Assembly (NCBI RefSeq): GCF_036880985.1
Contig: NZ_JBAJNO010000009.1
Location: 2,108,001-2,172,000 of the forward strand
Reading direction: 5' to 3'
Source of the DNA: Limibacter armeniacum
GTDB lineage: Bacteria; Bacteroidota; Bacteroidia; Cytophagales; Flammeovirgaceae
Length of the DNA stretch: 64,000 nt
Part shown: positions 1 through 64,000 of the stretch, in pieces
Position numbering within the stretch: the first letter of the stretch is position 1
Layout of the letters: each line of letters opens with the position of its first letter
The notes under the pieces: model-generated
The model's database searches: none
The model's input: the letters and a program-made list of their open reading frames with translations, nothing else
What the model was told of the DNA's origin: nothing
Translations under genes and position numbers: made by a program

Positions 1-1860
1 AAACATCATCACTGATAAAATTAACAAGCCAAAAGTACCTAATGTAATTAGAATTGGCTTATAACCACCCAATGCCCACTTCAGGGTTTTCAGGTAAATT
101 TTCTCCAAAGCAACCAACAGCTTGTCCTGGAACCAGTAAGAAGCTTTTTTCAGGTAATAAGCATTCAGCAAGGTCAATACACCAAATACCATTAGCAGGT
201 TAGCGATTGTATAGTTACCGCTATCACCAAAGAACGTTACGATGTAGAAGACAATACCCAATACCACCAAGGCAACACCTGAGATCAGTTTCAGCTTGAG
301 GTTTCGGTTCATATTACGGTCATCCACAACCATATACTGTTTTGCTACCACAGGGTTGATCACCAAACCAATAAACAGAGATGAAGCCAGTACGACAATC
401 AATGTAATTGGCAGGTATTTCATAAACTCACCCATGATACCACCCCAGAATGCCAATGGCACAAATGCCGCAAGTGTTGTTGCTGTAGATGAGATAATTG
501 CCATCGCAACCTCACCAGCACCTTGCTTAGCAGCAGCCTTAGAATTAAAGCCTTCTTCCCTGAGTCGGTAGATATTCTCAATAATTACAATCGCATTATC
601 CACGAGCATACCCAACGCCAGAATCAAGGCAAAAAGTACTACCATGTTCAATGTGATTCCCATAAAGCTCAGGATCACAAATGACATCAGCATTGACAAT
701 GGAATCGCAATACCTACAAAGATCGCATTTCGCAATCCCATAAAGAACAGTAGTACTGCTACTACCAGAATCACACCTGAAATAATGTTGTTCATCAAGT
801 TGCTCAACTGGTTTTCCATATCCTGTGCCTGAGATTGTGTAATGGCAATATTCAGGTTTCTTGGCAGGTAAGACTCTCTAGCTTCCTCCAATAAGTCATC
901 AATCTTCTTGGTCGCGTTAATCAGGTTCTCACCACCTCTTTTTACTACTTTCAGTGAGATTACAGGGTTAGCACCCTTTGCTGTAAACTCTTCACCTGTA
1001 GCCAGACGGGCATAACTTTTACGCTCTACGTATGTATCCTTTACTTCAGCAAGGTCTTTCAGGTAAATAGGTCTTCCATCCTCAGACTTTACGATAATCT
1101 GTCTGATCTCGTCTGCGGTCTTGAACTCTCCTGAAACACGAAGTGAACGACGAAAACCATTTGTCAATACGTCACCACCAGAGATGGTCATGTTTTCATT
1201 GGCTACTGCACTTTCGATATCTGAGAACGTCACCTTCATTGCGTCCATCTTGAAGATGTCTGCATTGATCTGGATTTCACGCTCTACAGAACCTGCGATA
1301 TCCACTCTTGATACCTCTTGCAATTCCTCCATTTCATCCTGAAGGTATTCTGCATAGTCCTTCAGCTTGTCGATCTCAAAATCACCTGAAAGGTTCACTA
1401 CCATAATAGGAATCTCAGAGAAGTCGAGTTCAACTACATTCGGGTCTGTATCAAGATCAGTAGGCAACTCACTTTTTGATTTGTCTACTGCATCCTTGGT
1501 GTCCTGAAGTGCTTTAGACACCTCAACGTCTTCATTAAACTCAATGACAATAGCTGAAAAATCCTGTGCAGAAGTAGACTTGATCTCTTTTACACCTTTT
1601 ACAGATTTAAGCTCTTTCTCAATTGGTCTAGTAATCAAGTTTTCGATATCGACAGGAGAGTTACCAGGGTATACCGTATTAACATATACCATTGGGATCT
1701 GTATCTCAGGATACTGCTCCTTCGGCATTGAGTTGTAAGATACATACCCAAACATGATAATAATCGCTGTCAGGATAAAGACACTTATGCTGTTGTCAAT
1801 GGAAAAGCTACTGAGTTTAAACTCCTTCAGTGGCTTATTCTGATTTGATTTCTGATTCAT
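1..1860 (-). CDS. RND-family efflux pump inner-membrane permease (C-terminus cut by window edge)
   Basis: Proton-driven efflux pump of the AcrB/HAE1 type, exporting drugs or other toxic compounds through the periplasm with the adaptor and TolC channel encoded just upstream. The first 620 codons are present, out of about 1000-1050 usual for the family; the reading frame is open to base 1. The start ATG (1858-1860) is followed by a short basic segment and a first membrane helix (about residues 24-41). The periplasmic porter region follows, then a cluster of membrane helices from about residue 340. The RND helix-4 signature GMLVDNAIVIIENI lies near residues 415-428; the second Asp of the usual proton-relay DD pair is Asn here, as in many Bacteroidota pumps. 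It is the last visible gene of a four-gene operon, 69 bases after the adaptor. Substrate cannot be told. Confidence 0.93.
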   Translation of the reverse strand, partial: MNQKSNQNKPLKEFKLSSFSIDNSISVFILTAIIIMFGYVSYNSMPKEQYPEIQIPMVYVNTVYPGNSPVDIENLITRPIEKELKSVKGVKEIKSTSAQDFSAIVIEFNEDVEVSKALQDTKDAVDKSKSELPTDLDTDPNVVELDFSEIPIMVVNLSGDFEIDKLKDYAEYLQDEMEELQEVSRVDIAGSVEREIQINADIFKMDAMKVTFSDIESAVANENMTISGGDVLTNGFRRSLRVSGEFKTADEIRQIIVKSEDGRPIYLKDLAEVKDTYVERKSYARLATGEEFTAKGANPVISLKVVKRGGENLINATKKIDDLLEEARESYLPRNLNIAITQSQAQDMENQLSNLMNNIISGVILVVAVLLFFMGLRNAIFVGIAIPLSMLMSFVILSFMGITLNMVVLFALILALGMLVDNAIVIIENIYRLREEGFNSKAAAKQGAGEVAMAIISSTATTLAAFVPLAFWGGIMGEFMKYLPITLIVVLASSLFIGLVINPVVAKQYMVVDDRNMNRNLKLKLISGVALVVLGIVFYIVTFFGDSGNYTIANLLMVFGVLTLLNAYYLKKASYWFQDKLLVALEKIYLKTLKWALGGYKPILITLGTFGLLILSVMMF

Positions 1861-1929
1861 ATCAAATGAATTGTGAATGATTAGTTCGGGAGGGTTCATT
1901 CCCGAACGTCACTACCCAATGTTTTTTAA

Positions 1930-3087
1930 TTAAGAATTGTCAGCTACGATGTACACCTCTTCACCATTGATCACCTCACTGTAACCTTTGTCCACTAGTA
2001 TAGAACCTTTGTTAAGTCCTTTTGTCACCAGTGTCATGCCGTTGTAGGATTTACCAGTTTCCACTTCCACTTTCTCAACAACATCCTTTCCATTGGCAGA
2101 CTTGATCACGTACATAAACTGCTTGCCGTTTGGTGTATTTTGCACCAAGTGTGTCGGTACTGAAATAGATTCAGCTTTTTCAAAATCCTTGATACGAACC
2201 ATTGCCATGGTATTAGGCTTCAGGTTGTCCTTACTGTTATCCATTCTCATACGGATTTTGAAAGTACGGTTCACATCATTGATATATTGACCTACCATAT
2301 CTACAGTCAATTCCTTCTCAAGGTTAAGCATTGGGAATGTCACCAATACTTTATCACCTTTCTTGATCGTTCCGCTGTATACTTCAGAAACCTCGGCATT
2401 GATCTCTACAGTACCCAGGTTGACTATTCTTGTCAGTGGTTGTCCGGCAGCTGCCATCTCACCAGCATTTGCGAAAAACTCATCTACTGTACCGCTAATT
2501 GGTGCTGTAACCACTCCCTTTCGGATCTGTGATTTCAGGCTAGCTTCTTTAGCCTCCAATGACGATACGTTATTTTTTGCCTGAAGGTATTGTACTTCAG
2601 AGCCGATATTCTGTTTCCAAAGACGCTCCTGCTTCTCATATAATGTGCGAGCAAGGTCCAAAGAAGTTTCCACCTCATTTAACTGCTTACGCATTACCTC
2701 TACGTCAAGTGTCGCTACTGTCTGTCCTTTTCTGACAAACTGTCCTTCCTTTACGTATTTTTTCACCAATACACCACTGGTTTCTGGTGCTACCAATACG
2801 TTATTGTCTGAAGTAACTTCACCCGGTACATCTACATAGTGCGCAAAAGTACCTTCTGCAACGGTCACTGAAGTCACTCTCTTCAAACCAGCTTTTGTAT
2901 CAGTATCTGTCTCTGATGCAATTTCAGTTTCAAGCTTTTCAATCTCTGCCTTAAGAGTCAGTAGCTCTTCTCTTTTTTCTTCAAGCACCTGTTTCTTCTC
3001 GTCTAAAGAAGCCGCATCACCGCCACAAGCAGTAAACATGGCAGAAACCGCTGCCAATAAAACCAGTCTATTTGTTATATTTTTCAT
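1930..3087 (-). CDS. RND efflux periplasmic adaptor lipoprotein (membrane fusion protein)
   Basis: Links the RND pump to the TolC channel in the periplasm. A lipoprotein signal with lipobox FTAC (Cys21) anchors it to the inner membrane. A heptad-rich stretch at about residues 26-62 precedes the core, which is an unusual place for a coiled coil. Then come a beta-barrel/lipoyl half (about 70-130), the normal alpha-hairpin (about 132-190), the second lipoyl half with the phrase GVVTAPISGTVDE, and C-terminal beta-barrel and membrane-proximal domains. At 385 residues it is of normal length for HlyD/AcrA-type adaptors. It lies 63 bases after tolC and 69 before the pump gene, all on one strand, so co-transcription is likely. 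The extra N-terminal coiled coil may help oligomerisation; that is inference. Confidence 0.93.
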   Translation of the reverse strand: MKNITNRLVLLAAVSAMFTACGGDAASLDEKKQVLEEKREELLTLKAEIEKLETEIASETDTDTKAGLKRVTSVTVAEGTFAHYVDVPGEVTSDNNVLVAPETSGVLVKKYVKEGQFVRKGQTVATLDVEVMRKQLNEVETSLDLARTLYEKQERLWKQNIGSEVQYLQAKNNVSSLEAKEASLKSQIRKGVVTAPISGTVDEFFANAGEMAAAGQPLTRIVNLGTVEINAEVSEVYSGTIKKGDKVLVTFPMLNLEKELTVDMVGQYINDVNRTFKIRMRMDNSKDNLKPNTMAMVRIKDFEKAESISVPTHLVQNTPNGKQFMYVIKSANGKDVVEKVEVETGKSYNGMTLVTKGLNKGSILVDKGYSEVINGEEVYIVADNS

Positions 3088-3150
3088 TGGTTTGAGATAT
3101 TTCTAAATCTGTTGTTCTAATTCAAAGCTTTATATATAAGGTATCTGGAG

Positions 3151-4512
3151 TTAGTCCACCGACAAGGTTCCATTGGCTTTTTCAAGATCCACTTTGGCAG
3201 TGATCGCATTGAAAAGAGAAGAGTAATAGCTATCTGCTGCTGTTACATAATCTTTCTCCGCATTTGACACTTCCAAAGAAGAACCTACCCCTTCCTTGAA
3301 TTTGATATTGGCAATATCAAGCACATGCTTGGCTACCTCCATATTACGTTTTTGAGTTTGCAGGTTCTTAAGGTTGGTTTCATAGTCTATTTCCGCATTT
3401 TTCTGCTCAATAGTGATCTGCTTCTCCAAACCTACTTTTGTATTTTCGAGCTTCAGCCCTTCCAGTTTGATTTGTTCCAATTGCTTAGACTTCATCATAC
3501 CACTAAAGATTGGCATCTTGAAAGATACACCCACATTTGCAAGGTCGAACCACTCTCCCATATCACTCATCGAGTTGCCACCGGCAGTATAACCGTATGA
3601 ACCGAATGCGTATAACTTAGGATAGTACTCCGAGAACTTGGCCTTACGCTCCAATTCATTTAACGCAATACTTGTCTCTAAGATTGATTGCTCAATTCTT
3701 AAATTCTTAGTGTTTTCAGCATTGTACGCTGCTAGCGCTTTACCTGCTTCCTCAAGGTTTTCTGACAGCTCGATTTGTTCGTCCAGCTTCATACCCATTT
3801 GGTATTTCAGCAATTGCTCACTGACTACAGTCAACTGCTCAGCATTTTCTTTTTGTACCTTGATATTATTTAATGCCACTTCCAGACGGTCCACTTCAAT
3901 CTGCTCTACCATACCAGCTTCGTAGAACATTTTAGTTTCCTTATAAATCTTCTCGATAGCATCATGGTTTTCCTTAAGGATCTCCAGCCTTTCACGGCTG
4001 ATCAGCACTGTATAGTAAGCCTTTGTTACATTTGCTACTGTCTCTATCTTGGTTTGGGTCAACTGCTTTTTTGAAAGCTCAGTAAAAGTCTTTGCCGCTT
4101 TCAAACCCATAAAGAAAGTACCATCAAACAACAATTGCTGTACATTCACTGCAACATCTGATGAGTATTTCACCCCAAACTGTACAGGTGTCTGTGCTCC
4201 TGCAGGTGCTTCAGGGTCAAAAAACTGAGCTGGCAAAAATGTAGTTCTGATCTTTAGGTTATCAACAAAGTTTGCCTCCAGATTTACTTGAGGTAACCCT
4301 AAGCCTGTTGTTTCAGCCACTTTTGCATCAGCAATCTTGGCATCAATTTCAGCATTCTGAACTGCAACTGTATTATGCATTGCATAATCAATACATTGCT
4401 GCAATGAAAAGGCATTGCCTCCACCTGAAGCCGCCTCTTGTGCACTTGCTGACACACACGCTCCCATAGCCAGCAAGAAAGCTGTGATAAGCGTAAAAAG
4501 TTTGTTATTCAT
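3151..4512 (-). CDS. TolC family outer-membrane efflux channel
   Basis: Outer-membrane trimeric channel for the RND system. It has a signal peptide ending near residue 24 (SASAQ). Two repeated OEP halves follow with the typical opening FSLQQCIDYAMHNTVAVQNA and long amphipathic helices rich in Glu, Lys and Leu. The phrase FKEGVGSSLEVSNAEKDY near the C-terminus is the usual end-of-helix OEP motif. At 453 residues it matches the family. It sits 12 bases after the TetR-type gene and 63 before the adaptor gene, so it belongs to the same operon. Nothing in the sequence identifies the exported compound. A second, separate TolC homologue lies at 50453-51757 with an MFS pump. Confidence 0.93.
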   Translation of the reverse strand: MNNKLFTLITAFLLAMGACVSASAQEAASGGGNAFSLQQCIDYAMHNTVAVQNAEIDAKIADAKVAETTGLGLPQVNLEANFVDNLKIRTTFLPAQFFDPEAPAGAQTPVQFGVKYSSDVAVNVQQLLFDGTFFMGLKAAKTFTELSKKQLTQTKIETVANVTKAYYTVLISRERLEILKENHDAIEKIYKETKMFYEAGMVEQIEVDRLEVALNNIKVQKENAEQLTVVSEQLLKYQMGMKLDEQIELSENLEEAGKALAAYNAENTKNLRIEQSILETSIALNELERKAKFSEYYPKLYAFGSYGYTAGGNSMSDMGEWFDLANVGVSFKMPIFSGMMKSKQLEQIKLEGLKLENTKVGLEKQITIEQKNAEIDYETNLKNLQTQKRNMEVAKHVLDIANIKFKEGVGSSLEVSNAEKDYVTAADSYYSSLFNAITAKVDLEKANGTLSVD

Positions 4513-4524
4513 CTAGTTTTATAA

Positions 4525-5148
4525 TTATTGATTATTTAACTCTGCTTTATACTTTTCCATTAGCTTAATCCCTTTTTCTGTACAAATCCCCCTTATAAAG
4601 TGCTCTGCCAGTTCCATCTGAACATCCAGTGTACTAAACTTATCTTGTGGGAAAATTGAAGGATTAAAGCCCATTTCTACCTGTGCTGTACGCATTCTGG
4701 CTAAAATGTTTTTATCAATATATTTCAAAAACAGCCCCTGTTCTTGCCCTCTTTCCATAGCCTTGACAAGGTTATCCTGCATCTGCTCAACTTTATGCTC
4801 TTCATAAAGCTTCCACACTTCAGGGTAATACTTGTGCAAATCATTAAAGAGAATAGGATTCATGTTTTTCAACATCTGCTTAAAATGCTCCGAAAGCCTA
4901 AACAGCATGGAAAGACCATCCTGCGCTTCATCAATGATATTATCGACAATACAAGTATTAGACTCCAATGTGTTTTTGGCAAAAGCTCTGACCAAAGCAT
5001 TTTTATCGGAATAGTACTGATAGATTGTCTTCTTTGACATTCCCAGCTCTTTTGCGATATCAGACATGGTGACACTTCTGACACCAAACCTCATAAATAG
5101 CTCTGTTGCTTTTTCTAATATTCTTTCTTGTGAATCAGTGATAATCAT
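4525..5148 (-). CDS. TetR/AcrR family transcriptional regulator
   Basis: Ligand-responsive repressor, most likely controlling the efflux operon that it starts. The N-terminal helix-turn-helix is clear at about residues 10-57, with VTMSDIAKELGMSKKTIYQY as the recognition region followed by the family's Y-K-L/F pattern. The remaining 150 residues form the variable ligand-binding and dimerisation domain. The 207-residue length is typical. Being first gene of the operon, with 12 bases to tolC, fits autoregulation. A dyad AGGAAAC-N16-GTTTCCT 33-62 bases upstream of the start, next to a TATGTTTG -7 element, is a candidate operator. Effector unknown. Confidence 0.92.
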   Translation of the reverse strand: MIITDSQERILEKATELFMRFGVRSVTMSDIAKELGMSKKTIYQYYSDKNALVRAFAKNTLESNTCIVDNIIDEAQDGLSMLFRLSEHFKQMLKNMNPILFNDLHKYYPEVWKLYEEHKVEQMQDNLVKAMERGQEQGLFLKYIDKNILARMRTAQVEMGFNPSIFPQDKFSTLDVQMELAEHFIRGICTEKGIKLMEKYKAELNNQ

Positions 5149-5172
5149 TACTTGGTTGAATTATTTTGCCTG

Positions 5173-5210
5173 CAAACATAAGGAAACCGAAAGTAACATG
5201 AAAGTTTCCT
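5173..5210 (-). promoter_or_regulatory. Candidate promoter -7 element and TetR operator of the RND efflux operon
   Basis: On the minus strand TATGTTTG (5173-5180) matches the Bacteroidetes -7 consensus TAnnTTTG. Directly upstream, in the place of the spacer and -33 region, lies an inverted repeat with arms AGGAAAC (5181-5187) and GTTTCCT (5204-5210). No good -33 TTG is found at the expected distance. A TetR dimer on this dyad would block the promoter, which fits its position before the regulator gene; this link is inference. Confidence 0.45.
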
Positions 5211-5375
5211 CAGTGCGTTAACTCCCAAAAAATGAACAATGTTTCACTATTAGCATTAAATAATTGTTAAGTCCCTATGTTTTCAATGTTTTAAGAGGAC
5301 AATAATCAATGAAAAAGTCTAATTTGGTATAAATGCCTCCTACTTAGGTTTCTTTGCATTCTCTGTTGGCCACAT

Positions 5376-5406
5376 AAAAAAAGTCTGCTTTCCAAAGAAA
5401 ACAGAC
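5376..5406 (-). terminator. Rho-independent terminator after the cyclophilin gene
   Basis: Read on the minus strand, GTCTGTTTTC and GAAAGCAGAC form a 10-bp stem (one T-G wobble) around a TTTG loop, followed by a run of seven T. It lies about 20 bases beyond the stop codon of the peptidyl-prolyl isomerase gene and separates it from the tetR operon. Confidence 0.85.
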
Positions 5407-5427
5407 ACTCTTTAAACACCTCTTATC

Positions 5428-6345
5428 TTAGTAGTGATACCCATACCTCTCTTCAATCTCCGATTTGGGTAATTCTTCTACCTTTACTTCCATTTTTATA
5501 TTACTGATCGGACGGTTAGCCCTATTTGTACGTGCAGCAGCAATTTTATCAATTACTTCCAACCCATCGATCACCTGCCCAAATACTGTATACTCTCCAT
5601 CAAGCTCAGGAGCACCGCCAATAGATGTATATGCCGCTTTTGTTTTCGGATCCAAAGGTTTATCCAACTCAACACCAAACTCCTCTTCACATAACTCTTT
5701 TGAATCCATCATCAGTTTATAATATCCTTTCCTGTCTTGCTCCATCTGCATATAGGCAACCTTTGATTGCAGGTCAGCATACTTCTCCATCTGAAGCAAC
5801 TTGTTGAAACACTCAGAAAGTTTGTGCTGATTTACCAACACCCCTTCCAATTCTGCTTCAGACAACACGTTCCCGTCAGTAATATAAAATTGACAAGCAC
5901 TCGATTCCTTTTCAGGATTGACATTATTCCCTTTTCGGGCTGCAGCCAAAGCTCCTTTTACATGTCGTAACTCAGGCGTGATTTCAGCGGGTAACAAATA
6001 TCCTATATCACCATTTCCTAAAGAACTGCCACTTTCTGCATCTCGAGATTCTGGATCACCTCCTTGTATCATAAAACCCTTAATGACCCGATGGAAAAGC
6101 AGTCCATCAAAAAATCCCTGTCTAGCCAGCTTTACAAAGTTTTCACGATGTTGTGGTGTTTGTGGATAAAGTATGGCGTGCATTTCCCCCATATCTGTCT
6201 GGATTGTTACCAAAAAGTCATTCTTATCTGACTTCACCTTGGTCTCTACTTCTTTCTCCGAATCCCAGTTTCCTTTCTTATCCTTGCAAGCTATAACTGA
6301 AACCAACAGCAAAGCTGTCAACAAGTAGACAATGGTTTTTTGCAT
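5428..6345 (-). CDS. Cyclophilin-type peptidyl-prolyl cis-trans isomerase lipoprotein
   Basis: Catalyses proline isomerisation in proteins of the cell envelope. I start it at the ATG at 6345 rather than the in-frame ATG nine codons earlier, because that places the lipoprotein signal correctly (MQKTIVYLL..., lipobox VIAC with Cys20). The cyclophilin core has FHRVIKGFMIQGGDP, containing the catalytic Arg and Gln, then the ACQFYI motif and DGEYTVFGQVIDGLEVIDKI. Between ACQFYI and DGEYTVF there is an insertion of about 75 charged, helical residues that is absent from minimal cyclophilins of about 165 residues. The gene stands alone between its own terminator and a long gap. Role in folding of secreted proteins is inferred. 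Confidence 0.92.
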   Translation of the reverse strand: MQKTIVYLLTALLLVSVIACKDKKGNWDSEKEVETKVKSDKNDFLVTIQTDMGEMHAILYPQTPQHRENFVKLARQGFFDGLLFHRVIKGFMIQGGDPESRDAESGSSLGNGDIGYLLPAEITPELRHVKGALAAARKGNNVNPEKESSACQFYITDGNVLSEAELEGVLVNQHKLSECFNKLLQMEKYADLQSKVAYMQMEQDRKGYYKLMMDSKELCEEEFGVELDKPLDPKTKAAYTSIGGAPELDGEYTVFGQVIDGLEVIDKIAAARTNRANRPISNIKMEVKVEELPKSEIEERYGYHY

Positions 6346-6839
6346 TGATTTTATATTTTTTGACTGTTGCATTAAAAAAATTCACCTCTAAAAATGCTGC
6401 CCTTTCTCCGCTTACTCTATACTCCTGATTAGCCCAAGCTTTATACAGTTTTTACACTTTGGTAAACTCTTGAGTAAATGGCTTTTTTGTTTTGCCTAAA
6501 CAATTTTCAAATCATAAAATATGACATACGAACAGCTGTAACTGTGACGACATACAAACAAAAACTGCTATGCCTTTATAACATATACTCAACGACAAAA
6601 GACTGTACAAGTCTACAAACATCAATATTTATCACAAAGCCTAAATCGAAAAGAATAAGAAAGTAACTTTTATAAAAAGCTGAGAGGAGGAACTATTGGG
6701 TAGGTTGCAGTAAAAAGAGATATGTCTCAACAGACTTTTAAAGAAATGAATAACAAGGTAATTAAGCTGGTATGTTGCCCCTTAAGCAGCTGTATCATTA
6801 AAATCGGATGTTTTAAACACTTCAATGATTTATAGGTTC

Positions 6840-7139
6840 AACTCCTTTGGAGTTAGATAAATGGATTTACTTATGCCGTAGGCTAAAGCCTACGGCTACT
6901 ATTATAGAACCTCTTTGGGATTATTTTTTTTACAACAGACACCGTTTCTGATAGACTTGAGATTAAGTTATGATAACTCGACTCCCTGAAGGTGCCGCAC
7001 CTACGGCACTTGCCTTACAAAAACAGAAGTACTACAAAGGTCTCGCTCCGATGGAGCTGTTCACTTTATTAGTTCCGTAGGTGCTGAATCTTTGTAGCTA
7101 TAAGCCATCGGTTATCTTTTTTAAAGCTCCGTCAGGAGC
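6840..7139. repeat. Cluster of five short palindromes (decayed repeat elements)
   Basis: Five dyads lie in 300 bases: AACTCC-TTT-GGAGTT (6840-6854), GCCGTAGGCT-AA-AGCCTACGGC (6875-6896), GTGCCG-N6-CGGCAC (6992-7009), GCTCC-GAT-GGAGC (7045-7057) and GCTCC-GTCA-GGAGC (7126-7139). Some contain related cores (CCGTAGG, GCTCCG, AGGAGCGACATC). This looks like remnants of a dispersed intergenic repeat family of a kind common in Bacteroidota; the family assignment is from memory and not checked. Confidence 0.6.
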
Positions 7140-7348
7140 GACATCTTGAAATAACCAACCAAAGTTCGGGTCTAAAGGAAACAAACCATATTAGCTCCAG
7201 ATGGTAATCCGGATTTTACAGCATTCATTATATCATAACCCTAAAAGGGCTGATCAGGGTAACAGCTTCATTTAGTACCTCATAATATGTGAAAGGGTTA
7301 GAATAAAAAATCTCTATTCCAATTCAGTTCTTGCTTAAATTGAAGCAT

Positions 7349-7386
7349 ATAAAAAAGGCATTGCGATGTTACCGTCGCAATGCCTT
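7349..7386 (-). terminator. Rho-independent terminator after the M16 peptidase gene
   Basis: A perfect 12-bp stem, AAGGCATTGCGA and TCGCAATGCCTT (7355-7366 and 7375-7386), encloses an 8-base loop and is followed on the minus strand by six T. It lies 39 bases beyond the stop codon of the peptidase gene and ends the thioredoxin/M16 operon. Confidence 0.9.
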
Positions 7387-7424
7387 AAAGTAGGATTATA
7401 CTCACTTCTTCCCACCTCTAATAT

Positions 7425-10262
7425 TTATTGTACACCTTCTTCTCCTGCTTCCTCAGGAACAAAGACGATATCGATTACATTAGCTTTCTTAAAGAAACGT
7501 TTGGCTGCTTTCTCGATATCTTTGGTTGTTACATTTTCAATGACTTCATCGTAATATGCTGGCTCCAAGATATTCTCTTGTGTATCATAATACTTTGATA
7601 GCGCCTTCATCCAGTAAGCATTGCTTTCCTGACGGTTTTCCCCATTCTTTTTCATATTCAGGACTACCTTCTCCAGATCAGCTTCGCTTACATTTTTCTG
7701 AATTTCTTTCAGCTCCTTATATACCAGTGACTTCAGGTAATCTGCCTTTTCAGGGTCACAATCAAAGCCGATTTTTAGTACATTTTTCGACTCTGGGAGT
7801 CTCGAAGATGTTGGCTTTACACTAACTCCATATGTACCACTCTCCTTTTCTCTAATGTTTTCTGTAAAACGCAAGTCAAGGATAGACCCTATGATTGCAT
7901 GATAAATAATGTTCTCTCTTGAGTATTTGGTATCAGCAGTCAATTTAAGCATCACTGATGCTTTAGGTGATGCCATCGGTACCTCAATACGATACTCATT
8001 CTTGCCTTTCAGCTCATATTCATCTCTCTTAACCCATGCCTCTTTTTCCTTGTCCAGGTCTTTGATAGCACCAATGTATTTTTCAACAAGTGGCTTCAAA
8101 ACTTCCTTCTTAACGTCACCTACAATAAAGAAAGTAAAGTCACTGGCATCAGAGAAACGCTCTCTGTAGATTCTTTCCAGTTTTTCGAAGGTAATCGCAT
8201 CTAGGTATTCTTTACTGAACTCGTAAACACGTGGGTTGCCATTTCTAAAAATAGCTCTAAGTGTATCCTGCTTGATAGACTTTTCAGTTTCTATCTTAGT
8301 CTCCAAAGCTTCGTAGCTTTTTTCCATTTGCTGGTCAAACTTCTCCTTATCGAAACGCGGCTCCTCAAAACGCATATACACTAACTGAAGCATTGTTTCA
8401 ACATCCTTGGTTGTAGATGAACCATATACCGTCTCAGACAAGCTTGATACAGAAAAACCACTGCTTGCTGTGTTTCCTGTCATCACCTTTTTGTAGTCTG
8501 ATGGGTTGAACTTACCAATGCCGAATGACTTCATGTATCCAGTTACACCGCCAACAGATGGAAGGTCTTCCAATTCGTAAACAGATGAACCACCTTCACT
8601 TGTTGCACTTAGCGCTACCGTGTTTTTCTGGAAATCTGCAAAACGGTAAACCACCTTTGCTCCGTTTGATAAAGTCCACTCTTCTGCGTCAAACGTCTCC
8701 AGTTTCTTCTCGCTTACCACTTTCCCTCCTTTAGGAGTCGTGCTCAACAGTTGGTCATCCTTTGGAGCATTATCTACATAAGGCTCAATTTCTTTGGCTT
8801 CAGCCTTGGCAAGTATTGCTTCAATCTCTTCTAAAGTAGGTAGTTTGGTACCTTCCTTACTTGAGCCAATCACTGTATACACACGGTTAATATCAGTCAG
8901 GTATTTTGATGCCACAGCTGATACTTCTTCTTTAGTAATTGTTGGTACAATTTCCTTTGTAAACTCATAATTGAACTTAGCGTCAGGAATTACCGACCCA
9001 TGCAGGAATACTTGCTTCAGAGAATTACCGTATGAATCTGAATTGATCTTATCACTTTTCAGGTACTTGTTTTCTGAAGAAACCAGTGTATTTGTTTTTA
9101 GACGGCTCAATTCGCCTTCTGTAAACCCATGTCTTTGTACTCTCAACAGTTCTGTATAGATCGCTTCAACTGCTTCTGATATTTCCTCTTCCTTTGCAGA
9201 TGCACTTACTGTAAATGCGCCATAGTTTTTAACCATGCCACTAAGTGTCACTTTTCCTCCAATAAAAGGAGCATCTCCCTTTGCTTTCAGCTCCTTCAGG
9301 CGGCTATTCATCAAAGCATTGAAGAAGCTGTTCACAAAGTTTTCTCTCAAATGAGCCAATGTGTTATTCTCCCCTTCTTTTTTATGACGAACCATCAGCG
9401 TCACATTGACATTCTTCGTTTCCTGTTCCGTTGCCACTGCATACAATGGCTCCTTATTATCAGGAATCTCTATATACACACGCTCTTTAGGATTTTCAAT
9501 CGCAGGAATAGCTGAGAACAATTCAATCACTCGCTTCTCTACTGCATCTACATCAATATCTCCAATTACAGCAACAGCCTGCAAGTCTGTACGGTACCAG
9601 TCATGGTAGAAGTCACGCAAAACCTGAGGATCGAAAGTTCTTACAACATCCATGCTTCCTAGTACATCTCTTCTTGCGTAAATAGCGCCATTGTAACGAG
9701 CTTCCGCCAACTGAGCCTGAATTCTTCTACCAGCGTTTTGTCTTGTTCTCCACTCTTCATGGATTACACCACGCTCTGCATCAATCTCATCAACATCCAA
9801 CGACAACTCATTACACCAGTCGCGCAGAATCATGATACAAGAATCCACAACCATATCATTGGCAGTTGGCACACGGCTAATGTTATATACAGTCTCATTC
9901 AGTGAAGTATAAGCATTTACATCCTTACCAAACTTTACACCATGACGCTCCAGCATGTCAAGCATCGTGTTATTAGGAAAAGTGGTCGTTCCATTAAAAG
10001 CCATATGCTCCAAAAAGTGCGCTAAACCATCTTGCTCATCTTTCTCCAGCACTGCGCCTACATTCTGGTAAATGTAGAAACTAGCCCTTCCTTTAGGCGT
10101 TTCATTGTGTCTGATATAGTATGTTAAGCCATTAGGAAGTACGCCCTTTCTGAACTCCTTATCAAATGGTACTTCCTGTGAAAGGTCAGTGTATTTTTTC
10201 TGCCCAAATGACAACCCCGTCGATACAACCAGAGCCATCGCTATCAAAAAAAATTTTTGCAT
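7425..10262 (-). CDS. M16 family (insulinase/pitrilysin) zinc metallopeptidase, secreted
   Basis: Zinc endopeptidase of the clam-shell type that cuts peptides or small unfolded proteins in the periplasm or outside. A signal peptide (LSFGQ near residue 20) is followed by the inverted zinc motif in GLAHFLEHMAFNGTTTFPNN, with the third ligand Glu in ERGVIHEEWRTR about 75 residues on. The 945-residue length corresponds to two M16 halves (active N-half, inactive C-half) in one chain, as in pitrilysin. It is the last gene of an operon with two thioredoxin-fold proteins, though a 144-base gap separates it from them. Its closest relative in the window seems to be the peptidase at 34291-37125. Substrate unknown; association with SusCD import is inferred from position. 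Confidence 0.93.
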   Translation of the reverse strand: MQKFFLIAMALVVSTGLSFGQKKYTDLSQEVPFDKEFRKGVLPNGLTYYIRHNETPKGRASFYIYQNVGAVLEKDEQDGLAHFLEHMAFNGTTTFPNNTMLDMLERHGVKFGKDVNAYTSLNETVYNISRVPTANDMVVDSCIMILRDWCNELSLDVDEIDAERGVIHEEWRTRQNAGRRIQAQLAEARYNGAIYARRDVLGSMDVVRTFDPQVLRDFYHDWYRTDLQAVAVIGDIDVDAVEKRVIELFSAIPAIENPKERVYIEIPDNKEPLYAVATEQETKNVNVTLMVRHKKEGENNTLAHLRENFVNSFFNALMNSRLKELKAKGDAPFIGGKVTLSGMVKNYGAFTVSASAKEEEISEAVEAIYTELLRVQRHGFTEGELSRLKTNTLVSSENKYLKSDKINSDSYGNSLKQVFLHGSVIPDAKFNYEFTKEIVPTITKEEVSAVASKYLTDINRVYTVIGSSKEGTKLPTLEEIEAILAKAEAKEIEPYVDNAPKDDQLLSTTPKGGKVVSEKKLETFDAEEWTLSNGAKVVYRFADFQKNTVALSATSEGGSSVYELEDLPSVGGVTGYMKSFGIGKFNPSDYKKVMTGNTASSGFSVSSLSETVYGSSTTKDVETMLQLVYMRFEEPRFDKEKFDQQMEKSYEALETKIETEKSIKQDTLRAIFRNGNPRVYEFSKEYLDAITFEKLERIYRERFSDASDFTFFIVGDVKKEVLKPLVEKYIGAIKDLDKEKEAWVKRDEYELKGKNEYRIEVPMASPKASVMLKLTADTKYSRENIIYHAIIGSILDLRFTENIREKESGTYGVSVKPTSSRLPESKNVLKIGFDCDPEKADYLKSLVYKELKEIQKNVSEADLEKVVLNMKKNGENRQESNAYWMKALSKYYDTQENILEPAYYDEVIENVTTKDIEKAAKRFFKKANVIDIVFVPEEAGEEGVQ

Positions 10263-10406
10263 AAGTATTTAAATGGTAACACAAGGGAAGGATAAAGAAA
10301 TAGAACTATTTGAGTACGGCACACATAAATTTAATGAGATCATCTCTCATCCTTACCCCTTGATTTTTAATTTTGATATGAATTTGAATCAACTAGAAAT
10401 ATATTT

Positions 10407-11732
10407 TTACAAGGTTATTTCTTCTCCCTCTTTCATAGCTTCCAACTCAGCCTTGATAGTATCCACTCTTTTATAGTGTTCTTTCACTGCCAGTTCGTAA
10501 GCTTCTGATTTGATTTTCAGCGCTTCTTCCTTATTATCTCCAAACATGTATAGGATATTAGCGTAGTCACTCATTGTCAGATAAGTACCCGGCGTAATAT
10601 AATAGGCTACCTCCATCCATCTCAGCACATCCTCTTTATCCTTTTCAGTGGTAGCAAATTCTGCATAGGCTTTTACCATTCCTGAGATCTGTTGGCTTTT
10701 ACCTACTGAAAAAGGTCTAACACCCATCACATCCTTATCTCCTTGTTGCTGTCTTGTTGTAACATCTATGTAGTTGGCACGCAGCTTTTCAACATCCAAA
10801 GATTTTACAAAGGCATCATTGCCTCCATAAACCATTGCTTTGTACTTTTCACCTAGCTTGGCATTCAAGTAATAATAGGTGTATACTCTATCACGTTGAG
10901 CTTTGCCCACTTTTTGTCCTATACGCACAGCCTCTTCCAGAGCCAACTCCAGATAAGTAGTATCTTTCTTACTGATCGCATACTCTGTTGTCTGATTAAT
11001 AGCCATTTTAGGTAGGTTCAGATATATTTCACGAATATCCTTTCGCACATATTTCTTCCACTCATCTGTACCCATATTGTCCAAATAGATCTGATAAGCT
11101 TCTCCACCTATCACGATTTCCTTATGGTGATCAGCCAAAAGCAGTACCATTTCCTTACTAGATTCTTTATGACTCTTCTGTACACGCAGGTATTGCTCCA
11201 GTATCTCTGAATAACCTGTCATGTTACTAGCTTTCAACTTGTCTAAGTACAATTTCAAGAAGCCCTCATCCTCTTTCTTTTTCTCATACTGTCCAGCCAG
11301 TCTACCTACACTCTGAGGATCCTTAAAGTATTTAACTGCCAACTTCACTTCTTCCAGAAATTTTTCTGTTGGCATAAAACCTGAAAGACGGTAGACGACT
11401 TCTCCTTCGCCATCAATAAACACATAGCCTGGCAAACCATGTATTTCATATTTTTCTTTAATGGCAGGTCCTTCTCCTTTTTCTACATCCACTTTCAAGG
11501 CTACAAGGTTCTCCTTGAAATAGGCTCCTACCTCTGCCTCCTTAAAAACTGTTTTGTCCATTTTTTTACATGGCCCACACCAAACAGCATACCCATCAAT
11601 AAACAGTAGCTTATTCTCCTGCTTTGCTTTTTCCAAAGCTTCCTTAAGAGTACCTTTTTCAAATTCTATTCCTTGTGCCATCAACATGATTGGCAACAGA
11701 AGCATAGAAATAGTGCTATATATCTTTTTCAT
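10407..11732 (-). CDS. Secreted thioredoxin-fold protein with long C-terminal helical domain
   Basis: A signal peptide (LLLPIMLMAQ) is followed by a thioredoxin domain (about residues 20-135) with active site AVWCGPCKKMDKTVF and the cis-Pro region GLPGYVFID. About 300 helical residues follow that look like TPR-type solenoid repeats without a sharp consensus. The CXXC motif implies reduction or isomerisation of disulfides outside the cytoplasm. It lies 25 bases after a paralogue of the same build (11758-13095) and before an M16 peptidase. The whole protein is about four times the length of plain thioredoxin. A role in opening disulfide-bonded imported proteins for the peptidases is inference. 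Confidence 0.88.
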   Translation of the reverse strand: MKKIYSTISMLLLPIMLMAQGIEFEKGTLKEALEKAKQENKLLFIDGYAVWCGPCKKMDKTVFKEAEVGAYFKENLVALKVDVEKGEGPAIKEKYEIHGLPGYVFIDGEGEVVYRLSGFMPTEKFLEEVKLAVKYFKDPQSVGRLAGQYEKKKEDEGFLKLYLDKLKASNMTGYSEILEQYLRVQKSHKESSKEMVLLLADHHKEIVIGGEAYQIYLDNMGTDEWKKYVRKDIREIYLNLPKMAINQTTEYAISKKDTTYLELALEEAVRIGQKVGKAQRDRVYTYYYLNAKLGEKYKAMVYGGNDAFVKSLDVEKLRANYIDVTTRQQQGDKDVMGVRPFSVGKSQQISGMVKAYAEFATTEKDKEDVLRWMEVAYYITPGTYLTMSDYANILYMFGDNKEEALKIKSEAYELAVKEHYKRVDTIKAELEAMKEGEEITL

Positions 11733-11757
11733 TATTTATCGTATTTTCTTAAAATCC

Positions 11758-13095
11758 TTAAGCTTGTTTTTTGATCATTTGCTCTAGCTCATACTCAATC
11801 GTAGGGCGTTTTTTATCTGATGATGGCCATTTTTCTAATGCTGCTTTCTTCATCTCAATTGCCTCATCCATTTTGCCTCTTTTCACTAGGATCTGTGCTT
11901 CCAGATTCAACAATAAATAATGATTGGCACTTAACTCATTACCATATTTGACCCAGCCTTGCAATACCTTATAATCCTTTTTACCCTCTACCATAAATAG
12001 GTATTGCTGTCCTCTTTTACAGATCTCTTTGATGATCGCAATCGCTTCTACTCCTTCTTCATATATTTTCAAGTTTATGGCACCCATAGCAGTAGGGTGT
12101 GCTTCATAACTCGCCTTGTATTTCTCATACGTCTCTTTGTCCGATTTCTGAATCTCTTCAATCGACTTTGCTGAGATAAGGCTTTCGATATGCTCAACTG
12201 CCTTAGCTTTATAGGCTTTGTAATCTTTAGCCAATACAAGATAAGTCAGTTCATGGTCGATTAGGTTCTCCTCTTTTTTCAGATTACTAGGTAACTTTTT
12301 CCAGTTCTCCAAAAACACCCCCATCAGTTCAGCGTCTTTGTCCTCAACGGCTTTATCACGTGTATTTTTAGCCATTATACCCTTCATATAGCGTAGAATT
12401 CTCTCTTCGCTTTTGGTTGCGATGTCCATGTACTCCTCCATATTAGCATCAAGGATTTCCTCTGCTTTCCCAGCTACTAGCAAGTGCTTTCTGTTATTCA
12501 TCAGGAACTCCATCATGTCCACATCGTTCTCCTTGATTTCTGTTTGGACTGCCAGCCACTTCTCAATACCATCAGAAGGGTCTTGTCCGTACTCAATCAT
12601 TTTTTTGAAGTAAACTTTCAGGAAACGCTCATCATTTTGCTTTTCAGGATATAGTGCCTGCAATTTCTCCAAGCTGTACTCGCTGTTTACAGACTCTACT
12701 GCTTTTTTACCCAAAGCAATAAAATCATCAACTCCCATACTTCCTGTATCCTTGTAAACAGCCTTACCATCACCATCTACAAACAACAAAGTTGGATAGC
12801 TGTATACATCATATTTCTTTGCCGCAGCTTTTCCCTCTTTTTCAGCATCCAGCTTGATGCTTACAAACTCTCTATTGTAGAGTTTTCCTACAGACTCAAG
12901 TGGGAAAACTTGTTTCGCTAATATTTTACATGGGCCACACCAAACCGTATAAAAGTCAATAAATACAAGCTTGTTTTCAGCTTTCGCTTTAGCCATCGCA
13001 TCTTCCAATGAAATCTTTTCGAAGTGGATTCCTTGAGCATGCACAGTGCTCTGTATGCATATGAATAGACATATGAATACCAATACTCTCTTCAT
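11758..13095 (-). CDS. Secreted thioredoxin-fold protein, paralogue of the next gene
   Basis: The reading frame extends to 13188, but a signal peptide begins only at the ATG pair at 13093-13098 (MKRVLVFICLFICIQS..., cleavage near VHAQ), so I start at 13095. The thioredoxin domain carries TVWCGPCKILAKQVF and the YSYPTLLFVDGDGK cis-Pro region. About 300 residues of Lys/Glu-rich helices follow. It is first in an operon with the second thioredoxin-fold gene (25 bases) and an M16 peptidase. No TAnnTTTG element was found in the gap before it, so its promoter is either unlike the housekeeping type or lies further upstream. Confidence 0.88.
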   Translation of the reverse strand: MKRVLVFICLFICIQSTVHAQGIHFEKISLEDAMAKAKAENKLVFIDFYTVWCGPCKILAKQVFPLESVGKLYNREFVSIKLDAEKEGKAAAKKYDVYSYPTLLFVDGDGKAVYKDTGSMGVDDFIALGKKAVESVNSEYSLEKLQALYPEKQNDERFLKVYFKKMIEYGQDPSDGIEKWLAVQTEIKENDVDMMEFLMNNRKHLLVAGKAEEILDANMEEYMDIATKSEERILRYMKGIMAKNTRDKAVEDKDAELMGVFLENWKKLPSNLKKEENLIDHELTYLVLAKDYKAYKAKAVEHIESLISAKSIEEIQKSDKETYEKYKASYEAHPTAMGAINLKIYEEGVEAIAIIKEICKRGQQYLFMVEGKKDYKVLQGWVKYGNELSANHYLLLNLEAQILVKRGKMDEAIEMKKAALEKWPSSDKKRPTIEYELEQMIKKQA

Positions 13096-13098
13096 CAT

Positions 13099-13448
13099 AA
13101 AAATTTGTAGTTTAAATAAACTTGACATTAGTAGAAGACCATAAAGCATCCTAAAAATCACTCTTTGAAAGAAGTAATACCTAAGCATCCCAACTTGCTG
13201 ACACCCTTGTTTTATTCATCAGTTTCGAAGAATAAGGTATTACCAAAAGCTTTATTTCTATCCCAATCAGAACGAAAAACAACCAATCCGATAGTTTAGA
13301 ATACCTTTATATGAGATCAAATAATATTCACGAAATGCAATCAAAATCGCCTTTCTAACTTCAAGACGCAGAAAAAGCAAAAGGGAGTGACAAAAAAGAC
13401 TACAATAAATTTCATTGTAGTCTTTTTCTTTTGAAAACTAGCTTAATG
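13099..13448. other. Intergenic gap between two parts of the import locus
   Basis: About 350 bases without a convincing gene. It holds the strong terminator of the upstream SusC-to-M16 operon (13393-13426) and must hold the promoter of the thioredoxin operon, but no housekeeping -7 motif is recognisable on the minus strand. Confidence 0.6.
13393..13426 (-). terminator. Rho-independent terminator after the SusCD/M16 operon
   Basis: The stem AAAAAGACTACAAT and ATTGTAGTCTTTTT is perfect over 14 bp, with a 6-base loop. The T-run within the stem works in both directions. It lies 22 bases beyond the stop codon of the M16 gene at 13449. Confidence 0.88.
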
Positions 13449-16220
13449 CTAGTTGTTTATATTTGGTTTTTTAATCAACAAGAAATAATGATCAAGGTCG
13501 ATCATCTCCTTCATAAATGCTCTGAATTCATCAGCTGAAATACTCTGAATGGTTTCCTTTATTTCCGCTCTCGTTAAGAGTTTTCCGTATTTCAATCCTT
13601 GCTGTAAGTATTCGCCTTCTAATCTTTTAGTATCATAAAAAGACATAAGGTAAAGGCTTTCCATCATCGCCTTGAGTTTCTCCACGTCCTTATCACTGAT
13701 CTCCCCTCTGCTCATTGGTCCCAGCACCTCTTCAACCATAATGTTATGTGCTTTGATAATGTTTTTTTCATCAATCATATAACGGATACTGGTATACTGG
13801 AAATTGGTAGGATAAGTAGTAGTCTCTGAAGTGCTACCCATGGCATATACCAAACCATATTTTTTACGAATGATTTCGAGTAACTTCTCCCATGCGTACT
13901 GCTTCAGCACTTTGTTTACCATATCCTCTTTAAAGCTCAAGGCTTGTGCTGAGGTTTTATTAAACAGATAATCAACAAGACAGATATCCTTTCCCCAAGG
14001 GAAATCTTTCTTAATAATTCCTTTAGGATGAATCACATCATTAGCTACCTGTTCCTCAAAACGTTGAGGTTTTTCACCTTTGATTGTACCAATATATTTA
14101 GAGATCAGCTCATCAATATTCTCCGGAAGATCACCACTTACATAAATAATAGCGTTGCCAATGTTCTTTTTCAGCTGCTCATTATAAGAGAACAGTCTAT
14201 TCATTACTGCTTCATCCAATTTTGCATTCACCTCCTCTGTTTCTATGCCCTGCATCGTAACCATCTCCTTAAAAGGTTCATAAGCATCTACATGGGAAGT
14301 TTTACTAAGTTGTCTGTCCGCTGATTTTAGGAATGCATTTGTTTCTTCTTGTTGTGATGCAGTCAGGTAAAGGTTAAACAGCTGGATCATCTGAACGGCA
14401 CTTTCCGGCTTTCCAGTTAAGGCAAACTCATAGCCATAAGCAGAAACGCTCTCATCATCCTTGACCATCAGTTGTTTCCTCAATGTATAAGCTTCTGAAT
14501 TTGAATAAGTACCGAAACTACCAGTCAGATACTTATACGTCTTTGAAAATAAAGCCCTGTCTTCTTTAGGAATCGTATTCAAACCATCTTTGCCCATCAA
14601 CTTAATCATGGTTGGAGCTATTGGAGAGTTATAAACCACTACGGAAGCTCCATTTTTATACTTAAGCTGATACAAGTTTTCTCCCAATGGTATTCTTTTA
14701 ACAATCGCTGCTGCTTTTCTATCCTCGATATTTACCTCAGCCTGTACTACTTCCACCTGCCTTTTGGCAAACTTGCGAACTGGCTCTACATACTCAAAAG
14801 GAGCAACATCCAAATCATTGATCTTAGCAATTTTTTCTAGGATCAATGCTTCGTCAAAGTTCGGTGTGTAAGCGTCTTGTGTCTCGTCAAAAAGGATTGT
14901 TTTCGGATAAGTCGTAAATGTGGAGAGCAATTCAGTAAAATCCGCTGGTTTCAATGCGTTACCTACCTTTGCCATCAATTCATACGCTGCTTTTGGCGTC
15001 TGTAAAGGCTCTCCCTTCAGGAAAGCATTTTGTAATGCATCAATAGAAACACGCTCCTTTCTATTGATAGCTTCTTCAAATCTGGAAAGTCTCAGGTTGA
15101 CATAAAAATCAATCTCTCTCTGATCAAAACCGCCTTTTCTTGCTTGAGCCACTACCTGACAGAAAGCTTCTAGCATCTCGCTATAGCTCATCTTATCTGC
15201 CTGCAACCTCAGGTTATAGAGATTATTACCCGGTACCAGTGTGCTAGTAGAGATCGTTGTTCTGGATAGTTTCTTCTCTGTATTCTTCAAGCGGTGTTCC
15301 AGAATAGAGCAAAAGATATTATCCACCAACTCTTTTTTGAATGCCGCATAAGTACCCTTTTCACCTTCTCTTTCCTTAAATGCCAACACTAGCGTAGGTT
15401 TGTGGTTTCTTGACAACTCATACTGACCTGATACAACCGTCTGTTTTGTTAGATCGATGTACTTTGTCTCAGGGTCTAGTGGGTGAGCAGCAGGCGCTAC
15501 CTTTCCGTAAATCTTCTTGATATATTTCTTAGCAATTTTCGGATCTACATCACCATAAATAATCAAAGCTAGTTGGTCAGGTGTATAATATTTGTCGTAA
15601 AAATCCTGAACCCCCTTTAATGTCTTGTTCTCAATATCCGCAATGGTGCCTATTCCATTATGCCCTTCTAAAGCTGTATTGATCAAATAAGGAGATGCAT
15701 CACTTGTCTCTCCTCGGTTAATCTCTTCAATGACTACCTTTTTCTCAACCTCAAATGCTTCCTGTTCCATCTGAATATCAAACATCATTTCCTTTAACAG
15801 AAACAAATTTTGACGCAAGTGTTCATTGTTATTAGATGGGATTTGAAACCTGTAGTTTGTAAATGTACTATTAGTTGTCGCATTATAGTCTCCTCCAAAT
15901 CTCAACCCCAATTGGTCAAATGCCTCTTTGCTTTTTTCTCCCGGAAAGCTTTTAGTGCCTTTGAAGATCATATGCTCCAGCAAATGTGCTACTCCACGCT
16001 CCTCATAAGTCTCTACTTGAGAGCCTACATTTGCTACCATTCTTATTCTGACTTTACCTGGCTCTCCTTCCGGTACCAGATAATAAGTAAAGCCATTTTT
16101 TAATTTGCCGGTTGTAATGTCATCACGTAAAGACAAATCCTGCCCAAAAATTGGGCAGGAAATTGTCAATACAGCAATGAGAAATGTTAGTTTACACCAA
16201 AATTCAATTATTCTATTCAT
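13449..16220 (-). CDS. M16 family zinc metallopeptidase in the SusCD operon
   Basis: The frame opens with a TTG at 16235, but the ATG at 16220 gives a better signal peptide (MNRIIEFWCKLTFLIAV..., ending near IFGQ). The zinc motif is in GVAHLLEHMIFKGTKSFPG and the downstream ligand Glu in EKKVVIEEINRG. At about 923 residues it holds both M16 halves. It is more divergent than the two other M16 proteins in this window, which resemble each other. It follows the Ig-like lipoprotein gene with a gap of fewer than 30 bases, so it is the last gene of the SusC-SusD operon. This supports a role in cleaving what the receptor imports; FusC, an M16 protease paired with a TonB receptor for ferredoxin, is the known parallel. 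Confidence 0.92.
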   Translation of the reverse strand: MNRIIEFWCKLTFLIAVLTISCPIFGQDLSLRDDITTGKLKNGFTYYLVPEGEPGKVRIRMVANVGSQVETYEERGVAHLLEHMIFKGTKSFPGEKSKEAFDQLGLRFGGDYNATTNSTFTNYRFQIPSNNNEHLRQNLFLLKEMMFDIQMEQEAFEVEKKVVIEEINRGETSDASPYLINTALEGHNGIGTIADIENKTLKGVQDFYDKYYTPDQLALIIYGDVDPKIAKKYIKKIYGKVAPAAHPLDPETKYIDLTKQTVVSGQYELSRNHKPTLVLAFKEREGEKGTYAAFKKELVDNIFCSILEHRLKNTEKKLSRTTISTSTLVPGNNLYNLRLQADKMSYSEMLEAFCQVVAQARKGGFDQREIDFYVNLRLSRFEEAINRKERVSIDALQNAFLKGEPLQTPKAAYELMAKVGNALKPADFTELLSTFTTYPKTILFDETQDAYTPNFDEALILEKIAKINDLDVAPFEYVEPVRKFAKRQVEVVQAEVNIEDRKAAAIVKRIPLGENLYQLKYKNGASVVVYNSPIAPTMIKLMGKDGLNTIPKEDRALFSKTYKYLTGSFGTYSNSEAYTLRKQLMVKDDESVSAYGYEFALTGKPESAVQMIQLFNLYLTASQQEETNAFLKSADRQLSKTSHVDAYEPFKEMVTMQGIETEEVNAKLDEAVMNRLFSYNEQLKKNIGNAIIYVSGDLPENIDELISKYIGTIKGEKPQRFEEQVANDVIHPKGIIKKDFPWGKDICLVDYLFNKTSAQALSFKEDMVNKVLKQYAWEKLLEIIRKKYGLVYAMGSTSETTTYPTNFQYTSIRYMIDEKNIIKAHNIMVEEVLGPMSRGEISDKDVEKLKAMMESLYLMSFYDTKRLEGEYLQQGLKYGKLLTRAEIKETIQSISADEFRAFMKEMIDLDHYFLLIKKPNINN

Positions 16221-16248
16221 CACTATCTTCTTCAAGAAAACTTAGTTT

Positions 16249-17733
16249 TTAGTCGTAGTAGAAAGTATACGTTTGAGCATCATAATAATCCCTATAATTA
16301 GTATTGGCTTTTATGATCTCTGTGACATTACCATCGTTATCTGTCTTATAAGTATACTTAGGCACATACAAATATGCATAATCTGAGGTTGGAGTTACTG
16401 CTCCTGACATGATATACTTATTCCACAACAGGTCATTATAAATATCTTGTAAAGTCGAAGAAGGCCATACAATTGGAGGGAATCCTTCCATAAAAGTAGG
16501 CATCAATACAGGATCATAATTGAAATGTTGCCTTCTAGAAGAATTAACCATATAACTAGTGCTCTGCCAATACTCTGAGAAAACCTGTTCCCCTAGATTA
16601 AATGGATCGCTATAATTAACTTCACTTACTGTACCTCTACTAATCACAAACGATAGCAGCTTTCCTGTCTCATCATATACAAAACCGTCAGCCTCTATTT
16701 CAGACTCACCTGCAGGCATAGCTTCTCCATCTACATAATCAACATCAAAAGAAGTAATACTATCCAATAAAGCTGTCCCTGCTTGATAATGATAAACAAG
16801 GTAGGAAGCACGATCAAATGTTCCATCTGCTGCAATTGTTCTATATTTCAGTGTATCTACCAATTGCTGGTCATTATAGTAGAACTCACTTCGGTAATTT
16901 TTTCCAATGTTAGAAGCAGTAGTACCCCCCGTAAAAATATAATCCATTACGGTAATATTGTTATACTCGTTGTACTCGAAGCCTAGTTTGATCAATGCTC
17001 CAGAACTGTTCACATACCTCACTTCAGTCGGTTTTTTGACAAAGTCACTTTTACGAACTGCAATCAGAGTATTGGATTCTTGCCCCTTGCTATCTTTTAT
17101 AAAGATATTGATACTGTAATTCACACCGCTCTCCAGATTACCTAAAAATAGCTGTTCTTGTAAAGACATCTCATAAAGTGTCGTATCAGCAGTCGCTTCA
17201 AATACAAACTGATCCTCTCCTTCAAAAGAAACCTTTACTGTTTGAATGCCATTCAATCCTGTAGATACAAGTCCTTTTACGATATAAGCAGGTGCTGCAA
17301 CAGCAATGTTTGTTCCACCAATTAGCTTAATTTCAGGGAAAGACTTTCTTTTCACATCTAACCTAACACCTTGGTTAAAGCTACGGCTATCCTGATCTGT
17401 TACTTTTACAATATAGTTCAGTACTGTATCCTGCTCGAAAGGAGTCAAGTCTATTCTATAGCTAAACTGAAAGTCGGTCTGCCCATTATAGTCATCTAGA
17501 CCTTCTATAGTTGTATAATCCAACGCATTAAGCACTTCAATTTTAGCCACCTTATTAGGTACTTCCATGGCCATGGATATATCATAGTAATCAGCGGTAT
17601 CTCTACGGATTTCTACTCTCTGATCTCCTATTTCAAAACCAGGATCAGGAAATACAGGATCTTGCTGACAAGACTGTAAGAACAGGAGCCCAAAAAGGCT
17701 CAATAGCAATGTATTTATTAGAATTTTCTTCAT
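16249..17733 (-). CDS. Putative surface lipoprotein with Ig-like domains, function unknown
   Basis: A lipoprotein signal is clear (LLFLQSC, Cys22). The protein is beta-rich: the first 240 residues look like two Ig/FN3-like domains (a phrase such as GIQTVKVSFEGEDQFVFEAT is strand-turn-strand). The rest holds YD-like segments, for example YTYKTDNDGNVTEIIK near the end. I do not recognise a named family with certainty. It lies 20 bases after the metallohydrolase-like lipoprotein gene and just before the M16 gene, in the SusCD operon. Such extra lipoproteins in SusCD operons usually sit on the cell surface and bind the imported ligand; applied here this is inference. Confidence 0.75.
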   Translation of the reverse strand: MKKILINTLLLSLFGLLFLQSCQQDPVFPDPGFEIGDQRVEIRRDTADYYDISMAMEVPNKVAKIEVLNALDYTTIEGLDDYNGQTDFQFSYRIDLTPFEQDTVLNYIVKVTDQDSRSFNQGVRLDVKRKSFPEIKLIGGTNIAVAAPAYIVKGLVSTGLNGIQTVKVSFEGEDQFVFEATADTTLYEMSLQEQLFLGNLESGVNYSINIFIKDSKGQESNTLIAVRKSDFVKKPTEVRYVNSSGALIKLGFEYNEYNNITVMDYIFTGGTTASNIGKNYRSEFYYNDQQLVDTLKYRTIAADGTFDRASYLVYHYQAGTALLDSITSFDVDYVDGEAMPAGESEIEADGFVYDETGKLLSFVISRGTVSEVNYSDPFNLGEQVFSEYWQSTSYMVNSSRRQHFNYDPVLMPTFMEGFPPIVWPSSTLQDIYNDLLWNKYIMSGAVTPTSDYAYLYVPKYTYKTDNDGNVTEIIKANTNYRDYYDAQTYTFYYD

Positions 17734-17753
17734 AGTTACTAAAGCTTTGATGA

Positions 17754-18848
17754 TTAATTGAGCACTTCCAAATCTGGGTTAATTGCCTTTACATTCACGC
17801 CCCAACCTTCAAACGTATCAAGCAGGAGACGCATATTGTCCTTGATGTTCTCAGGAAATGCTTCCAGCTCTGAGGCATCTCTATGAATCATCTCATTTAG
17901 GTAAGCCCTTACATCTTCAAACTCATCCGCTGCGAACTCCGGAGTCTTTGCTACTTCCAGAGGTTTGATATGCTTAACCCATTGGTTGTTCTCGTCCTTC
18001 AGGTACTTGTACGACGATAGCTCATAGAAATATTGCGCATCAACAAACCCTTTAGAGTAAAACCAGTCTTTATCGATGAGCGTTAATGCATCCTCTTCAT
18101 CATAGCCATTCTCTTCTCTAAACAAGCCTTCCATTTCTTGATTATAATAAGACTCCTTTCCCTCAAAAAAAGCTGCTGGAACAGCGTTATACAATTCGTG
18201 CATTCCAATAATACGGCTAAAGAAAGCATAGAAGTTTTCCTTAACATACTTATCAGTAGAATTGGCAATATGCTCCATGTCCATAGCAAATACGATTGAA
18301 TGGTCATTGAAGGCAGATCTTAAAGGACCTGAAGCTTTTGAACCATATCTAGAATCTGACTCCGTTAATACAGAACCTGACAGGCCTCTAATTTGACTTT
18401 CAGTATAAACAGATGCACTTAACAGTACTTTGTAAGGCATCTTAGAGGCAATCATCCCTTCTGGGTCAAAGCAGCTAAAAAGTGTTGTATCCAAAAATGT
18501 CAATGCGCCATCCAGATGCTCTTGGTAATAGGATACAGTATCTGTGGACATACCACCTGTCTCATCCACATATAGTGATTTAATCATCGGGATCTCAACT
18601 GCTTCCCAAACCTGAGCCATAGTCTCCGTTCCACCTACATAAGCAAAGTCTTTTGTAGTGTCATACTCATATAGCAGTCCTACATTGTAGTCATTGTATA
18701 TTCTTTTGATCGTCTCATTTGATAAATCAATCTGAGTCGATATTCTATCCTGATCTATATTTGAAGGCTCCAAAGCAGCTTCCTCCTCTACACAAGAGGA
18801 GAAAAGTAAAGCTGGGATCACAAAATATAATAAGCCTTTGATCTTCAT
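17754..18848 (-). CDS. Lipoprotein of the SusCD-associated zinc metallohydrolase type, motif degenerate
   Basis: Lipoprotein signal with FSSC (Cys19). Size (364 residues), position directly after SusD, and the general build resemble the 'substrate import-associated zinc metallohydrolase lipoprotein' family (TIGR04549/Peptidase_Mx1-like), which normally carries HExxH followed some residues later by a Pro-x-x-Phe stretch. Here the matching place near residue 220 reads IIGMHELYNAVPAAFFEG, so the second His is replaced by Asn. Either the zinc site is lost or another residue serves. The gene lies 34 bases after SusD and 20 before the next lipoprotein. Family assignment is moderate. Confidence 0.65.
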   Translation of the reverse strand: MKIKGLLYFVIPALLFSSCVEEEAALEPSNIDQDRISTQIDLSNETIKRIYNDYNVGLLYEYDTTKDFAYVGGTETMAQVWEAVEIPMIKSLYVDETGGMSTDTVSYYQEHLDGALTFLDTTLFSCFDPEGMIASKMPYKVLLSASVYTESQIRGLSGSVLTESDSRYGSKASGPLRSAFNDHSIVFAMDMEHIANSTDKYVKENFYAFFSRIIGMHELYNAVPAAFFEGKESYYNQEMEGLFREENGYDEEDALTLIDKDWFYSKGFVDAQYFYELSSYKYLKDENNQWVKHIKPLEVAKTPEFAADEFEDVRAYLNEMIHRDASELEAFPENIKDNMRLLLDTFEGWGVNVKAINPDLEVLN

Positions 18849-18882
18849 AATCCGTATTTTTTAAATTAAAAAATTAGACTTC

Positions 18883-20328
18883 TTAGTTAAGAATGATTTC
18901 ATTTTCAATCACAGGAATCTTCTCATAGCGCTCATTATTTCTAATTAGCGGGTTATTATTCCTTTCCTTGATTGGAATTGGCAAAGTATAATTGAAATCA
19001 TCTGGCAATAGCGTATAAGTCTCCGTTCCTAACTTAACACCTTCCTGAACCAAGGTAAAAGTATGCTCGATAGTAGGTCTATTACTCATACGTCTCAGGT
19101 CAAACCAACGGTGGTGATCTTCGTAGCACAACTCTTTACGACGCTCCGTCAGTACAAATGACAATACCTCAGCAGCATCAGTTGGATATACTACTCCACT
19201 TGTATTAGTGTAGCGCATCGCATGCAATGCAGTGATATCATTGATTGCACCACTCACATTTCCTAGTTGCGCATATGCCTCAGCTCTGTTCAGGTAAGCT
19301 TCGGCAACTCTCATATTGGTGTAGCCCAAAGTTGTGAATAGTGTTCCGTACTTTCTTGTTCTGTAATACACTTTTCCTGTTCCGTCATCAAGCCCAGCAA
19401 AGAATGCTGCTTTACGGATATCGTCATCATCATAAAGCTCGATTAGCTCAGTACTGGCTCTATAAGCATTCTCTATAAATCCACCTAAATTGTCATACAA
19501 TCCATGCAAAGGAGAATAAGTATTATAAGAGTATAGTACTTCTTGGCTTGATTCTGTGATAAAAGGAGTAGCTGCAGAAAGTTTAGATAACCCTGTTTTT
19601 TCTGTTACCTTATTGGCGTATTCAATAGCCGCATCCCACTGTTGTTGATACAATTTCACTCTTGACATCAACAAGTCACAAGCTACTACTGAAGGGTGCC
19701 AAATGGTCTTTTTCACATTGCTACCTTCGATCAACTCTTTTGCCATTGCAATATCTGCTTCAATTTGCGCATAACACTCAGCGACTGAGTTTCGGTTATA
19801 CGTTTCCTCTACACCAATATCCGTTCTCAATGGCACACCCAAATCAGCCTTCGCAGAAGCAGCGTTATAAGGTTGCCCATATAAGTTGAGAAGATTAAAG
19901 TAAGAGATCGCACGAATAAAGTAAGCTTCTCCTTTTACAAATTCATTCTCAGCTGGCTCACCCATTGCATCATCTACCAACTCAATTACATAGTTAGCAA
20001 TCGCAATATCCTCATACGTATACTCCCAAGTATTATTCATCGATGACGTACTATTACCATCCTCATCAATCTCAATCTCACGCTGCCATGTGTAAGTGGT
20101 TTTCATTCCAAACTTTCTGAGCGTACTGGCAGATGGATCTTCTGTAAGATTATCTGTCATATGGTCAATTGAACTAAAAATTGGATAATGAGTACTAAAC
20201 TCTTCCAGCAACAATGCAGCAAAGTGATCTGTCTCTTTAGGTACCAGTTTATCCTGATCCACTTCTTCAAGGAAACCACTGCACCCAATCATTGGGAGCA
20301 GGGCAAAAAATATAAATAACTTTCTCAT
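18883..20328 (-). CDS. SusD/RagB family surface nutrient-binding lipoprotein
   Basis: The lid of the SusCD importer on the cell surface, binding ligand and opening like a hinge over the SusC barrel. It has a lipoprotein signal (PMIGC, Cys16) and the family's typical opening SGFLEEVDQDKLVP. Helical TPR-like segments follow (EAYFIRAISYFNLLNLYGQP, MRVAEAYLNRAEAYAQLGN), and the C-terminal SusD signature RRKELCYEDHHRWFDLRRMS is present. The 481-residue length is typical. It starts 11 bases after SusC, so the pair is translated from one message. The ligand cannot be read from sequence; the protease genes nearby favour a peptide or protein over a glycan. Confidence 0.95.
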   Translation of the reverse strand: MRKLFIFFALLPMIGCSGFLEEVDQDKLVPKETDHFAALLLEEFSTHYPIFSSIDHMTDNLTEDPSASTLRKFGMKTTYTWQREIEIDEDGNSTSSMNNTWEYTYEDIAIANYVIELVDDAMGEPAENEFVKGEAYFIRAISYFNLLNLYGQPYNAASAKADLGVPLRTDIGVEETYNRNSVAECYAQIEADIAMAKELIEGSNVKKTIWHPSVVACDLLMSRVKLYQQQWDAAIEYANKVTEKTGLSKLSAATPFITESSQEVLYSYNTYSPLHGLYDNLGGFIENAYRASTELIELYDDDDIRKAAFFAGLDDGTGKVYYRTRKYGTLFTTLGYTNMRVAEAYLNRAEAYAQLGNVSGAINDITALHAMRYTNTSGVVYPTDAAEVLSFVLTERRKELCYEDHHRWFDLRRMSNRPTIEHTFTLVQEGVKLGTETYTLLPDDFNYTLPIPIKERNNNPLIRNNERYEKIPVIENEIILN

Positions 20329-20339
20329 GGTTCTTCGAA

Positions 20340-23300
20340 TTAGAATGATGCGTTGATACTAAAGCTATAAGTAGGAAGGGAAGGTAGTCCAATGCCGGAC
20401 ACCTGTTCAGGGTCTTGTCCTTTCAGCCTTTTGTCAAATGCCCAAACATATAAGTTACTTCCTTGTACACCCAAGTTAAGGCTCTGTATCCCTGTACCCT
20501 TCAACAGGTTAGTTGGTACATTGTATGACAATGAAATTGTCTGCAAACGGATATGATCCGCTCTTACTACTCTAGCATCACTATAGTCATACATCCACCA
20601 AGCATTTGTACCATCAGGTACCACTGTTGATTGATTTGTAACATACACTGCATCATAACCATCAGCAGAAGCCTCATTACCTACAAAGCGCATTTCTGCA
20701 TCTGACAGTGCTGGGATGTTCGTATCATTCACATCACTATTCACATCATAACGGTTCAGGAATTCATTCGTCATGTTCTCATATGGCAGAGGCAGACTCA
20801 AATTGCCATTGTACAGTTTCAGCATTCTTGTCTTATGCCCCAACTTGTATGTGAAATTGGCCCCCACTCTAAAGTTTTTATAGCGAACTTGTGTACCGAA
20901 ACCACCGTAGTACAGCGGTACACGGCTACCTTCATATACCAATGCTTTTTCAAGCTGCTCTTCTGCTGTCATACCTTCCTCGACAAGGTGCTTAAACACA
21001 GGTAAACCATTTGTATTCAAGCTATCAAACTGATAAGAGAAGAAGCCATTAGTAGGAAAACCAGTTCTATAGATATTTCCATTCAGGTAGTTACTAACTG
21101 AAAGTGTTGATCCTCCTTCAAACCCTTCCAATACACGATCACGGTCGAAAGAGAAGTTAAAGTGCGTACTCCATGCAAAATCCTTTCTCTTAACATTCAC
21201 AGTACGGATCATAAACTCATAACTGCTTACATCCTTACTGCCTGAGTTATACATCTGTGTTGCTGAACCATTTACCAATGATATAGGACGGCTCTGTAAC
21301 AGGTCATCACTCTTAGAGTAAGCATAATCAAAAGCACCACTCACCCTTCCACCAAGAAGGCTGTAGTTAAGTCCTAAGTTTACTGTTTGTGTTTTCTCCC
21401 ATCTCAAGTTGGCATTTGGGAAACTTGAAAGACTCGCAGTAGTCTCAGGGTAATAAACCGCATTGTTTCTACCATAATCAGTGATAATCAAATATGGAGA
21501 AGTATTCGGCATTGTACCCCTTACACCATATGACCCACGCAGTGCCAGCTCATCAAAGAGCATTGCGTTTTGCATAAAGCTCTCATTATGAATATTCCAA
21601 CGGAAAGAGCTTGACCAGGTAGGCTTGAACTTATAACGTTCATACTGTCCAAAGGCATTGGAGCCGTCACTTCTCATATTAAAGTTCAGCACATAACGAG
21701 AGTCGTATACATAATTCAGGATACCAAATGCAGACATATAGTTCTGCGTCTTATCTGTGATTGTAGGATAAACGTCATACCCATTATTACCTGTCAACCA
21801 ATTGATCATACCATCATAATCATAAGTTGAAAAGTCAAGACCAGATTGATCAACACCTCTGTAATAACTTACGGTCGGGATAGCCACAAAGCCACGGCCC
21901 TGATAGTGGTTATAACCCGGTGAAGTAAATCCTGTTGCACCCCAATAATTAATTGAGCGAGCTTCTTGTCCCAAATTCACATTGATAGCGTGCTTACCAT
22001 ATTGCTTATGGAAATTCAACTGGTTCGTAATAGTATAGGTGTCTTGGCTTACCATTCCACCACTATAAATACCCCCGAAAGGCACTGTTGAATTATTCAG
22101 GTCTGCATTCACCAGATCCTCAAATTCATCATAGCCACGAAGCTTTGCGATATAGTAAGAATCTTCTCCGATCCACTCCTCTGTTAGGTTTGTAGTGTTT
22201 CTATAGCTTGCCTGTGTTGTAAATCGAAGGTTCTTCAAAATATCCCAACGCAAATTTGCAGCGACTGTAAAGTCTTTATTGGTAACATTCTTCGCAGAAT
22301 TATCCATTTCATTCAACACATTATAACCAGCATAAAGATCGTCAGCACTACTGTTAATCAATTGATTCTGGTAGAAGTATTCACCATTCTGATCATAGAT
22401 TGGTACTGTTCTACTTGTATAGTATGCGGTATTAAATGAGTTGATTGAACTATGGTTGTAAGTACCTTCCTGCACTGAGCCACTCATTCTTAAAGACAAC
22501 AACAGGTTATCTTTCAAGTCCAAGTCTACATTTGATCTGGCAGTAATACGGTTCAAGCCTACATTATTCTCAGTACCTGTCTGATCATCATAACCTAAAG
22601 AGAAGTAATAACGAGTATTCTCACTACCTCCTGAAGCACTCACAGCATGTCTTTGGCTAAACGAATTGCTGTACAGCTCTCCAAACCAGTCGCTGTTCAA
22701 AGTCTCCAAGTAACTTACCTGATCTTGGAATTGCTCATAGTTATAAGTACCATCCCACAGATTCATTAAAGCACCTGCATACCCTAGACGATCCACGTTC
22801 TCATAAGTACCGTCATAACCAAGGTTACGCTCATACAACTCACGAGATACCGCAATACGATCTTTAGAGTTCATCAGGTTCATATCTGAATAAGATGGTG
22901 CTTGCGTAAAGCTAAAACCACCAGAGTAGCTCAAAGATGGCTTTCCAACTTCACCTCTCTTAGTAGTAATCACAATTACACCATTGGCTGCTCTTGTACC
23001 ATAGATAGCTGTTGCCGAAGCATCCTTCAAAATGTCGATCTTGGCAATATCTGAAGGGTTAATACCTGTCAGGGCATTACCAATGACATTGACATTATCA
23101 AAACTGTTGATATCCTCAGCACTCAATGGAACCGGATCTTCATAAACAACACCATCAACAACCCAAAGAGGACTTTGGTTACCTGTAAAAGTACTACCGC
23201 TCCTGATACGAACCTTAGCCGCAGCACCTGGTGTTGAACTCATATTGGTAATCATCAGACCTGGCGTCTTACCTTCCAGCATTCTGTCAACACTGATAGC

Positions 23301-23972
23301 CCCTACGATATCAAGTTCATCAGAGGTAACTGTAGTAATGGCACTCGTTACTTCCCTTCTATCGATTTCCTGATAACCAGTAACAACTACCTCTTCCAGT
23401 CCTTTTGCTTCAGGCGTAAGCTTTATGTCCAAGTTTACTATACTCTCACCTTTTCCGATTGGCACTTCTTGCACAGAATACCCAATAAAAGAGAATGTAA
23501 GAATGATATCATTCTGCATTGGAGGCAACAGGATAGAGAACTCTCCATCTAAGTTTGTAATACTACCTAAACGACTGTTCTTCACCCTGATATTAACACC
23601 AGGCAACAGTTCTCCAGTCTCAGAATCTGACACAACTCCTTGTACCTTTATACTCTCTGATCTTCGCTTTTTGGGTTCTTCCTTAATCACTATGACGTCA
23701 TCGACCATGCTATAGGTCATATTGGTACTCAACAAAACCTCGTCCAATACTTCCTTAACTGAAGCGTCTGTTTTATCAATGGAAAAGTGGTCCAAATCCT
23801 TTACTTTATCCTCATTGACAAAAAAACTATAACCAGTTTGTTTCCTGATTTCTTCAGATAGTTCATAAAGACTTACATCTCTTAAGCTTAAATTCACACG
23901 CTTAGATTGTGAGTAGACAGTAGCATTGAGTGTTAGTAGTAAGCATATAGCTAAAGTAATATACAATCTCAT
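20340..23972 (-). CDS. SusC/RagA family TonB-linked outer-membrane transporter with STN domain
   Basis: Energised outer-membrane import barrel. In order: signal peptide (to about residue 21), an STN domain (about 25-95) of the kind that signals to FecR, a carboxypeptidase-regulatory-like beta-sandwich (about 110-195), the plug with LKDASATAIYGTRAANGVIV, and a C-terminal barrel ending in aromatic SINASF. At 1210 residues it is long but normal for SusC. The STN domain plus the ECF sigma and FecR genes just upstream show the usual surface-signalling circuit: ligand binding releases the sigma factor, which raises transcription of this operon. The 151-base gap upstream contains no TAnnTTTG element, which fits a promoter read by the ECF sigma factor. 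Confidence 0.96.
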   Translation of the reverse strand: MRLYITLAICLLLTLNATVYSQSKRVNLSLRDVSLYELSEEIRKQTGYSFFVNEDKVKDLDHFSIDKTDASVKEVLDEVLLSTNMTYSMVDDVIVIKEEPKKRRSESIKVQGVVSDSETGELLPGVNIRVKNSRLGSITNLDGEFSILLPPMQNDIILTFSFIGYSVQEVPIGKGESIVNLDIKLTPEAKGLEEVVVTGYQEIDRREVTSAITTVTSDELDIVGAISVDRMLEGKTPGLMITNMSSTPGAAAKVRIRSGSTFTGNQSPLWVVDGVVYEDPVPLSAEDINSFDNVNVIGNALTGINPSDIAKIDILKDASATAIYGTRAANGVIVITTKRGEVGKPSLSYSGGFSFTQAPSYSDMNLMNSKDRIAVSRELYERNLGYDGTYENVDRLGYAGALMNLWDGTYNYEQFQDQVSYLETLNSDWFGELYSNSFSQRHAVSASGGSENTRYYFSLGYDDQTGTENNVGLNRITARSNVDLDLKDNLLLSLRMSGSVQEGTYNHSSINSFNTAYYTSRTVPIYDQNGEYFYQNQLINSSADDLYAGYNVLNEMDNSAKNVTNKDFTVAANLRWDILKNLRFTTQASYRNTTNLTEEWIGEDSYYIAKLRGYDEFEDLVNADLNNSTVPFGGIYSGGMVSQDTYTITNQLNFHKQYGKHAINVNLGQEARSINYWGATGFTSPGYNHYQGRGFVAIPTVSYYRGVDQSGLDFSTYDYDGMINWLTGNNGYDVYPTITDKTQNYMSAFGILNYVYDSRYVLNFNMRSDGSNAFGQYERYKFKPTWSSSFRWNIHNESFMQNAMLFDELALRGSYGVRGTMPNTSPYLIITDYGRNNAVYYPETTASLSSFPNANLRWEKTQTVNLGLNYSLLGGRVSGAFDYAYSKSDDLLQSRPISLVNGSATQMYNSGSKDVSSYEFMIRTVNVKRKDFAWSTHFNFSFDRDRVLEGFEGGSTLSVSNYLNGNIYRTGFPTNGFFSYQFDSLNTNGLPVFKHLVEEGMTAEEQLEKALVYEGSRVPLYYGGFGTQVRYKNFRVGANFTYKLGHKTRMLKLYNGNLSLPLPYENMTNEFLNRYDVNSDVNDTNIPALSDAEMRFVGNEASADGYDAVYVTNQSTVVPDGTNAWWMYDYSDARVVRADHIRLQTISLSYNVPTNLLKGTGIQSLNLGVQGSNLYVWAFDKRLKGQDPEQVSGIGLPSLPTYSFSINASF

Positions 23973-24084
23973 AAACCATAATTTGTTAGGCCTTTCAAAT
24001 CAATGAAAAGCGATTAGTAGTCACCTTATTCATAAAAATTTGGCATTAAAAATTACGTGGAGCTTGTGCAGCCCTGACATCAGA

Positions 24085-24102
24085 AAGGTTGCGCGCCACC
24101 TT
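24085..24102. promoter_or_regulatory. GC-rich dyad between fecR-type gene and susC
   Basis: AAGGT-TGCGCGCC-ACCTT forms a dyad with 5-bp outer arms around a CGCG core, 22-39 bases after the FecR stop codon. It lacks a T-run on either strand, so it is not an ordinary terminator. It may be an attenuator, an RNA-processing site or a binding site upstream of susC. Confidence 0.3.
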
Positions 24103-24123
24103 CCTTCTTATCAATGCCGACAC

Positions 24124-25317
24124 TTACTCGGATACATAAATTCTCTTGTTTCCCTCTACCTTGACATTAACAGAGGTTTCTGCTTTTAAGACCTCCAGAA
24201 TACCACTCATATCAATATCGCGGGGTAGATCACCAGTAAACTTTAAGTCCTTTATGTGCTCATCTGTGAAAATCACCTCTACATCATACCATCTAGCAGC
24301 CTTGCTTAGGAAAGATTCTAAAGTCTCACTCTTAAACACGAACTGGCCATCTTTCCATGCGACATACGGATATACATCCACTTTCTGTGTATGAATCTTA
24401 CCTGTTGCTTTGGTATAAATAGATTGTTCATTAGGCAGTAAAAACTCCTGTGCTTTTACCTGACCGTTTTCCTGATGAGATACTTTGACCTTACCTTCTA
24501 CCAGTGTAGTTACAATACTTTCATCCCCCTTATAAGCTGAAATATTGAACTCCGTTCCCAGTACTTCCACATCCTGTTTTTCCACAGACACAATGAACGG
24601 ATTCACTTTGTTAGGTGCAACATCAAAATATGCTTCCCCTTTCAAGTTTACAATTCTTCTATCTCCGACAAACGGCAAAGTGTAACTCAACTCAGACTCT
24701 GAATTCAACCAAACTTTTGTTCCATCCGGAAGCTCCAACTTATATTCAGCCCCTCTCGGAATCTTCAATGTATTCACGATCGGCTCAACACTTTCACTAG
24801 ACTCACTGTATGCCAATTCACCATCACTGTTCACCAATGACATGCTTCCCTCGGTAAGCTTATCATTCGATTCCTCATCTAGGTCAACCACATCACCATT
24901 GGACAATACCAACTGCGCATGCGGCGTCCCAGGCTTGATTACAGCCTCACTAATAGTCTGATAGTTTTTGCCAAAGTTTGATGATTGGTAAAGTTGATAG
25001 GCAACAAATACAATAAGAAAGGCAGCTGCAATTGTTGCAATTCTTTTCATTACACTCAGCCTAACTACCTTTTTATCAATATGTCGATTATCCATGCGTT
25101 CTAGAAAACTATCCCATTGTTGTGACGTTTCCACTTTCTCGATTTTCTTTCGCCAATCTTCAAAAGCATCGAAATTCAGGATATCCTTTTCTATCTGCTT
25201 ATTCTGTGAATTTTTCCTCCACTCCTGATAGGCTTTCTGTTTCTCTTCATCTAAAGCTCCCAAAAAACCTCTTGCCAATAATTCTGACAACTCCCTTATT
25301 TTTTCAAAATTCATCAT
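24124..25317 (-). CDS. FecR family anti-sigma factor / sigma regulator
   Basis: Inner-membrane protein that holds the ECF sigma factor inactive and receives the signal from the SusC STN domain. A cytoplasmic sigma-binding region (about residues 1-85) has a DUF4880-like pattern with EEKQKAYQEWRKNSQNK. One membrane helix follows (about 90-107, ATIAAAFLIVFVAYQLY). The periplasmic FecR domain contains RGAEYKLELPDGTKVWLNSE and FDVAPNKVNPFIVSV, and a C-terminal DUF4974 domain (about 320-397) ends at ISE. The 397-residue length is typical for Bacteroidota. It follows the sigma gene with an 89-base gap. Two adjacent ATGs begin the frame; either may be used. Confidence 0.95.
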   Translation of the reverse strand: MMNFEKIRELSELLARGFLGALDEEKQKAYQEWRKNSQNKQIEKDILNFDAFEDWRKKIEKVETSQQWDSFLERMDNRHIDKKVVRLSVMKRIATIAAAFLIVFVAYQLYQSSNFGKNYQTISEAVIKPGTPHAQLVLSNGDVVDLDEESNDKLTEGSMSLVNSDGELAYSESSESVEPIVNTLKIPRGAEYKLELPDGTKVWLNSESELSYTLPFVGDRRIVNLKGEAYFDVAPNKVNPFIVSVEKQDVEVLGTEFNISAYKGDESIVTTLVEGKVKVSHQENGQVKAQEFLLPNEQSIYTKATGKIHTQKVDVYPYVAWKDGQFVFKSETLESFLSKAARWYDVEVIFTDEHIKDLKFTGDLPRDIDMSGILEVLKAETSVNVKVEGNKRIYVSE

Positions 25318-25406
25318 TCCGTCTTAATTTTCACAAGATATCCTTTCGTGTTACTCACATGACGCAAATCTTTATGTAGGTGGGTGACAAGTTTTATGAA
25401 AAAAAT

Positions 25407-25967
25407 CTAAAAAAATTGGATAAAACTTGTCAATAAAATCGTAACAAACTGACTACCAAGACCTTCCCTCAAAGCTTTATAAGCTCTTTTTTTCACTGTT
25501 TTAACTGTGTTAATACTAACACTCAATTCATTTGCAATCTCCTGATTAGTATAACCTTTTAAGGTAAGTCGTACTACAAGTTCAGCTTGAGGAGACAGTT
25601 TCTTGATCTCATCATACAGAAGCTGATAGGTTTCTTCCCTAAGAACTTCATGTAAAAACGCTTCATCAGATACTGTTAAACCTTCTTCAATGGAGGTGTT
25701 TTTTATGTTTTTCTCTTTGCGTAAATGTGAGATACAGGCGTTTTTCACAAGGACATACAAATACGCCTGCAAAGCATTCTCATCAGTGAATTCTTCATCT
25801 TGCTTTTGCTGCCATAATTTGACAAAAGCTTCTTGAGCAATATCTTCTCCCTTCTCCTCGCTTTTGAGAATACGAGATGCTAACATACACATAGCCGGAA
25901 ATAGGCGTTCAAAAATAGATTTGAATGCCGGACTATTATAACTAATAGTTATTCCGGATACTTTCAT
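25407..25967 (-). CDS. ECF (FecI-type) RNA polymerase sigma factor
   Basis: Sigma-70 family extracytoplasmic-function factor controlling the SusCD operon downstream. Region 2 is at about residues 15-85 (GEDIAQEAFVKLWQQK, then LQAYLYVLVKNACISHLRK). Region 4 is at about 120-172 (LSPQAELVVRLTLKGYTNQE, then the helix-turn-helix NELSVSINTVKTVKKRAYKA). The 186-residue length is normal. It is followed by the FecR anti-sigma gene and then susC, the standard order of this circuit. Its own promoter at 26077-26106 is a good housekeeping type, so it is probably made constitutively and regulated by FecR at protein level. Confidence 0.95.
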   Translation of the reverse strand: MKVSGITISYNSPAFKSIFERLFPAMCMLASRILKSEEKGEDIAQEAFVKLWQQKQDEEFTDENALQAYLYVLVKNACISHLRKEKNIKNTSIEEGLTVSDEAFLHEVLREETYQLLYDEIKKLSPQAELVVRLTLKGYTNQEIANELSVSINTVKTVKKRAYKALREGLGSQFVTILLTSFIQFF

Positions 25968-26076
25968 AAGAAGATATTATTTTGTTAGATAGTAGTTATC
26001 ACACAGTAGTATAGAGAGTCTAAAATAAAGAAGCGGTTTCTCTTTAAATAGAACTGGTGCAGTTTGAAATAATCCC

Positions 26077-26106
26077 CAAATATAAAATTTGCCAAACGCA
26101 ATACAA
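26077..26106 (-). promoter_or_regulatory. Promoter of the ECF sigma gene (Bacteroidetes type)
   Basis: On the minus strand a -33 TTG (26104-26106, within TTTG) is followed after 19 bases by TATATTTG (26077-26084), a full match to TAnnTTTG. Transcription would start near 26070, leaving a leader of roughly 100 bases before the sigma start codon. Confidence 0.7.
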
Positions 26107-26445
26107 ATCAACTTTCAACAACAATTTTCAATTTGGTCTTCAATTGTACAAAAAACAAAAAGAACAATTAACATCTTAAGGTGATATTAATTATATGTAT
26201 CCTACAATCTTGAGACAGGTTTGAATATTAAAGAGTTATAGATATACTCCTTAAATACAAATCATTTTTCACCTTAACCATCCCTAAAGACTTACTACCC
26301 TTAAAAATTTGCTTTTTTTCTATCTTGATTTCTTATTTTCTAGATTGTTACTAACAAATGGAAATAAACTTTAAATCTAAAAAAGAAGCCCTATTTCTCA
26401 CCTCTCAACACCAAACAAAGTACTAATCTCCACAGTTAATACCTC

Positions 26446-26477
26446 TTGATATAGTACAATATTTAATATTACCTTTG
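26446..26477 (+). promoter_or_regulatory. Strong Bacteroidetes-type promoter with no gene close downstream
   Basis: TTG (26446-26448), a 21-base spacer and TACCTTTG (26470-26477) match the -33/-7 consensus. The expected start is near 26484. The next gene in this direction starts at 26863, so the transcript has either a leader of about 380 bases or is a separate small RNA. Confidence 0.65.
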
Positions 26478-26483
26478 AATCGA

Positions 26484-26640
26484 ATTTAAGTGGTCTAATC
26501 CCAATACTTGACACACCTGTGCAAATATCAGGGGATATGGCTGCTCACTCAGTTTGAGCGTACTCAGAAAGGGTTAGAAAACCATATTCACTATCAGGAA
26601 TTTATACTGTTTCTATTTTTATTTTTCTATTTGATTGTAC
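26484..26640 (+). ncRNA. Candidate small RNA or structured leader
   Basis: The stretch after the promoter is less AT-rich than its surroundings. ATATGG and CCATAT (26534-26539 and 26580-26586, roughly) can close a loop of about 40 bases. It contains the short dyad CACACCTGTG and two copies of TATCAGG, and is followed by a T-rich tract beginning near 26608. No known RNA family is recognised. Boundaries are guesses. Confidence 0.25.
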
Positions 26641-26862
26641 TTATTAGGCATATAGCAAATCTAATTTATCCATTCAAATGCCAGATAAATCAGATAAACA
26701 ATTAATAATCAACAATTTTACAGAAGACATTTCATTACCTAACTAAAGCTTCAATCTATACTGCTTGAACAGACTATTAGTGTAATATTCATTATCTCAA
26801 CAATTTTTCAAATACCGATATTTCAACCGTTTCACCCACTTAGCCTTATTAAACACAACAAT

Positions 26863-27495
26863 TTGTGTATGAGAAACAAATGGAATGACCTAGCCGGCAA
26901 ATATTCTCAGAATCATATTCTGATTACTAAGCTCTACAATGAGCTCATCCGTAAGTACAATGAAACCAAACGCCACTACCACAACCTCTCTCACATTCAA
27001 GGGATGCTTTATAATGTAGAGAAGTTTCAGGATATGGCAGAAGATTATGATGCCCTACAATTTGCCGTATGGTACCATGATGCCATTATGGCAACCCTCC
27101 GAAGTGACAATGAAGCACAAAGTGCGATTATGGCAAAAGATGCGCTACTTCAGCTTGGAATTGCGCCAGAAAGGATCCAAAAGGTAATCAACCTAATATG
27201 TCGTACTGCTAATCACCTTGAGCAAAAAGAATCTGACACGGTAGATACCGCTATCATGTTGGATGCTGACCTTGTCATTTTGGGTTCTGAACCTGATCGT
27301 TACAGACAATACGCTGACCAGATCAGGCAAGAATATCAGGTAATCCCTTTCTTTATTTTCAAGGAAAAGAGGAAACAGATGCTCCATAAGTTCTTGGAGG
27401 TACCATTTATCTACCGCCTCCCTGATGTTAGGGAAAAACTGGAAGAACAAGCAAGGTGGAATATTGAGAATGAACTTAAGCGATTAGGAGCATAA
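26863..27495 (+). CDS. Predicted HD-superfamily metal-dependent phosphohydrolase (COG4339-like)
   Basis: Small cytoplasmic HD protein. It shows NETKRHYHNLSHIQGML with a metal-binding His, then FAVWYHDAIM (the HD pair), and MLDADLVILG with the last Asp ligand. The 210-residue length and the HYHNLSHI phrase match the COG4339 group of predicted hydrolases, for which no firm substrate is known. The gene is 14 bases before the 5-formyl-THF cyclo-ligase gene on the same strand, so they probably share a message from the promoter at 26446. The start could also be the ATG two codons later. Confidence 0.85.
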   Translation: MCMRNKWNDLAGKYSQNHILITKLYNELIRKYNETKRHYHNLSHIQGMLYNVEKFQDMAEDYDALQFAVWYHDAIMATLRSDNEAQSAIMAKDALLQLGIAPERIQKVINLICRTANHLEQKESDTVDTAIMLDADLVILGSEPDRYRQYADQIRQEYQVIPFFIFKEKRKQMLHKFLEVPFIYRLPDVREKLEEQARWNIENELKRLGA

Positions 27496-27509
27496 GTTGA
27501 CCGTTAGAG

Positions 27510-28055
27510 ATGAACAGCAAACAAACACTGAGAAAAAATATATTATCACAAAGAAAGGCACTCAGCGATGCGGAAGTCACACTACACAGCACTAAGATTG
27601 TTGAGCAACTCAAGAAGCTGATAGAGGAAAAGGACATAAAAACGGTCCACACTTACTTGCCTATTCAAAATGAAGTGGATACACTTCCATTGATTAAGTA
27701 TGCACTCGAATGTGGCTTACAAGTGGTAGTTCCTAAAACACTGGAAAATCGCTCACTAAAGCACTGTATTTTAACAAGTATGGAAGGACTGGTAATCGGT
27801 AAGTTCAATACGCTCTATCCAAAAACAGAGGAGGAATACAAAGGTACTTACGATATGATCATTGTACCTGCAGTAGCTTTTGACCATTTAGGAAACCGGA
27901 TAGGATATGGGGCGGGGTACTACGACACCTTTCTTCAGGATCACCATAAAGCCATTAAGGTTGGGGTGGCATACCCTTTTCAGGTAGTAGAAAATATTAC
28001 AGCAGAAGCACATGACATCCCTGTGGATCTCCTGATATGCAGTGAAGAGGAATAG
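27510..28055 (+). CDS. 5-formyltetrahydrofolate cyclo-ligase
   Basis: ATP-dependent conversion of 5-formyl-THF to 5,10-methenyl-THF, recycling an inhibitory folate in the cytoplasm. The N-terminal basic helix (KQTLRKNILSQRKAL) and the family signature NRIGYGAGYYDTFL are present, along with TYLPIQNEVDT and the closing HDIPVDLLIC. At 181 residues it is of full length. It follows the HD hydrolase gene by 14 bases. The stop codon lies inside an inverted repeat (28040-28070) shared with the convergent HAD gene. Confidence 0.94.
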   Translation: MNSKQTLRKNILSQRKALSDAEVTLHSTKIVEQLKKLIEEKDIKTVHTYLPIQNEVDTLPLIKYALECGLQVVVPKTLENRSLKHCILTSMEGLVIGKFNTLYPKTEEEYKGTYDMIIVPAVAFDHLGNRIGYGAGYYDTFLQDHHKAIKVGVAYPFQVVENITAEAHDIPVDLLICSEEE

Positions 28056-28070
28056 TCCCCCTCTTCACTG
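28040..28070. terminator. Hairpin between convergent genes, probable terminator
   Basis: CAGTGAAGAGG and CCTCTTCACTG form an 11-bp stem with a 9-base loop. It covers the stop codon of the cyclo-ligase gene and lies 20 bases from the end of the convergent HAD gene. There is no long T-run on either side, so termination may be weak or assisted. Confidence 0.5.
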
Positions 28071-28090
28071 TCTATATTCAAACGGCTTTC

Positions 28091-28753
28091 CTACAGCTTT
28101 TTCACAAGCTCAGGTAACTCCTTCATATCACTGATTACAGCCTTCGCTCCTAGCTCTAGTAGAATTTCGTCATGTCCATCCAGAATATGGCTAGCTCCCG
28201 TAAAGCCAATAACGTTCATACCTGCCGCTACTCCAGATATTACACCACTCTTGCTGTCTTCAATTACTACAACATCTTTGGGGTCTACACCTACCTTTTC
28301 TGCCGCATAGATATAAACATCAGGAGCTGGCTTAGGGTTAGGCACTACTTCAACAGCTGAAAAAATACCTCCTTCAAACATATCTTCCATTTGAGCAAAT
28401 TTCACTGCCATCTCGATATGCCTATGCCAACCATTTGACACTACCGCCTTAGGCAAAGGAATAGCCTTATATGCATCCTTAGTACCTTTAATGACCTGCA
28501 ACTCTTTTTCTGCAATTGTCATATGACGGTCTTCAGCTACCTGAAGTGCATTTTCAGGAAGGGTAAAGCAATATTCTCTTGAAAAGGATGTCAAAAGTCC
28601 GCTAAAGGTTTTACCTGAGCAGTTTTGCAGGTACTCATTCAAAGTGATAGGTACACCGAATTCATTTAGGTATTGTACCATCACGCGTGCGGCTATTATC
28701 TCACTGTCAATCAGTACGCCATCACAGTCACTAATCAAATATTTCATATTCAT
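28091..28753 (-). CDS. HAD-superfamily phosphatase/phosphomutase (beta-phosphoglucomutase-like)
   Basis: Cytoplasmic HAD hydrolase with the four motifs in order: LISDCDGVLIDSE (nucleophile Asp9 and acid/base Asp11), VVSNGW (motif II), a Lys in NPKPAPDVYIYAA (motif III) and VVIEDSKSGVISGVAAG (motif IV). The cap is the small helical type after motif I. The 220-residue length and the motif wording place it in the group with phosphoglycolate phosphatase, beta-phosphoglucomutase and sugar-phosphatases; the substrate is not decided. It lies 55 bases after the TSUP transporter gene on the same strand. The start could also be the second ATG (28747). Confidence 0.88.
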   Translation of the reverse strand: MNMKYLISDCDGVLIDSEIIAARVMVQYLNEFGVPITLNEYLQNCSGKTFSGLLTSFSREYCFTLPENALQVAEDRHMTIAEKELQVIKGTKDAYKAIPLPKAVVSNGWHRHIEMAVKFAQMEDMFEGGIFSAVEVVPNPKPAPDVYIYAAEKVGVDPKDVVVIEDSKSGVISGVAAGMNVIGFTGASHILDGHDEILLELGAKAVISDMKELPELVKKL

Positions 28754-28808
28754 GGACGCAAAGATAATAGGCTCTTGAGGAATTTCAGTAAAAAGTATGA
28801 TTCATTAA

Positions 28809-29582
28809 TTAAATAGGAAGGATAGCAAATACCCCAAAGGTCTTAAAGATTGTCGCCAATATCATTACTACAAGTACCCACTTTACCAGCTTATTCACCC
28901 CAGGACGTTTTGCTACATACTTACCGGCGACCCAAGTACCAATCAATTGCCCTACTGCCAGTAAGATAGCCGCAAGCCAAGCCACTTGTCCTTTATAAAT
29001 AAAAATACAGAATACAGGAAGGCTATAAATTGCAATAATCAGCATCTTAATGGCATTGGAACGGATCATCCCTATGGATGAAGTAAAAGAAAATGCCACA
29101 ATAATCAGGATGCCTATACCAGCCTGCACGAACCCTCCATAAAAACCCACTCCCAAAAAAAAGAGAGATTGCAGCCAATGGTTTTTATTCCTCCCCACTC
29201 CTACCATATTTTTCTTCTGTTTTGGTTCAAAAAGTACACCGACCAGCATAAAAATCATAAGCCCTCCAACAACCATTTCCAGCAAATCAGCCTCAATATC
29301 TGTCGCTACAGATGCCCCAACCAAAGCACCAATCAAAGAAGGCACCACATAATGCATACTTGCCTGAATATCCAAAAGCCCTGATTTCTGAAATGTATAA
29401 GAACCTGATATATTTTGAACCAAAATCCCAAGGCGGTTAGTACCATTGGCAATATGGGCTGGCATACCTAGAAAAAACAGAAGAGATAGTGTAAAGATAG
29501 AGCCCCCGCCAGCCAAAGTATTGACAAGACCTGCCACTACTCCTGCTAACACGTAGGCTGTCATTTCAAATAGGTTTTCCAT
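28809..29582 (-). CDS. TSUP family transporter (TauE/SafE)
   Basis: Inner-membrane permease with about eight hydrophobic helices. The repeated pattern GVVAGLVNTLAGGGSIFTLS (first half) and GFYGGFVQAGIGILIIVAFS (second half) is the typical TauE/SafE signature. Members export or import small sulfur-containing or organic anions. The 257-residue length is normal. The gene is divergent from serS and upstream of a HAD phosphatase gene. No substrate can be named. Confidence 0.9.
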   Translation of the reverse strand: MENLFEMTAYVLAGVVAGLVNTLAGGGSIFTLSLLFFLGMPAHIANGTNRLGILVQNISGSYTFQKSGLLDIQASMHYVVPSLIGALVGASVATDIEADLLEMVVGGLMIFMLVGVLFEPKQKKNMVGVGRNKNHWLQSLFFLGVGFYGGFVQAGIGILIIVAFSFTSSIGMIRSNAIKMLIIAIYSLPVFCIFIYKGQVAWLAAILLAVGQLIGTWVAGKYVAKRPGVNKLVKWVLVVMILATIFKTFGVFAILPI

Positions 29583-29683
29583 GAAAGTGGGTTAACTTTT
29601 ACTGCGGACAATCAGTGAATGATGCACTGTAGAAAAACCGTCATGCATTCACAGGGTGAGAATTTTATTTTTAAGCTATTGTT

Positions 29684-29716
29684 TTGTCCTAGACCATGAT
29701 AAGTTAATTATATTTG
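29684..29716 (+). promoter_or_regulatory. Promoter of serS
   Basis: TTG (29684-29686), spacer of 22 bases, and TATATTTG (29709-29716), a full TAnnTTTG match. The predicted start near 29723 lies 23 bases before the chosen ATG, which also rules out the longer reading frame start at 29656. Confidence 0.6.
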
Positions 29717-29745
29717 TCTTCAAAATTTACATAAAAGAAAACGAG

Positions 29746-31020
29746 ATGCTTCAAGTTTCATACATACGCGATAATAAGGAAGAAGTCATCAAAGGACTTC
29801 TTAAAAAGAATTTCAAGAATGCTGAAGAAGCGGTAAATGAGGTGCTGACTCTTGATGAGGACAGAAGAAAAAGCCAAAAAGACCGTGACGACGCACTTCA
29901 GCAAGCTAATCTGGTTGCCCGTAAGATCGGTGAACTGATGAAAGCTGGCAAAAAAGAAGAAGCTGAAGGGGTAAAAGCAGAAGCTGCTTCCTATAAGGCT
30001 CAGTCTAAAGAAATGAGTGACAAGGTAGCAATGCTGGAGGAAAAACTTCAGACGCTACTTTACAATATTCCGAACGTGCCACATGCATCTGTTCCGGAAG
30101 GGTTCACTGCTGACGACAACGTCACTTTGTATGAAAAAGGTGACAAGCCTTCACTGCCAGAAGGTTCAAAACCTCACTGGGAACTGATCGAGGATTATGA
30201 CATCATTGACTTTGAAATGGGCAACAAGGTTACTGGTGCCGGTTTCCCTTTCTACAAAGGCAAAGGTGCTAGACTGCAAAGAGCATTGATCAACTTCTTC
30301 TTGGATGAAGCTGACAAGGCTGGTTACCGAGAGATTCAACCTCCTATCGTGATCAATGAAGCGTCAGGATACGGAACAGGTCAATTGCCTGACAAGGAAG
30401 GACAGATGTACCACATCGAGAATCATGACTTCTACCTGATTCCTACAGCTGAGGTTCCAATTACCAACATGTTTAGGGATGTAATTCTTGAAGAGAAGGA
30501 TCTGCCTCAGAAAATGACAGGTTATACACCATGTTTCAGAAGAGAAGCAGGCTCTTGGGGTGCACACGTAAGAGGTCTTAACAGACTTCACCAATTTGAC
30601 AAGGTAGAGTTGGTACGTATCGAAAAGCCTGAGAACTCATACAATGTATTGGAAGAGATGTCTGCTCATGTAGAAGGGCTGTTGGAAAAACTAGAGCTTC
30701 CATACAGAAAGCTTTTGCTGTGTGGTGGTGATCTTAGCTTTAATGCCACGCTATGTTATGACTTGGAAGTTTACTCTGCTGCTCAGGAAAAGTGGCTTGA
30801 AGTAAGCTCAGTAAGTAACTTTGAGACTTACCAAGCAAACAGACTAAAGCTTAGATACCGCGACAATAACAAAAAAACACAGCTGTTGCACACACTTAAC
30901 GGTAGTGCGTTGGCTTTGCCTCGTATCTTGGCAGCTATTCTGGAGAACAACCAAACACCTGAAGGCATCAAAATACCTAAAGTACTACAGCCTTACACAG
31001 GATTTGATGTTATCAAGTAA
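29746..31020 (+). CDS. serS: Seryl-tRNA synthetase
   Basis: Charges tRNA-Ser (and tRNA-Sec where present). The open frame begins at 29656, but the family start MLQVSYIRDNKEEV and the promoter both support the ATG at 29746, giving 424 residues, the normal length. The N-terminal long antiparallel coiled coil (about residues 28-105) is followed by the class II core. Motif 2 is in CFRREAGSWGAHVRGLNRLH, and motif 3 in NGSALALPRILAAILEN. Divergent from the TSUP gene; downstream lies rpsT with its own promoter. Confidence 0.97.
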   Translation: MLQVSYIRDNKEEVIKGLLKKNFKNAEEAVNEVLTLDEDRRKSQKDRDDALQQANLVARKIGELMKAGKKEEAEGVKAEAASYKAQSKEMSDKVAMLEEKLQTLLYNIPNVPHASVPEGFTADDNVTLYEKGDKPSLPEGSKPHWELIEDYDIIDFEMGNKVTGAGFPFYKGKGARLQRALINFFLDEADKAGYREIQPPIVINEASGYGTGQLPDKEGQMYHIENHDFYLIPTAEVPITNMFRDVILEEKDLPQKMTGYTPCFRREAGSWGAHVRGLNRLHQFDKVELVRIEKPENSYNVLEEMSAHVEGLLEKLELPYRKLLLCGGDLSFNATLCYDLEVYSAAQEKWLEVSSVSNFETYQANRLKLRYRDNNKKTQLLHTLNGSALALPRILAAILENNQTPEGIKIPKVLQPYTGFDVIK

Positions 31021-31025
31021 CAAGC

Positions 31026-31096
31026 GATAACCCTTCAATTACGCACATTTTTGCGCTATTTTTTGCAAAATATTGCGTATCATGCAAAAGGTTATC
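31026..31096 (+). other. Nested stem-loop region downstream of serS
   Basis: Three nested pairs can form: GATAACC with GGTTATC (31026-31032, 31090-31096), TACGC with GCGTA (31040-31044, 31075-31079) and TTTTGC with GCAAAA (31049-31054, 31065-31070). It lies in the serS 3' region and ahead of the rpsT promoter, so it is probably a 3' UTR structure. Function unknown. Confidence 0.4.
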
Positions 31097-31126
31097 ATGA
31101 TCTCGTGATTGATTAATCAAAAAGGG

Positions 31127-31157
31127 TTGCTTTATTTTATTTAAAATCATAATTTTG
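31127..31157 (+). promoter_or_regulatory. Promoter of rpsT
   Basis: TTG (31127-31129), a 20-base spacer and TAATTTTG (31150-31157) form a textbook Bacteroidetes promoter. The start would lie near 31164, giving a leader of about 60 bases. Confidence 0.75.
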
Positions 31158-31222
31158 CATTCCGTTTTGGGATTATAATAAGTAAAGCAATTAGTTAGGA
31201 TAATTTTTAATAAGACAATATA

Positions 31223-31474
31223 ATGGCTAATCACAAATCTGCGAAGAAAAGAATTCGCTCAAATGAGGCTAAGCGTCTGAGAAATAGATATCAGTTGAAA
31301 TCAACTCGTACTTTCATCAAGAAACTGAGAGCTACAACTGAGAAAGCAGAAGCTGAGGAACTGTTCAAGAAAGTTTCGTCTATGATCGACAAACTGGCTA
31401 AGAAGAACATCATCCACAAGAACAATGCTTCTAACAAGAAAGCAAAATTGGCTAAATTCGTGAACACGCTGTAA
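31223..31474 (+). CDS. rpsT: 30S ribosomal protein S20
   Basis: Small-subunit ribosomal protein binding 16S rRNA at the bottom of the body. It has the classic N-terminal MANHKSAKKRIRSNEAKR, a very basic composition, and the helical hairpin ending KLAKFVNTL. At 83 residues it is of full length. It is monocistronic between its own promoter (31127-31157) and a strong terminator (31496-31527), as S20 genes usually are. Confidence 0.97.
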   Translation: MANHKSAKKRIRSNEAKRLRNRYQLKSTRTFIKKLRATTEKAEAEELFKKVSSMIDKLAKKNIIHKNNASNKKAKLAKFVNTL

Positions 31475-31495
31475 GCCGTTCTTGGAATATACAGA

Positions 31496-31527
31496 AAGCC
31501 GAATCCTATCAGGATTCGGCTTTTTTT
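31496..31527 (+). terminator. Rho-independent terminator of rpsT
   Basis: AAGCCGAATCC and GGATTCGGCTT pair perfectly over 11 bp around a 5-base loop, followed by a T-run to 31527. It lies 21 bases after the stop codon. Confidence 0.93.
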
Positions 31528-31592
31528 ATAAATACAATTTCCCAAAGTTCATCTCGCTTCCAAACACTTTACCCCTTATTTGGTTTCTTAGT

Positions 31593-31626
31593 TTGACATT
31601 ATCATTTCAGCAACTTTCTATCTTTG
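31593..31626 (+). promoter_or_regulatory. Promoter of the ytxJ-bshA pair
   Basis: TTG (31593-31595, in TTTGACA) followed after 23 bases by TATCTTTG (31619-31626), a full TAnnTTTG match. The expected start near 31633 lies about 85 bases before ytxJ. Confidence 0.65.
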
Positions 31627-31717
31627 CTAGACAAGATAATATTCCGCTGAATGATAGTACAGAAGTAAACTTCGGTAACGATATTCAGCATTTAAATACA
31701 ACTTACTGGAATACAAT

Positions 31718-32047
31718 ATGCAATGGCATAACCTTACAACAGAAGAGCAAATTGCTCAAATCAAGGAAGAGTCTAAAGCTCAAAAAGTAATGATCTTTAA
31801 GCACAGCACCCGTTGCTCGATTAGCTCAATGGCTAAGAACCGTCTCGAAAGATCATGGCAAGAAGGTGAAGTATCCTTGAAGCCTTATTATCTTGACCTT
31901 ATTTCTTACAGAAATATCTCCAACAGGCTAGCTGATGAGTTTGGTGTACTCCACGAATCTCCACAAGTGCTAGTCATTGAAAATGGGAGCTGCGTATACG
32001 ACAACTCTCATATGGGAATCAATTATAATGAACTGAAAACACTCTGA
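31718..32047 (+). CDS. ytxJ: Bacillithiol-system redox protein YtxJ
   Basis: Small thioredoxin-fold protein (109 residues) of the YtxJ/DUF2847 family, believed to act as a monothiol bacilliredoxin-like factor in cells that use bacillithiol. The key phrase is FKHSTRCSISSMAKNRLE, with a single Cys in the position of the active site, followed by SPQVLVIENG with the cis-Pro region. It lies 106 bases before bshA on the same strand, and this neighbourhood strongly supports the assignment. The exact reaction is not established for the family. Confidence 0.9.
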   Translation: MQWHNLTTEEQIAQIKEESKAQKVMIFKHSTRCSISSMAKNRLERSWQEGEVSLKPYYLDLISYRNISNRLADEFGVLHESPQVLVIENGSCVYDNSHMGINYNELKTL

Positions 32048-32070
32048 AAGAGTAGTAAGTATAAGGTTAC

Positions 32071-32106
32071 ATTCAGGCAAAAGTCAAACAGTACTTTTGC
32101 CTGAAT
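32071..32106 (+). promoter_or_regulatory. 14-bp perfect inverted repeat between ytxJ and bshA
   Basis: ATTCAGGCAAAAGT (32071-32084) and ACTTTTGCCTGAAT (32093-32106) pair perfectly around an 8-base loop. No T-run follows, so it is not a standard terminator. The right arm contains TACTTTTG (32092-32099), a match to the -7 consensus, but without a TTG at the expected distance. It may reduce read-through into bshA, protect an mRNA end, or be a protein-binding site. Confidence 0.55.
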
Positions 32107-32153
32107 AGATCTGATCCTAAAGGGGGGTTACCTGTACACTACAGCATAGACTT

Positions 32154-33284
32154 ATGAAAATTGGTATTGTTTGCTATCCGACCTACGGAGGAAGTGGTGT
32201 TGTAGCCACAGAATTGGGGAAAGCGCTGGCCGCTACAGACAGATATGAAGTCCATTTCATCACGTACGATCAGCCTACCAGGTTGGACTTTTTCAACAAG
32301 AACCTATTCTATCACAAAGTTGATATCCGAACTTATCCGCTTTTCAAGTACCCGCCATATGAACTGGCTTTGGCTAGTAGCATGGTACAGGTAGTGAAAA
32401 ATGAACAACTTGACCTCCTGCATGTACACTATGCTATTCCTCATGCCTCTGCCGCATTTATGGCTAAGCAAATACTGAAAGCACAAGGTATTGACATTCC
32501 TGTTGTCACCACACTACATGGTACAGATATTACACTCGTTGGAAAAGATGAAACTTTCGAGCCTGTTGTATCTTTCAGTATCAATCAGTCTGATGGGGTA
32601 ACTGCCGTTTCTGAAAGTCTAAAGCAACAGACATTGGAATACTTTGATATTCAGTCAAGCACAGATATCAAAGTTGTCCCTAACTTTATAGACCTTGACC
32701 GTTTCAAAAGGCAGAAGAAAGACCACTTCAAGAAAGCTATCTGCCCGAATGGTGAAAAGCTGCTGATTCACATTTCGAATATGAGAAAAGTGAAACGCGC
32801 CAGTGATGTCATTAAAGTATTTGCCAAGGTAAGAAAAGAAATCCCTTGTAAGTTGCTGATGGTAGGTGATGGTCCCGAACGCACACACTTAGAAGAAACC
32901 TGCTACGATATTGGTGCTTGCCATGATGTACGTTTCCTTGGTAAACTGGATACCATTGAGGAAGTACTTTCTGTGGCAGATTTGTTTATTATGCCTTCTG
33001 CCAAGGAAAGTTTTGGTCTGGCTGCATTGGAAGCAATGGCTTGCGAAGTGCCTGTGATCTCCTCAAATGTAGGTGGGCTTCCTGAGTTGAATATCCAAGG
33101 TGTTACAGGGTTTATGAGTGATGTGGGAGATGTTGATGATATGGCTAGAAATACCATCCACATCTTGCAGGACGAGCATCTTCCTACTTTCAAAGCCAAT
33201 GCTAGAAAGCGTGCGGAAGATTTCTCTCTGGAAAACATCAGACCGCTTTACGAAGAAGTATACGAACAAGTACTGAAAAAATAA
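32154..33284 (+). CDS. bshA: N-acetyl-alpha-D-glucosaminyl L-malate synthase BshA
   Basis: First step of bacillithiol synthesis: transfers GlcNAc from UDP-GlcNAc to L-malate in the cytoplasm. The start MKIGIVCYPTYGGSGVVATE is diagnostic, with the GGSG loop that binds the sugar nucleotide. The GT4 C-terminal domain has EVLSVADLFIMPSAKESFGL with the catalytic E-x7-E region, then EAMACEVPVISSNVGGLPE. At 376 residues it is of full length. It lies behind ytxJ and before a strong terminator. The bshB and bshC genes are not in this window. Confidence 0.96.
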   Translation: MKIGIVCYPTYGGSGVVATELGKALAATDRYEVHFITYDQPTRLDFFNKNLFYHKVDIRTYPLFKYPPYELALASSMVQVVKNEQLDLLHVHYAIPHASAAFMAKQILKAQGIDIPVVTTLHGTDITLVGKDETFEPVVSFSINQSDGVTAVSESLKQQTLEYFDIQSSTDIKVVPNFIDLDRFKRQKKDHFKKAICPNGEKLLIHISNMRKVKRASDVIKVFAKVRKEIPCKLLMVGDGPERTHLEETCYDIGACHDVRFLGKLDTIEEVLSVADLFIMPSAKESFGLAALEAMACEVPVISSNVGGLPELNIQGVTGFMSDVGDVDDMARNTIHILQDEHLPTFKANARKRAEDFSLENIRPLYEEVYEQVLKK

Positions 33285-33289
33285 ATCAT

Positions 33290-33329
33290 AAAGGTCAGAT
33301 CAAGCTACAATGCTTTGTCTGACCTTTTT
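33290..33329 (+). terminator. Rho-independent terminator of bshA
   Basis: AAAGGTCAGA and TCTGACCTTT form a 10-bp outer stem, with a further short inner stem (AAGC/GCTT), followed by T and AT-rich sequence. It lies five bases after the bshA stop codon. Confidence 0.85.
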
Positions 33330-33378
33330 AATTTAGTAACAGGATTTTTCTATTCTCTACAAAACTCTTTTGCTACCT

Positions 33379-34284
33379 ATGTCTAAGAACGTTCTGATTA
33401 CTGGAGGTACTGGTCTTGTTGGAAGCCGTTTGACCGAACTCCTCTTCAATAAGGGCTATAATGTATCCTACCTGTCCCGATCCAAAAAAGAAGACCCTAA
33501 TATTGATTATTATGTCTGGGACACATCCAAAGGGTATATTGAAGATGGTGCCATCGAGAAAGCCGACTTTATAGTACACTTGGCCGGTACGAATGTGGCA
33601 GACAAACGTTGGACTGACCAGCAAAAGAAGAAAATACTCAAAAGTCGTATCCAGACAGCTACCTTACTCGCTGAAAAAATCCAGACCTCCTCCCATAAGC
33701 CAGAAGCATTTATCTCAGCTTCTGCTGTAGGGTATTATGGACATACCAATAATGTACTGATGCAAGAAAGTGCTAAGCCCGGCAAAGACTTTCTGGCAGA
33801 AGTATGTGTAGCTTGGGAAAATGCAGCTGACCTCATTGCCCAACAAGGAATCCGTACAGCCAAAATAAGGGTTGGAATTGTATTGGCTAAAAACGGCGGC
33901 GCCTTGGATAAAATGTCGACCACAGCCAGATTTCTGATGGGAGCACCATTAGGAAATGGCAAGCAATACCTTTCCTGGATTCACATTGACGATCTTGCCA
34001 ATATGTTTATACATGCCATTGAAAACCCCAATATGGAAGGTCCCTATAACGGCGTAGCGCCAAATCCGGTCACTAATGAAGAGATGACCAAAGCCATTGG
34101 CGAAACACTTCACCGACCTGTAATCTTGCCAAACGTCCCTTCTTTTGCTTTAAAACTGATGATGGGAGAAATGGCAGAAATGTTACTCCATGGAACCAAA
34201 GCTTCCTCCGAAAAAATAGAGAAGGCAGGCTTCCAATTCCTTTATCCGGAACTGAAACCTGCCTTGATGAAGCTACTTCGGTAA
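33379..34284 (+). CDS. TIGR01777 family NAD(P)-binding epimerase/oxidoreductase (SDR39U1-like)
   Basis: Atypical short-chain dehydrogenase. Although the frame opens at a TTG (33370), the ATG at 33379 begins MSKNVLITGGTGLVGSRLTE, with the GGTGxxG dinucleotide-binding loop directly at the N-terminus as usual. Other family marks are the phrase IVHLAGTNVADKRWT, the SASAVGYYG segment holding the Tyr of the active site, and the C-terminal DUF1731 domain ending ELKPALMKLLR. The length is 301 residues. The substrate is unknown for bacterial members. It is convergent with the M16 gene, with only six bases between the stop codons. Confidence 0.92.
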   Translation: MSKNVLITGGTGLVGSRLTELLFNKGYNVSYLSRSKKEDPNIDYYVWDTSKGYIEDGAIEKADFIVHLAGTNVADKRWTDQQKKKILKSRIQTATLLAEKIQTSSHKPEAFISASAVGYYGHTNNVLMQESAKPGKDFLAEVCVAWENAADLIAQQGIRTAKIRVGIVLAKNGGALDKMSTTARFLMGAPLGNGKQYLSWIHIDDLANMFIHAIENPNMEGPYNGVAPNPVTNEEMTKAIGETLHRPVILPNVPSFALKLMMGEMAEMLLHGTKASSEKIEKAGFQFLYPELKPALMKLLR

Positions 34285-34290
34285 ACTGAA

Positions 34291-34313
34291 TTATTCTTTT
34301 GGAGAAAGAATAA
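34291..34313 (-). terminator. Hairpin at the end of the M16 gene
   Basis: TTATTCTTT and AAAGAATAA pair perfectly over 9 bp with a 5-base loop, and include the stop codon of the minus-strand peptidase gene next to the convergent epimerase gene. The stem is AT-rich and no clear T-run follows, so terminator activity is uncertain. Confidence 0.35.
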
Positions 34314-37125
34314 ACTCAGCATACTGCTTGTCTGTCAGATATTTTTGAGCAGCTTTTTGGATATCCTTTACTGTAATATTGTTAACAGTTTCTTCAAACT
34401 TAAGTATATCACTGTAAGGCTCCTGCTGATAATCCTTCTGATACATAACACTAAGCCAGAAGTTATTCTTCTTGAGTTGCTCTTTATGCTGCTCAAGAAG
34501 TGCTTGCTTGGCTTTATTGAGGTTAACTTCCTTGATCTCCTTATGCATTGACTCCATTTCCTCAAAAGTAGCACCTACCAGTTCTTCTACCCTCTCCGGA
34601 TCACACATAAAGTAAACCTGAGCTGCATATTCTGGACTTGGGTAAAAAGATACATCTGTGCCTGCCCAAGGTGAGTACACGCCTCCTCTTTCTTCTCTCA
34701 AGTCTTCTGTCAACCTAATCAGGGTAACCTGTCCCAAAATGTTCATCACCAACCTATCCTTCAACGTACTTTTAGGATAATCGCCATGCAACACTAGTAG
34801 CACAGTACTCTTTGGCTCACTTTGTTTCTTGATATCTTTCTTTACTACTCCTTTTGGCTTCTCAATACCGTTGTCCTTAAAGTTCGATTGGTAAGAAGGG
34901 TCTCCTGGCAATCCGCCAAGATACAGTTCGATCAGTGGTTTTACCTGCTCCAAATCAAAGTTTCCGACAAAGTAAAAGTGGAATCCACCTGCATTTGCAA
35001 AACGCTCCTTGTAGAAGTTATAGGCTACATCCAAATCAATCTTATCAACTTCTTCCAAAGTAGGAATATCTGCTGCTCTCAAATGGTTTTGAGAAAGCGT
35101 CTTGGCAATTACATCCTTGAAATAGGCATTCGGATCATCCAATAGATTCTTAATGGAGTTTTTAAGCTGATCTATATAAGAAGCAAAACGCTCTTCATCC
35201 TTTCTTGGAGCTGTAAATGTCAGGTAAGTCAACTGCATCATTGTCTCAAAATCCTTTGGCGCACAGCTACCTCTAACACCTTCTGTCAATTCACCAATTG
35301 AAGGAGATACACTAGCTGTATTACCTGCCAGCATTTTTGAAAGCTGCACCTCAGAAAACTCACCTAATCCACCCATTTCAACAATTCCATCTGCACGAGC
35401 TGCTGATTGGTAGTCTTCATCTTTACAAAGCGAATGACCTCCAAAACGGAATGCTGTCATACCTATTTCATCATTCTGGAAATCTGTAGGTTTCAAGGTC
35501 ACTTTCACACCATTTGAAAGTGTCCAAGTAGTAGCTCCCAAATCTGCGAACTCTTGAGTTTCAACCACCTTACCAGCTGCCGGAACATCTTCTAGCAACT
35601 GCTTGCCTGCTGCAATATCCTCATAAGGTTCCAGCTTCTCATTGGCTGCATCTTTCATGATAGCCAACAACTCGTCCTTGTTGGAAAGATCCACTTCTTC
35701 ACGTTCCGGTCCAGTAACAATCACTACTGTATTTTTGCCAGGCAACACCTTGTCTGATAGCTTGTTCACTTCCTCCAAAGTAATTCCAGGCAATACATTC
35801 TTCACAAACTGGAAGCGATATTCAATACTTGGGTTTTGGTTACCTTCTGTAAAGTTATCCACATAGTCCGCAAGCAATTGAGCCGAAGGTGTCTTGTCCC
35901 TCTCATTGTACGCTGTTTCCAACCTTGACAATAATTCGCTCTTAGCTCTTTCCAACTCCGTTGCTGTAAAGCCATGTTGTTTTACACGGTAGTTTTCTCG
36001 TAATACCAATTTTACAGCATCCTGAGTCTGATTTTCCTTTGGAGCTGTTGAAATAACATAAGCATCCTTATCAGCCAAGAAGTCTGTAAATGCTGCATAT
36101 CCATAAAGGAAAGGAGCATCAGGCTTTGTTCCGATCTCATACAAACGCATGTTCAACATCTGATTGTAAAGATTTTCAACATACTCTCTACGCAAATCCG
36201 CCTGTGTCTTCACCTTTTGCTCTGGCATCTTGGTATAGATCTGTACTGAAGTAGAAGTAGCCTCCTTATCCCTTACAATCTTTACCAGCGTTTCCTCATG
36301 ATCTGGCACTGTATATACTTCCCTTTTTCTTTCATTGGCAGGATTCTTCAGCGAACTAAACATTTCTTTGATCTGCTTTTCAACCTCTTTCCCATCAAAG
36401 TCACCAACAGCCACTACTGCCATCAGGTTGGGTCTATACCAGTCATTGTAAAAATCCCTGATACGTTGATAGTCAAAGTTCATCACCACATCCATTGTAC
36501 CGATAGGCAATCTATCTGCATAACGAGACTGATAAAGCATAATAGGAAGCACCTGATCTCTAATGCGCTCCTGCAAACCTTTACCAGAACGCCACTCTTC
36601 CTGAATCACGCCTCTTTCCTTATCAATCTCCTCTTCTTCCAGCTTAAGGCCTCCAGCCCAATCACGAAGAATCTGCATTCCCTTATCAAACTTCTCCTTA
36701 TCATCTGTCGGAATTGGAAGGATATAAGTTGTTTCATCAAAGCCTGTGCTAGCATTCAGGTCTGCACCAAACCTCACACCGATAGATTGCAGGTAATCCA
36801 CAATTCCATTCTTATCAAAGTTTTCTGAGCCATTGAATGCCATATGCTCAAGGAAGTGAGCCAATCCCAACTGATTATCATTTTCCAGAATAGAGCCCGC
36901 ATTAATCACCAGCCTTAACTCAGCCTTCTTTTCAGGCTTCTTGTTTTCAAGGATAAAATACTTCAAGCCGTTATCCAACGTACCCATGATCGTATTTTTA
37001 TCCAACGGTACTTTAGCATTGAGATCTACAGTCTCTGAGTTCTGTTGAGCTGTTCCCTTAACTGTCATAAACAGACAGACTACCAGAAGCAACAGCTGCG
37101 CTAACTTTTGAGTGTTTTTAATCAT
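34291..37125 (-). CDS. M16 family zinc metallopeptidase, secreted (third copy in window)
   Basis: A signal peptide (LLLLVVCLFMTVKGTAQ) is followed by the inverted zinc site GLAHFLEHMAFNGSENFDKN and the third ligand in ERGVIQEEWRSG. The 944-residue length gives two fused M16 halves. It resembles the peptidase at 7425-10262 closely in motif wording and length, so the two are likely paralogues. Unlike the others it is a single gene, not linked to a receptor. The 5' leader can fold: AATCTT/AAGATT and CAGCA/TGCTG nest at 37156-37186. Role probably general periplasmic peptide turnover; inferred. Confidence 0.93.
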   Translation of the reverse strand: MIKNTQKLAQLLLLVVCLFMTVKGTAQQNSETVDLNAKVPLDKNTIMGTLDNGLKYFILENKKPEKKAELRLVINAGSILENDNQLGLAHFLEHMAFNGSENFDKNGIVDYLQSIGVRFGADLNASTGFDETTYILPIPTDDKEKFDKGMQILRDWAGGLKLEEEEIDKERGVIQEEWRSGKGLQERIRDQVLPIMLYQSRYADRLPIGTMDVVMNFDYQRIRDFYNDWYRPNLMAVVAVGDFDGKEVEKQIKEMFSSLKNPANERKREVYTVPDHEETLVKIVRDKEATSTSVQIYTKMPEQKVKTQADLRREYVENLYNQMLNMRLYEIGTKPDAPFLYGYAAFTDFLADKDAYVISTAPKENQTQDAVKLVLRENYRVKQHGFTATELERAKSELLSRLETAYNERDKTPSAQLLADYVDNFTEGNQNPSIEYRFQFVKNVLPGITLEEVNKLSDKVLPGKNTVVIVTGPEREEVDLSNKDELLAIMKDAANEKLEPYEDIAAGKQLLEDVPAAGKVVETQEFADLGATTWTLSNGVKVTLKPTDFQNDEIGMTAFRFGGHSLCKDEDYQSAARADGIVEMGGLGEFSEVQLSKMLAGNTASVSPSIGELTEGVRGSCAPKDFETMMQLTYLTFTAPRKDEERFASYIDQLKNSIKNLLDDPNAYFKDVIAKTLSQNHLRAADIPTLEEVDKIDLDVAYNFYKERFANAGGFHFYFVGNFDLEQVKPLIELYLGGLPGDPSYQSNFKDNGIEKPKGVVKKDIKKQSEPKSTVLLVLHGDYPKSTLKDRLVMNILGQVTLIRLTEDLREERGGVYSPWAGTDVSFYPSPEYAAQVYFMCDPERVEELVGATFEEMESMHKEIKEVNLNKAKQALLEQHKEQLKKNNFWLSVMYQKDYQQEPYSDILKFEETVNNITVKDIQKAAQKYLTDKQYAEFILSPKE

Positions 37126-37403
37126 GATAGTTCAAAAAGATATTATATGTGTTAGAATCTTCAGCAGGTTTGCTGATCGAAAGATTTTCTGCATAATAGA
37201 AATACAGAAAATGAAATTTTGGATGAAAGTAAGTCTTTTTGAAAGGAGAAGAAATGAAGATTATTTTTTTTCCGTAAAAGGTTAAAAAGTGGTCCGAATG
37301 GCTATAAAAATCAATAATTAAAGTCAAAAAAACTTAAAAGCATTACATTTGCGAGCTTCTATATTACTAGTAATTTTAAAACTAAACCATTTCACACACC
37401 TCT

Positions 37404-38666
37404 ATGAAAATTCTTTACTCAATTATCATTTGTATTTTCGTACTTCAACAAGCCTACTCACAATCCAATTACCAACCTGCAACAGTTATTGACTCTAAAT
37501 CTGATACACTACTTGGATGGGTTGATTATAGAGATTGGGACATTAACCCTAAAGAAATAAGCTTCAAAAAAACACTTGAAGAAGATGCTATAATATTAAC
37601 ACCTACTGATATCTCAGCCTTCTCTGTTCAAGGTGAAACATATAAAAGTGCATTGGTTGAAATTGAAACTAGTTCTAGAAATACTCAGACCTTAAGTTCA
37701 AGCCCTTCAATACAGACAATTACTGCACAGGTTTTTTTACAAGAGTTATTCAATCGTCAGAAAAAGCTTTTTCACCTAAAAAATCAAGATAGGGCTAACT
37801 TTTTCTATATCGTACAAAATGATAGTACTTATAAGCTTTTGATCTATAAAAAGTATTTGAGCAAACAAAATAGCAGACAATTAACAAGAAACGTAATCGC
37901 TGAAAATAAGAAGTATCAGGGACAACTGAGGTTTTACTTTCAAGATTTGCCATCCATACACAAAAGAGTGAATCAAACAGAGTATACACGTAAAAGTATG
38001 GAAGAACTCTTCCAAGAATATTATTTGAAGAGTCACCCTGAAGCAGTACAAGCAAATAAACCACAGAAAAATACTACTGACTTATATATAGTAGCTGGAG
38101 CGGGGTTATCATCCTTAGCATTAGAAGGCGAAATGTTTAGAGAACTCCCTCAAAACTTAAATACAGTTAGCTACTTTGCAGGAGTCTCACTTGATATTTC
38201 ATTACCCAGAAATCTAGCTAAATGGTCGATAAATAATGAGTTAACTCTAAATAATTATAATTACAAAGGCAACTATAAAGATTATACTAATGAAGACCGC
38301 TATATAATTACAGACTCAGAAATCGATTACACATATCTTAGAATTGCTAATATGGTCAGATACCGATTTGGAATTAAAAATAATCGTTTCTTTTACATCA
38401 ATGTAGGTGTATCAAATGGCTTTGCTGTAATCGCAAAAAATACTTCTCTTACAAATAATCGTTACTACTCAACCAATACGATAGAAGAAGGAAAAGCCAT
38501 CGCTGAAACTAGACGACTTGAGCAAGGTTATCTAATTGGCCTAGGAACTAAGTTTGGTAAATACCTGATTGAAACTCGTTTTGAACAAGGGAATGGTATG
38601 TCTGCTTATAGCTTCGGTAAATCTACAACGACACATGGCTCTCTCTTACTTGGCTATCAGTTCTGA
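37404..38666 (+). CDS. Outer-membrane beta-barrel-like protein, function unknown
   Basis: A signal peptide (to about residue 19, QAYSQ) is followed by an N-terminal region with SKSDTLLGWVDYRDWDINPK, a phrase I associate with uncharacterised secreted proteins of Cytophagales. From about residue 225 the sequence looks like an 8-10 strand outer-membrane barrel (alternating Tyr, Gly and aromatic residues, for example DYTYLRIANMVRYRFGIKNN), ending in LLLGYQF with the C-terminal Phe usual for outer-membrane insertion. The gene is more AT-rich than its neighbours. A TACATTTG -7 element lies at 37344-37351 without a clear -33. No function can be given. Confidence 0.8.
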   Translation: MKILYSIIICIFVLQQAYSQSNYQPATVIDSKSDTLLGWVDYRDWDINPKEISFKKTLEEDAIILTPTDISAFSVQGETYKSALVEIETSSRNTQTLSSSPSIQTITAQVFLQELFNRQKKLFHLKNQDRANFFYIVQNDSTYKLLIYKKYLSKQNSRQLTRNVIAENKKYQGQLRFYFQDLPSIHKRVNQTEYTRKSMEELFQEYYLKSHPEAVQANKPQKNTTDLYIVAGAGLSSLALEGEMFRELPQNLNTVSYFAGVSLDISLPRNLAKWSINNELTLNNYNYKGNYKDYTNEDRYIITDSEIDYTYLRIANMVRYRFGIKNNRFFYINVGVSNGFAVIAKNTSLTNNRYYSTNTIEEGKAIAETRRLEQGYLIGLGTKFGKYLIETRFEQGNGMSAYSFGKSTTTHGSLLLGYQF

Positions 38667-38685
38667 TAGCCCCCTTCTGTTTTCT
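38652..38685 (+). terminator. Perfect 20-base palindrome over the stop codon, probable terminator
   Basis: GGCTATCAG and CTGATAGCC pair perfectly across a TT centre (38652-38671), covering the TGA stop codon, followed by a pyrimidine-rich tract CCCTTCTGTTTTCTT. A second weaker hairpin (CTTCTG/CAGAAG) follows at 38674-38701. Confidence 0.5.
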
Positions 38686-38767
38686 TATACAAAAGCAGAA
38701 GAAGATGTATAAAGATCCCTCACTTCTTAAGAAGCCTAATAGGTAGGAAAGGTTAACTTATTGTCGC

Positions 38768-39234
38768 TTACATAAATTCTGTCAACAGTATATACATTAC
38801 GCTACATAATCCATATGCTGCTCCAAGTGCAAGCGCTGAACTTGCCAGTAAAATGCCATTAGCGCCCCGAGAACCATCCGTGTAATAATCATCCAATATC
38901 AAATCACTTGGATCTTTAGGATTATATATCACTTCCACTTCTTCAAAATCTACCTCTTCATACCTTTTTTTGGAACTAACCCTAAACAACCTACCATCCT
39001 CAGTGTTAAACTCAACTACTGCTAGATAGTCTACCAATGTTGGTGTTGAAGTACCTTACCTGCTTCGACTATGATCGATAACCGAGAGCTTTCCGACTAC
39101 TTTACCAATGGTTCTGATCCCATTCTCCAAAATGTTTTTTTCATATTGATTTCATCAATTCCTACTCGGTAGGTAACGAAACTCATCAACCCACAAACAA
39201 ACAGCAGTAAACCGCTCAGTTATAAATCATTCAT
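38768..39234 (-). pseudogene. Decayed DUF3592-like membrane protein gene
   Basis: The open part (from a TTG at 39037) encodes DYLAVVEFNTEDGRLFRV..., VEVIYNPKDPSDLILDDYY and a C-terminal membrane helix, which is the second half of a DUF3592 protein. Continuing upstream in the same frame gives NILENGIRTIGKVVGKLSV, the expected preceding part, but interrupted by TAA at 39056-39058. Further upstream the hydrophobic helix (SGLLLFVCGLMSFV) is in a different frame, with a shift between about 39140 and 39180, and an ATG at 39234 is followed by a TAA at 39220-39222. So there are three separate lesions. The family name is from the motif pattern. Confidence 0.65.
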
Positions 39235-39502
39235 CAGTCAAAAAATTATAGTTAAGCTATTGATAAAAATCATGGCACATTAAGAATACTTCATTCTTGG
39301 TTTTGTTCAAATTTCAGATTCTAAAGACCCATCCTATCAATTAATATTTTCACCAATCAGATAAACCGACACCTCTGGTTCTTGTTTAATCAACAGGCTG
39401 GAGATCTTTATTGACCTGTTTGCTGTCCAATTTATTACAGGGAAATTGTTAACTTCGTTTCCTTACTGAAAGAACTATAAAAACCACTTCTTAAAATTTT
39501 TT

Positions 39503-40282
39503 ATGAACAGAATAGACAGACTGTTTCAGGAAAAACAACATGATATCCTGAACGTGTATTTTACAGCAGGTTACCCACAATTGGAGGATACCATGCACAT
39601 CATTACGGCACTTGATAAAGCTGGAGCTGACTTAATCGAAATTGGCATGCCGTATTCAGACCCAGTTGCGGATGGGCCTACCATTCAAGCCAGTAACCAA
39701 ACAGCCTTGGATAATGGTATGACGATCCATAAGCTTTTTGAGCAGCTAAAAACACTGCGCCAAAAAAGTGACATCCCTGTGGTATTGATGGGCTACGTAA
39801 ACCCTGTGGTACAGTATGGACTTGAGCGTTTCTGCATGGCTTGTGCTGAAGTTGGAATTGATGGTGTCATCCTTCCAGACCTGCCAATGCAAGAGTATGT
39901 TGAAGAGTATAAGACTGTTTTTGAAAAGCATGGCTTACACAACGTATTCCTGATCTCACCGCAAACTTCGGAAGAACGTATTCGCCAAATTGATGAAAAC
40001 TCTTCAGGGTTTATCTACATGGTATCTTCATCAAGTATTACAGGTGCTAAAACAGATATTACAGAAGGGCAACGTGCCTACTTCAAGCGTGTAGAAGATA
40101 TGCAGCTGAAGAACCCACGTCTGATCGGTTTTGGTATTTCCAACCATGAGACGTTTAAAGAAGCTTGTAGCTCTGCTAGTGGGGCCATTATCGGAAGTGC
40201 TTTTATCAAGCTACTCGCTGACAGCAAAGACTTGGAAGGTGATATCAATCGCTTTGTAAAAAGCGTAAAGGAAGGTAAGTGA
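39503..40282 (+). CDS. trpA: Tryptophan synthase alpha subunit
   Basis: Cleaves indole-3-glycerol phosphate to indole and glyceraldehyde 3-phosphate, passing indole to TrpB. The catalytic pair is visible: Glu46 in DLIEIGMPYSDPVADGP and Asp57 in the same phrase. The TIM-barrel phosphate-binding parts SSSITGAKTD and GFGISN are present, and the 259-residue length is normal. The gene is alone: no trpB or other trp gene flanks it in this window, the upstream gene being a pseudogene and the downstream one convergent. It ends in a strong bidirectional terminator. Confidence 0.96.
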   Translation: MNRIDRLFQEKQHDILNVYFTAGYPQLEDTMHIITALDKAGADLIEIGMPYSDPVADGPTIQASNQTALDNGMTIHKLFEQLKTLRQKSDIPVVLMGYVNPVVQYGLERFCMACAEVGIDGVILPDLPMQEYVEEYKTVFEKHGLHNVFLISPQTSEERIRQIDENSSGFIYMVSSSSITGAKTDITEGQRAYFKRVEDMQLKNPRLIGFGISNHETFKEACSSASGAIIGSAFIKLLADSKDLEGDINRFVKSVKEGK

Positions 40283-40303
40283 ACTTCACTTATATTAAAG
40301 GAC

Positions 40304-40348
40304 AAAAAATAAGACTTGAGATAACATGTATCCCAAGTCTTATTTTTT
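40304..40348. terminator. Bidirectional terminator between trpA and the E2 gene
   Basis: A long stem (AAAAATAAGACTTG with CAAGTCTTATTTTT, extended inwards by GATA/TATC) with A-run on one side and T-run on the other serves both convergent genes. It starts 21 bases after the trpA stop codon and ends 24 bases from the E2 stop codon. Confidence 0.9.
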
Positions 40349-40372
40349 TATCTATTGCCTAGTACTTGACAG

Positions 40373-41683
40373 TTAAACCGTTTGGTTCATATCCCACTGC
40401 TCAAGGTAGTCACATACTCTACGTACAAACATACCACCCAATGCGCCATCTACTACTCTGTGGTCATAAGAGTGTGAGAAGTAACACATTTGACGGATAC
40501 CAATCAGGTCTCCTTGAGGAGTTTCAATTACAGCTGGCTTTTTCTTGATAGCACCTACTGCCATAATCGCTACCTGTGGTTGGTTGATGATTGGTGTACC
40601 GATTGTATTACCAAATGAACCAATATTAGAAAGTGTATAAGTACCTCCTTGTAGATCTTCTGCCTTCAGCTTGTTCTCTCTCGCTCTGTAAGCCAAGTCA
40701 TTAATGGCCATTGCCAATCCACTTAAGCTCAATCTATCAGCATTTTTGATAACTGGCACAATCAGGTTACCTGAAGGTAACGCTACAGCCATACCAATGT
40801 TGATGTCTTTTTTCTTGATAATTCTGTTGCCATCCACCTGAACGTTAATCATCGGGAAGTCCTTGATCGCTTTGGCAATTGCTTGTATAAGAATAGGCAT
40901 AAACGTCAGTGACTGACCTTCACGCTTCTTGAACTCATTCTTCCACTTGTTTCTCCAGTTTACGATGTTTGTCAGGTCTGCTTCTACACATGAAGTTACG
41001 TGAGGCGCTGTATGTTTAGAGGCTACCATTCTGTCGGCAATCATCTTACGCATACGGTCCATCTCAATAATCTCATCTGTACCACCCACTGAAACTGCTG
41101 GTGCTACAGGTTTAGGAGCAGGAGTTGATGGCTGAGCAGCTACTGCTGGTTGTGCTGTTGGCTGAACAACTGCACCTCCATTCTTACGATCTTTTACGTA
41201 AGCTAGCATATCTTTCTTAGTCAGGCGGCCATCTTTGCCTGTACCTGGAATTGTATCCAACTCTGCCGCAGGGATTCCCTCTTCTCTAGCAATGCTCTTT
41301 ACCAAAGGTGAATAAAAACGGTCTCCACTTACAGCTGTTGCTTGTGCAGCTGGCTGAGCTACCGCCGTTTCAGTCTGAACAGTTGTTGTCTGTGTTTCTG
41401 CCGTTTCAGCTGCAGGTGTAGCCACTGTTTCACTACCTTCACCCTCTACCTCAATAATAGCAATTGGGTGTCCTACTTGAGCTACGTCTCCTTCTTTTAC
41501 TAGAATTTCCTTGATAATGCCATCCTGAAGTGCAGGGACTTCTGTATCTACTTTATCCGTAGCTACTTCCAGTACTGACTCATCAGTTTCAATTTTATCT
41601 CCAACGTTTTTCAGCCAAGTAAGAACGGTTGCTTCAAATACGCTCTCACCCATAGCTGGCAAAACCATTTCAACAAGTGCCAT
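40373..41683 (-). CDS. 2-oxoacid dehydrogenase dihydrolipoyl acyltransferase (E2)
   Basis: Core acyltransferase of a pyruvate, branched-chain 2-oxoacid or 2-oxoglutarate dehydrogenase complex. Domains: one lipoyl domain (1-78; lipoylated Lys44 in EVATDKVDTEVPA), an Ala/Thr/Gln/Pro-rich linker (85-118), a peripheral-subunit-binding domain (about 122-160; YSPLVKSIAREEGI), a second linker, and the catalytic domain (about 200-436) with SHSYDHRVVDGA holding the active-site His and Asp. At 436 residues with a single lipoyl domain it looks most like the branched-chain type, but the substrate is not certain. No E1 or E3 gene is adjacent. A TATTTTTG -7 element lies at 41730-41737 without a clear -33. 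Confidence 0.93.
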   Translation of the reverse strand: MALVEMVLPAMGESVFEATVLTWLKNVGDKIETDESVLEVATDKVDTEVPALQDGIIKEILVKEGDVAQVGHPIAIIEVEGEGSETVATPAAETAETQTTTVQTETAVAQPAAQATAVSGDRFYSPLVKSIAREEGIPAAELDTIPGTGKDGRLTKKDMLAYVKDRKNGGAVVQPTAQPAVAAQPSTPAPKPVAPAVSVGGTDEIIEMDRMRKMIADRMVASKHTAPHVTSCVEADLTNIVNWRNKWKNEFKKREGQSLTFMPILIQAIAKAIKDFPMINVQVDGNRIIKKKDINIGMAVALPSGNLIVPVIKNADRLSLSGLAMAINDLAYRARENKLKAEDLQGGTYTLSNIGSFGNTIGTPIINQPQVAIMAVGAIKKKPAVIETPQGDLIGIRQMCYFSHSYDHRVVDGALGGMFVRRVCDYLEQWDMNQTV

Positions 41684-42270
41684 AGATCTGTATGTTTTTA
41701 TTGCGTAATAACTCCATCAGTGTTGCGGACAAAAATAGTAATTAAGTTGGATAATGATTTGAACTTCAGAAATATATTATTAGTTGTATTATTTACAATT
41801 ATATACAAACATAAAAACAACAATTATCAGAATTTAATTTCATTTATTTAAAATAATCAAAATTTAATTTCACCAAGAGGTGATTTACTGCATCCAAAAA
41901 TGGATTTTTTGAGAAAAAAATTTCATAAAAAACACTATCTAAAAGGTCTAAATAACGACCTCATAACAGTTTACACTTCATCAAAAATTGGATATTTTTG
42001 ACAAAGCCCAATGCATCATTGGCTTTTACAATGAAATTTAAAATCTGATTTTGACAGGATTTTTTTTGGGAGAAAAGGATGTATCGCCAAAAAATATCAT
42101 TCCATCTTACTTGTATCAAAAAATAAGGAGGATATAGCAATCAGAAAAATAGTTCAGTTTCAACAATTGTATTCTTATGTTTGTTTCTAGAAAATGAGGG
42201 AAACCAAAATAGCCTGGCTTTCTCTGCAATAAGGGTGATGATGAACCCTTTACGAAAAAGATGTCCTTAT
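41684..42270. other. 587-base AT-rich gap between divergent genes
   Basis: No gene recognised. It contains possible promoters for both flanking genes, two copies of AATTTAATTTCA (about 41832 and 41860), the small dyad GGTC-N8-GACC (41945-41960), and an imperfect hairpin AAGCCCAATG/CATTGGCTT (42004-42025). Confidence 0.55.
42153..42183 (+). promoter_or_regulatory. Possible promoter of the YjjG-like gene
   Basis: TATGTTTG (42176-42183) matches TAnnTTTG; 20 bases upstream stands TTC (42153-42155) instead of TTG. Transcription from here would start near 42190, inside the longest open frame, supporting the later ATG at 42271. Confidence 0.4.
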
Positions 42271-42984
42271 ATGAACCTGAAAAGAAATACTTTCAAGCAC
42301 CTTTTCTTTGACCTAGACCATACACTTTGGGATTTTGAACGGTGTTCTGAAGAAACACTAGAAGAATTGTATGACATTCACCGTGTTGATTTGCTGAGCA
42401 AAGGGTCTGCATCTAAAGACCACTTTATCGCTGCTTTTCGCAAAATCAACGCTGAGTTGTGGTCACATTACAACGAGAGTCGTATCACAAAAGAGACTAT
42501 TCGTGATCGTCGCTTCCCGATGATGTTTGAGTTGTTGAACATCCCTGCGGCAGTATGCCCTGCCAATCTTGGAAAAGAATACCTCGAACGATGCCCTAAA
42601 AAGCCTTACCTGATTCCGGATACCATTGAAGCATTGGAGCACTTGCAAAACAAGTATTACCTGCATATCCTGACCAATGGCTTTGCAGATGTACAAAGCA
42701 CAAAGATGCGTTACTCCAATATCTTTCACTACTTCAATTCTGTGGTAACTTCTGAGTGTACAGGACACAAGAAGCCTAGCAAGGAGATCTTTGAGTTTGC
42801 CATGAAACAGGCAGGTGCAGCCGCTGACCAAAGTGCCATGATTGGAGATAACCTCAACACTGATATTGTGGGAGCCAATAATGCAGGCATGTTTTCAGTT
42901 TACTACAATCCTGATGCTGTAGAACACAACGAATACGTTGGCGCCGAAATCATCTCTCTAAAAGAGTTAATTGAGTTATTCTAG
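42271..42984 (+). CDS. YjjG/YfnB family HAD nucleotidase
   Basis: HAD phosphatase of the YjjG type, which dephosphorylates (often non-canonical) pyrimidine nucleotides. The open frame begins at 42181 with TTG, but family members start just before the HLFFDLDHTLWDFE motif, so the ATG at 42271 is chosen (238 residues). Further motifs: ILTNGF (II), GHKKPSKEIFEFAMKQAG (III, Lys) and MIGDNLNTDIVGANNAGM (IV). The wording DLDHTLWDFE and GHKKPSKEIF is typical of TIGR02254. It stands alone, convergent with an HD hydrolase gene. Confidence 0.92.
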   Translation: MNLKRNTFKHLFFDLDHTLWDFERCSEETLEELYDIHRVDLLSKGSASKDHFIAAFRKINAELWSHYNESRITKETIRDRRFPMMFELLNIPAAVCPANLGKEYLERCPKKPYLIPDTIEALEHLQNKYYLHILTNGFADVQSTKMRYSNIFHYFNSVVTSECTGHKKPSKEIFEFAMKQAGAAADQSAMIGDNLNTDIVGANNAGMFSVYYNPDAVEHNEYVGAEIISLKELIELF

Positions 42985-42993
42985 ATATAAGTG

Positions 42994-43035
42994 AAAAAGA
43001 CATTAGATAAGAGACTGAATCCCAAATCTAATGTC
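42994..43035 (-). terminator. Terminator of the HD hydrolase gene
   Basis: GACATTAGAT and ATCTAATGTC (42999-43008, 43026-43035) pair perfectly over 10 bp. On the minus strand the stem is followed by TTTTT. It lies between the convergent YjjG-like and HD genes. Confidence 0.8.
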
Positions 43036-43042
43036 TTCCACC

Positions 43043-43696
43043 TTATCTTTTACCTTCCCATTCCTGATAGAACTGCTCCAAAAACATCTCCATATAGCGG
43101 TGTCTTTCTTCTGCAATTCTTTTTCCCGTTACGGTATTCATACGATCCTTCAATAAAAGGAGCTTCTCATAGAAATGGTTGATCGTAGGCGCTGTATTTT
43201 TCTTGTAAGACTCAAAGTCATCATGCATTACTGGTGGTATCTCAGGGTTATAAATTTCCCGTTGTTTAAAGCCTCCATAAGCAAATGTTCTCGCAATTCC
43301 GATCGCACCAATGGCATCCAACCTATCAGCATCCTGCACCACTTTCCCTTCCAATGTCGTCATGACTGATTGTGTGCCTGCACCTTTGAAAGACACATTG
43401 GCTACAATTTCACAAACCTTTTCCACTGTTTCGGTGTCTGCCCCTACTTCTACCAACCAGTTTCGTGTCTGTTTTGGCCCTTCATCCAAGCTTCCATTAT
43501 GGAATTTGTGATCTGCAATATCGTGCAGCAAGGCTCCTAGCTCAACAATAAAAGTGTCAGCGCCTTCAGCTTCAGCGATGCTGATAGCACTTTTCCATAC
43601 ACGGTAGATATGCCACCAGTCATGCCCTGATCCTTCTCCTTCAAATTTCGCCTTGATAAATGAGGCTGTCTTCTCAATTATAGTCTGTTTGTCCAT
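43043..43696 (-). CDS. HD domain metal-dependent phosphohydrolase (YpgQ/YedJ-like)
   Basis: Cytoplasmic HD-superfamily hydrolase, 217 residues. Metal ligands are visible in order: GHDWWHIYRVW (His), ALLHDIADHKF (His-Asp pair) and VVQDADRLDAIGAIGIART (Asp). The wording GHDWWHI and DADRLDAIGAIGI is typical of the YedJ/YpgQ group, some members of which hydrolyse nucleoside triphosphates. The C-terminal part includes YEKLLLLKDRMNTVTGKRIA, also typical. It is single, with its own terminator. The exact substrate is not evident. Confidence 0.9.
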   Translation of the reverse strand: MDKQTIIEKTASFIKAKFEGEGSGHDWWHIYRVWKSAISIAEAEGADTFIVELGALLHDIADHKFHNGSLDEGPKQTRNWLVEVGADTETVEKVCEIVANVSFKGAGTQSVMTTLEGKVVQDADRLDAIGAIGIARTFAYGGFKQREIYNPEIPPVMHDDFESYKKNTAPTINHFYEKLLLLKDRMNTVTGKRIAEERHRYMEMFLEQFYQEWEGKR

Positions 43697-43784
43697 TTAG
43701 CAGATTGGTTATGTTCTGGAATGGCAAAGATAAAAATACCTCAGTTTCAGAAGTAAGATTAACTTGATTTATAGCCCCCCTAAA

Positions 43785-43812
43785 ACAAAAAAAGACCGCT
43801 AGTGGATAGCGG
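43785..43812 (-). terminator. Terminator of the DUF4153 gene
   Basis: CCGCTA and TAGCGG (43796-43801, 43807-43812) with a 5-base loop; read on the minus strand the stem is followed by TCTTTTTTTG. It lies about 100 bases past the stop codon of the membrane-protein gene. Confidence 0.75.
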
Positions 43813-43913
43813 CCTGATCGGACTGTTTGGTTTATTTGCTAAAATGTATATTGAAATATTTTTAGCTTCATCATTGTTACTTTAAGATAAGTCATTAACA
43901 ATTGCTTTCAAAA

Positions 43914-45734
43914 TCATTTTACTTCTAAAAGCATGATAATCTTCATGTTATTTAATTTTATCCTCTCTTTATCCAATTCTCCATCCATATATTGAAAACA
44001 GACTTGTACTTTACCGTTCCTGTTTTGTGCTTTTACCTTTAACTCACTCTGTGACAAGAATATACCATCCCTACCGGTCGGATTATTTTCAACCAGTTTT
44101 TCAACAAATCCCTTCAACGGGACTGTATGAATATTTTGCCTGTTTCGAAGAACCTTTAAAGTAGAAGTGTTGCGATCAAAGGTAATGGATAACTTACTCC
44201 CATCAGTTAGGAGGTAATCTGAAATATCCTCATGATCTCTTCCTGCAAATTCACATTCCAATACATAATCATACCCTTTCACATCATATGCACTATTCTC
44301 AGACCTGTTTAGCTGAATTGAAAACATTTTCTGGGATACATTTTCCCACTTTCTGACAAATTCGGTTCCAAATGCCGCATGCATTATTGCCTCAGGGTAT
44401 TGTCGCCTGTTTTCGTCTTTTAAAAGCGAATCCAAGGAAATAGGCACCAAAGGTTGTAATGTCCTGTATCCATGTACCCTCACAAGATAGCTTACTATAG
44501 AGCTGACTTCTTTCTTACCCTCAAAAGATAATTTATCATCTGATGGTTTCAGTTTTCCATCTTCCAATAGTGCATACTCTTGGAGTATTTTCTCTAACCT
44601 GTTCAATTGACTTTTTCTTGACACATTAAAAGCACTCCAAGGACCAAAAGCTGTGACCAATGAAATAATACCCAAGGTCAGCGGAAAAACCTTGATGTTT
44701 TGCCGCCGGTTAAGCAACATATAAATGGTGACTCCAATAAGCCACAGTGCTATAGCCAACAGAAAATAACGTAACTCAGTAAACCCATAGTCCGAAATCC
44801 GTCTCCAAGAAGCCACTACCAACAGGGCTGTCAGAGGTAATAGTAGCCAATAAAACAACCTTGAAAAGTGATACAGCCATTGATTCTCCTGCTGCTGCCG
44901 AACAGGGTATAGTAACAAGCTTGAGAGAATTCCCAGCAATGATAAAAACAGGATCAGCCATGAAACCATTCCTCTAGGCCAGTCCCATGTCAAACCGATC
45001 TTTATCATATAGAGGTATAGAATTACCAGATAAATGCTGACCAATGGTACCAATACATACTGCGTAAAGGCTTTCAACTCCGTTGGATACTGTTGTTCCT
45101 CCTCCAATGAATCTATATCATCAGGTACTCCTGCCAAAAAAAACCATGTATTGAAAAGTCCCAACAAAATGACTAACAGCTCCGCAAACAAGTCCTCATT
45201 GACCTCTACTCCCAATAGCTTATCCAATGCCAGCAGAGCAATGGACAGTCCTGTAAAAAGCATGATTGCATAAGCAAATGCTCCAAAAAAACGTAGAAAA
45301 AGCTGTGTATTGTACTCCCAAAAAGCCCTATAGTTTCCCCTACTTAAAAAAGGCGCTACTGACACAAAGCAATGTACTGTAAGCATCATAATAGCTGCTC
45401 TCGAAAAATGGATATTGGTCATTTCCTCCGGTAGAGTCGCATAATAAGCCAACAGAAAAAACAGCCCACAAAGCATTGAAACTACTTTCAATGTTGGCGA
45501 CAGTTTAAACTTTTCACCAAGGAGATCAATTCCCAAGAAAAGTGGTATCCCCAACAGACTGACATGAATGATGCGAAAGTAAGGCTCCAAGTGTTGAATC
45601 GCTTCTTCCCGCTCAATGAGATAGACTGATATAACTGTCGCTACTGCTGCAGAAAGCATGGAGAGAGGGAAACGCTTTAGTGTTCGAGTACTGTCGTGCA
45701 GTACCTGTTGTGCATTAGGGAGAGATAGTTTCAT
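43914..45734 (-). CDS. DUF4153 family multi-pass membrane protein
   Basis: Integral membrane protein with about 11-12 hydrophobic helices in the first 390 residues and a soluble C-terminal part of about 210 residues. The pattern of helices and the phrase HFSRLFYWLLLPLTALLVVA resemble DUF4153 proteins, whose function is not known. The C-terminal region (from about residue 395) includes KPSDDKLSFEGKKEVSSIVS and probably faces one side of the membrane. It is a single gene. A TAGTTTTG -7 element lies at 45770-45777, with no -33 TTG at normal spacing. Confidence 0.82.
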   Translation of the reverse strand: MKLSLPNAQQVLHDSTRTLKRFPLSMLSAAVATVISVYLIEREEAIQHLEPYFRIIHVSLLGIPLFLGIDLLGEKFKLSPTLKVVSMLCGLFFLLAYYATLPEEMTNIHFSRAAIMMLTVHCFVSVAPFLSRGNYRAFWEYNTQLFLRFFGAFAYAIMLFTGLSIALLALDKLLGVEVNEDLFAELLVILLGLFNTWFFLAGVPDDIDSLEEEQQYPTELKAFTQYVLVPLVSIYLVILYLYMIKIGLTWDWPRGMVSWLILFLSLLGILSSLLLYPVRQQQENQWLYHFSRLFYWLLLPLTALLVVASWRRISDYGFTELRYFLLAIALWLIGVTIYMLLNRRQNIKVFPLTLGIISLVTAFGPWSAFNVSRKSQLNRLEKILQEYALLEDGKLKPSDDKLSFEGKKEVSSIVSYLVRVHGYRTLQPLVPISLDSLLKDENRRQYPEAIMHAAFGTEFVRKWENVSQKMFSIQLNRSENSAYDVKGYDYVLECEFAGRDHEDISDYLLTDGSKLSITFDRNTSTLKVLRNRQNIHTVPLKGFVEKLVENNPTGRDGIFLSQSELKVKAQNRNGKVQVCFQYMDGELDKERIKLNNMKIIMLLEVK

Positions 45735-45905
45735 TTCATTTGTACGTTCAGTGCTACTGCCTAAAGTTACAAAACTATCATGAGCTCTTTGAGATGTGGC
45801 TGAAACAAGAAAAGGATGCTACCTAAGCAGGTAACACCCTTCCAATATAACTCCCATATTAAAACTTATAGATTTGAGATTTTCTATCTCTCCTCTATGA
45901 TTCTC

Positions 45906-48251
45906 TTACATAAATCCACCACCGTTACCAGTGCTACGCTCCCTGTTCTTCATCTTCATCTTTCCGAATCTGTAGGTGAATGACATACGGTAAACTGGGT
46001 TTTCCCACAACGTTTCATTGTACTGTGTAAAGCCATCGTAGTAAATTTCTGTACGTTCACCATTGAATGCCAAATGGTTAGCACTCAATGTAAGGTCTGC
46101 TTTCTTGTTAAACAGTTTCTTCGTAACGCTTGCTTCCAGATTGTATGCTGCCAAATTGATATCCTGCGCACCATACTGCTTACCACTGTAGTTACCATTG
46201 ACTGTCAAAGTCAGTTCCTTAGGTAAAGTGAAGGTCGTATTAAGCTTACCATTCCAGTTGAAAAGTGTTCTGTTCGGTAATGGGAACTGATCCTCATCAA
46301 TATCAAAGTGGAAAAGGTCAATTCCTCCGTTTACTTTCCACCAGTCTGTAATGGTTACATCACTTGAAAGCGAGATACCATAGTTGGTTGTTTTTCCAAT
46401 ATTCTGGAACTGTGATATGTTGACATTTCTATCTTCATCAAACGTAGTAATCTGACGAATCACGTCATTACTCAACCTTGTATAGATACTGGCATTCAAT
46501 GAGTAATTTTTGGCATTGTGGTTCAGACCCAACTCAATGGAATTGGTATAAGAAGGTTGTAGCCCTTGGTTACCAACTCGGATATTTTGAGGGTCTGTCT
46601 GCACTTCAATCGGCAAAATCCAATCGATTTCCGGTCTTCTTACTCTTCGGCTGTAGCTTAGGCTCAGGCTATTCATCTCTCCCAATTTCTTTTGCAGGTG
46701 CAGTGTCGGGAAGAGACTAGAGTAATCAATCAGTGTGCTGTCACTAGACATATTGGCATGCTCCGCACGTAAGCCCAACTTCATTTCAATACCTTTCAGT
46801 TCTGTTGAAAGTGTCATGTAGCCAGCATGCAATTGTGACTGGAATGGAAAAATTAAAGATGTCTGTGTCTCGTTCAAGCTCAACACATTTTCTGATGAGG
46901 CATCAATAATTTCGCCTTTATAACCTGCTTCCAGTTTCAGTTTTTCTGTCAGTTCATGAGTGAAATTCACCTCACCCACATACACATTCCAAGCTGCTTT
47001 CATCGTATTACCCGATGTATAAGACTGCTCAGCTGTCTCACCGTTTACTTCACTGTTGGAGTAGAACTCATTGGCGCCGTCATTGGCATAGAAATCCAGT
47101 TCCAAGCTACCTTTTTTCAAATCCTGACGGTAGTTGATATCCATACCAATGTTACGTCCATCTGAAGCTAACCTACCAATACCATTCTGACTGAAGAGGT
47201 ACTCTCCCTGATCATTACGGTAGTCGTAACCAAAGAAGTTTTGCTGCTTGTAATTCCACTTGTTACCGTTGATAAAAGCTGAAAGCACTTTTGTAGAATC
47301 TATATAGTAGTCCGCATTAAGCTTGAAGTAGCCAAAATTTGGATTGGAAATCTCGTTGTACTGTTGGTCAAGTTTTTCTCCCGAATTCAAGTAGCTTCTG
47401 GTAAAGTTACCCTTGTTATAGTACCTGTCGTTACGGTAAGCTCCTGAAAGCCCTACATTCAACTTACCCTTCTTTACATTCAGGTTACCATTTACATTGT
47501 ATTTATCTCTTACACCTGCGCCTACATTGACAGAACCATTCATTCCTTCCATCTTGTTCTTCTTGGTCACGATGTTGATGATACCTGAAAGTCCATCAGG
47601 ATCATACTTGGCAGAAGGGTTGGTAATTACTTCTACATTTTCTACGGCATCTGGTGGCAATGACTGAAGAACATCTGCCACATTCCCTTGTGTTGGCTTT
47701 CCGTCAATCAGTACACGAACGTTGCGGTCTCCTCTCAAGCTAATATTACCTGAAGCATCCACGTTAATTTCTGGCACTTTACCCAAGGCATCTGAAACGG
47801 AAGTACTGCCTTTCACCAGCTCTTCACTCATATTCACGATCTTCTTGCCTAGCTTGTACTCAACGTTCACCTTTTCTCCCTGAACGGTTACTTCGTCCAA
47901 GACTTTATCAGAAAGTGATAGTGTTATATTCTCAAGTTTGAGGGTGTGGTTTTCAGAAGTGAAAGAAACAGCTTTACTGAATTCCTGATAACCAATAAAC
48001 TTAACCACCAAGTTGTAATCACCTAATGGAATCTTACTGATTTCAAAAGTACCATCATCTTTGGTCAAGGCACCTGTTACAGACTTACCTTCCTGCATCA
48101 AAGCTACAGTCGCATATCCTACAGGTGTACTGCTACCTTGCTCTACCACATTTCCTGATACAGTACCGAATTTTTTTGCATTGTTAGGGTCACCGTTGGC
48201 AATAGCATTCAGTGTAAAAAACAATAGAAGAATTGGTAATAATTTTTTCAT
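45906..48251 (-). CDS. TonB-dependent receptor-like outer-membrane beta-barrel protein
   Basis: Signal peptide (to about residue 19), then a carboxypeptidase-regulatory-like domain (about 28-118; GTVSGNVVEQGSSTPVGYAT), a plug-like domain (about 125-235; SLRGDRNVRVLIDGKPTQGN, SAKYDPDGLSGIINIVTKK) and a large C-terminal barrel ending YRMSFTYRFGK with a short Gly-rich tail. At 781 residues it matches the 'outer membrane beta-barrel protein' group (OMP_b-brl_3) of Bacteroidota rather than SusC; no SusD partner is adjacent. The 5' leader can form a hairpin TTCCTGT/ACAGGAA near 48310-48333. Ligand unknown. Confidence 0.92.
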   Translation of the reverse strand: MKKLLPILLLFFTLNAIANGDPNNAKKFGTVSGNVVEQGSSTPVGYATVALMQEGKSVTGALTKDDGTFEISKIPLGDYNLVVKFIGYQEFSKAVSFTSENHTLKLENITLSLSDKVLDEVTVQGEKVNVEYKLGKKIVNMSEELVKGSTSVSDALGKVPEINVDASGNISLRGDRNVRVLIDGKPTQGNVADVLQSLPPDAVENVEVITNPSAKYDPDGLSGIINIVTKKNKMEGMNGSVNVGAGVRDKYNVNGNLNVKKGKLNVGLSGAYRNDRYYNKGNFTRSYLNSGEKLDQQYNEISNPNFGYFKLNADYYIDSTKVLSAFINGNKWNYKQQNFFGYDYRNDQGEYLFSQNGIGRLASDGRNIGMDINYRQDLKKGSLELDFYANDGANEFYSNSEVNGETAEQSYTSGNTMKAAWNVYVGEVNFTHELTEKLKLEAGYKGEIIDASSENVLSLNETQTSLIFPFQSQLHAGYMTLSTELKGIEMKLGLRAEHANMSSDSTLIDYSSLFPTLHLQKKLGEMNSLSLSYSRRVRRPEIDWILPIEVQTDPQNIRVGNQGLQPSYTNSIELGLNHNAKNYSLNASIYTRLSNDVIRQITTFDEDRNVNISQFQNIGKTTNYGISLSSDVTITDWWKVNGGIDLFHFDIDEDQFPLPNRTLFNWNGKLNTTFTLPKELTLTVNGNYSGKQYGAQDINLAAYNLEASVTKKLFNKKADLTLSANHLAFNGERTEIYYDGFTQYNETLWENPVYRMSFTYRFGKMKMKNRERSTGNGGGFM

Positions 48252-48525
48252 TGGAGTTTTATAAAAATTAAAATGACACTAGAATAATGATCTGTTAGTT
48301 AAATGTCATTTCCTGTGCAATTCTGTACAGGAAGGATTATTTAATTAATTTGACACTACTACTTTATTCCAACGACATACCAATTCTCATAAAAACCTGA
48401 ATAACAATTAGTTGAATGTTAAAAATTTATAATCAACTACTAAAAAATCTGTTCATTTTGATAAAAACTGTACGCTTGTGAACACTAAAATATCAAGCTA
48501 ACTGCTTCTCCAAGCAATGCTGAGC

Positions 48526-48830
48526 TTTACCCGAAACGTCTTTTGGGGTAAACCTCAAAGTCATGATGATGGATAGCATACTATTTACCTGATAAAGGTG
48601 TCCGATTCCGAAATCCTCCATTATTGATCAGGTATTTCTGAAAAAATATCAACTCCTGTATTCCTTCCAAGACCACTACCATTCAAAAAAATAATATCCT
48701 TTTATCAGACCGTACTTCTATTACGGTCTGCCATGGTTTATTTGCTTTAGGACGATTACAAAGTTGGCAGACTTGTAACACGTTTTTTAGTTCAGTAAAA
48801 GCACTACCTATTGGGTGGTGCTTTTTTATT
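48526..48830 (+). ncRNA. Candidate structured RNA ending in an orphan terminator
   Basis: In order on the plus strand: TTTACCC/GGGTAAA (48526-48552), CAGACCGT-N9-ACGGTCTG (48706-48730), TTACAAAGT/ACTTGTAA with one bulge (48756-48778), and a terminator (48797-48826). There is no open reading frame of note upstream on this strand that would need this terminator. No clear promoter was found, so the 5' end is a guess and the element may be shorter (from about 48700). Confidence 0.25.
48797..48826 (+). terminator. Orphan rho-independent terminator
   Basis: AAAAGCACTACC and GGTGGTGCTTTT pair over 12 bp (one T-G wobble) with a 5-base loop and continue into a T6 run on the plus strand. No coding gene lies directly upstream on that strand; the flanking TonB-type gene runs the other way. 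Confidence 0.8.
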
Positions 48831-49310
48831 TGCCACGCTCCAAAACTTACCAAGTTCATTGCCTCACTTACAAAACCTCCAACTCATATTGTTAAAAACA
48901 GATTGACTGAAATAAAATTTCACAAAAAAGCCTTGATATGTTATATAATTCGACATAAATTTAAAACGAAGAAATTTTAATCACTTAGTCCATATTACAA
49001 CAGTATGCTAGATTTTATTTTCCATATGCCTACTTCCAAGCGGAAATCGGATGCCATCCAAGGCAAGAAAATAAGTCTGCGCAACTTGCAGCCTATTTTT
49101 GACTGTTGATTTTTTTCCTCTCTCTCAATAAATCCCAATTGACCTTTTCTTCTTGATTATTCAGAAGTGCTTTTCGCATTGAGTAGTGCTATCCTTTTGT
49201 ATATGCCTCTGTCAATGTGAATAGACTATTTCTCTCTGTGTATATCAAACCTTAAGTATAGGTACACTTTGCTGTACCCTTTATTCTTCATTTAATAATT
49301 TCGCTTTACA

Positions 49311-50375
49311 ATGAAACTGAACAAACTCTGTTTATGGAGTGCCACTATTGCCATGGCATTCCTGATGGGCTGTGATGCTACGCCCGAAGAAACCTCAACA
49401 GAAGATTCCAACAACCGCAAAGGTAGTGGTAGAGGACCTACTGTCTATACCACTGGTAACAGCTCTGATATTGTCACTACTCCATCTGCTGGTATTGCCT
49501 TAATGGGAGGTGCTGACTCGTATACTACTGCTGAAGATGCCGCATTTGACTTCCTAACACAAAAGGCCAATGGTGGTGACTTTGTTGTTCTCCGCTCTTC
49601 TAGCTCTGATGGGTACAACAATTATATTTATAGTGATGTCGGAGGCGTAAACTCCGTGAGAACTATTGTGGTAGACTCCCGCTCTGACGCTGACCATACC
49701 ACTACTATAGACCTCGTAAACAAGGCTGAAGGGATCTTTATCGCTGGTGGTGACCAAGATGACTATGTCAGCTTCTGGAAAGATTCACAACTTGAAACAG
49801 CCATCAACAATGCAGTAACGCAACGTAATGTACCCATTGGTGGATCTAGTGCTGGATTAGCGGTATTAGGAGCTTACTATTATGCAGCATCCAACGGAAC
49901 TGTTTACTCTGATGAAGCATTAGATGATCCATATAATAATTATATGGCTGGATTGGGAGACGGCTTTCTGGCTGTGCCATATATGACAGGGGTGGTAACA
50001 GACTCTCACTACAATGAGCGAGACAGACAAGGAAGGCATTTTACGTTTATGGCTCGCTTCTTTAAGGATTTTGGCGCCAGTGGCGTCAAAGGTGTAGGTG
50101 TTGATGAAGCAACTGCCGTATTGGTGGAGAGCAATGGCAGTGCAAAAGTCTATGGCAGCGGTAAGGCATACTTCCTGAAAAGTAATGGTCAAGGTCCAGA
50201 AACCTGTACCTCCAATACGCCTTTAAGTTGGAATAGAAATGGCAATGCTGTGAGTGCCTACATTATTTCGGGTACAAGCAATGGGAATGGTAATTTCAGC
50301 TTTACTACTTGGTCTGGTTCAGGTGGTGTCTCCGAAAGCTGGAGTGCCAATAGTGGAAATTTCAGTAGAAATTAA
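49311..50375 (+). CDS. Cyanophycinase-like peptidase S51 lipoprotein
   Basis: Serine exopeptidase of family S51 that releases beta-Asp-Arg dipeptides from cyanophycin. A lipoprotein signal (LMGC, Cys21) and a Thr/Ser/Asn-rich spacer indicate an envelope or surface location, so it acts on external polymer, not a cell store. Motifs: GIALMGGADSYTTAEDAAF near residue 63, the catalytic Ser in PIGGSSAGLAVLGAYY, DSHYNERDRQGRHF (cyanophycinases have D-x-HF-x-x-R-x-R-x-GR) and GVGVDEATAVLVE. The 354-residue length is in range, with about 80 extra Ser/Gly/Asn-rich residues at the end. It stands alone, with no cyanophycin synthetase gene nearby. Confidence 0.9.
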   Translation: MKLNKLCLWSATIAMAFLMGCDATPEETSTEDSNNRKGSGRGPTVYTTGNSSDIVTTPSAGIALMGGADSYTTAEDAAFDFLTQKANGGDFVVLRSSSSDGYNNYIYSDVGGVNSVRTIVVDSRSDADHTTTIDLVNKAEGIFIAGGDQDDYVSFWKDSQLETAINNAVTQRNVPIGGSSAGLAVLGAYYYAASNGTVYSDEALDDPYNNYMAGLGDGFLAVPYMTGVVTDSHYNERDRQGRHFTFMARFFKDFGASGVKGVGVDEATAVLVESNGSAKVYGSGKAYFLKSNGQGPETCTSNTPLSWNRNGNAVSAYIISGTSNGNGNFSFTTWSGSGGVSESWSANSGNFSRN

Positions 50376-50377
50376 AA

Positions 50378-50415
50378 AAGGGAAGGCCTCCAAGCAAACA
50401 AATGCTCGGGGGCCT
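50378..50415 (-). terminator. Terminator between cyanophycinase and TolC genes
   Basis: AGGCCTCC/GGGGGCCT with an inner AGCA/TGCT stem (50384-50415). On the minus strand the stem is followed after a few bases by TTTTTT, so it mainly ends the efflux operon, but it may work both ways. Confidence 0.7.
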
Positions 50416-50452
50416 AATTTACTATATCACATCACACGTAAGTTCTAAGTTC

Positions 50453-51757
50453 TTATCCTTCTTGCCAGAAGTGCTCACTTTGCAGACGAAGTGCTTCCAA
50501 TTGTGCATTGCTCAATTGGTATCGGTTATGCAACTGTGTCAGACGTGCCTGCAACAATGCATTATTGGCATTCTGAAGATCTACATAAGTAATCACCCCG
50601 TGCTTGTATTGCGCTTTAGCTATTTCCAAGGCACGTTCAGCTTGCTGAATTAGCGTCTGAGATGAATTCAGCTTCTCTTGATTGGTTTCAATATCAGCCA
50701 AAACCTGACGCCATTCCTTATGCAGGCTACTTTCTGTATTTTCTGTTGACAGTTTTGCGATATCCAGTTTCTTTCTGGCCATCTCCTGCTGACGGTTCAG
50801 CTTTTTGCCATGATAAATAGGCACAGAAAGCGTGATACCTGCACTGTAATTGAACTTGGTTTCATCCAATAACGGAAGGTAACCATTCTTGAAACCAGCT
50901 GCTGCATCTACATAAAGTGATGGCATATGGCTAGCTTCCGCTGTATGCAATTCGGTTGAAGCGATTTCCTCTTCCGTTTTTGCCAGCTTAACTGCCGTAT
51001 TGCTTTCAAAACTCTCTTCCATTGACTTAGACGCCAACAGCTCTGTAGTCCAATTCAGGGCACTTTCATCTTTCGAGATATTGATAGGATCGGTACCTGT
51101 CAGGTAAGCAATCGATGCCAATAACTTCTCCTCTGCGTTCTGGAAATCTTTGCGCTGGTTACGGCTGTTTTCAAGCTGAACCTGAACATTCAATAAATCC
51201 AGATCCAATGCATCCCCGTTCTTGATACGGCTCTGCACTAGTTTTTCAGTCTCTTCCAATACCTGAATATTGGCATTTTGTACTTCAATACTTTTCTCTA
51301 CAAAAGCAAGGTTCAAGTACAAGCGAGAAATCTCATATGCCAACTGTTCCTTTACCTCTTCTGTCTGAAGTGCTGATTGTTCAACAGAAGTCTGTGCTTT
51401 CTTTACTTCACTTTCTGTGCGTCCAAAGTCTGTAATCAGCTGCCTAGCCTGTACCGCTACACTATAGTTGTGATTTGGAAAAGGTTGGAAAGCTAGATCC
51501 GAACCTGGAAATTGAATAGAAGGTGCCGGATACAGGTAATGGTAATTAGCCGTACCACTTACTGTTGGCAACAGGTTGCCTTTTTGATACTGCACATAAT
51601 CCTCTGCCAATTGCTGCTGCAACTTGGCTGAGCGAATATTGGGAAAGTTTTCAAAGGATGCCTGAATCCATTGATCCAAATGGCTAGGCACCTTTTCCTG
51701 CGCCACTACACCTGTTCCCATCGCAAGCAAGGCGGCAATTGTTATTATTTTCTTCAT
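50453..51757 (-). CDS. TolC family outer-membrane channel of the MFS efflux operon
   Basis: Outer-membrane channel partner of the EmrAB-like pump. A signal peptide (to about residue 19, GVVAQ) precedes the OEP helices. Marks include the repeated AxxxPxxxxSA-like region QKGNLLPTVSGTANYHYLYP and EASHMPSLYVDAAAGFKNGY, and the helical end AQYKHGVITYVDLQNANNAL. At 434 residues it is normal. It is the third gene of an operon with the MFS pump (63 bases upstream) and the HlyD-type adaptor, and ends in the hairpin at 50384-50415. Confidence 0.93.
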   Translation of the reverse strand: MKKIITIAALLAMGTGVVAQEKVPSHLDQWIQASFENFPNIRSAKLQQQLAEDYVQYQKGNLLPTVSGTANYHYLYPAPSIQFPGSDLAFQPFPNHNYSVAVQARQLITDFGRTESEVKKAQTSVEQSALQTEEVKEQLAYEISRLYLNLAFVEKSIEVQNANIQVLEETEKLVQSRIKNGDALDLDLLNVQVQLENSRNQRKDFQNAEEKLLASIAYLTGTDPINISKDESALNWTTELLASKSMEESFESNTAVKLAKTEEEIASTELHTAEASHMPSLYVDAAAGFKNGYLPLLDETKFNYSAGITLSVPIYHGKKLNRQQEMARKKLDIAKLSTENTESSLHKEWRQVLADIETNQEKLNSSQTLIQQAERALEIAKAQYKHGVITYVDLQNANNALLQARLTQLHNRYQLSNAQLEALRLQSEHFWQEG

Positions 51758-51820
51758 AAGAATGAATGCTTTATATCTTGACGCTAGTCAAAAGAATCAA
51801 TCTGTTAGTCATACAGGCCA

Positions 51821-53383
51821 TCAATGCCCTGCATCGTCTATCTTGGCTGTTACCTTCACGGGCTTTACAAAAAGCAGTAGCGGAAGAATACAAACGAAGA
51901 ATGCCCCAACCAACCTGAAAGACTCCAGATAGGTTAGTAAGTATGCCTGCTTGTCTACCATTTTCTCCAGCATACCATAAGCAGCATGCTGTGCATCTGC
52001 CAAGCTCATCCCCTTTGCCACAAACCCTGAAATAAATGCATTGAGACGATCAAGTACATCCGGACTGTCAGGAGTTACATAGGAAATCAAATGACCTCGG
52101 TTGGCTGCAAACGTTCTTGCCAGATAGGTGTTCATCATGGCGATACCAAACGCTCCTCCCAACTGGCGCATCATATTATTGATGGCAATACCCTGAGGCA
52201 TTTTTTCTGATGAAAGCCCCGAAACTGCCTGATTGGAAAGTGGTACACTCAATGATGACATGGCTACACCCCGTAACATAAGTGGCATAAAGAAGAAGGC
52301 AAAACCTGCTTCAGGGCTTGCTCCTGACATCCAGAAGCAAAATACGGCAAACATCGAAAACCCGATCATAATCAAGTACTTCGGCGCAACCCCTCGCTGT
52401 AAAGACTTACCCACAAAAGGCATCAGCACAGCTGAAAGTAAGGCTCCTGGGAACAAACTGACCCCTGTCAAAGTAGGTGTATACCCCATAAACTGTTGCA
52501 TCCATACTGGATACACATACATGGAGCAGTAAATACCAAAACCCATTATAAAGGTAAATATGGTCGTCACTGCCAAAGTACCATTCTGCAATACCCGCAG
52601 GTTGATGGCAGGATGTTCTGTGTGCAGCTCATGCCAGATAAACCACACAAATGCTATAACTGTAACTACCGTCAACACTATAATGTGCTTGGCTTCAAAC
52701 CAGTCTTCAGCCTGCCCTCTTTCCAAGATATATTGAAGTGCTCCTACCCATATTGACAACAGTACAATACCAAGCGTATCGATATGAATTTTCTTTCGGT
52801 CAATATTGTGCTCCTCCGGCTTCTTCTCAATGAAAGTGAATACCAAGAAAGCCGCTATCAAACCAATTGGTACGTTGATATCAAAAATGAGTGACCAATG
52901 GAAGTTATCCACTATGTAACCTCCAAGGGTAGGTCCGACTGTAGGACCAATAATTACCCCCATACCAAAAATGGCAGCGGCAATTGGACGGTCCTTTATG
53001 TCAAAAGCGTCAAAAAGTATAGACTGTGAAGTAGACAATAATGCGCCACCTCCTATACCTTGTATAAATCGGAAGAATACCAGCTCCTCCAAACTCGTCG
53101 AATTTCCACACAGAAAAGAGGAAAGTGTAAACAGGAGAATGGAAGCGAAATAGTAGTTTTTCCGACCAAAATACGAGCCCAAGAAGCCCGTCAATGGAAT
53201 GACAATTACGTTGGCGATCGCATAGGCGGTCACCACCCAGGAGGTATCCTCAATGGTCGCCCCCAGGTTACCACTGATCTGAGAGAGCGCCACGTTTACG
53301 ATAGTGGTGTCAATCAGCTCAAGGATCGTCGCTGAGATCGTAGTGATCACGATGATCCATTTGGTGAGTCCTTTTGCTGCCAT
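51821..53383 (-). CDS. DHA2 family (EmrB/QacA) MFS multidrug transporter
   Basis: Inner-membrane drug:proton antiporter with 14 predicted helices, 520 residues. It opens with the family phrase WIIVITTISATILELIDTTI, in which the Asp-Thr of motif D1 is clear, followed by ISGNLGATIEDTSWVVTAYA, the motif-A-like GSYFGRKNYY, and motif C in GMGVIIGPTVGPTLGGYIVD. It would form a tripartite pump with the HlyD-type adaptor (23 bases upstream) and TolC gene (63 bases downstream). The divergent MarR-type gene likely controls it. Confidence 0.95.
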   Translation of the reverse strand: MAAKGLTKWIIVITTISATILELIDTTIVNVALSQISGNLGATIEDTSWVVTAYAIANVIVIPLTGFLGSYFGRKNYYFASILLFTLSSFLCGNSTSLEELVFFRFIQGIGGGALLSTSQSILFDAFDIKDRPIAAAIFGMGVIIGPTVGPTLGGYIVDNFHWSLIFDINVPIGLIAAFLVFTFIEKKPEEHNIDRKKIHIDTLGIVLLSIWVGALQYILERGQAEDWFEAKHIIVLTVVTVIAFVWFIWHELHTEHPAINLRVLQNGTLAVTTIFTFIMGFGIYCSMYVYPVWMQQFMGYTPTLTGVSLFPGALLSAVLMPFVGKSLQRGVAPKYLIMIGFSMFAVFCFWMSGASPEAGFAFFFMPLMLRGVAMSSLSVPLSNQAVSGLSSEKMPQGIAINNMMRQLGGAFGIAMMNTYLARTFAANRGHLISYVTPDSPDVLDRLNAFISGFVAKGMSLADAQHAAYGMLEKMVDKQAYLLTYLESFRLVGAFFVCILPLLLFVKPVKVTAKIDDAGH

Positions 53384-53406
53384 AATATCAGTTCAGTATT
53401 TTTTTC

Positions 53407-54456
53407 TTAGTAAGACAATGACACTTCTACGCTCAAACCAGCGCGAAGCAGATCCATATGTTGTTTCACATCAGTCAGGCGAATTACAACAGGTACTCTT
53501 TGCACTACCTTCACGAAGTTACCTGTTGCATTGTCAGGAGGCAGTAAAGAGAACTTGGCACCCGTAGCTCGTGAAATTGTTTCCACCTTTCCCTTTAGAG
53601 CTAAGTCGGGGTAGCTATCAATCATCACTTCAGCTTCCTGTCCTACTTGAATATGCTCCAGTTGTGTCTCCTTCATATTAGCCACTACATAGAAATCCTT
53701 ATCATCCACAATGGTGAATAGCGGCTGACCAGCCTTTACAAACTGTCCTGGCTCTACTTGCAGCTTACCGATTCGACCGCTACCTGGTGCCGGAATCTTG
53801 GTGTAAGAAAGATCCAATACAGCCTGATCAAGGGCTGCTTTCTTGATCTCTACTGAAGAATGTGCTTTGATCACCTCTGACTCAGCTACCTGAAGGTTAC
53901 TTTTAGCAAGGATGATCTCATTCTGTGCTACTTGGTACTGCTGAGAGATGGTTTGGAATTGCGCTTCTGCATCCTCCAAAGCCTTTTTAGTCAAGGCATT
54001 GTCTGCAAAAAGTGCTTTAGCCCTGTTCAGGTCAGTAGTTGCTTTTTCTTTCTGAATGCTTACTACCTGAGCATTGGAACGAGCTACACGCAAACGAGCT
54101 TCTGTACTAAGCTTGTTAGCCTCAGCCTCTTTCAGGTTAGCCTTAGCCAATTGGTAATCACCTTTTACTCGGTCTACAGCGATGCGGTATTCTTCATCCT
54201 CGATATAAACCAAAGTATCAGTAGCGCCTACTTGTCCATAATCAGACACCTTCAATTTTTTGATATATCCTGATACTCTTGAAATCACTGGATAAGTATG
54301 CCCTTCGATTTGGGCATTGTCTGTAGTCTCGTGATGTAACGAGTACATAGTTTCTTTGACACCAAACCCTGCTGCCGCTAACAGGATTGCGGCAAAAATT
54401 AGCTGGATTAGCTTTTTGTTACCCTTTTTCGGAGTTGATGGTATTTCTTTTTCCAT
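53407..54456 (-). CDS. HlyD/EmrA family periplasmic adaptor
   Basis: Periplasmic adaptor of the MFS efflux system. A short cytoplasmic N-terminus is followed by one membrane helix (about residues 16-33), the biotinyl-lipoyl region (TTDNAQIEGHTYPVISRVSG, the usual EmrA phrase is DNAYV...), a long alpha-hairpin (about 95-210) and the second lipoyl half with DLSYTKIPAPGSGRIGKLQV. The 349-residue length is normal. It is first gene of the operon, downstream of the promoter/operator at 54480-54521. Confidence 0.94.
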   Translation of the reverse strand: MEKEIPSTPKKGNKKLIQLIFAAILLAAAGFGVKETMYSLHHETTDNAQIEGHTYPVISRVSGYIKKLKVSDYGQVGATDTLVYIEDEEYRIAVDRVKGDYQLAKANLKEAEANKLSTEARLRVARSNAQVVSIQKEKATTDLNRAKALFADNALTKKALEDAEAQFQTISQQYQVAQNEIILAKSNLQVAESEVIKAHSSVEIKKAALDQAVLDLSYTKIPAPGSGRIGKLQVEPGQFVKAGQPLFTIVDDKDFYVVANMKETQLEHIQVGQEAEVMIDSYPDLALKGKVETISRATGAKFSLLPPDNATGNFVKVVQRVPVVIRLTDVKQHMDLLRAGLSVEVSLSY

Positions 54457-54479
54457 AGAAGTATTTTTTTGAACGGCGA

Positions 54480-54521
54480 CAAAAGTAAACTAGATTGACC
54501 AAAAGGTCAACTTAATTTACT
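54480..54521 (-). promoter_or_regulatory. Promoter of the MFS efflux operon with overlapping MarR-type operator
   Basis: On the minus strand TTG (54508-54510), a 20-base spacer and TACTTTTG (54480-54487) form a consensus promoter. A long symmetric palindrome covers it: AGTAAA (54484-54489), 5 bases, TTGACC (54495-54500), AAAA, GGTCAA (54505-54510), 5 bases, TTTACT (54516-54521). The -33 element is therefore part of the inner arm, so a bound dimer would exclude RNA polymerase. A possible plus-strand -7 (TATATTTG, 54535-54542) for the regulator gene lies just outside. Confidence 0.75.
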
Positions 54522-54600
54522 TTATTTTTATTCATATATTTGTCATGGGTAAAATGGAGGAACTACCAACTACTATTTATAAACTCAATATCACAATGAA

Positions 54601-55074
54601 ATGGAACGCACACTGGATGAATGGATGACATTTATAGCTCAAAGACAAAAGCACAGCCTACCCAGACTACTTGCTCTGCTCCGAAAAGACATGGAGCAAA
54701 AGTTTACAGAAAAAATGCTGGCTCGTGGGTATAATGATTTTAAGATGGGGCATATCGTGCTACTGGTAAATATTGACCCTGATGGCACAATCAATAATGA
54801 ACTGGCTAGGCTTGCCAAAATCACCAAGCAAGGGATGAATAAGGTGGTGAAGATTTTGGAATCTGCTGGCTATATCTATACAGAGCCTCATCAAACTGAC
54901 AAGCGAGCTATACTGCTCAAACTAACCGACAAAGGGAAACAGAAGCGTTTGGACTTGTATCATTGTCACGTAGAAATAAGAAAGGAATATGAAGAGGTTG
55001 TTGGACAGGATGACATAGACCATATGCTTCGCACGCTACGCAAGCTCTTGGGCTATCACGAAGATCAAATCTGA
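54601..55074 (+). CDS. MarR family transcriptional regulator
   Basis: Winged-helix repressor, 157 residues, divergent from the efflux operon. The HTH region is ELARLAKITKQGMNKVVKIL (about residues 67-86) and the wing has GYIYTEPHQTDKRAILLKLT, with the conserved DxR of the family. Helices at both ends form the dimer interface. The 144-base region between this gene and the adaptor gene holds a perfect palindrome on the efflux promoter, making repression of the pump by this protein very likely. Inducing ligand unknown. Confidence 0.93.
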   Translation: MERTLDEWMTFIAQRQKHSLPRLLALLRKDMEQKFTEKMLARGYNDFKMGHIVLLVNIDPDGTINNELARLAKITKQGMNKVVKILESAGYIYTEPHQTDKRAILLKLTDKGKQKRLDLYHCHVEIRKEYEEVVGQDDIDHMLRTLRKLLGYHEDQI

Positions 55075-55095
55075 TACTTTCTCCCTGCTAAAAAT

Positions 55096-55137
55096 AAAAA
55101 GGTCTTTCGGTTACAATTCCAAAAGACCTTTTTTATT
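55096..55137. terminator. Bidirectional terminator between marR-type and DUF6882-like genes
   Basis: AAAAAGGTCTTT and AAAGACCTTTTT with a loop of about 14 bases, A-run on the left and T-run on the right, between two convergent genes (stops at 55074 and 55172). Confidence 0.88.
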
Positions 55138-55171
55138 ATATATCAGTTTAAACACTGCTTGAATTGTTAGA

Positions 55172-55921
55172 TTATAATTTACCGTTCAAAGATTTAAGCC
55201 TTGATAACTGATCAAATTCCCCTACTATTAGCTTGCCACCATTTAATCCCTCAATTTTGTCTTCTTCAACTTTAAGTTGAAAACCTCTATCAATTAAGTA
55301 ATTAACAAAAGCCTCTTTATGATTTAACTCAATATTACCAATCAATTGGGGAAATACAGTTATCACTTTCTCCAATCTACTTTTTTCAATAGCAGGTATT
55401 TGATCACTATCAATGGTCACAACTAGAGTCCCTTGCCCATAATTTGCACAGTAATAGCTTTTTGAACTAAAATAACCACAAGCTATCATCCCTATTTTAT
55501 GTTCAAAGTTCTCTTCTACAGAAAAATGTCCTTCTACTAGTTCTTTGACTTTTTTCTCTTCTCCAATACTTTTCAATTGCATTGACTGCTCAAGTAAATG
55601 CTCAGGTATTCCACTTTGGGCATTTGCCCATCCCCACATCCAAGAGTTATCATTAAATGATAAAGAACCTATCACTTGAACCGGAAAAGTTAAATTATCT
55701 CCAAAAGAGATTGTACCTGAACCCATATCAAATTGCCATGAATTATCACCTATTACATCTCCAAAAATGAGTTGCTTTTCAAGTGATAACCCTGCATGTA
55801 AACTGAGTAGTTCATTTAATGAATACCAATCAGGTTTTTCATATGTACTAAACCCATTCAAGCTAGTCTGTGAATCTTCTTTTTTTGATTCTTTCCCAAA
55901 AAGTTTTTTAAATATGCTCAT
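55172..55921 (-). CDS. DUF6882-like cytoplasmic protein, function unknown
   Basis: No signal peptide; a basic N-terminus MSIFKKLFGKESKKEDSQTS precedes a domain with QVIGSLSFNDNSWMWGWANA, which is the characteristic region of DUF6882 proteins as I remember them. It is followed by EEKKVKELVEGHFSVEENFE and a Cys-containing strand MIACGYFSSKSYYCANYGQG. The length is 249 residues. AT-rich compared with the efflux genes next to it. It is followed by a membrane-protein gene on the same strand (upstream, 64 bases away), so the two may be co-transcribed. Role unknown; such proteins are often accessory. Confidence 0.7.
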   Translation of the reverse strand: MSIFKKLFGKESKKEDSQTSLNGFSTYEKPDWYSLNELLSLHAGLSLEKQLIFGDVIGDNSWQFDMGSGTISFGDNLTFPVQVIGSLSFNDNSWMWGWANAQSGIPEHLLEQSMQLKSIGEEKKVKELVEGHFSVEENFEHKIGMIACGYFSSKSYYCANYGQGTLVVTIDSDQIPAIEKSRLEKVITVFPQLIGNIELNHKEAFVNYLIDRGFQLKVEEDKIEGLNGGKLIVGEFDQLSRLKSLNGKL

Positions 55922-55985
55922 TTCTTCTCAATATTTTTTTGCTATCATTTTGATAATATATATGACTGAACTCTCCATCAATTAT

Positions 55986-56405
55986 TTACCTCATAAGATG
56001 AATCAATATTCCGAATATGCCTATCAACAAACATAATGGGGAAAAGAACTTTGTATCTAACTTCCCGAAAGTTGTATGCTTTATACTTTTGAAAAATCCA
56101 ACATATTTAAACTCACCAATTGCCCGCAAAAGAAATATTGAGGGTATTATCCAACTTCCATAGTCCATTATCCAGTCAGGTAAGCTGAAAACCACCAATC
56201 CTGATTTAATCACATAAAAAATTCCGAATGCTGTTAACCCAAGACCTACTATGGCACTGTCTAGCTTTTTCGGATTCAATACCCTTTCTCCATTTTCCTT
56301 AGTAGGCAATGATTCAGCAAACCCAAACTCCCCTCCGATTACCCAATTGAAATGAATTACACCAAGTACAATAAAGACTACACTTAAAAAAATTGATAAA
56401 ATCAT
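55986..56405 (-). CDS. DUF3995 family small membrane protein
   Basis: 139 residues with four hydrophobic helices. Recognisable marks are VIHFNWVIGGEFGFAESLPT at the start and the ending RAIGEFKYVGFFKSIKHTTF with KFFSPLCLLIG, both typical of DUF3995. Function is unknown for the family. The gene lies 64 bases upstream of the DUF6882-like gene on the same strand. AT-rich. Confidence 0.85.
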   Translation of the reverse strand: MILSIFLSVVFIVLGVIHFNWVIGGEFGFAESLPTKENGERVLNPKKLDSAIVGLGLTAFGIFYVIKSGLVVFSLPDWIMDYGSWIIPSIFLLRAIGEFKYVGFFKSIKHTTFGKLDTKFFSPLCLLIGIFGILIHLMR

Positions 56406-56732
56406 AATTCGATCTAATTATTAGAAATATGACATCAGAAAGAATAATTAAAACATATTCATAAAGACCCTTTATCACTGTGATGACTAAGAAATAAGTT
56501 AAATTAATCTCACACTAAATTTAGCATAAACCTTCACATCTTACTCTATATCTTGTAGATATTTACAATTCCACCATCTCAAAAAATATTAGATATAGCT
56601 TTTTGAAACCGCTGTAAATAAAAAAGGCGAACCATATAATTCGCCTTTTTTTTATTATTAGCAACAGACTCAGTGTCTGATTTTATTTTTCACTAATGAT
56701 TAAGATAGATTGTCACTACCTATTCTTTATTT
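56406..56732. other. 327-base AT-rich gap
   Basis: Holds the terminator at 56621-56653 and presumably the promoter of the DUF3995 gene. No gene, and no TAnnTTTG element that I could assign. Confidence 0.5.
56621..56653. terminator. Terminator downstream of the radical SAM gene
   Basis: AAAAAGGCGAA and TTCGCCTTTTT pair perfectly over 11 bp with an 8-base loop, with A-run and T-run on the two sides. It lies 80 bases past the radical SAM stop codon on the minus strand. Confidence 0.88.
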
Positions 56733-58943
56733 TCACAACCTAATCAACAACAAACCATTTTTACGAAGCTGCTGCCAAAGGTTTTCATTGACAAATTTTT
56801 TGAATGGTCTACCAAAGTGTGACTCATAACTTTCCTTCATCTCTTTCAGATTTGCAGGCTCTTCTTGATATACGTGACTTTGTTCCAAATAAGGAATCAA
56901 CCACTCAGCTTCTTCAGGGGTTGTCGTCACCTCTAAGTCTTCTTTTCGGCCAAAGAAAGTCAGTCTTACTCGGGTCTGTATACTTCCCTTTTTCTTCACT
57001 TTATACTCCTCTGCAAAAGGCATCTTACCCATCCAGATCAGTGCGTTATTCAGCTTTTCATCATCCTGCTCTTTATGGCGGTGAATCGCATCGCTAATCA
57101 AATGCTGATGATGTGTAGTAGGTTTGGTCGCAAAGTCAAACCACTCTTCCACCTCGTGCTCCATCCCTGCCCCATGCATATAATTAAACAGGGCTAATTT
57201 CAAACCTTCTGTAAATATACCATGGTCAGCTCCTGTCGGGTCTTCATGATCGTAATCATTCTTGGCAAAGCCCCCAAAATCCGGTCCTATTCTTTTGACA
57301 CCAAACTTCTCAGGTTCCAACCCGATTGGAGCATGCGCTGTCATCGAGAACCTGTGCCAATAACCAGACTGAATACAGTTATGTTCAAAGAGCTGACGAA
57401 CGATTTCCAAAGAGTCGATGGTTTCCTGTTCTGTCTGTGTCGGGAATCCATACATCAGGTAGGCATGTACCATAATGTTGGCTTTCATAAAACTGTTGGT
57501 CACTCTTGCCACCTGTTCTATGTCTACACCTTTTTTCATCATCTTCAATAGACGGTCAGATGCTACCTCCAGACCACCGGATACAGCGATACAGCCTGCC
57601 GATGCCATCAGCTTGCAAAGGTCTTCTGAAAATGTTTTTTCAAAACGGATATTTGCCCACCATGTGATTTTGATACCTCTTCTAATCAATTCCAAAGAAA
57701 GATCCCTTAAGGCAAGTGGGGGAGCCGCTTCATCCACAAAATGGAAACCGGTTTGCCCTGTGGTATTAATCAACTCTTCAATTCGATCTACCAGCAACTT
57801 GGCTGGTGCTCCATCATAGCGTCCGATGTAATCCAATGATACATCACAGAACGAGCATTTTTTCCAATAGCAACCATGTGCTACTGTCAGCTTGTTCCAA
57901 CGACCATCATTCCAGAGTCTGTGCATAGGGTTTGCCACCTCTATTACCGAAAGGTATTTGTCTAGTGGCAAGCCTGTGTAGTCTGGTGTTCCCACTTCAG
58001 AATGTGGTACAAATGCCTGCATTTTGAAGTCTACAAACTCCACTTTGCCCTGCTCATTACGGATAAACGTACGCTGTAAATGTTCAGGTTTCACCTCACC
58101 CTTAATCAACTTGATTACCTGCATAATTGGCCCCTCACCATCGTCTAATGTGATAAAGTCAAGGTAATCAAATACCCTTGGGTCTGTCAGATCTCGGAGT
58201 TCGGTATTGGCATAACCTCCTCCCATTGCAATTTTGATATCAGGATAATGCGCTTTCAAGTACTGTCCACACTTGAGCGCTCCATAAAGGTTACCGGGAA
58301 ATGGCACTGTAAAGGCTATAAAATCTGGCTGGGTAGATTGTATTTTCTCCTCCAATAACTCCAGCAGGAGCTCATCCAATAAAGATAGTGGTTCATTCAA
58401 CTCTTCCTCTATAGGATCAAAGCTACTTGCCGACATTGCAATGCTTTCTGCATAACGGCTAAATCCGAAGTGCGGAGAGATCGCTTCAATGATAAAATCC
58501 CCCAAGTCTTCCAGAAAAAGCGTTGCCAAGTATTTTGCCTTGTCTGTGATTCCCATCTGACCAAATGCCACATCCATATTATAGAGTTGCTTGAAACGCT
58601 TGGCTTCAGGCAATACTTCACGAGAACAGATACTATGAGCAAAGGTGCTGTCAGAGTTCTGAAGAAAATGAATCACTGGCTCTACCGCATCAATGTAGTC
58701 ATCTTGCAAGTAAAAAATACGCTGTGCATTGGCAGAGCAATCATCAATGATCTCTTCTGCTGCATCAAAGATACGCTCCAGTCCACTGCGGGAGAACATC
58801 TTCAATACCAGTTCGATCCCCAAATCTGCCTGAAATGCCGTTTCACCTTTTCTGTTCAGGTACCCTTTCAGGTATGCCGTCGCAGGGTATGGCGTATTAA
58901 GTTGGGTTAGAGGAGGCGTTATCAACAGCGTTTTCATATTCAT
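56733..58943 (-). CDS. B12-binding domain radical SAM protein, substrate unknown
   Basis: Large (736 residues) cytoplasmic enzyme. The N-terminal ~330 residues are a cobalamin-binding-like domain with TLLITPPLTQLNTPYPATAY and KIAMGGGYANTELRDLTDPR. The radical SAM domain starts with the cluster motif in AHGCYWKKCSFCDVSLDYIG, spacing C-x4-C-x2-C rather than the usual C-x3-C-x2-C. GFHFVDEAAPPLALRDLSLE and AYLMYGFPTQTEQETIDSLE are typical later strands. A C-terminal region of about 180 residues (from 560) is specific to this subgroup. No peptide or pathway genes are adjacent, so it stands alone. Likely a methyltransferase or other radical enzyme; the reaction cannot be inferred. The start may also be the ATG at 58937. 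Confidence 0.88.
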   Translation of the reverse strand: MNMKTLLITPPLTQLNTPYPATAYLKGYLNRKGETAFQADLGIELVLKMFSRSGLERIFDAAEEIIDDCSANAQRIFYLQDDYIDAVEPVIHFLQNSDSTFAHSICSREVLPEAKRFKQLYNMDVAFGQMGITDKAKYLATLFLEDLGDFIIEAISPHFGFSRYAESIAMSASSFDPIEEELNEPLSLLDELLLELLEEKIQSTQPDFIAFTVPFPGNLYGALKCGQYLKAHYPDIKIAMGGGYANTELRDLTDPRVFDYLDFITLDDGEGPIMQVIKLIKGEVKPEHLQRTFIRNEQGKVEFVDFKMQAFVPHSEVGTPDYTGLPLDKYLSVIEVANPMHRLWNDGRWNKLTVAHGCYWKKCSFCDVSLDYIGRYDGAPAKLLVDRIEELINTTGQTGFHFVDEAAPPLALRDLSLELIRRGIKITWWANIRFEKTFSEDLCKLMASAGCIAVSGGLEVASDRLLKMMKKGVDIEQVARVTNSFMKANIMVHAYLMYGFPTQTEQETIDSLEIVRQLFEHNCIQSGYWHRFSMTAHAPIGLEPEKFGVKRIGPDFGGFAKNDYDHEDPTGADHGIFTEGLKLALFNYMHGAGMEHEVEEWFDFATKPTTHHQHLISDAIHRHKEQDDEKLNNALIWMGKMPFAEEYKVKKKGSIQTRVRLTFFGRKEDLEVTTTPEEAEWLIPYLEQSHVYQEEPANLKEMKESYESHFGRPFKKFVNENLWQQLRKNGLLLIRL

Positions 58944-59118
58944 TTGTTTGTTAGCAAAATGCAGACAACCTCACAGGCTGGCCTGTCAATTGCCTTTTAT
59001 CATTGATCAAATTTTCCCTTAGGAGAATGCAAAGTTAGATCTTTTTGTTCAATGCATTTGAAGGTATTATCTTAAAAAAGAATTGAAAGGTGCTAACATG
59101 ACGCTAATTATACAAAAC

Positions 59119-59817
59119 ATGACCAAAAATATGATTTCTTCGCTAGTTGTTATGCTGTGTGTACTACTTACAGCTTGCGGAAGTAACAAGAGTACAGAGA
59201 AGGTCTCTTCCCAACCAACCAAGGAAGAAACCAATACTGAAACCGTAACTGCTAAAAAGAAAGTGATTTTCTTCGGCAACAGTCTAACGGCAGGCTACGG
59301 ACTTGACCCTGATGAAGCTTTCCCGTCCCTTATCAACCAAAAGTTTGAAACAATGGGATTACCCTATGAGTCCATCAACGCAGGGCTAAGTGGTGAAACT
59401 ACGGCTGGCGGCAAAGAAAGGGTTGAATGGATTTTGGAAAACTACGAGCCTGCTATTTTCATTCTGGAACTGGGTGGCAATGATGGGTTAAGAGGTATTG
59501 ACCCGAAGGCTTCAGAAGCAAACCTTCAGGCTATTATTGATAAGGTCAAAAAACAGTTTCCAAAAACCATCATTATTTTGGCTGGCATGCAGGCCCCTCC
59601 TAATATGGGGGAAGCATATACTTCTTCTTTTAGTCAAATTTATCCAACACTTGCCAAACGAAACAACATCCCTTTAGTCCCATTTTTATTGGAAGGAGTT
59701 GCTGGTATTCCTGAGCTAAACCAAGGAGACGGCATTCACCCTACTGCGGAAGGAAATAAGATTGTAGCAGAAAATGTTTGGAGTATTCTGAAGAAACAGA
59801 TAAGACAAGAGACTTAA
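59119..59817 (+). CDS. SGNH/GDSL arylesterase or lysophospholipase (TesA-like) lipoprotein
   Basis: Esterase with the SGNH blocks in order: VIFFGNSLTAGYGLDPDEAF (block I, here GNSL rather than GDSL, catalytic Ser), NAGLSGETTAGG (II, Gly), LELGGNDGLRG (III, Asn) and DGIHPTAEGN (V, Asp and His). The frame could open at a TTG (59083) or ATGs at 59098, 59119 or 59131; 59119 gives the best lipoprotein signal (MTKNMISSLVVMLCVLLTAC). Family members are periplasmic thioesterase/protease I/lysophospholipase. The gene is divergent from the radical SAM gene. GNSL is a known variant in this group. Confidence 0.92.
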   Translation: MTKNMISSLVVMLCVLLTACGSNKSTEKVSSQPTKEETNTETVTAKKKVIFFGNSLTAGYGLDPDEAFPSLINQKFETMGLPYESINAGLSGETTAGGKERVEWILENYEPAIFILELGGNDGLRGIDPKASEANLQAIIDKVKKQFPKTIIILAGMQAPPNMGEAYTSSFSQIYPTLAKRNNIPLVPFLLEGVAGIPELNQGDGIHPTAEGNKIVAENVWSILKKQIRQET

Positions 59818-59926
59818 GACAAAGGGTTGGAGATATTGAGAAAAGCACTTTCATCTTAACTACCAAGTCTAATATCTCCAATCAATTCCCTATATTGAAG
59901 GCTCATTCACATAATATTTTAACCAA

Positions 59927-60349
59927 ATGAGCAATCAGCAAACTTTAGACGTAAGAACCAGTACAATCGAAATTCCAGTTAGAGGGTACCACCTCGATGT
60001 ATTCAAACATGTAAACAATGCGCGCTACCTTGAATTTTTAGAGGAAGCTCGTTGGGCACATTTCGAAAAGAATGATACGATGAATACCGCTATGCAAAGA
60101 GGATTTGCAACGGTAATTGCCCACTACGACATCAGCTATAAGTATCCAGCGACAATCGGACAAACCTTGGAAGTCAAGACCTGCTTTGAGAGCATAGGAA
60201 AAAGCAGTGTTGTATTTAGACAACAGATTTTCCTGAAAGGTACTGACAAGGTAGTGGTAGATGCAAAAGTAACATTCGTAGTCATTGACCTAAAAACACA
60301 ACGTCCTGTCGAAATTCCTGAAGACTTGAAGGATGAGTTCTATAAATAA
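59927..60349 (+). CDS. Hot-dog fold acyl-CoA thioesterase (YbgC/FadM-like)
   Basis: 140-residue 4HBT-family protein. The active-site region GYHLDVFKHVNNARYLEFLE holds the Asp and the HVNNARY phrase typical of FadM/YbgC enzymes that hydrolyse acyl-CoA thioesters. The rest of the domain follows with VIAHYDISYKYPATIGQTLE. It is followed by a strong terminator and preceded by the esterase gene 109 bases upstream on the same strand. The physiological substrate is not clear. Confidence 0.92.
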   Translation: MSNQQTLDVRTSTIEIPVRGYHLDVFKHVNNARYLEFLEEARWAHFEKNDTMNTAMQRGFATVIAHYDISYKYPATIGQTLEVKTCFESIGKSSVVFRQQIFLKGTDKVVVDAKVTFVVIDLKTQRPVEIPEDLKDEFYK

Positions 60350-60382
60350 GAAGGTATCAAACGTTAGGTACTTAATAAAAAC

Positions 60383-60416
60383 ACCGAAGGTAAATGCTAC
60401 CTTCGGTATTTTTTTT
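60383..60416 (+). terminator. Terminator of the thioesterase gene
   Basis: ACCGAAGGTA and TACCTTCGGT pair perfectly over 10 bp with a 5-base loop, followed by T8. It lies 34 bases past the stop codon and 16 bases before the convergent macrodomain gene. Confidence 0.93.
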
Positions 60417-60431
60417 AGTCTATCGACTTAT

Positions 60432-60899
60432 CTAGAAATCATAGACAGTTGTACTGATATTCTGCTCAGTCAGTTGCTCTTTTATGATCGGTTCTATCTC
60501 TTCCCACTTTCCACCTGCCAATCCACAGCCTATTCTTGGCATATGAACAGATGCATTCAGTTCACTTGCCTTATCGGCTACCTCCTGAAGACCTTCCTTA
60601 ATGGCTTCATATCTGATCGGCGGGTTTCCATCTTCATCTTTTCTGATTTTATGCTGCCCAATCAGGTTAGCCACAAATATATTTCCGGACACTTCCACAA
60701 ACTGAACCCTGCCTAGCCTAAATCCTTCTCCAGACTTATGCCAAGCTCTGTACTGAGCTTCAGGTTCAGGCCACCTGTTTGAGAGTGCCATAACGAAGCC
60801 TTTACCCCATCCGCCAATATCATTACAAATATGTACAATGATCTTATTGCCTCCGCCCTGAGGTTGAGTTGCATCGCCTTTTATATACTGTATTTCCAT
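60432..60899 (-). CDS. Macrodomain ADP-ribosyl hydrolase (TARG1/ALC1-like)
   Basis: A stand-alone macrodomain of 155 residues. Motifs for ADP-ribose binding: YIKGDATQPQGGGNKIIVHI, CNDIGGWGKGFVMALSNRWP and MPRIGCGLAGGKWEEIEPII. The wording CND.GGWGKGF with RWPEPEAQY is of the TARG1 type, also found in the antitoxin DarG, which removes ADP-ribose from DNA. No DarT-like toxin gene is adjacent; the neighbour at 60936 is a small secreted protein. The likely role is removal of ADP-ribose from proteins or nucleic acid, or O-acetyl-ADP-ribose deacetylation. Confidence 0.92.
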   Translation of the reverse strand: MEIQYIKGDATQPQGGGNKIIVHICNDIGGWGKGFVMALSNRWPEPEAQYRAWHKSGEGFRLGRVQFVEVSGNIFVANLIGQHKIRKDEDGNPPIRYEAIKEGLQEVADKASELNASVHMPRIGCGLAGGKWEEIEPIIKEQLTEQNISTTVYDF

Positions 60900-60935
60900 T
60901 TTCAGTTATTATTAAAAAGTCGTGATTCATCGTTT

Positions 60936-61439
60936 TCAGAATGACCAAACAAGTCCTGCTCCCAATGGGGATACCCCAATTACCAGATTACGGGATATTA
61001 TCTCATCTCCTGAACCTTTATTATAGTATTCGACTGCTTTCTTGGCATGCTTACTAAAAGCTTTTTCAAACAGTAAAGAGCTCAATACTATTCCCGTCCC
61101 TACTCCAACTACTGTCCAATTTGGATGCTGATTACCAAATGCGGCTCCTATCTGCCACCCAACCATTCCTGCTCCAATCCCTGCAATGATCGCAGAGGTA
61201 ATATAATTACTCTTTGCTAACATAAACTCCTCATAGGCTTGTTTATCTGTTTTCAAGATATTTTCCACATCACGCATCGTCAGCGACTCATTAAATTCTG
61301 AATTTGGGTGGGTATAATAAATTCTAGTGCTTAATGGGCTTTGCTCATAATGAAGTTTACCACGCGCATCCTGGGCAAAGGTAGATGTCTCCATACAGAC
61401 ACCTCCCATCAAAAAGGATAAGAGTATCAAAATTCTCAT
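60936..61439 (-). CDS. Small secreted or membrane protein, function unknown
   Basis: 167 residues. The N-terminus MRILILLSFLMGGVCMETST resembles a signal peptide, cleaved perhaps after TFAQ. A central Gly-rich hydrophobic stretch (SAIIAGIGAGMVGWQIGAAF and VVGVGTGIVLSSLLF) may form two membrane helices or a glycine-zipper hairpin. The end is NLVIGVSPLGAGLVWSF with a terminal Phe. I recognise no family. It lies 36 bases upstream of the macrodomain gene on the same strand. Confidence 0.75.
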   Translation of the reverse strand: MRILILLSFLMGGVCMETSTFAQDARGKLHYEQSPLSTRIYYTHPNSEFNESLTMRDVENILKTDKQAYEEFMLAKSNYITSAIIAGIGAGMVGWQIGAAFGNQHPNWTVVGVGTGIVLSSLLFEKAFSKHAKKAVEYYNKGSGDEIISRNLVIGVSPLGAGLVWSF

Positions 61440-61492
61440 AACGATAGTGGCTTCCTATTTCAGCTATATTATTTTCTTTGATCAAGATAATT

Positions 61493-61530
61493 AATAAAGG
61501 CATCAACCTGTAACAGGTGATGCCTTTATT
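61493..61530 (-). terminator. Long hairpin between kbl and the secreted-protein gene
   Basis: AATAAAGGCATC/GATGCCTTTATT plus an inner ACCTGT/ACAGGT stem with one unpaired A form an 18-bp hairpin. It starts 40 bases beyond the kbl stop codon. T-runs beyond the stem are poor, but the T-rich lower stem can act. Confidence 0.65.
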
Positions 61531-61569
61531 GTAACTATAAGTCAAGAATATGTTGAACTTTCAACCTTC

Positions 61570-62766
61570 TTATTTAATCACGCCTAATTCTTTACCTACT
61601 TTGGTAAATGCAGCAATTGCCTTATCCAAATGCTCACGGTCATGTCCTGCTGACACCTGAACACGGATTCTTGCCTGCCCTTGAGGAACAACCGGATAGA
61701 AGAAACCGATTACATAAATACCTTCTTCCAACAGACGGTCTGCAAATTTCTGAGCCAATGGTGCTTCATACAGCATCACCGGTACAATTGCATGCTCACC
61801 TGGTTTGATATCAAACCCAGCTTCTGTCATCTTGCTTCTGAAGTACTTTGTATTGTCCTCCAGCTTATCACGTAACTCAGTAGTGCTGCTTAGCAAGTCA
61901 AACACAGCAATAGAAGCACCTACAATTGACGGAGCTAATGTATTAGAGAACAAATAAGGACGTGAACGCTGACGTAGCAGGTCAATGATCTCCTTACGAC
62001 CTGAAGTAAAACCACCTGAAGCACCACCTAGTGCTTTACCCAGTGTACCTGTGATAATGTCAATGCGTCCCATACAGTCACGGTATTCATGTACACCACG
62101 TCCTGTTTTACCCATAAAACCTGTAGAGTGACACTCATCAGTCATTACCAATGCGCCATACTTTTCGCACAGATCACAAATCTTATCCAATTGGGCAATT
62201 GTACCGTCCATTGAGAATACACCATCTGTCACTACGATGATATTTTGAGCACCTTTCTCTTTCGCTTCCTTAAGTTGTACTTCAAGGTCTTCCATGTCAT
62301 TGTGCTTATAACGGAAACGCATTGCCTTACAAAGGCGCACTCCGTCAATAATGGAAGCATGGTTCAGCTGATCAGAGATGATGGCATCTTCAGGGCCAAG
62401 CAAAGGCTCGAATACACCACCGTTGGCATCAAATGCCGCAGCATAAAGAATGGTGTCTTCTGTTCCCAAAAATGCTGAAATCTTATCCTCTAACTCTTTA
62501 TGAATATCCTGTGTACCACAAATGAAACGCACAGAAGACATTCCGAAACCATGAGAGTCAATTGCCTTTTTAGCCGCTTCAGTCACTTTCGGATGAGAAG
62601 ACAGACCCAAGTAGTTATTGGCACAGAAGTTCAGTACTTCTTCACCTTTGTCTGTTTTGATTACAGCACCCTGTGGCGTTGTAATGATACGCTCGCTTTT
62701 GTAAAGACCAGCTTCCTTAATATCTGCCAGCTCTTTTTGTAGCTTAGGTTGAAGATTATCAAACAT
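61570..62766 (-). CDS. kbl: Glycine C-acetyltransferase (2-amino-3-ketobutyrate CoA ligase)
   Basis: PLP enzyme of the alpha-oxoamine synthase family; in threonine breakdown it turns 2-amino-3-oxobutanoate plus CoA into glycine and acetyl-CoA. The open frame starts at 62811, but [20 protein letters not shown] at 62766 is the family start (398 residues). Marks: [52 protein letters not shown], and the PLP-binding Lys in [14 protein letters not shown]. No threonine dehydrogenase gene is adjacent in this window. A TACTTTTG -7 element lies at 62809-62816 with no -33 at good spacing. Serine palmitoyltransferase-like relatives cannot be wholly excluded. Confidence 0.92.
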
Positions 62767-62884
62767 GGTGTTGCTTATTTTATTATTACCAAAATGTAAT
62801 TTGTGAAACAAAAGTAGAAAGTCTAATCAATAAAATGTAACGATCTGAGAAGAATTGACAGAATGTGAGTTAGGAATCAAAAGG

Positions 62885-62920
62885 CATAAAAAAACTCACA
62901 GTTTTTGAGTGCTGTGAGTT
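62885..62920 (-). terminator. Terminator of the repeat-protein gene
   Basis: AACTCACAG and CTGTGAGTT pair perfectly over 9 bp with a 10-base loop; on the minus strand the stem runs into T7. It lies 10 bases beyond the stop codon. Confidence 0.88.
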
Positions 62921-62929
62921 ATATAAAAA

Positions 62930-63961
62930 CTAATCTTGTTTTGGTTTCTTAAATACTGGCCGTACTCTCTTCGGTTTATCCACTGATGCCTCTTTTGACG
63001 AAGGCGTAGACTCTTCTGTTACCGATGGCTTTTTAAATACCGGACGGACTTTCTTTGGTTTGTCCTCTGACGCCTCTTCTGACGAAGGCGTAGACTCTTC
63101 TGTTACCGATGGCTTTTTAAATACCGGACGGACTTTCTTTGGTTTGTCCTCTGACGCCTCTTCTGATGATGACGTAGACTCCTCTGTTACAGATGGCTTT
63201 TTAAATACCGGACGGACTTTCTTTGGTTTATCCACTGATGCCTCTTCTGACGAAGACGTAGACTCTTCTGTTACAGATGGCTTTTTAAATACCGGACGGA
63301 CTTTCTTTGGTTTGTCCTCTGACGCCTCTTCTGAGGAAGGCGTAGACTCTTCTGTTACAGATGGCTTTTTAAATACCGGACGGACTTTCTTTGGTTTATC
63401 CTCTGATGCCTCTTCTGAGGAAGATGTAGATTCCTCTGCTACAGATGGTTTCTTAAATACCGGACGGGCCTTTTTGAGTTTTGCAGCTGTTGCTTCAGAT
63501 TTATCTTCCTCTTCAATAACTGGCTTTTTAAAGACAGGTCTTGCTACTTTTTTAGGCTGTTCTACATTTTCTTGACCCGAAGTCGTTTCAGGTTTTTTAA
63601 ATGAAGGACGCACTTTTGGTTTTACTACTGATGAAGTACCATTGGTGTTTTCTTCAGGTACTTCCTGTACTGGTTTTACCGCTGCAGGACGCTTTATAGC
63701 TGGTTTTGAAGCTGTCGTTTCTGCTTTCTTCACCGCTGCTGGACGAACTGCCTTTTTAGTAGCTGTTGTCTTTGCAGTCACTTCCTCAGCAAGAAGGTAC
63801 TGTCTTCTCTTTCCATTGATCAGGTAAAGTTTCTGAGCTGTAAAGCTTTTCGGGTGCATTTGCATAAAATGGTCACACCACTCCTGCCAGCAAAGCGGTT
63901 CTGCTTTTCTAAATGCTTCCGAATCTATCTTCTTGCTTACTAGATATGCTTCAAATTCCAT
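62930..63961 (-). CDS. Repeat-containing protein with conserved N-terminal domain, function unknown
   Basis: 343 residues, no signal peptide. The N-terminal domain (about 1-58) contains MEFEAYLVSKKIDSEAFRKA and FTAQKLYLINGKRRQYLLAE, a pattern I associate with small uncharacterised Cytophagales proteins. Residues 60-164 are an Ala/Lys/Pro-rich linker with looser copies of RPVFKKP. From 165 to 332 there are six 28-residue tandem repeats of the type VRPVFKKPSVTEEST..., then a partial copy to the end. The repeats alternate basic (RPVFKKP, DKPKK) and acidic/Ser (EESTPSSEEAS) blocks and are surely disordered. The low-complexity tail suggests nucleic-acid or protein scaffolding; this is inference. 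Confidence 0.82.
   Translation of the reverse strand: MEFEAYLVSKKIDSEAFRKAEPLCWQEWCDHFMQMHPKSFTAQKLYLINGKRRQYLLAEEVTAKTTATKKAVRPAAVKKAETTASKPAIKRPAAVKPVQEVPEENTNGTSSVVKPKVRPSFKKPETTSGQENVEQPKKVARPVFKKPVIEEEDKSEATAAKLKKARPVFKKPSVAEESTSSSEEASEDKPKKVRPVFKKPSVTEESTPSSEEASEDKPKKVRPVFKKPSVTEESTSSSEEASVDKPKKVRPVFKKPSVTEESTSSSEEASEDKPKKVRPVFKKPSVTEESTPSSEEASEDKPKKVRPVFKKPSVTEESTPSSKEASVDKPKRVRPVFKKPKQD
62966..63469. repeat. Six tandem copies of an 84-bp coding repeat
   Basis: 504 bases equal to 6 x 84, encoding residues 165-332 of the gene on the minus strand. Copies differ at few positions (for example Pro/Ser in ESTPSS/ESTSSS, Glu/Val in EASED/EASVD), mostly as neighbour-shared variants, which points to recent unequal exchange or slippage. 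Confidence 0.92.
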
Positions 63962-64000
63962 ATTCTCTGACCTTTCCTGTTCAATATCTCCCTATGAGTT

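Follow-up and report, generated by a model that had tools for sequence, protein, structure and literature searches.

SusC/SusD (SusCD) pairs are usually taken as glycan importers, and most of the characterised ones do import glycans. In Limibacter armeniacum such a pair is encoded together with thioredoxin-fold proteins and M16 proteases, which raises the question of what this locus might import and how the cargo would be processed.

The ten-gene locus and its conservation

Family and profile searches bore out the gene set of the initial annotation, with all ten named genes on the minus strand between positions 7425 and 26106 of the window, i.e., the whole stretch of 64,000 nucleotides analysed. 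An ECF sigma factor (25407-25967; Pfam Sigma70_r2 and Sigma70_r4_2 above cut-offs; TIGR02985 at E 1.9e-33 and 116 bits, below its cut-off of 126.4) is followed by a FecR-type anti-sigma factor (24124-25317; PF04773, PF16344). The SusC TonB-dependent transporter (20340-23972; TIGR04056 at 650 bits, cut-off 368; TIGR04057 at 60 bits, cut-off 46) and the SusD surface lipoprotein (18883-20328; PF14322 and PF07980 above cut-off) are encoded together as a SusC/RagA-family barrel with its SusD lipoprotein. The SusC assignment holds, while the STN domain ascribed to it was found at E 2.5e-6 and 27.6 bits, just below the Pfam cut-off of 28.4, and is called STN-like here. Next come two lipoproteins, MetLip (17754-18848) and Iglip (16249-17733), and a divergent M16 metalloprotease, M16a (13449-16235; HLLEH). 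The remaining genes encode TrxA, an exported thioredoxin-fold protein with a long C-terminal part (11758-13188; CGPC), a second thioredoxin-fold protein, TrxB (10407-11732; CGPC), and the PqqL/FusC-like M16 metalloprotease M16b (7425-10262; HFLEH). Both proteases match PF00675 and PF05193 above cut-off. Judged from the reading frames, M16a likely starts at the ATG at residue 6 and TrxA near residue 31-32, each inside its listed ORF.

No carbohydrate enzyme family was found in the ten genes, the four genes downstream or the five upstream, in agreement with the initial annotation, so that the carbohydrate-active enzymes of a polysaccharide utilisation locus are missing there; Iglip, having no family, is outside this judgement. 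The nearest carbohydrate-type gene, at 32154, encodes a glycosyltransferase. The window also contains a third M16 gene of full length (34291-37125), separate from the locus.

The initial annotation made its reading depend on the thioredoxin/M16 half staying with the SusCD half in related genomes, and in seven close orthologous loci it does. These loci, with 63-70% identical SusC, belong to Algoriphagus, Zhouia, two Carboxylicivirga, two Aestuariibaculum and Flavobacterium granuli (Cyclobacteriaceae, Flavobacteriaceae, Marinilabiliaceae). Sigma factor, FecR, SusD, both lipoproteins, M16a and M16b are kept in 7/7, and all remaining genes of the set in six, the seventh having one thioredoxin gene out of view. 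Gene order is shuffled among them; a thioredoxin gene nevertheless stands immediately ahead of M16b in all seven, and at least two thioredoxin genes are present in six. Identity to the proteins of the window locus across the seven is 63-74% for the sigma factor, 46-51% for FecR, 58-67% for SusD and 43-55% for Iglip.

The presence of thioredoxin and M16 genes beside SusC in the window locus is more than chance. Of 20 further places in the genome that encode SusC (23 SusC rows, from at least 52 others), one has a thioredoxin-fold gene in a contiguous operon (L207) and none has an M16 gene there. L207 is itself akin to the window locus. At another place (L194) a DsbD-like gene lies farther along, beyond the limits set for the operon.

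In all seven genomes identity is higher for SusC (63-70%, by global alignment) than for seryl-tRNA synthetase (60-67%, from a search hit), and single-sequence searches of 17 other genomes of the family did not find MetLip; with regard to horizontal transfer these observations are no more than suggestive. The M16 trees follow taxonomy in part, the window grouping with Algoriphagus.

In the wider SusC clade, the SusC of the window falls in a group of 21 rows with support of 100, of which 19 have a thiol oxidoreductase gene, one lacks it and one is cut; leaving the cut row aside, a thiol oxidoreductase is kept in 19/20, and M16 in 2/21. The sister SusC clade, also of 21 rows and characterised by Mx1 and DUF4302, has no thiol gene in the operon (0/21). 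The thiol label changes five times on this tree, a quick one from which 2 of 80 SusC rows shorter than 900 residues were left out (including L095, which has both thiol and M16 genes), against 19.3 changes in shuffles (0/500 as low). Related loci carry other proteases: M43 (L170), Met-zincin (L173), aspartyl (L174), S8 plus aspartyl (Pedobacter, L263) and S9-like (L252, L269). Among 72 loci with a MetLip-type lipoprotein, 28 have a zincin-like protease, a label given by similarity to one Pfam-checked protein (that of L173), with no thiol gene in view, and ten have neither. The import-and-digestion reading of the initial annotation therefore stands in part: the set is kept in seven loci and its two units share a promoter-like site (below), but M16 is present in only those 2 of 21 rows.

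A promoter-like site common to both transcription units

An ECF sigma factor, a FecR and a transporter with an STN-like domain in one locus make up a FecIR-type layout, and sigma factor and FecR precede SusC in 7/7 orthologous loci. Upstream of the sigma gene a TTTG-N19-TATATTTG site (26077..26107, minus strand) might serve as a housekeeping-like promoter, as it resembles the consensus of the Bacteroidota housekeeping promoter. Such matches number three in the window and 3.6 in shuffles, so that position is what speaks for this one.

Both transcription units open with one kind of promoter-like site, which joins the two halves of the locus at the sequence level. The first unit has a predicted ECF promoter GTCACCC-N16-GCGTC 44 bases ahead of fecR (25361..25388, minus strand), the second GTCACTC-N15-GCGTC (13365..13391, minus strand). 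A site of the form GTCAC[TC]C-N14/17-GCGTC lies ahead of fecR in 8/8 loci (the window and the seven others, one with a 14-base spacer) and ahead of the thioredoxin unit in 7/7 loci where the start of that unit lay in view. Since the pattern was derived from the gaps on the thioredoxin side, the fecR-side sites are an independent check. With spacers of 15-17 bases, the site was found 16 times in 152 kb of the seven loci and twice in the window, against once in another 251 loci totalling 3.68 Mb; these partly overlap, since of 87 short loci no fewer than 27 are nested in longer ones, so the 3.68 Mb is not all distinct. For the same spacers, 30 shuffles of the eight loci, a rough control in which two-base blocks were moved, gave a mean of 0.03. 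Allowing a 14-base spacer as well gave 17, two and three, respectively. A third copy in the L. armeniacum genome lies ahead of a TrxA paralog.

The terminator postulated between M16a and the thioredoxin genes proved real (-17.7 kcal/mol, z -4.98, 0/200 shuffles as good). The folded stretch of this predicted intrinsic terminator of the first unit (13385..13432, minus strand) overlaps at its 3' end with the second promoter-like site. Past the second unit, a consensus scan alone gave a terminator-like hairpin (7355..7386, minus strand), such sites numbering 15 against 11.5 in shuffles.

Proteases, thioredoxin-fold proteins and surface lipoproteins

M16a and M16b both have the domains and motifs of M16 proteases, with PF00675 and PF05193, HxxEH in 8/8 sequences of either kind and the later EE aligned in 8/8 M16a. 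M16b matches 9ldy (593 bits), PqqL 6ofs (259 bits over 31-925) and 6b03/6brs (147 bits), which we take to be FusC, and a protease of this FusC/PqqL kind is encoded with SusC in the window and 7/7 orthologous loci. On a first M16 tree, a quick tree in which eight rows of unknown context were uncounted, the distinction between SusCD-linked and solitary proteases required five changes against 16.1 in shuffles (0/500 as low), and among its first 65 rows M16b is closest to the M16 of L110 (40% identical). On a larger tree, likewise quick and with 22 M16 rows, mostly solitary, left out beforehand, M16b groups with SusCD-linked M16 proteases, though the set containing it has a support of only 88; the linked rows L181, L097 and L107 and five of one genus in the window's family sit among solitary ones. 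M16a, with a branch of 4.62, had no reliable placement in the first tree; with its orthologs it forms a divergent clade of eight, whose long branch may attract the E. coli outgroup.

CxPC is present in 7/7 TrxA and 7/7 TrxB rows, and both proteins fall short of the cut-offs in their matches to models of reducing proteins (DsbD, DsbH) and of thioredoxins in general. The genome encodes a close TrxA paralog at another place, where SusCD is missing (L062). SusC has 0-1 cysteines, and in MetLip and Iglip the lipobox cysteine alone is invariant. The exported proteins of the operon thus have few conserved cysteines, which suggests that the client of the thioredoxins is probably foreign to the operon; SusD (one cysteine besides the lipid-bearing one kept in 8/8, two more in 6/8) and M16b (two kept in 8/8) could be clients too.

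MetLip had been called metallohydrolase-like. Its fold agrees with this, profile-profile comparison placing it with Mx1 (probability 98.5, E 2e-15), but the zinc motif is missing: HExxH is absent from the window MetLip, its 20 SusC-clade equivalents and 72 proteins of the wider locus set. The predicted model from 44 rows (pLDDT 86) matches 4l7a best (Z 11.0, rmsd 4.3, 213 aligned); the next match has Z 7.0, and matches below 4l7a (Z <=7.0, mostly one toxin's domains) fell under the caution line and were unused. By its profile and predicted structure, MetLip is a dead zincin, an Mx1 fold without zinc motif. Single-sequence methods miss its relatives: the sequence alone was negative against Mx1 (probability 3.8) and matched neither PF15890 nor TIGR04549, the structure predicted without relatives has pLDDT 34, and Foldseek alone on the model gave E 0.04. 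As sole query it had no match in 57 other genomes, and 28 pattern matches on genome contigs yielded none confirmed, so that a missing MetLip match does not mean a missing locus. Pfam has no family for MetLip or Iglip, and NCBIfam gave two chance-level matches for MetLip only. The Ig-like label of Iglip was not confirmed by any family match. An alignment by eye with DUF4302 proteins was unconvincing, and a comparison with its positional equivalent in L170 was not significant.

Possible cargo and competing explanations

Among solved structures, 8ypu/8ypt are nearest to the SusC/SusD pair (SusC 371 bits against 8ypu, 124-166 bits against RagA chains); no group among them separates glycan from peptide importers, and a literature search outside subscription papers found no paper on 8ypt, 8ypu or 9ldy. 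RagAB of Porphyromonas gingivalis, another SusCD pair implicated in protein uptake, is reportedly a peptide importer. SusCD together with a thiol oxidoreductase (TlpA/Trx/DsbD) and M16, in some cases with other proteases, also occurs in L110/L142, L089, L095, L102 and L097; these have no MetLip-type match, and the SusC of L142 and L097, for which it is available in full, is of other lineages. The loci of the sister clade (SusC-SusD-Mx1-DUF4302) have the same-fold lipoprotein in the same place and often sigma-FecR, but their Mx1 contains HExxH (7/7 checked) and DUF4302 takes the place of the thioredoxins.

The Fus system of Pectobacterium (FusA/FusC) and YddB/PqqL of E. coli were described as "protease-associated import systems" in a gene-cluster survey that, in its accessible part, treats Proteobacteria and whose main text contains SusC once and thioredoxin nowhere (PMC6793856). 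As in Fus, the genes for a TonB-dependent outer-membrane transporter and for a PqqL/FusC-like M16 protease of the periplasm are linked here. Some clusters of that survey have other proteases in its stead (PMC6793856), and other proteases are likewise encoded in some loci related to ours. In contrast to Fus, the receptor belongs to the SusC/RagA family (TIGR04056) with a SusD lid, not to FusA/YddB, and is accompanied by two M16 proteases, thioredoxin-fold proteins, surface lipoproteins and ECF sigma/FecR control. By gene content the set thus differs from the Fus-type import surveyed in Proteobacteria, in that protease-coupled import would here run on SusCD. Within the accessible literature, subscription papers aside, no SusC/SusD locus with M16, insulinase, TlpA, thioredoxin or protease was found described.

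Considering the genes, their conservation as a set, the shared promoter-like sites, the intact catalytic motifs, the dead zincin and the kinship of M16b, we regard it as reasonably probable that the locus encodes a self-regulated, conserved SusCD importer for a protein or peptide, which would undergo reduction and digestion in the periplasm, Fus-like on another receptor. From this we infer the cargo class, the redox direction, the order of steps, the promoter function and the signalling as follows. The SusD lid and the two surface lipoproteins, of which the dead zincin maybe only binds, would capture a protein or peptide, and SusC would draw it across the outer membrane with TonB energy. Cargo-loaded SusC might signal through STN and FecR to the ECF sigma factor, which would fire two like promoters, of fecR-susC-susD-lipoproteins-m16a and of trxA-trxB-m16b; as both units would be under one kind of promoter, import and processing parts are proposed to rise together. 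The thioredoxin-fold proteins would then reduce cargo disulfides in the periplasm. As M16 proteases act on unfolded substrates, the two encoded here would cut the cargo to usable peptides.

A capture of iron or another metal, in which an iron-bearing protein is taken in or stripped, broken by the M16 proteases and unfolded with help of the thioredoxins, would largely be a special case of this importer; as a distinct account we find it rather unlikely. It is a serious sub-case, since SusC-SusD-metallohydrolase loci include a published transferrin-iron system. The match of M16b to PqqL and to the presumed FusC structures fits it, as does the Ics system of Capnocytophaga canimorsus (icsA, C-H), which is of SusCD type and uses iron of host serotransferrin; icsC, icsD and icsE match a SusC, a SusD and a "substrate import-associated zinc metallohydrolase" of Riemerella anatipestifer, all three raised under iron limitation (log2 3.1-3.8; PMC5429918). 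The order icsC-icsD-icsE is that of the sister SusC clade, and SusC, SusD and a metallohydrolase(-like) lipoprotein follow one another in our locus as well. This likeness is one of gene order and descriptions. MetLip lacks the zinc motif, and the accessible text mentions neither thioredoxins nor M16 proteases as components of the Ics system (PMC5429918). Moreover, the nearest clade differs in its active-type Mx1 and lack of thioredoxins, the tables consulted list negative values under iron depletion for a SusCD/DUF4302 locus of B. thetaiotaomicron (BT3958-59, BT3961; PMC10434189), Riemerella raised three SusCD loci under iron limitation and lowered three (PMC5429918), and no iron-handling gene was seen among the window locus genes.

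Disposal or sensing of antimicrobial peptides, with cysteine-rich peptides taken in and destroyed for defence and not as food, appears improbable to us. Reduction followed by M16 digestion would suit small disulfide-rich peptides, and a rhizobial peptidase interacts with host cysteine-rich peptides according to the accessible part of a paper using the term M16 (PMC8175422). Some SusCD-M16 or SusCD-lipoprotein loci also bear ABC ATPase and ABC_transp_aux proteins (L082, L224), but the genes of the window locus include no identified immunity, resistance or ABC gene, and toxin removal by TonB-driven import would be costly. Even less credit is given to a conventional glycan locus of SusCD type in which the thioredoxins and proteases serve envelope quality control: the prevalence of glycan importers among characterised SusCD systems and the solitary TrxA paralog would be in line with it, but no carbohydrate enzyme family was found among the scanned genes of the locus and its surroundings, seven other loci have retained the set with a promoter-like site in common, and few conserved cysteines occur in the exported operon proteins.

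Returning to the protein or peptide importer, its boldest form, put forward tentatively as closer to doubtful than to probable, would be a transferable, sigma-wired reductive importer that takes up a disulfide-bonded protein via SusC, unfolds it with thioredoxins and degrades it with two M16 proteases, with a dead zincin as receptor part and an ECF regulon reaching an outlying thioredoxin gene. MetLip, for its part, exemplifies the recruitment of a metallopeptidase family to a non-catalytic role at the cell surface. The set offers handles, namely the sigma site, the species and purifiable proteins, on what non-glycan SusCD systems carry, and its conservation, with thioredoxins, proteases and one promoter-like site shared by both units, suggests that Bacteroidota have a class of importers dedicated to proteins that are folded or cross-linked.

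The cassette and its conservation

All ten genes of the initial annotation were found at 7425-26106 on the minus strand and in the order it had given: the sigma factor, fecR, susC, susD, the surface lipoproteins MetLip and Iglip, the M16 protease M16a, a gap, the thioredoxin-fold proteins TrxA and TrxB, and the second M16 protease M16b. Translations read by eye have signal peptides at the starts of all proteins from SusC through M16b, a lipobox cysteine in SusD, MetLip and Iglip, CGPC in TrxA and TrxB and HxxEH in M16a and M16b. The gap 3' of M16a (260 bases) contains a strong terminator hairpin. The flanking genes on both sides look unrelated to the cassette (a cyclophilin-type isomerase downstream; upstream a family-less protein, a folate enzyme and others as far as seryl-tRNA synthetase). 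A third full-length M16 protease, M16c, lies at 34291-37125 (minus strand) without SusCD neighbours, and its closest row is a solitary M16 from the same family (51% identical).

A search within the family and order of L. armeniacum found MetLip in 0 of 57 other genomes; Iglip was found in none of 193 other genomes apart from weak partial matches in four, and the M16 relatives in seven longer loci of the same order had no SusCD beside them other than in one genus (L078, L080), in which M16 and SusCD are adjacent. This apparent absence of the unit was overturned because a SusC-barrel profile scan across species (one genome per species; 599 pattern matches, 565 confirmed, the best 80 corresponding to 78 loci) found orthologous loci. 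Seven loci among the best 80 of the 565 confirmed matches have a SusC 63-70% identical across its length, namely those of Algoriphagus zhangzhouensis, Zhouia amylolytica, Carboxylicivirga sediminis, an uncultured Carboxylicivirga, Aestuariibaculum sediminum, A. suncheonense and Flavobacterium granuli.

Gene order equals that of the window in three of the seven, as far as the stretch extends (through the second thioredoxin gene); the thioredoxin genes are placed 5' of M16a in two, two additional genes stand there in another, and in F. granuli M16a and the thioredoxins are divergent, with a DsbD-like gene within the SusCD unit. M16b was found in all seven genomes at the expected cluster end (50-59% identical), each time with a thioredoxin-fold gene directly 5' of it, which in the uncultured Carboxylicivirga is the only one in view (L291); an apparent third thioredoxin gene occurs in L212, L213, L215 and L221. 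That the two halves of the locus belong together, as had been proposed, is borne out by these seven loci, with M16 and thioredoxin genes beside SusCD.

In the genus of L078 and L080 (genomes G013 and G015), which belongs to the window's family, the M16 gene lies directly 5' of SusC-SusD, and in the short loci L018, L021 and L022 it adjoins SusC, which is another M16-SusCD link.

Predicted ECF sites and a probable regulon

Comparison of the gaps before the thioredoxin unit yielded a site, GTCACTC-N15-GCGTC, 3' of the terminator, and all eight loci (the window and its orthologs) also have such a site 35-45 bases 5' of fecR, a place not used for the derivation. When the sixth base may be C or T and the spacer 15-17 bases long, the seven orthologous loci (152 kb) hold 16 sites and the window two; a further one lies among other loci of the same genome (478 kb), and a background of 251 other loci (3.68 Mb, overlapping in part) holds one; shuffles of the eight loci (30, rough) gave 0.03 sites on average at these spacers. 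When a spacer of 14 is also allowed, as in the F. granuli site before fecR, the counts are 17, two, one and three. A search of just the window for the strict pattern, tolerating at most two mismatches, gave two matches against 0.58 expected, and 13 of 100 shuffles held as many; the case for these predicted sites rests on exact form and positions, not on this mismatch-tolerant count.

In a flavobacterial study (PMC9723704), a CGT box at -10 is taken as an ECF promoter mark. From this mark, the shared predicted sites and the terminator we conclude that the latter divides the locus into two units, which probably answer to one sigma factor. Further sites lie 5' of the divergently placed TlpA-like gene in F. 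granuli (with one mismatch), of M16a in C. sediminis and of additional genes in L214, and they also occur past M16a in the two Aestuariibaculum loci. The third own-genome site (L062, contig C3, 11251-11277) lies 186 bases 5' of a TrxA-paralog gene (9683-11065, minus strand), a close paralog (541 bits) without SusCD nearby and a likely third regulon member.

MetLip, the M16 proteases and the SusC family

MetLip had been called metallohydrolase-like; it proved to be akin to Mx1 metallopeptidases but to lack the zinc motif HExxH. MetLip and its equivalents matched Mx1 metallopeptidases with a profile-profile probability of 98.5, and the best match of a predicted model from 44 sequences (pLDDT 86) was 4l7a (Bacteroides caccae, a putative zinc metallo-peptidase; Z 11.0 with an rmsd of 4.3 over 213 residues; next row 7.0), which Foldseek alone also ranked first (E 0.04). 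Model and profile comparison both place the MetLip family as related to the Mx1 metallopeptidases. HExxH is absent from the window MetLip, 20 clade equivalents and all 72 proteins of the 78 profile-scan loci and present in all seven Mx1 proteins of the sister type; in our own alignment its position corresponds to SRIIG in the window MetLip, which is predicted to bind or to serve structurally and not to act as an enzyme.

M16b groups with 12 other M16 rows; counting M16b, 11 of the 13 are linked to SusCD, and the clade is separate from the solitary M16 proteins sampled. A larger tree puts M16b in a set of 21 (support 88), 19 of which are linked, and places some other SusCD-linked rows elsewhere. 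M16a and its seven orthologs form a separate clade (35-40% identity, catalytic motif kept), and M16a is fast-evolving. Because two dissimilar M16 proteases are kept in all eight loci, the pair suggests two cutting steps or two substrates. In L262 (uncultured Odoribacter), two closely related M16b-type genes (787-3600 and 6023-8836) flank sigma and FecR just 5' of SusC.

A quickly built tree (78 SusC proteins; locus labels from HMMs seeded with Pfam-checked proteins) pairs the window SusC with L170, which is from an uncultured Phocaeicola and appears as L218 in the named set, within a clade of 21 (support 100). The operon has a thiol oxidoreductase in 19 of these, lacks it in one and is cut in one; the sister clade, likewise of 21 rows, is marked by Mx1 and DUF4302 lipoproteins and by the lack of a thiol gene, a clustering of labels that among related SusC rows is partly expected from kinship. 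A same-genome control, reading 20 SusC places out of at least 52 others among the matches listed, found a thioredoxin-fold gene in the operon of one of 23 SusC rows, L207, whose SusC falls in the larger set containing both clades. L207 (G000:C8:2404600-2424500) is a second own-genome sigma-FecR-SusC-SusD-lipoprotein-TlpA locus.

Across the 78 loci (best 80 of 565 matches), a MetLip-type lipoprotein is in view in 72 and six are cut; a thiol gene is present in 33 of the 72, a zincin-like protease and no thiol gene in 28, an M16 with no thiol gene in view in one (L214), and neither in 10. Protease types differ (M16, M43, DUF4953 Met-zincin, aspartyl, S8, S9). In 28 of the 72 (L227-L257 and others), from records including Bacteroides, Butyricimonas, Prevotella and Marinifilum, SusC, SusD and a dead-zincin lipoprotein are followed by a DUF4953-like Met-zincin protease, apparently a second protease-coupled SusCD type. 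Five loci (L082, L087, L092, L093, L100; Pfam run on L082 alone) carry SusCD, an ABC ATPase and an ABC_transp_aux protein, then M16, and Odoribacter L224 has a similar ABC set 3' of SusCD-MetLip-Iglip. Two SusC places on one own-genome contig (G000:C6:17123-19966 and 200163-203006) have identical scores and lengths and are perhaps a recent duplication.

Proposed mechanism and relation to known systems

In these protein families, SusCD form a lidded barrel with TonB-driven opening, STN and FecR relay a signal to an ECF sigma factor, and M16 proteases are closed chambers that accept unfolded chains. The cargo would be a protein or peptide bearing disulfides, which the thioredoxin-fold proteins would reduce before it is cut. 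Across the eight loci no SusC contains more than one cysteine, and MetLip and Iglip conserve just the lipid-bearing one, which supports a thioredoxin client foreign to the locus; against this, SusD keeps one further cysteine in all eight loci and two more in six, and M16b keeps two. DsbD or DsbD-like genes adjoin SusCD-M16 loci (L089, L097, L110, F. granuli), and we therefore lean towards a reducing rather than an oxidising thiol pathway. Points against the proposal are that the wider SusC clade does not generally carry M16, that the zincin-bearing loci lack thiol genes and that a thioredoxin paralog lies apart.

Iron capture is, by analogy, a serious possibility for the role of the cassette. 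According to PMC5429918, the order SusC-SusD-metallohydrolase is that of the Capnocytophaga canimorsus iron capture system, which is reported there to use transferrin iron, and the Riemerella counterpart is raised under iron limitation; SusCD loci in the same Riemerella study go both ways, with three up and three down, and a B. thetaiotaomicron DUF4302 locus has negative values in another study (PMC10434189). A widespread SusC-SusD-Mx1-DUF4302 locus (L136-L139, L151-L167), with HExxH in Mx1 and often 3' of sigma-FecR, also has a gene order reminiscent of this published system (PMC5429918).

With the Fus systems the cassette shares a working principle, a transporter together with an M16 protease, but because its receptor did not come out as one of the Fus family in the receptor-family test, it is not considered a member. 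No published description of such a SusCD-M16-thioredoxin locus was found in a literature search, and we regard the cassette as a form of protease-associated TonB import that uses SusCD and has thioredoxins as partners.
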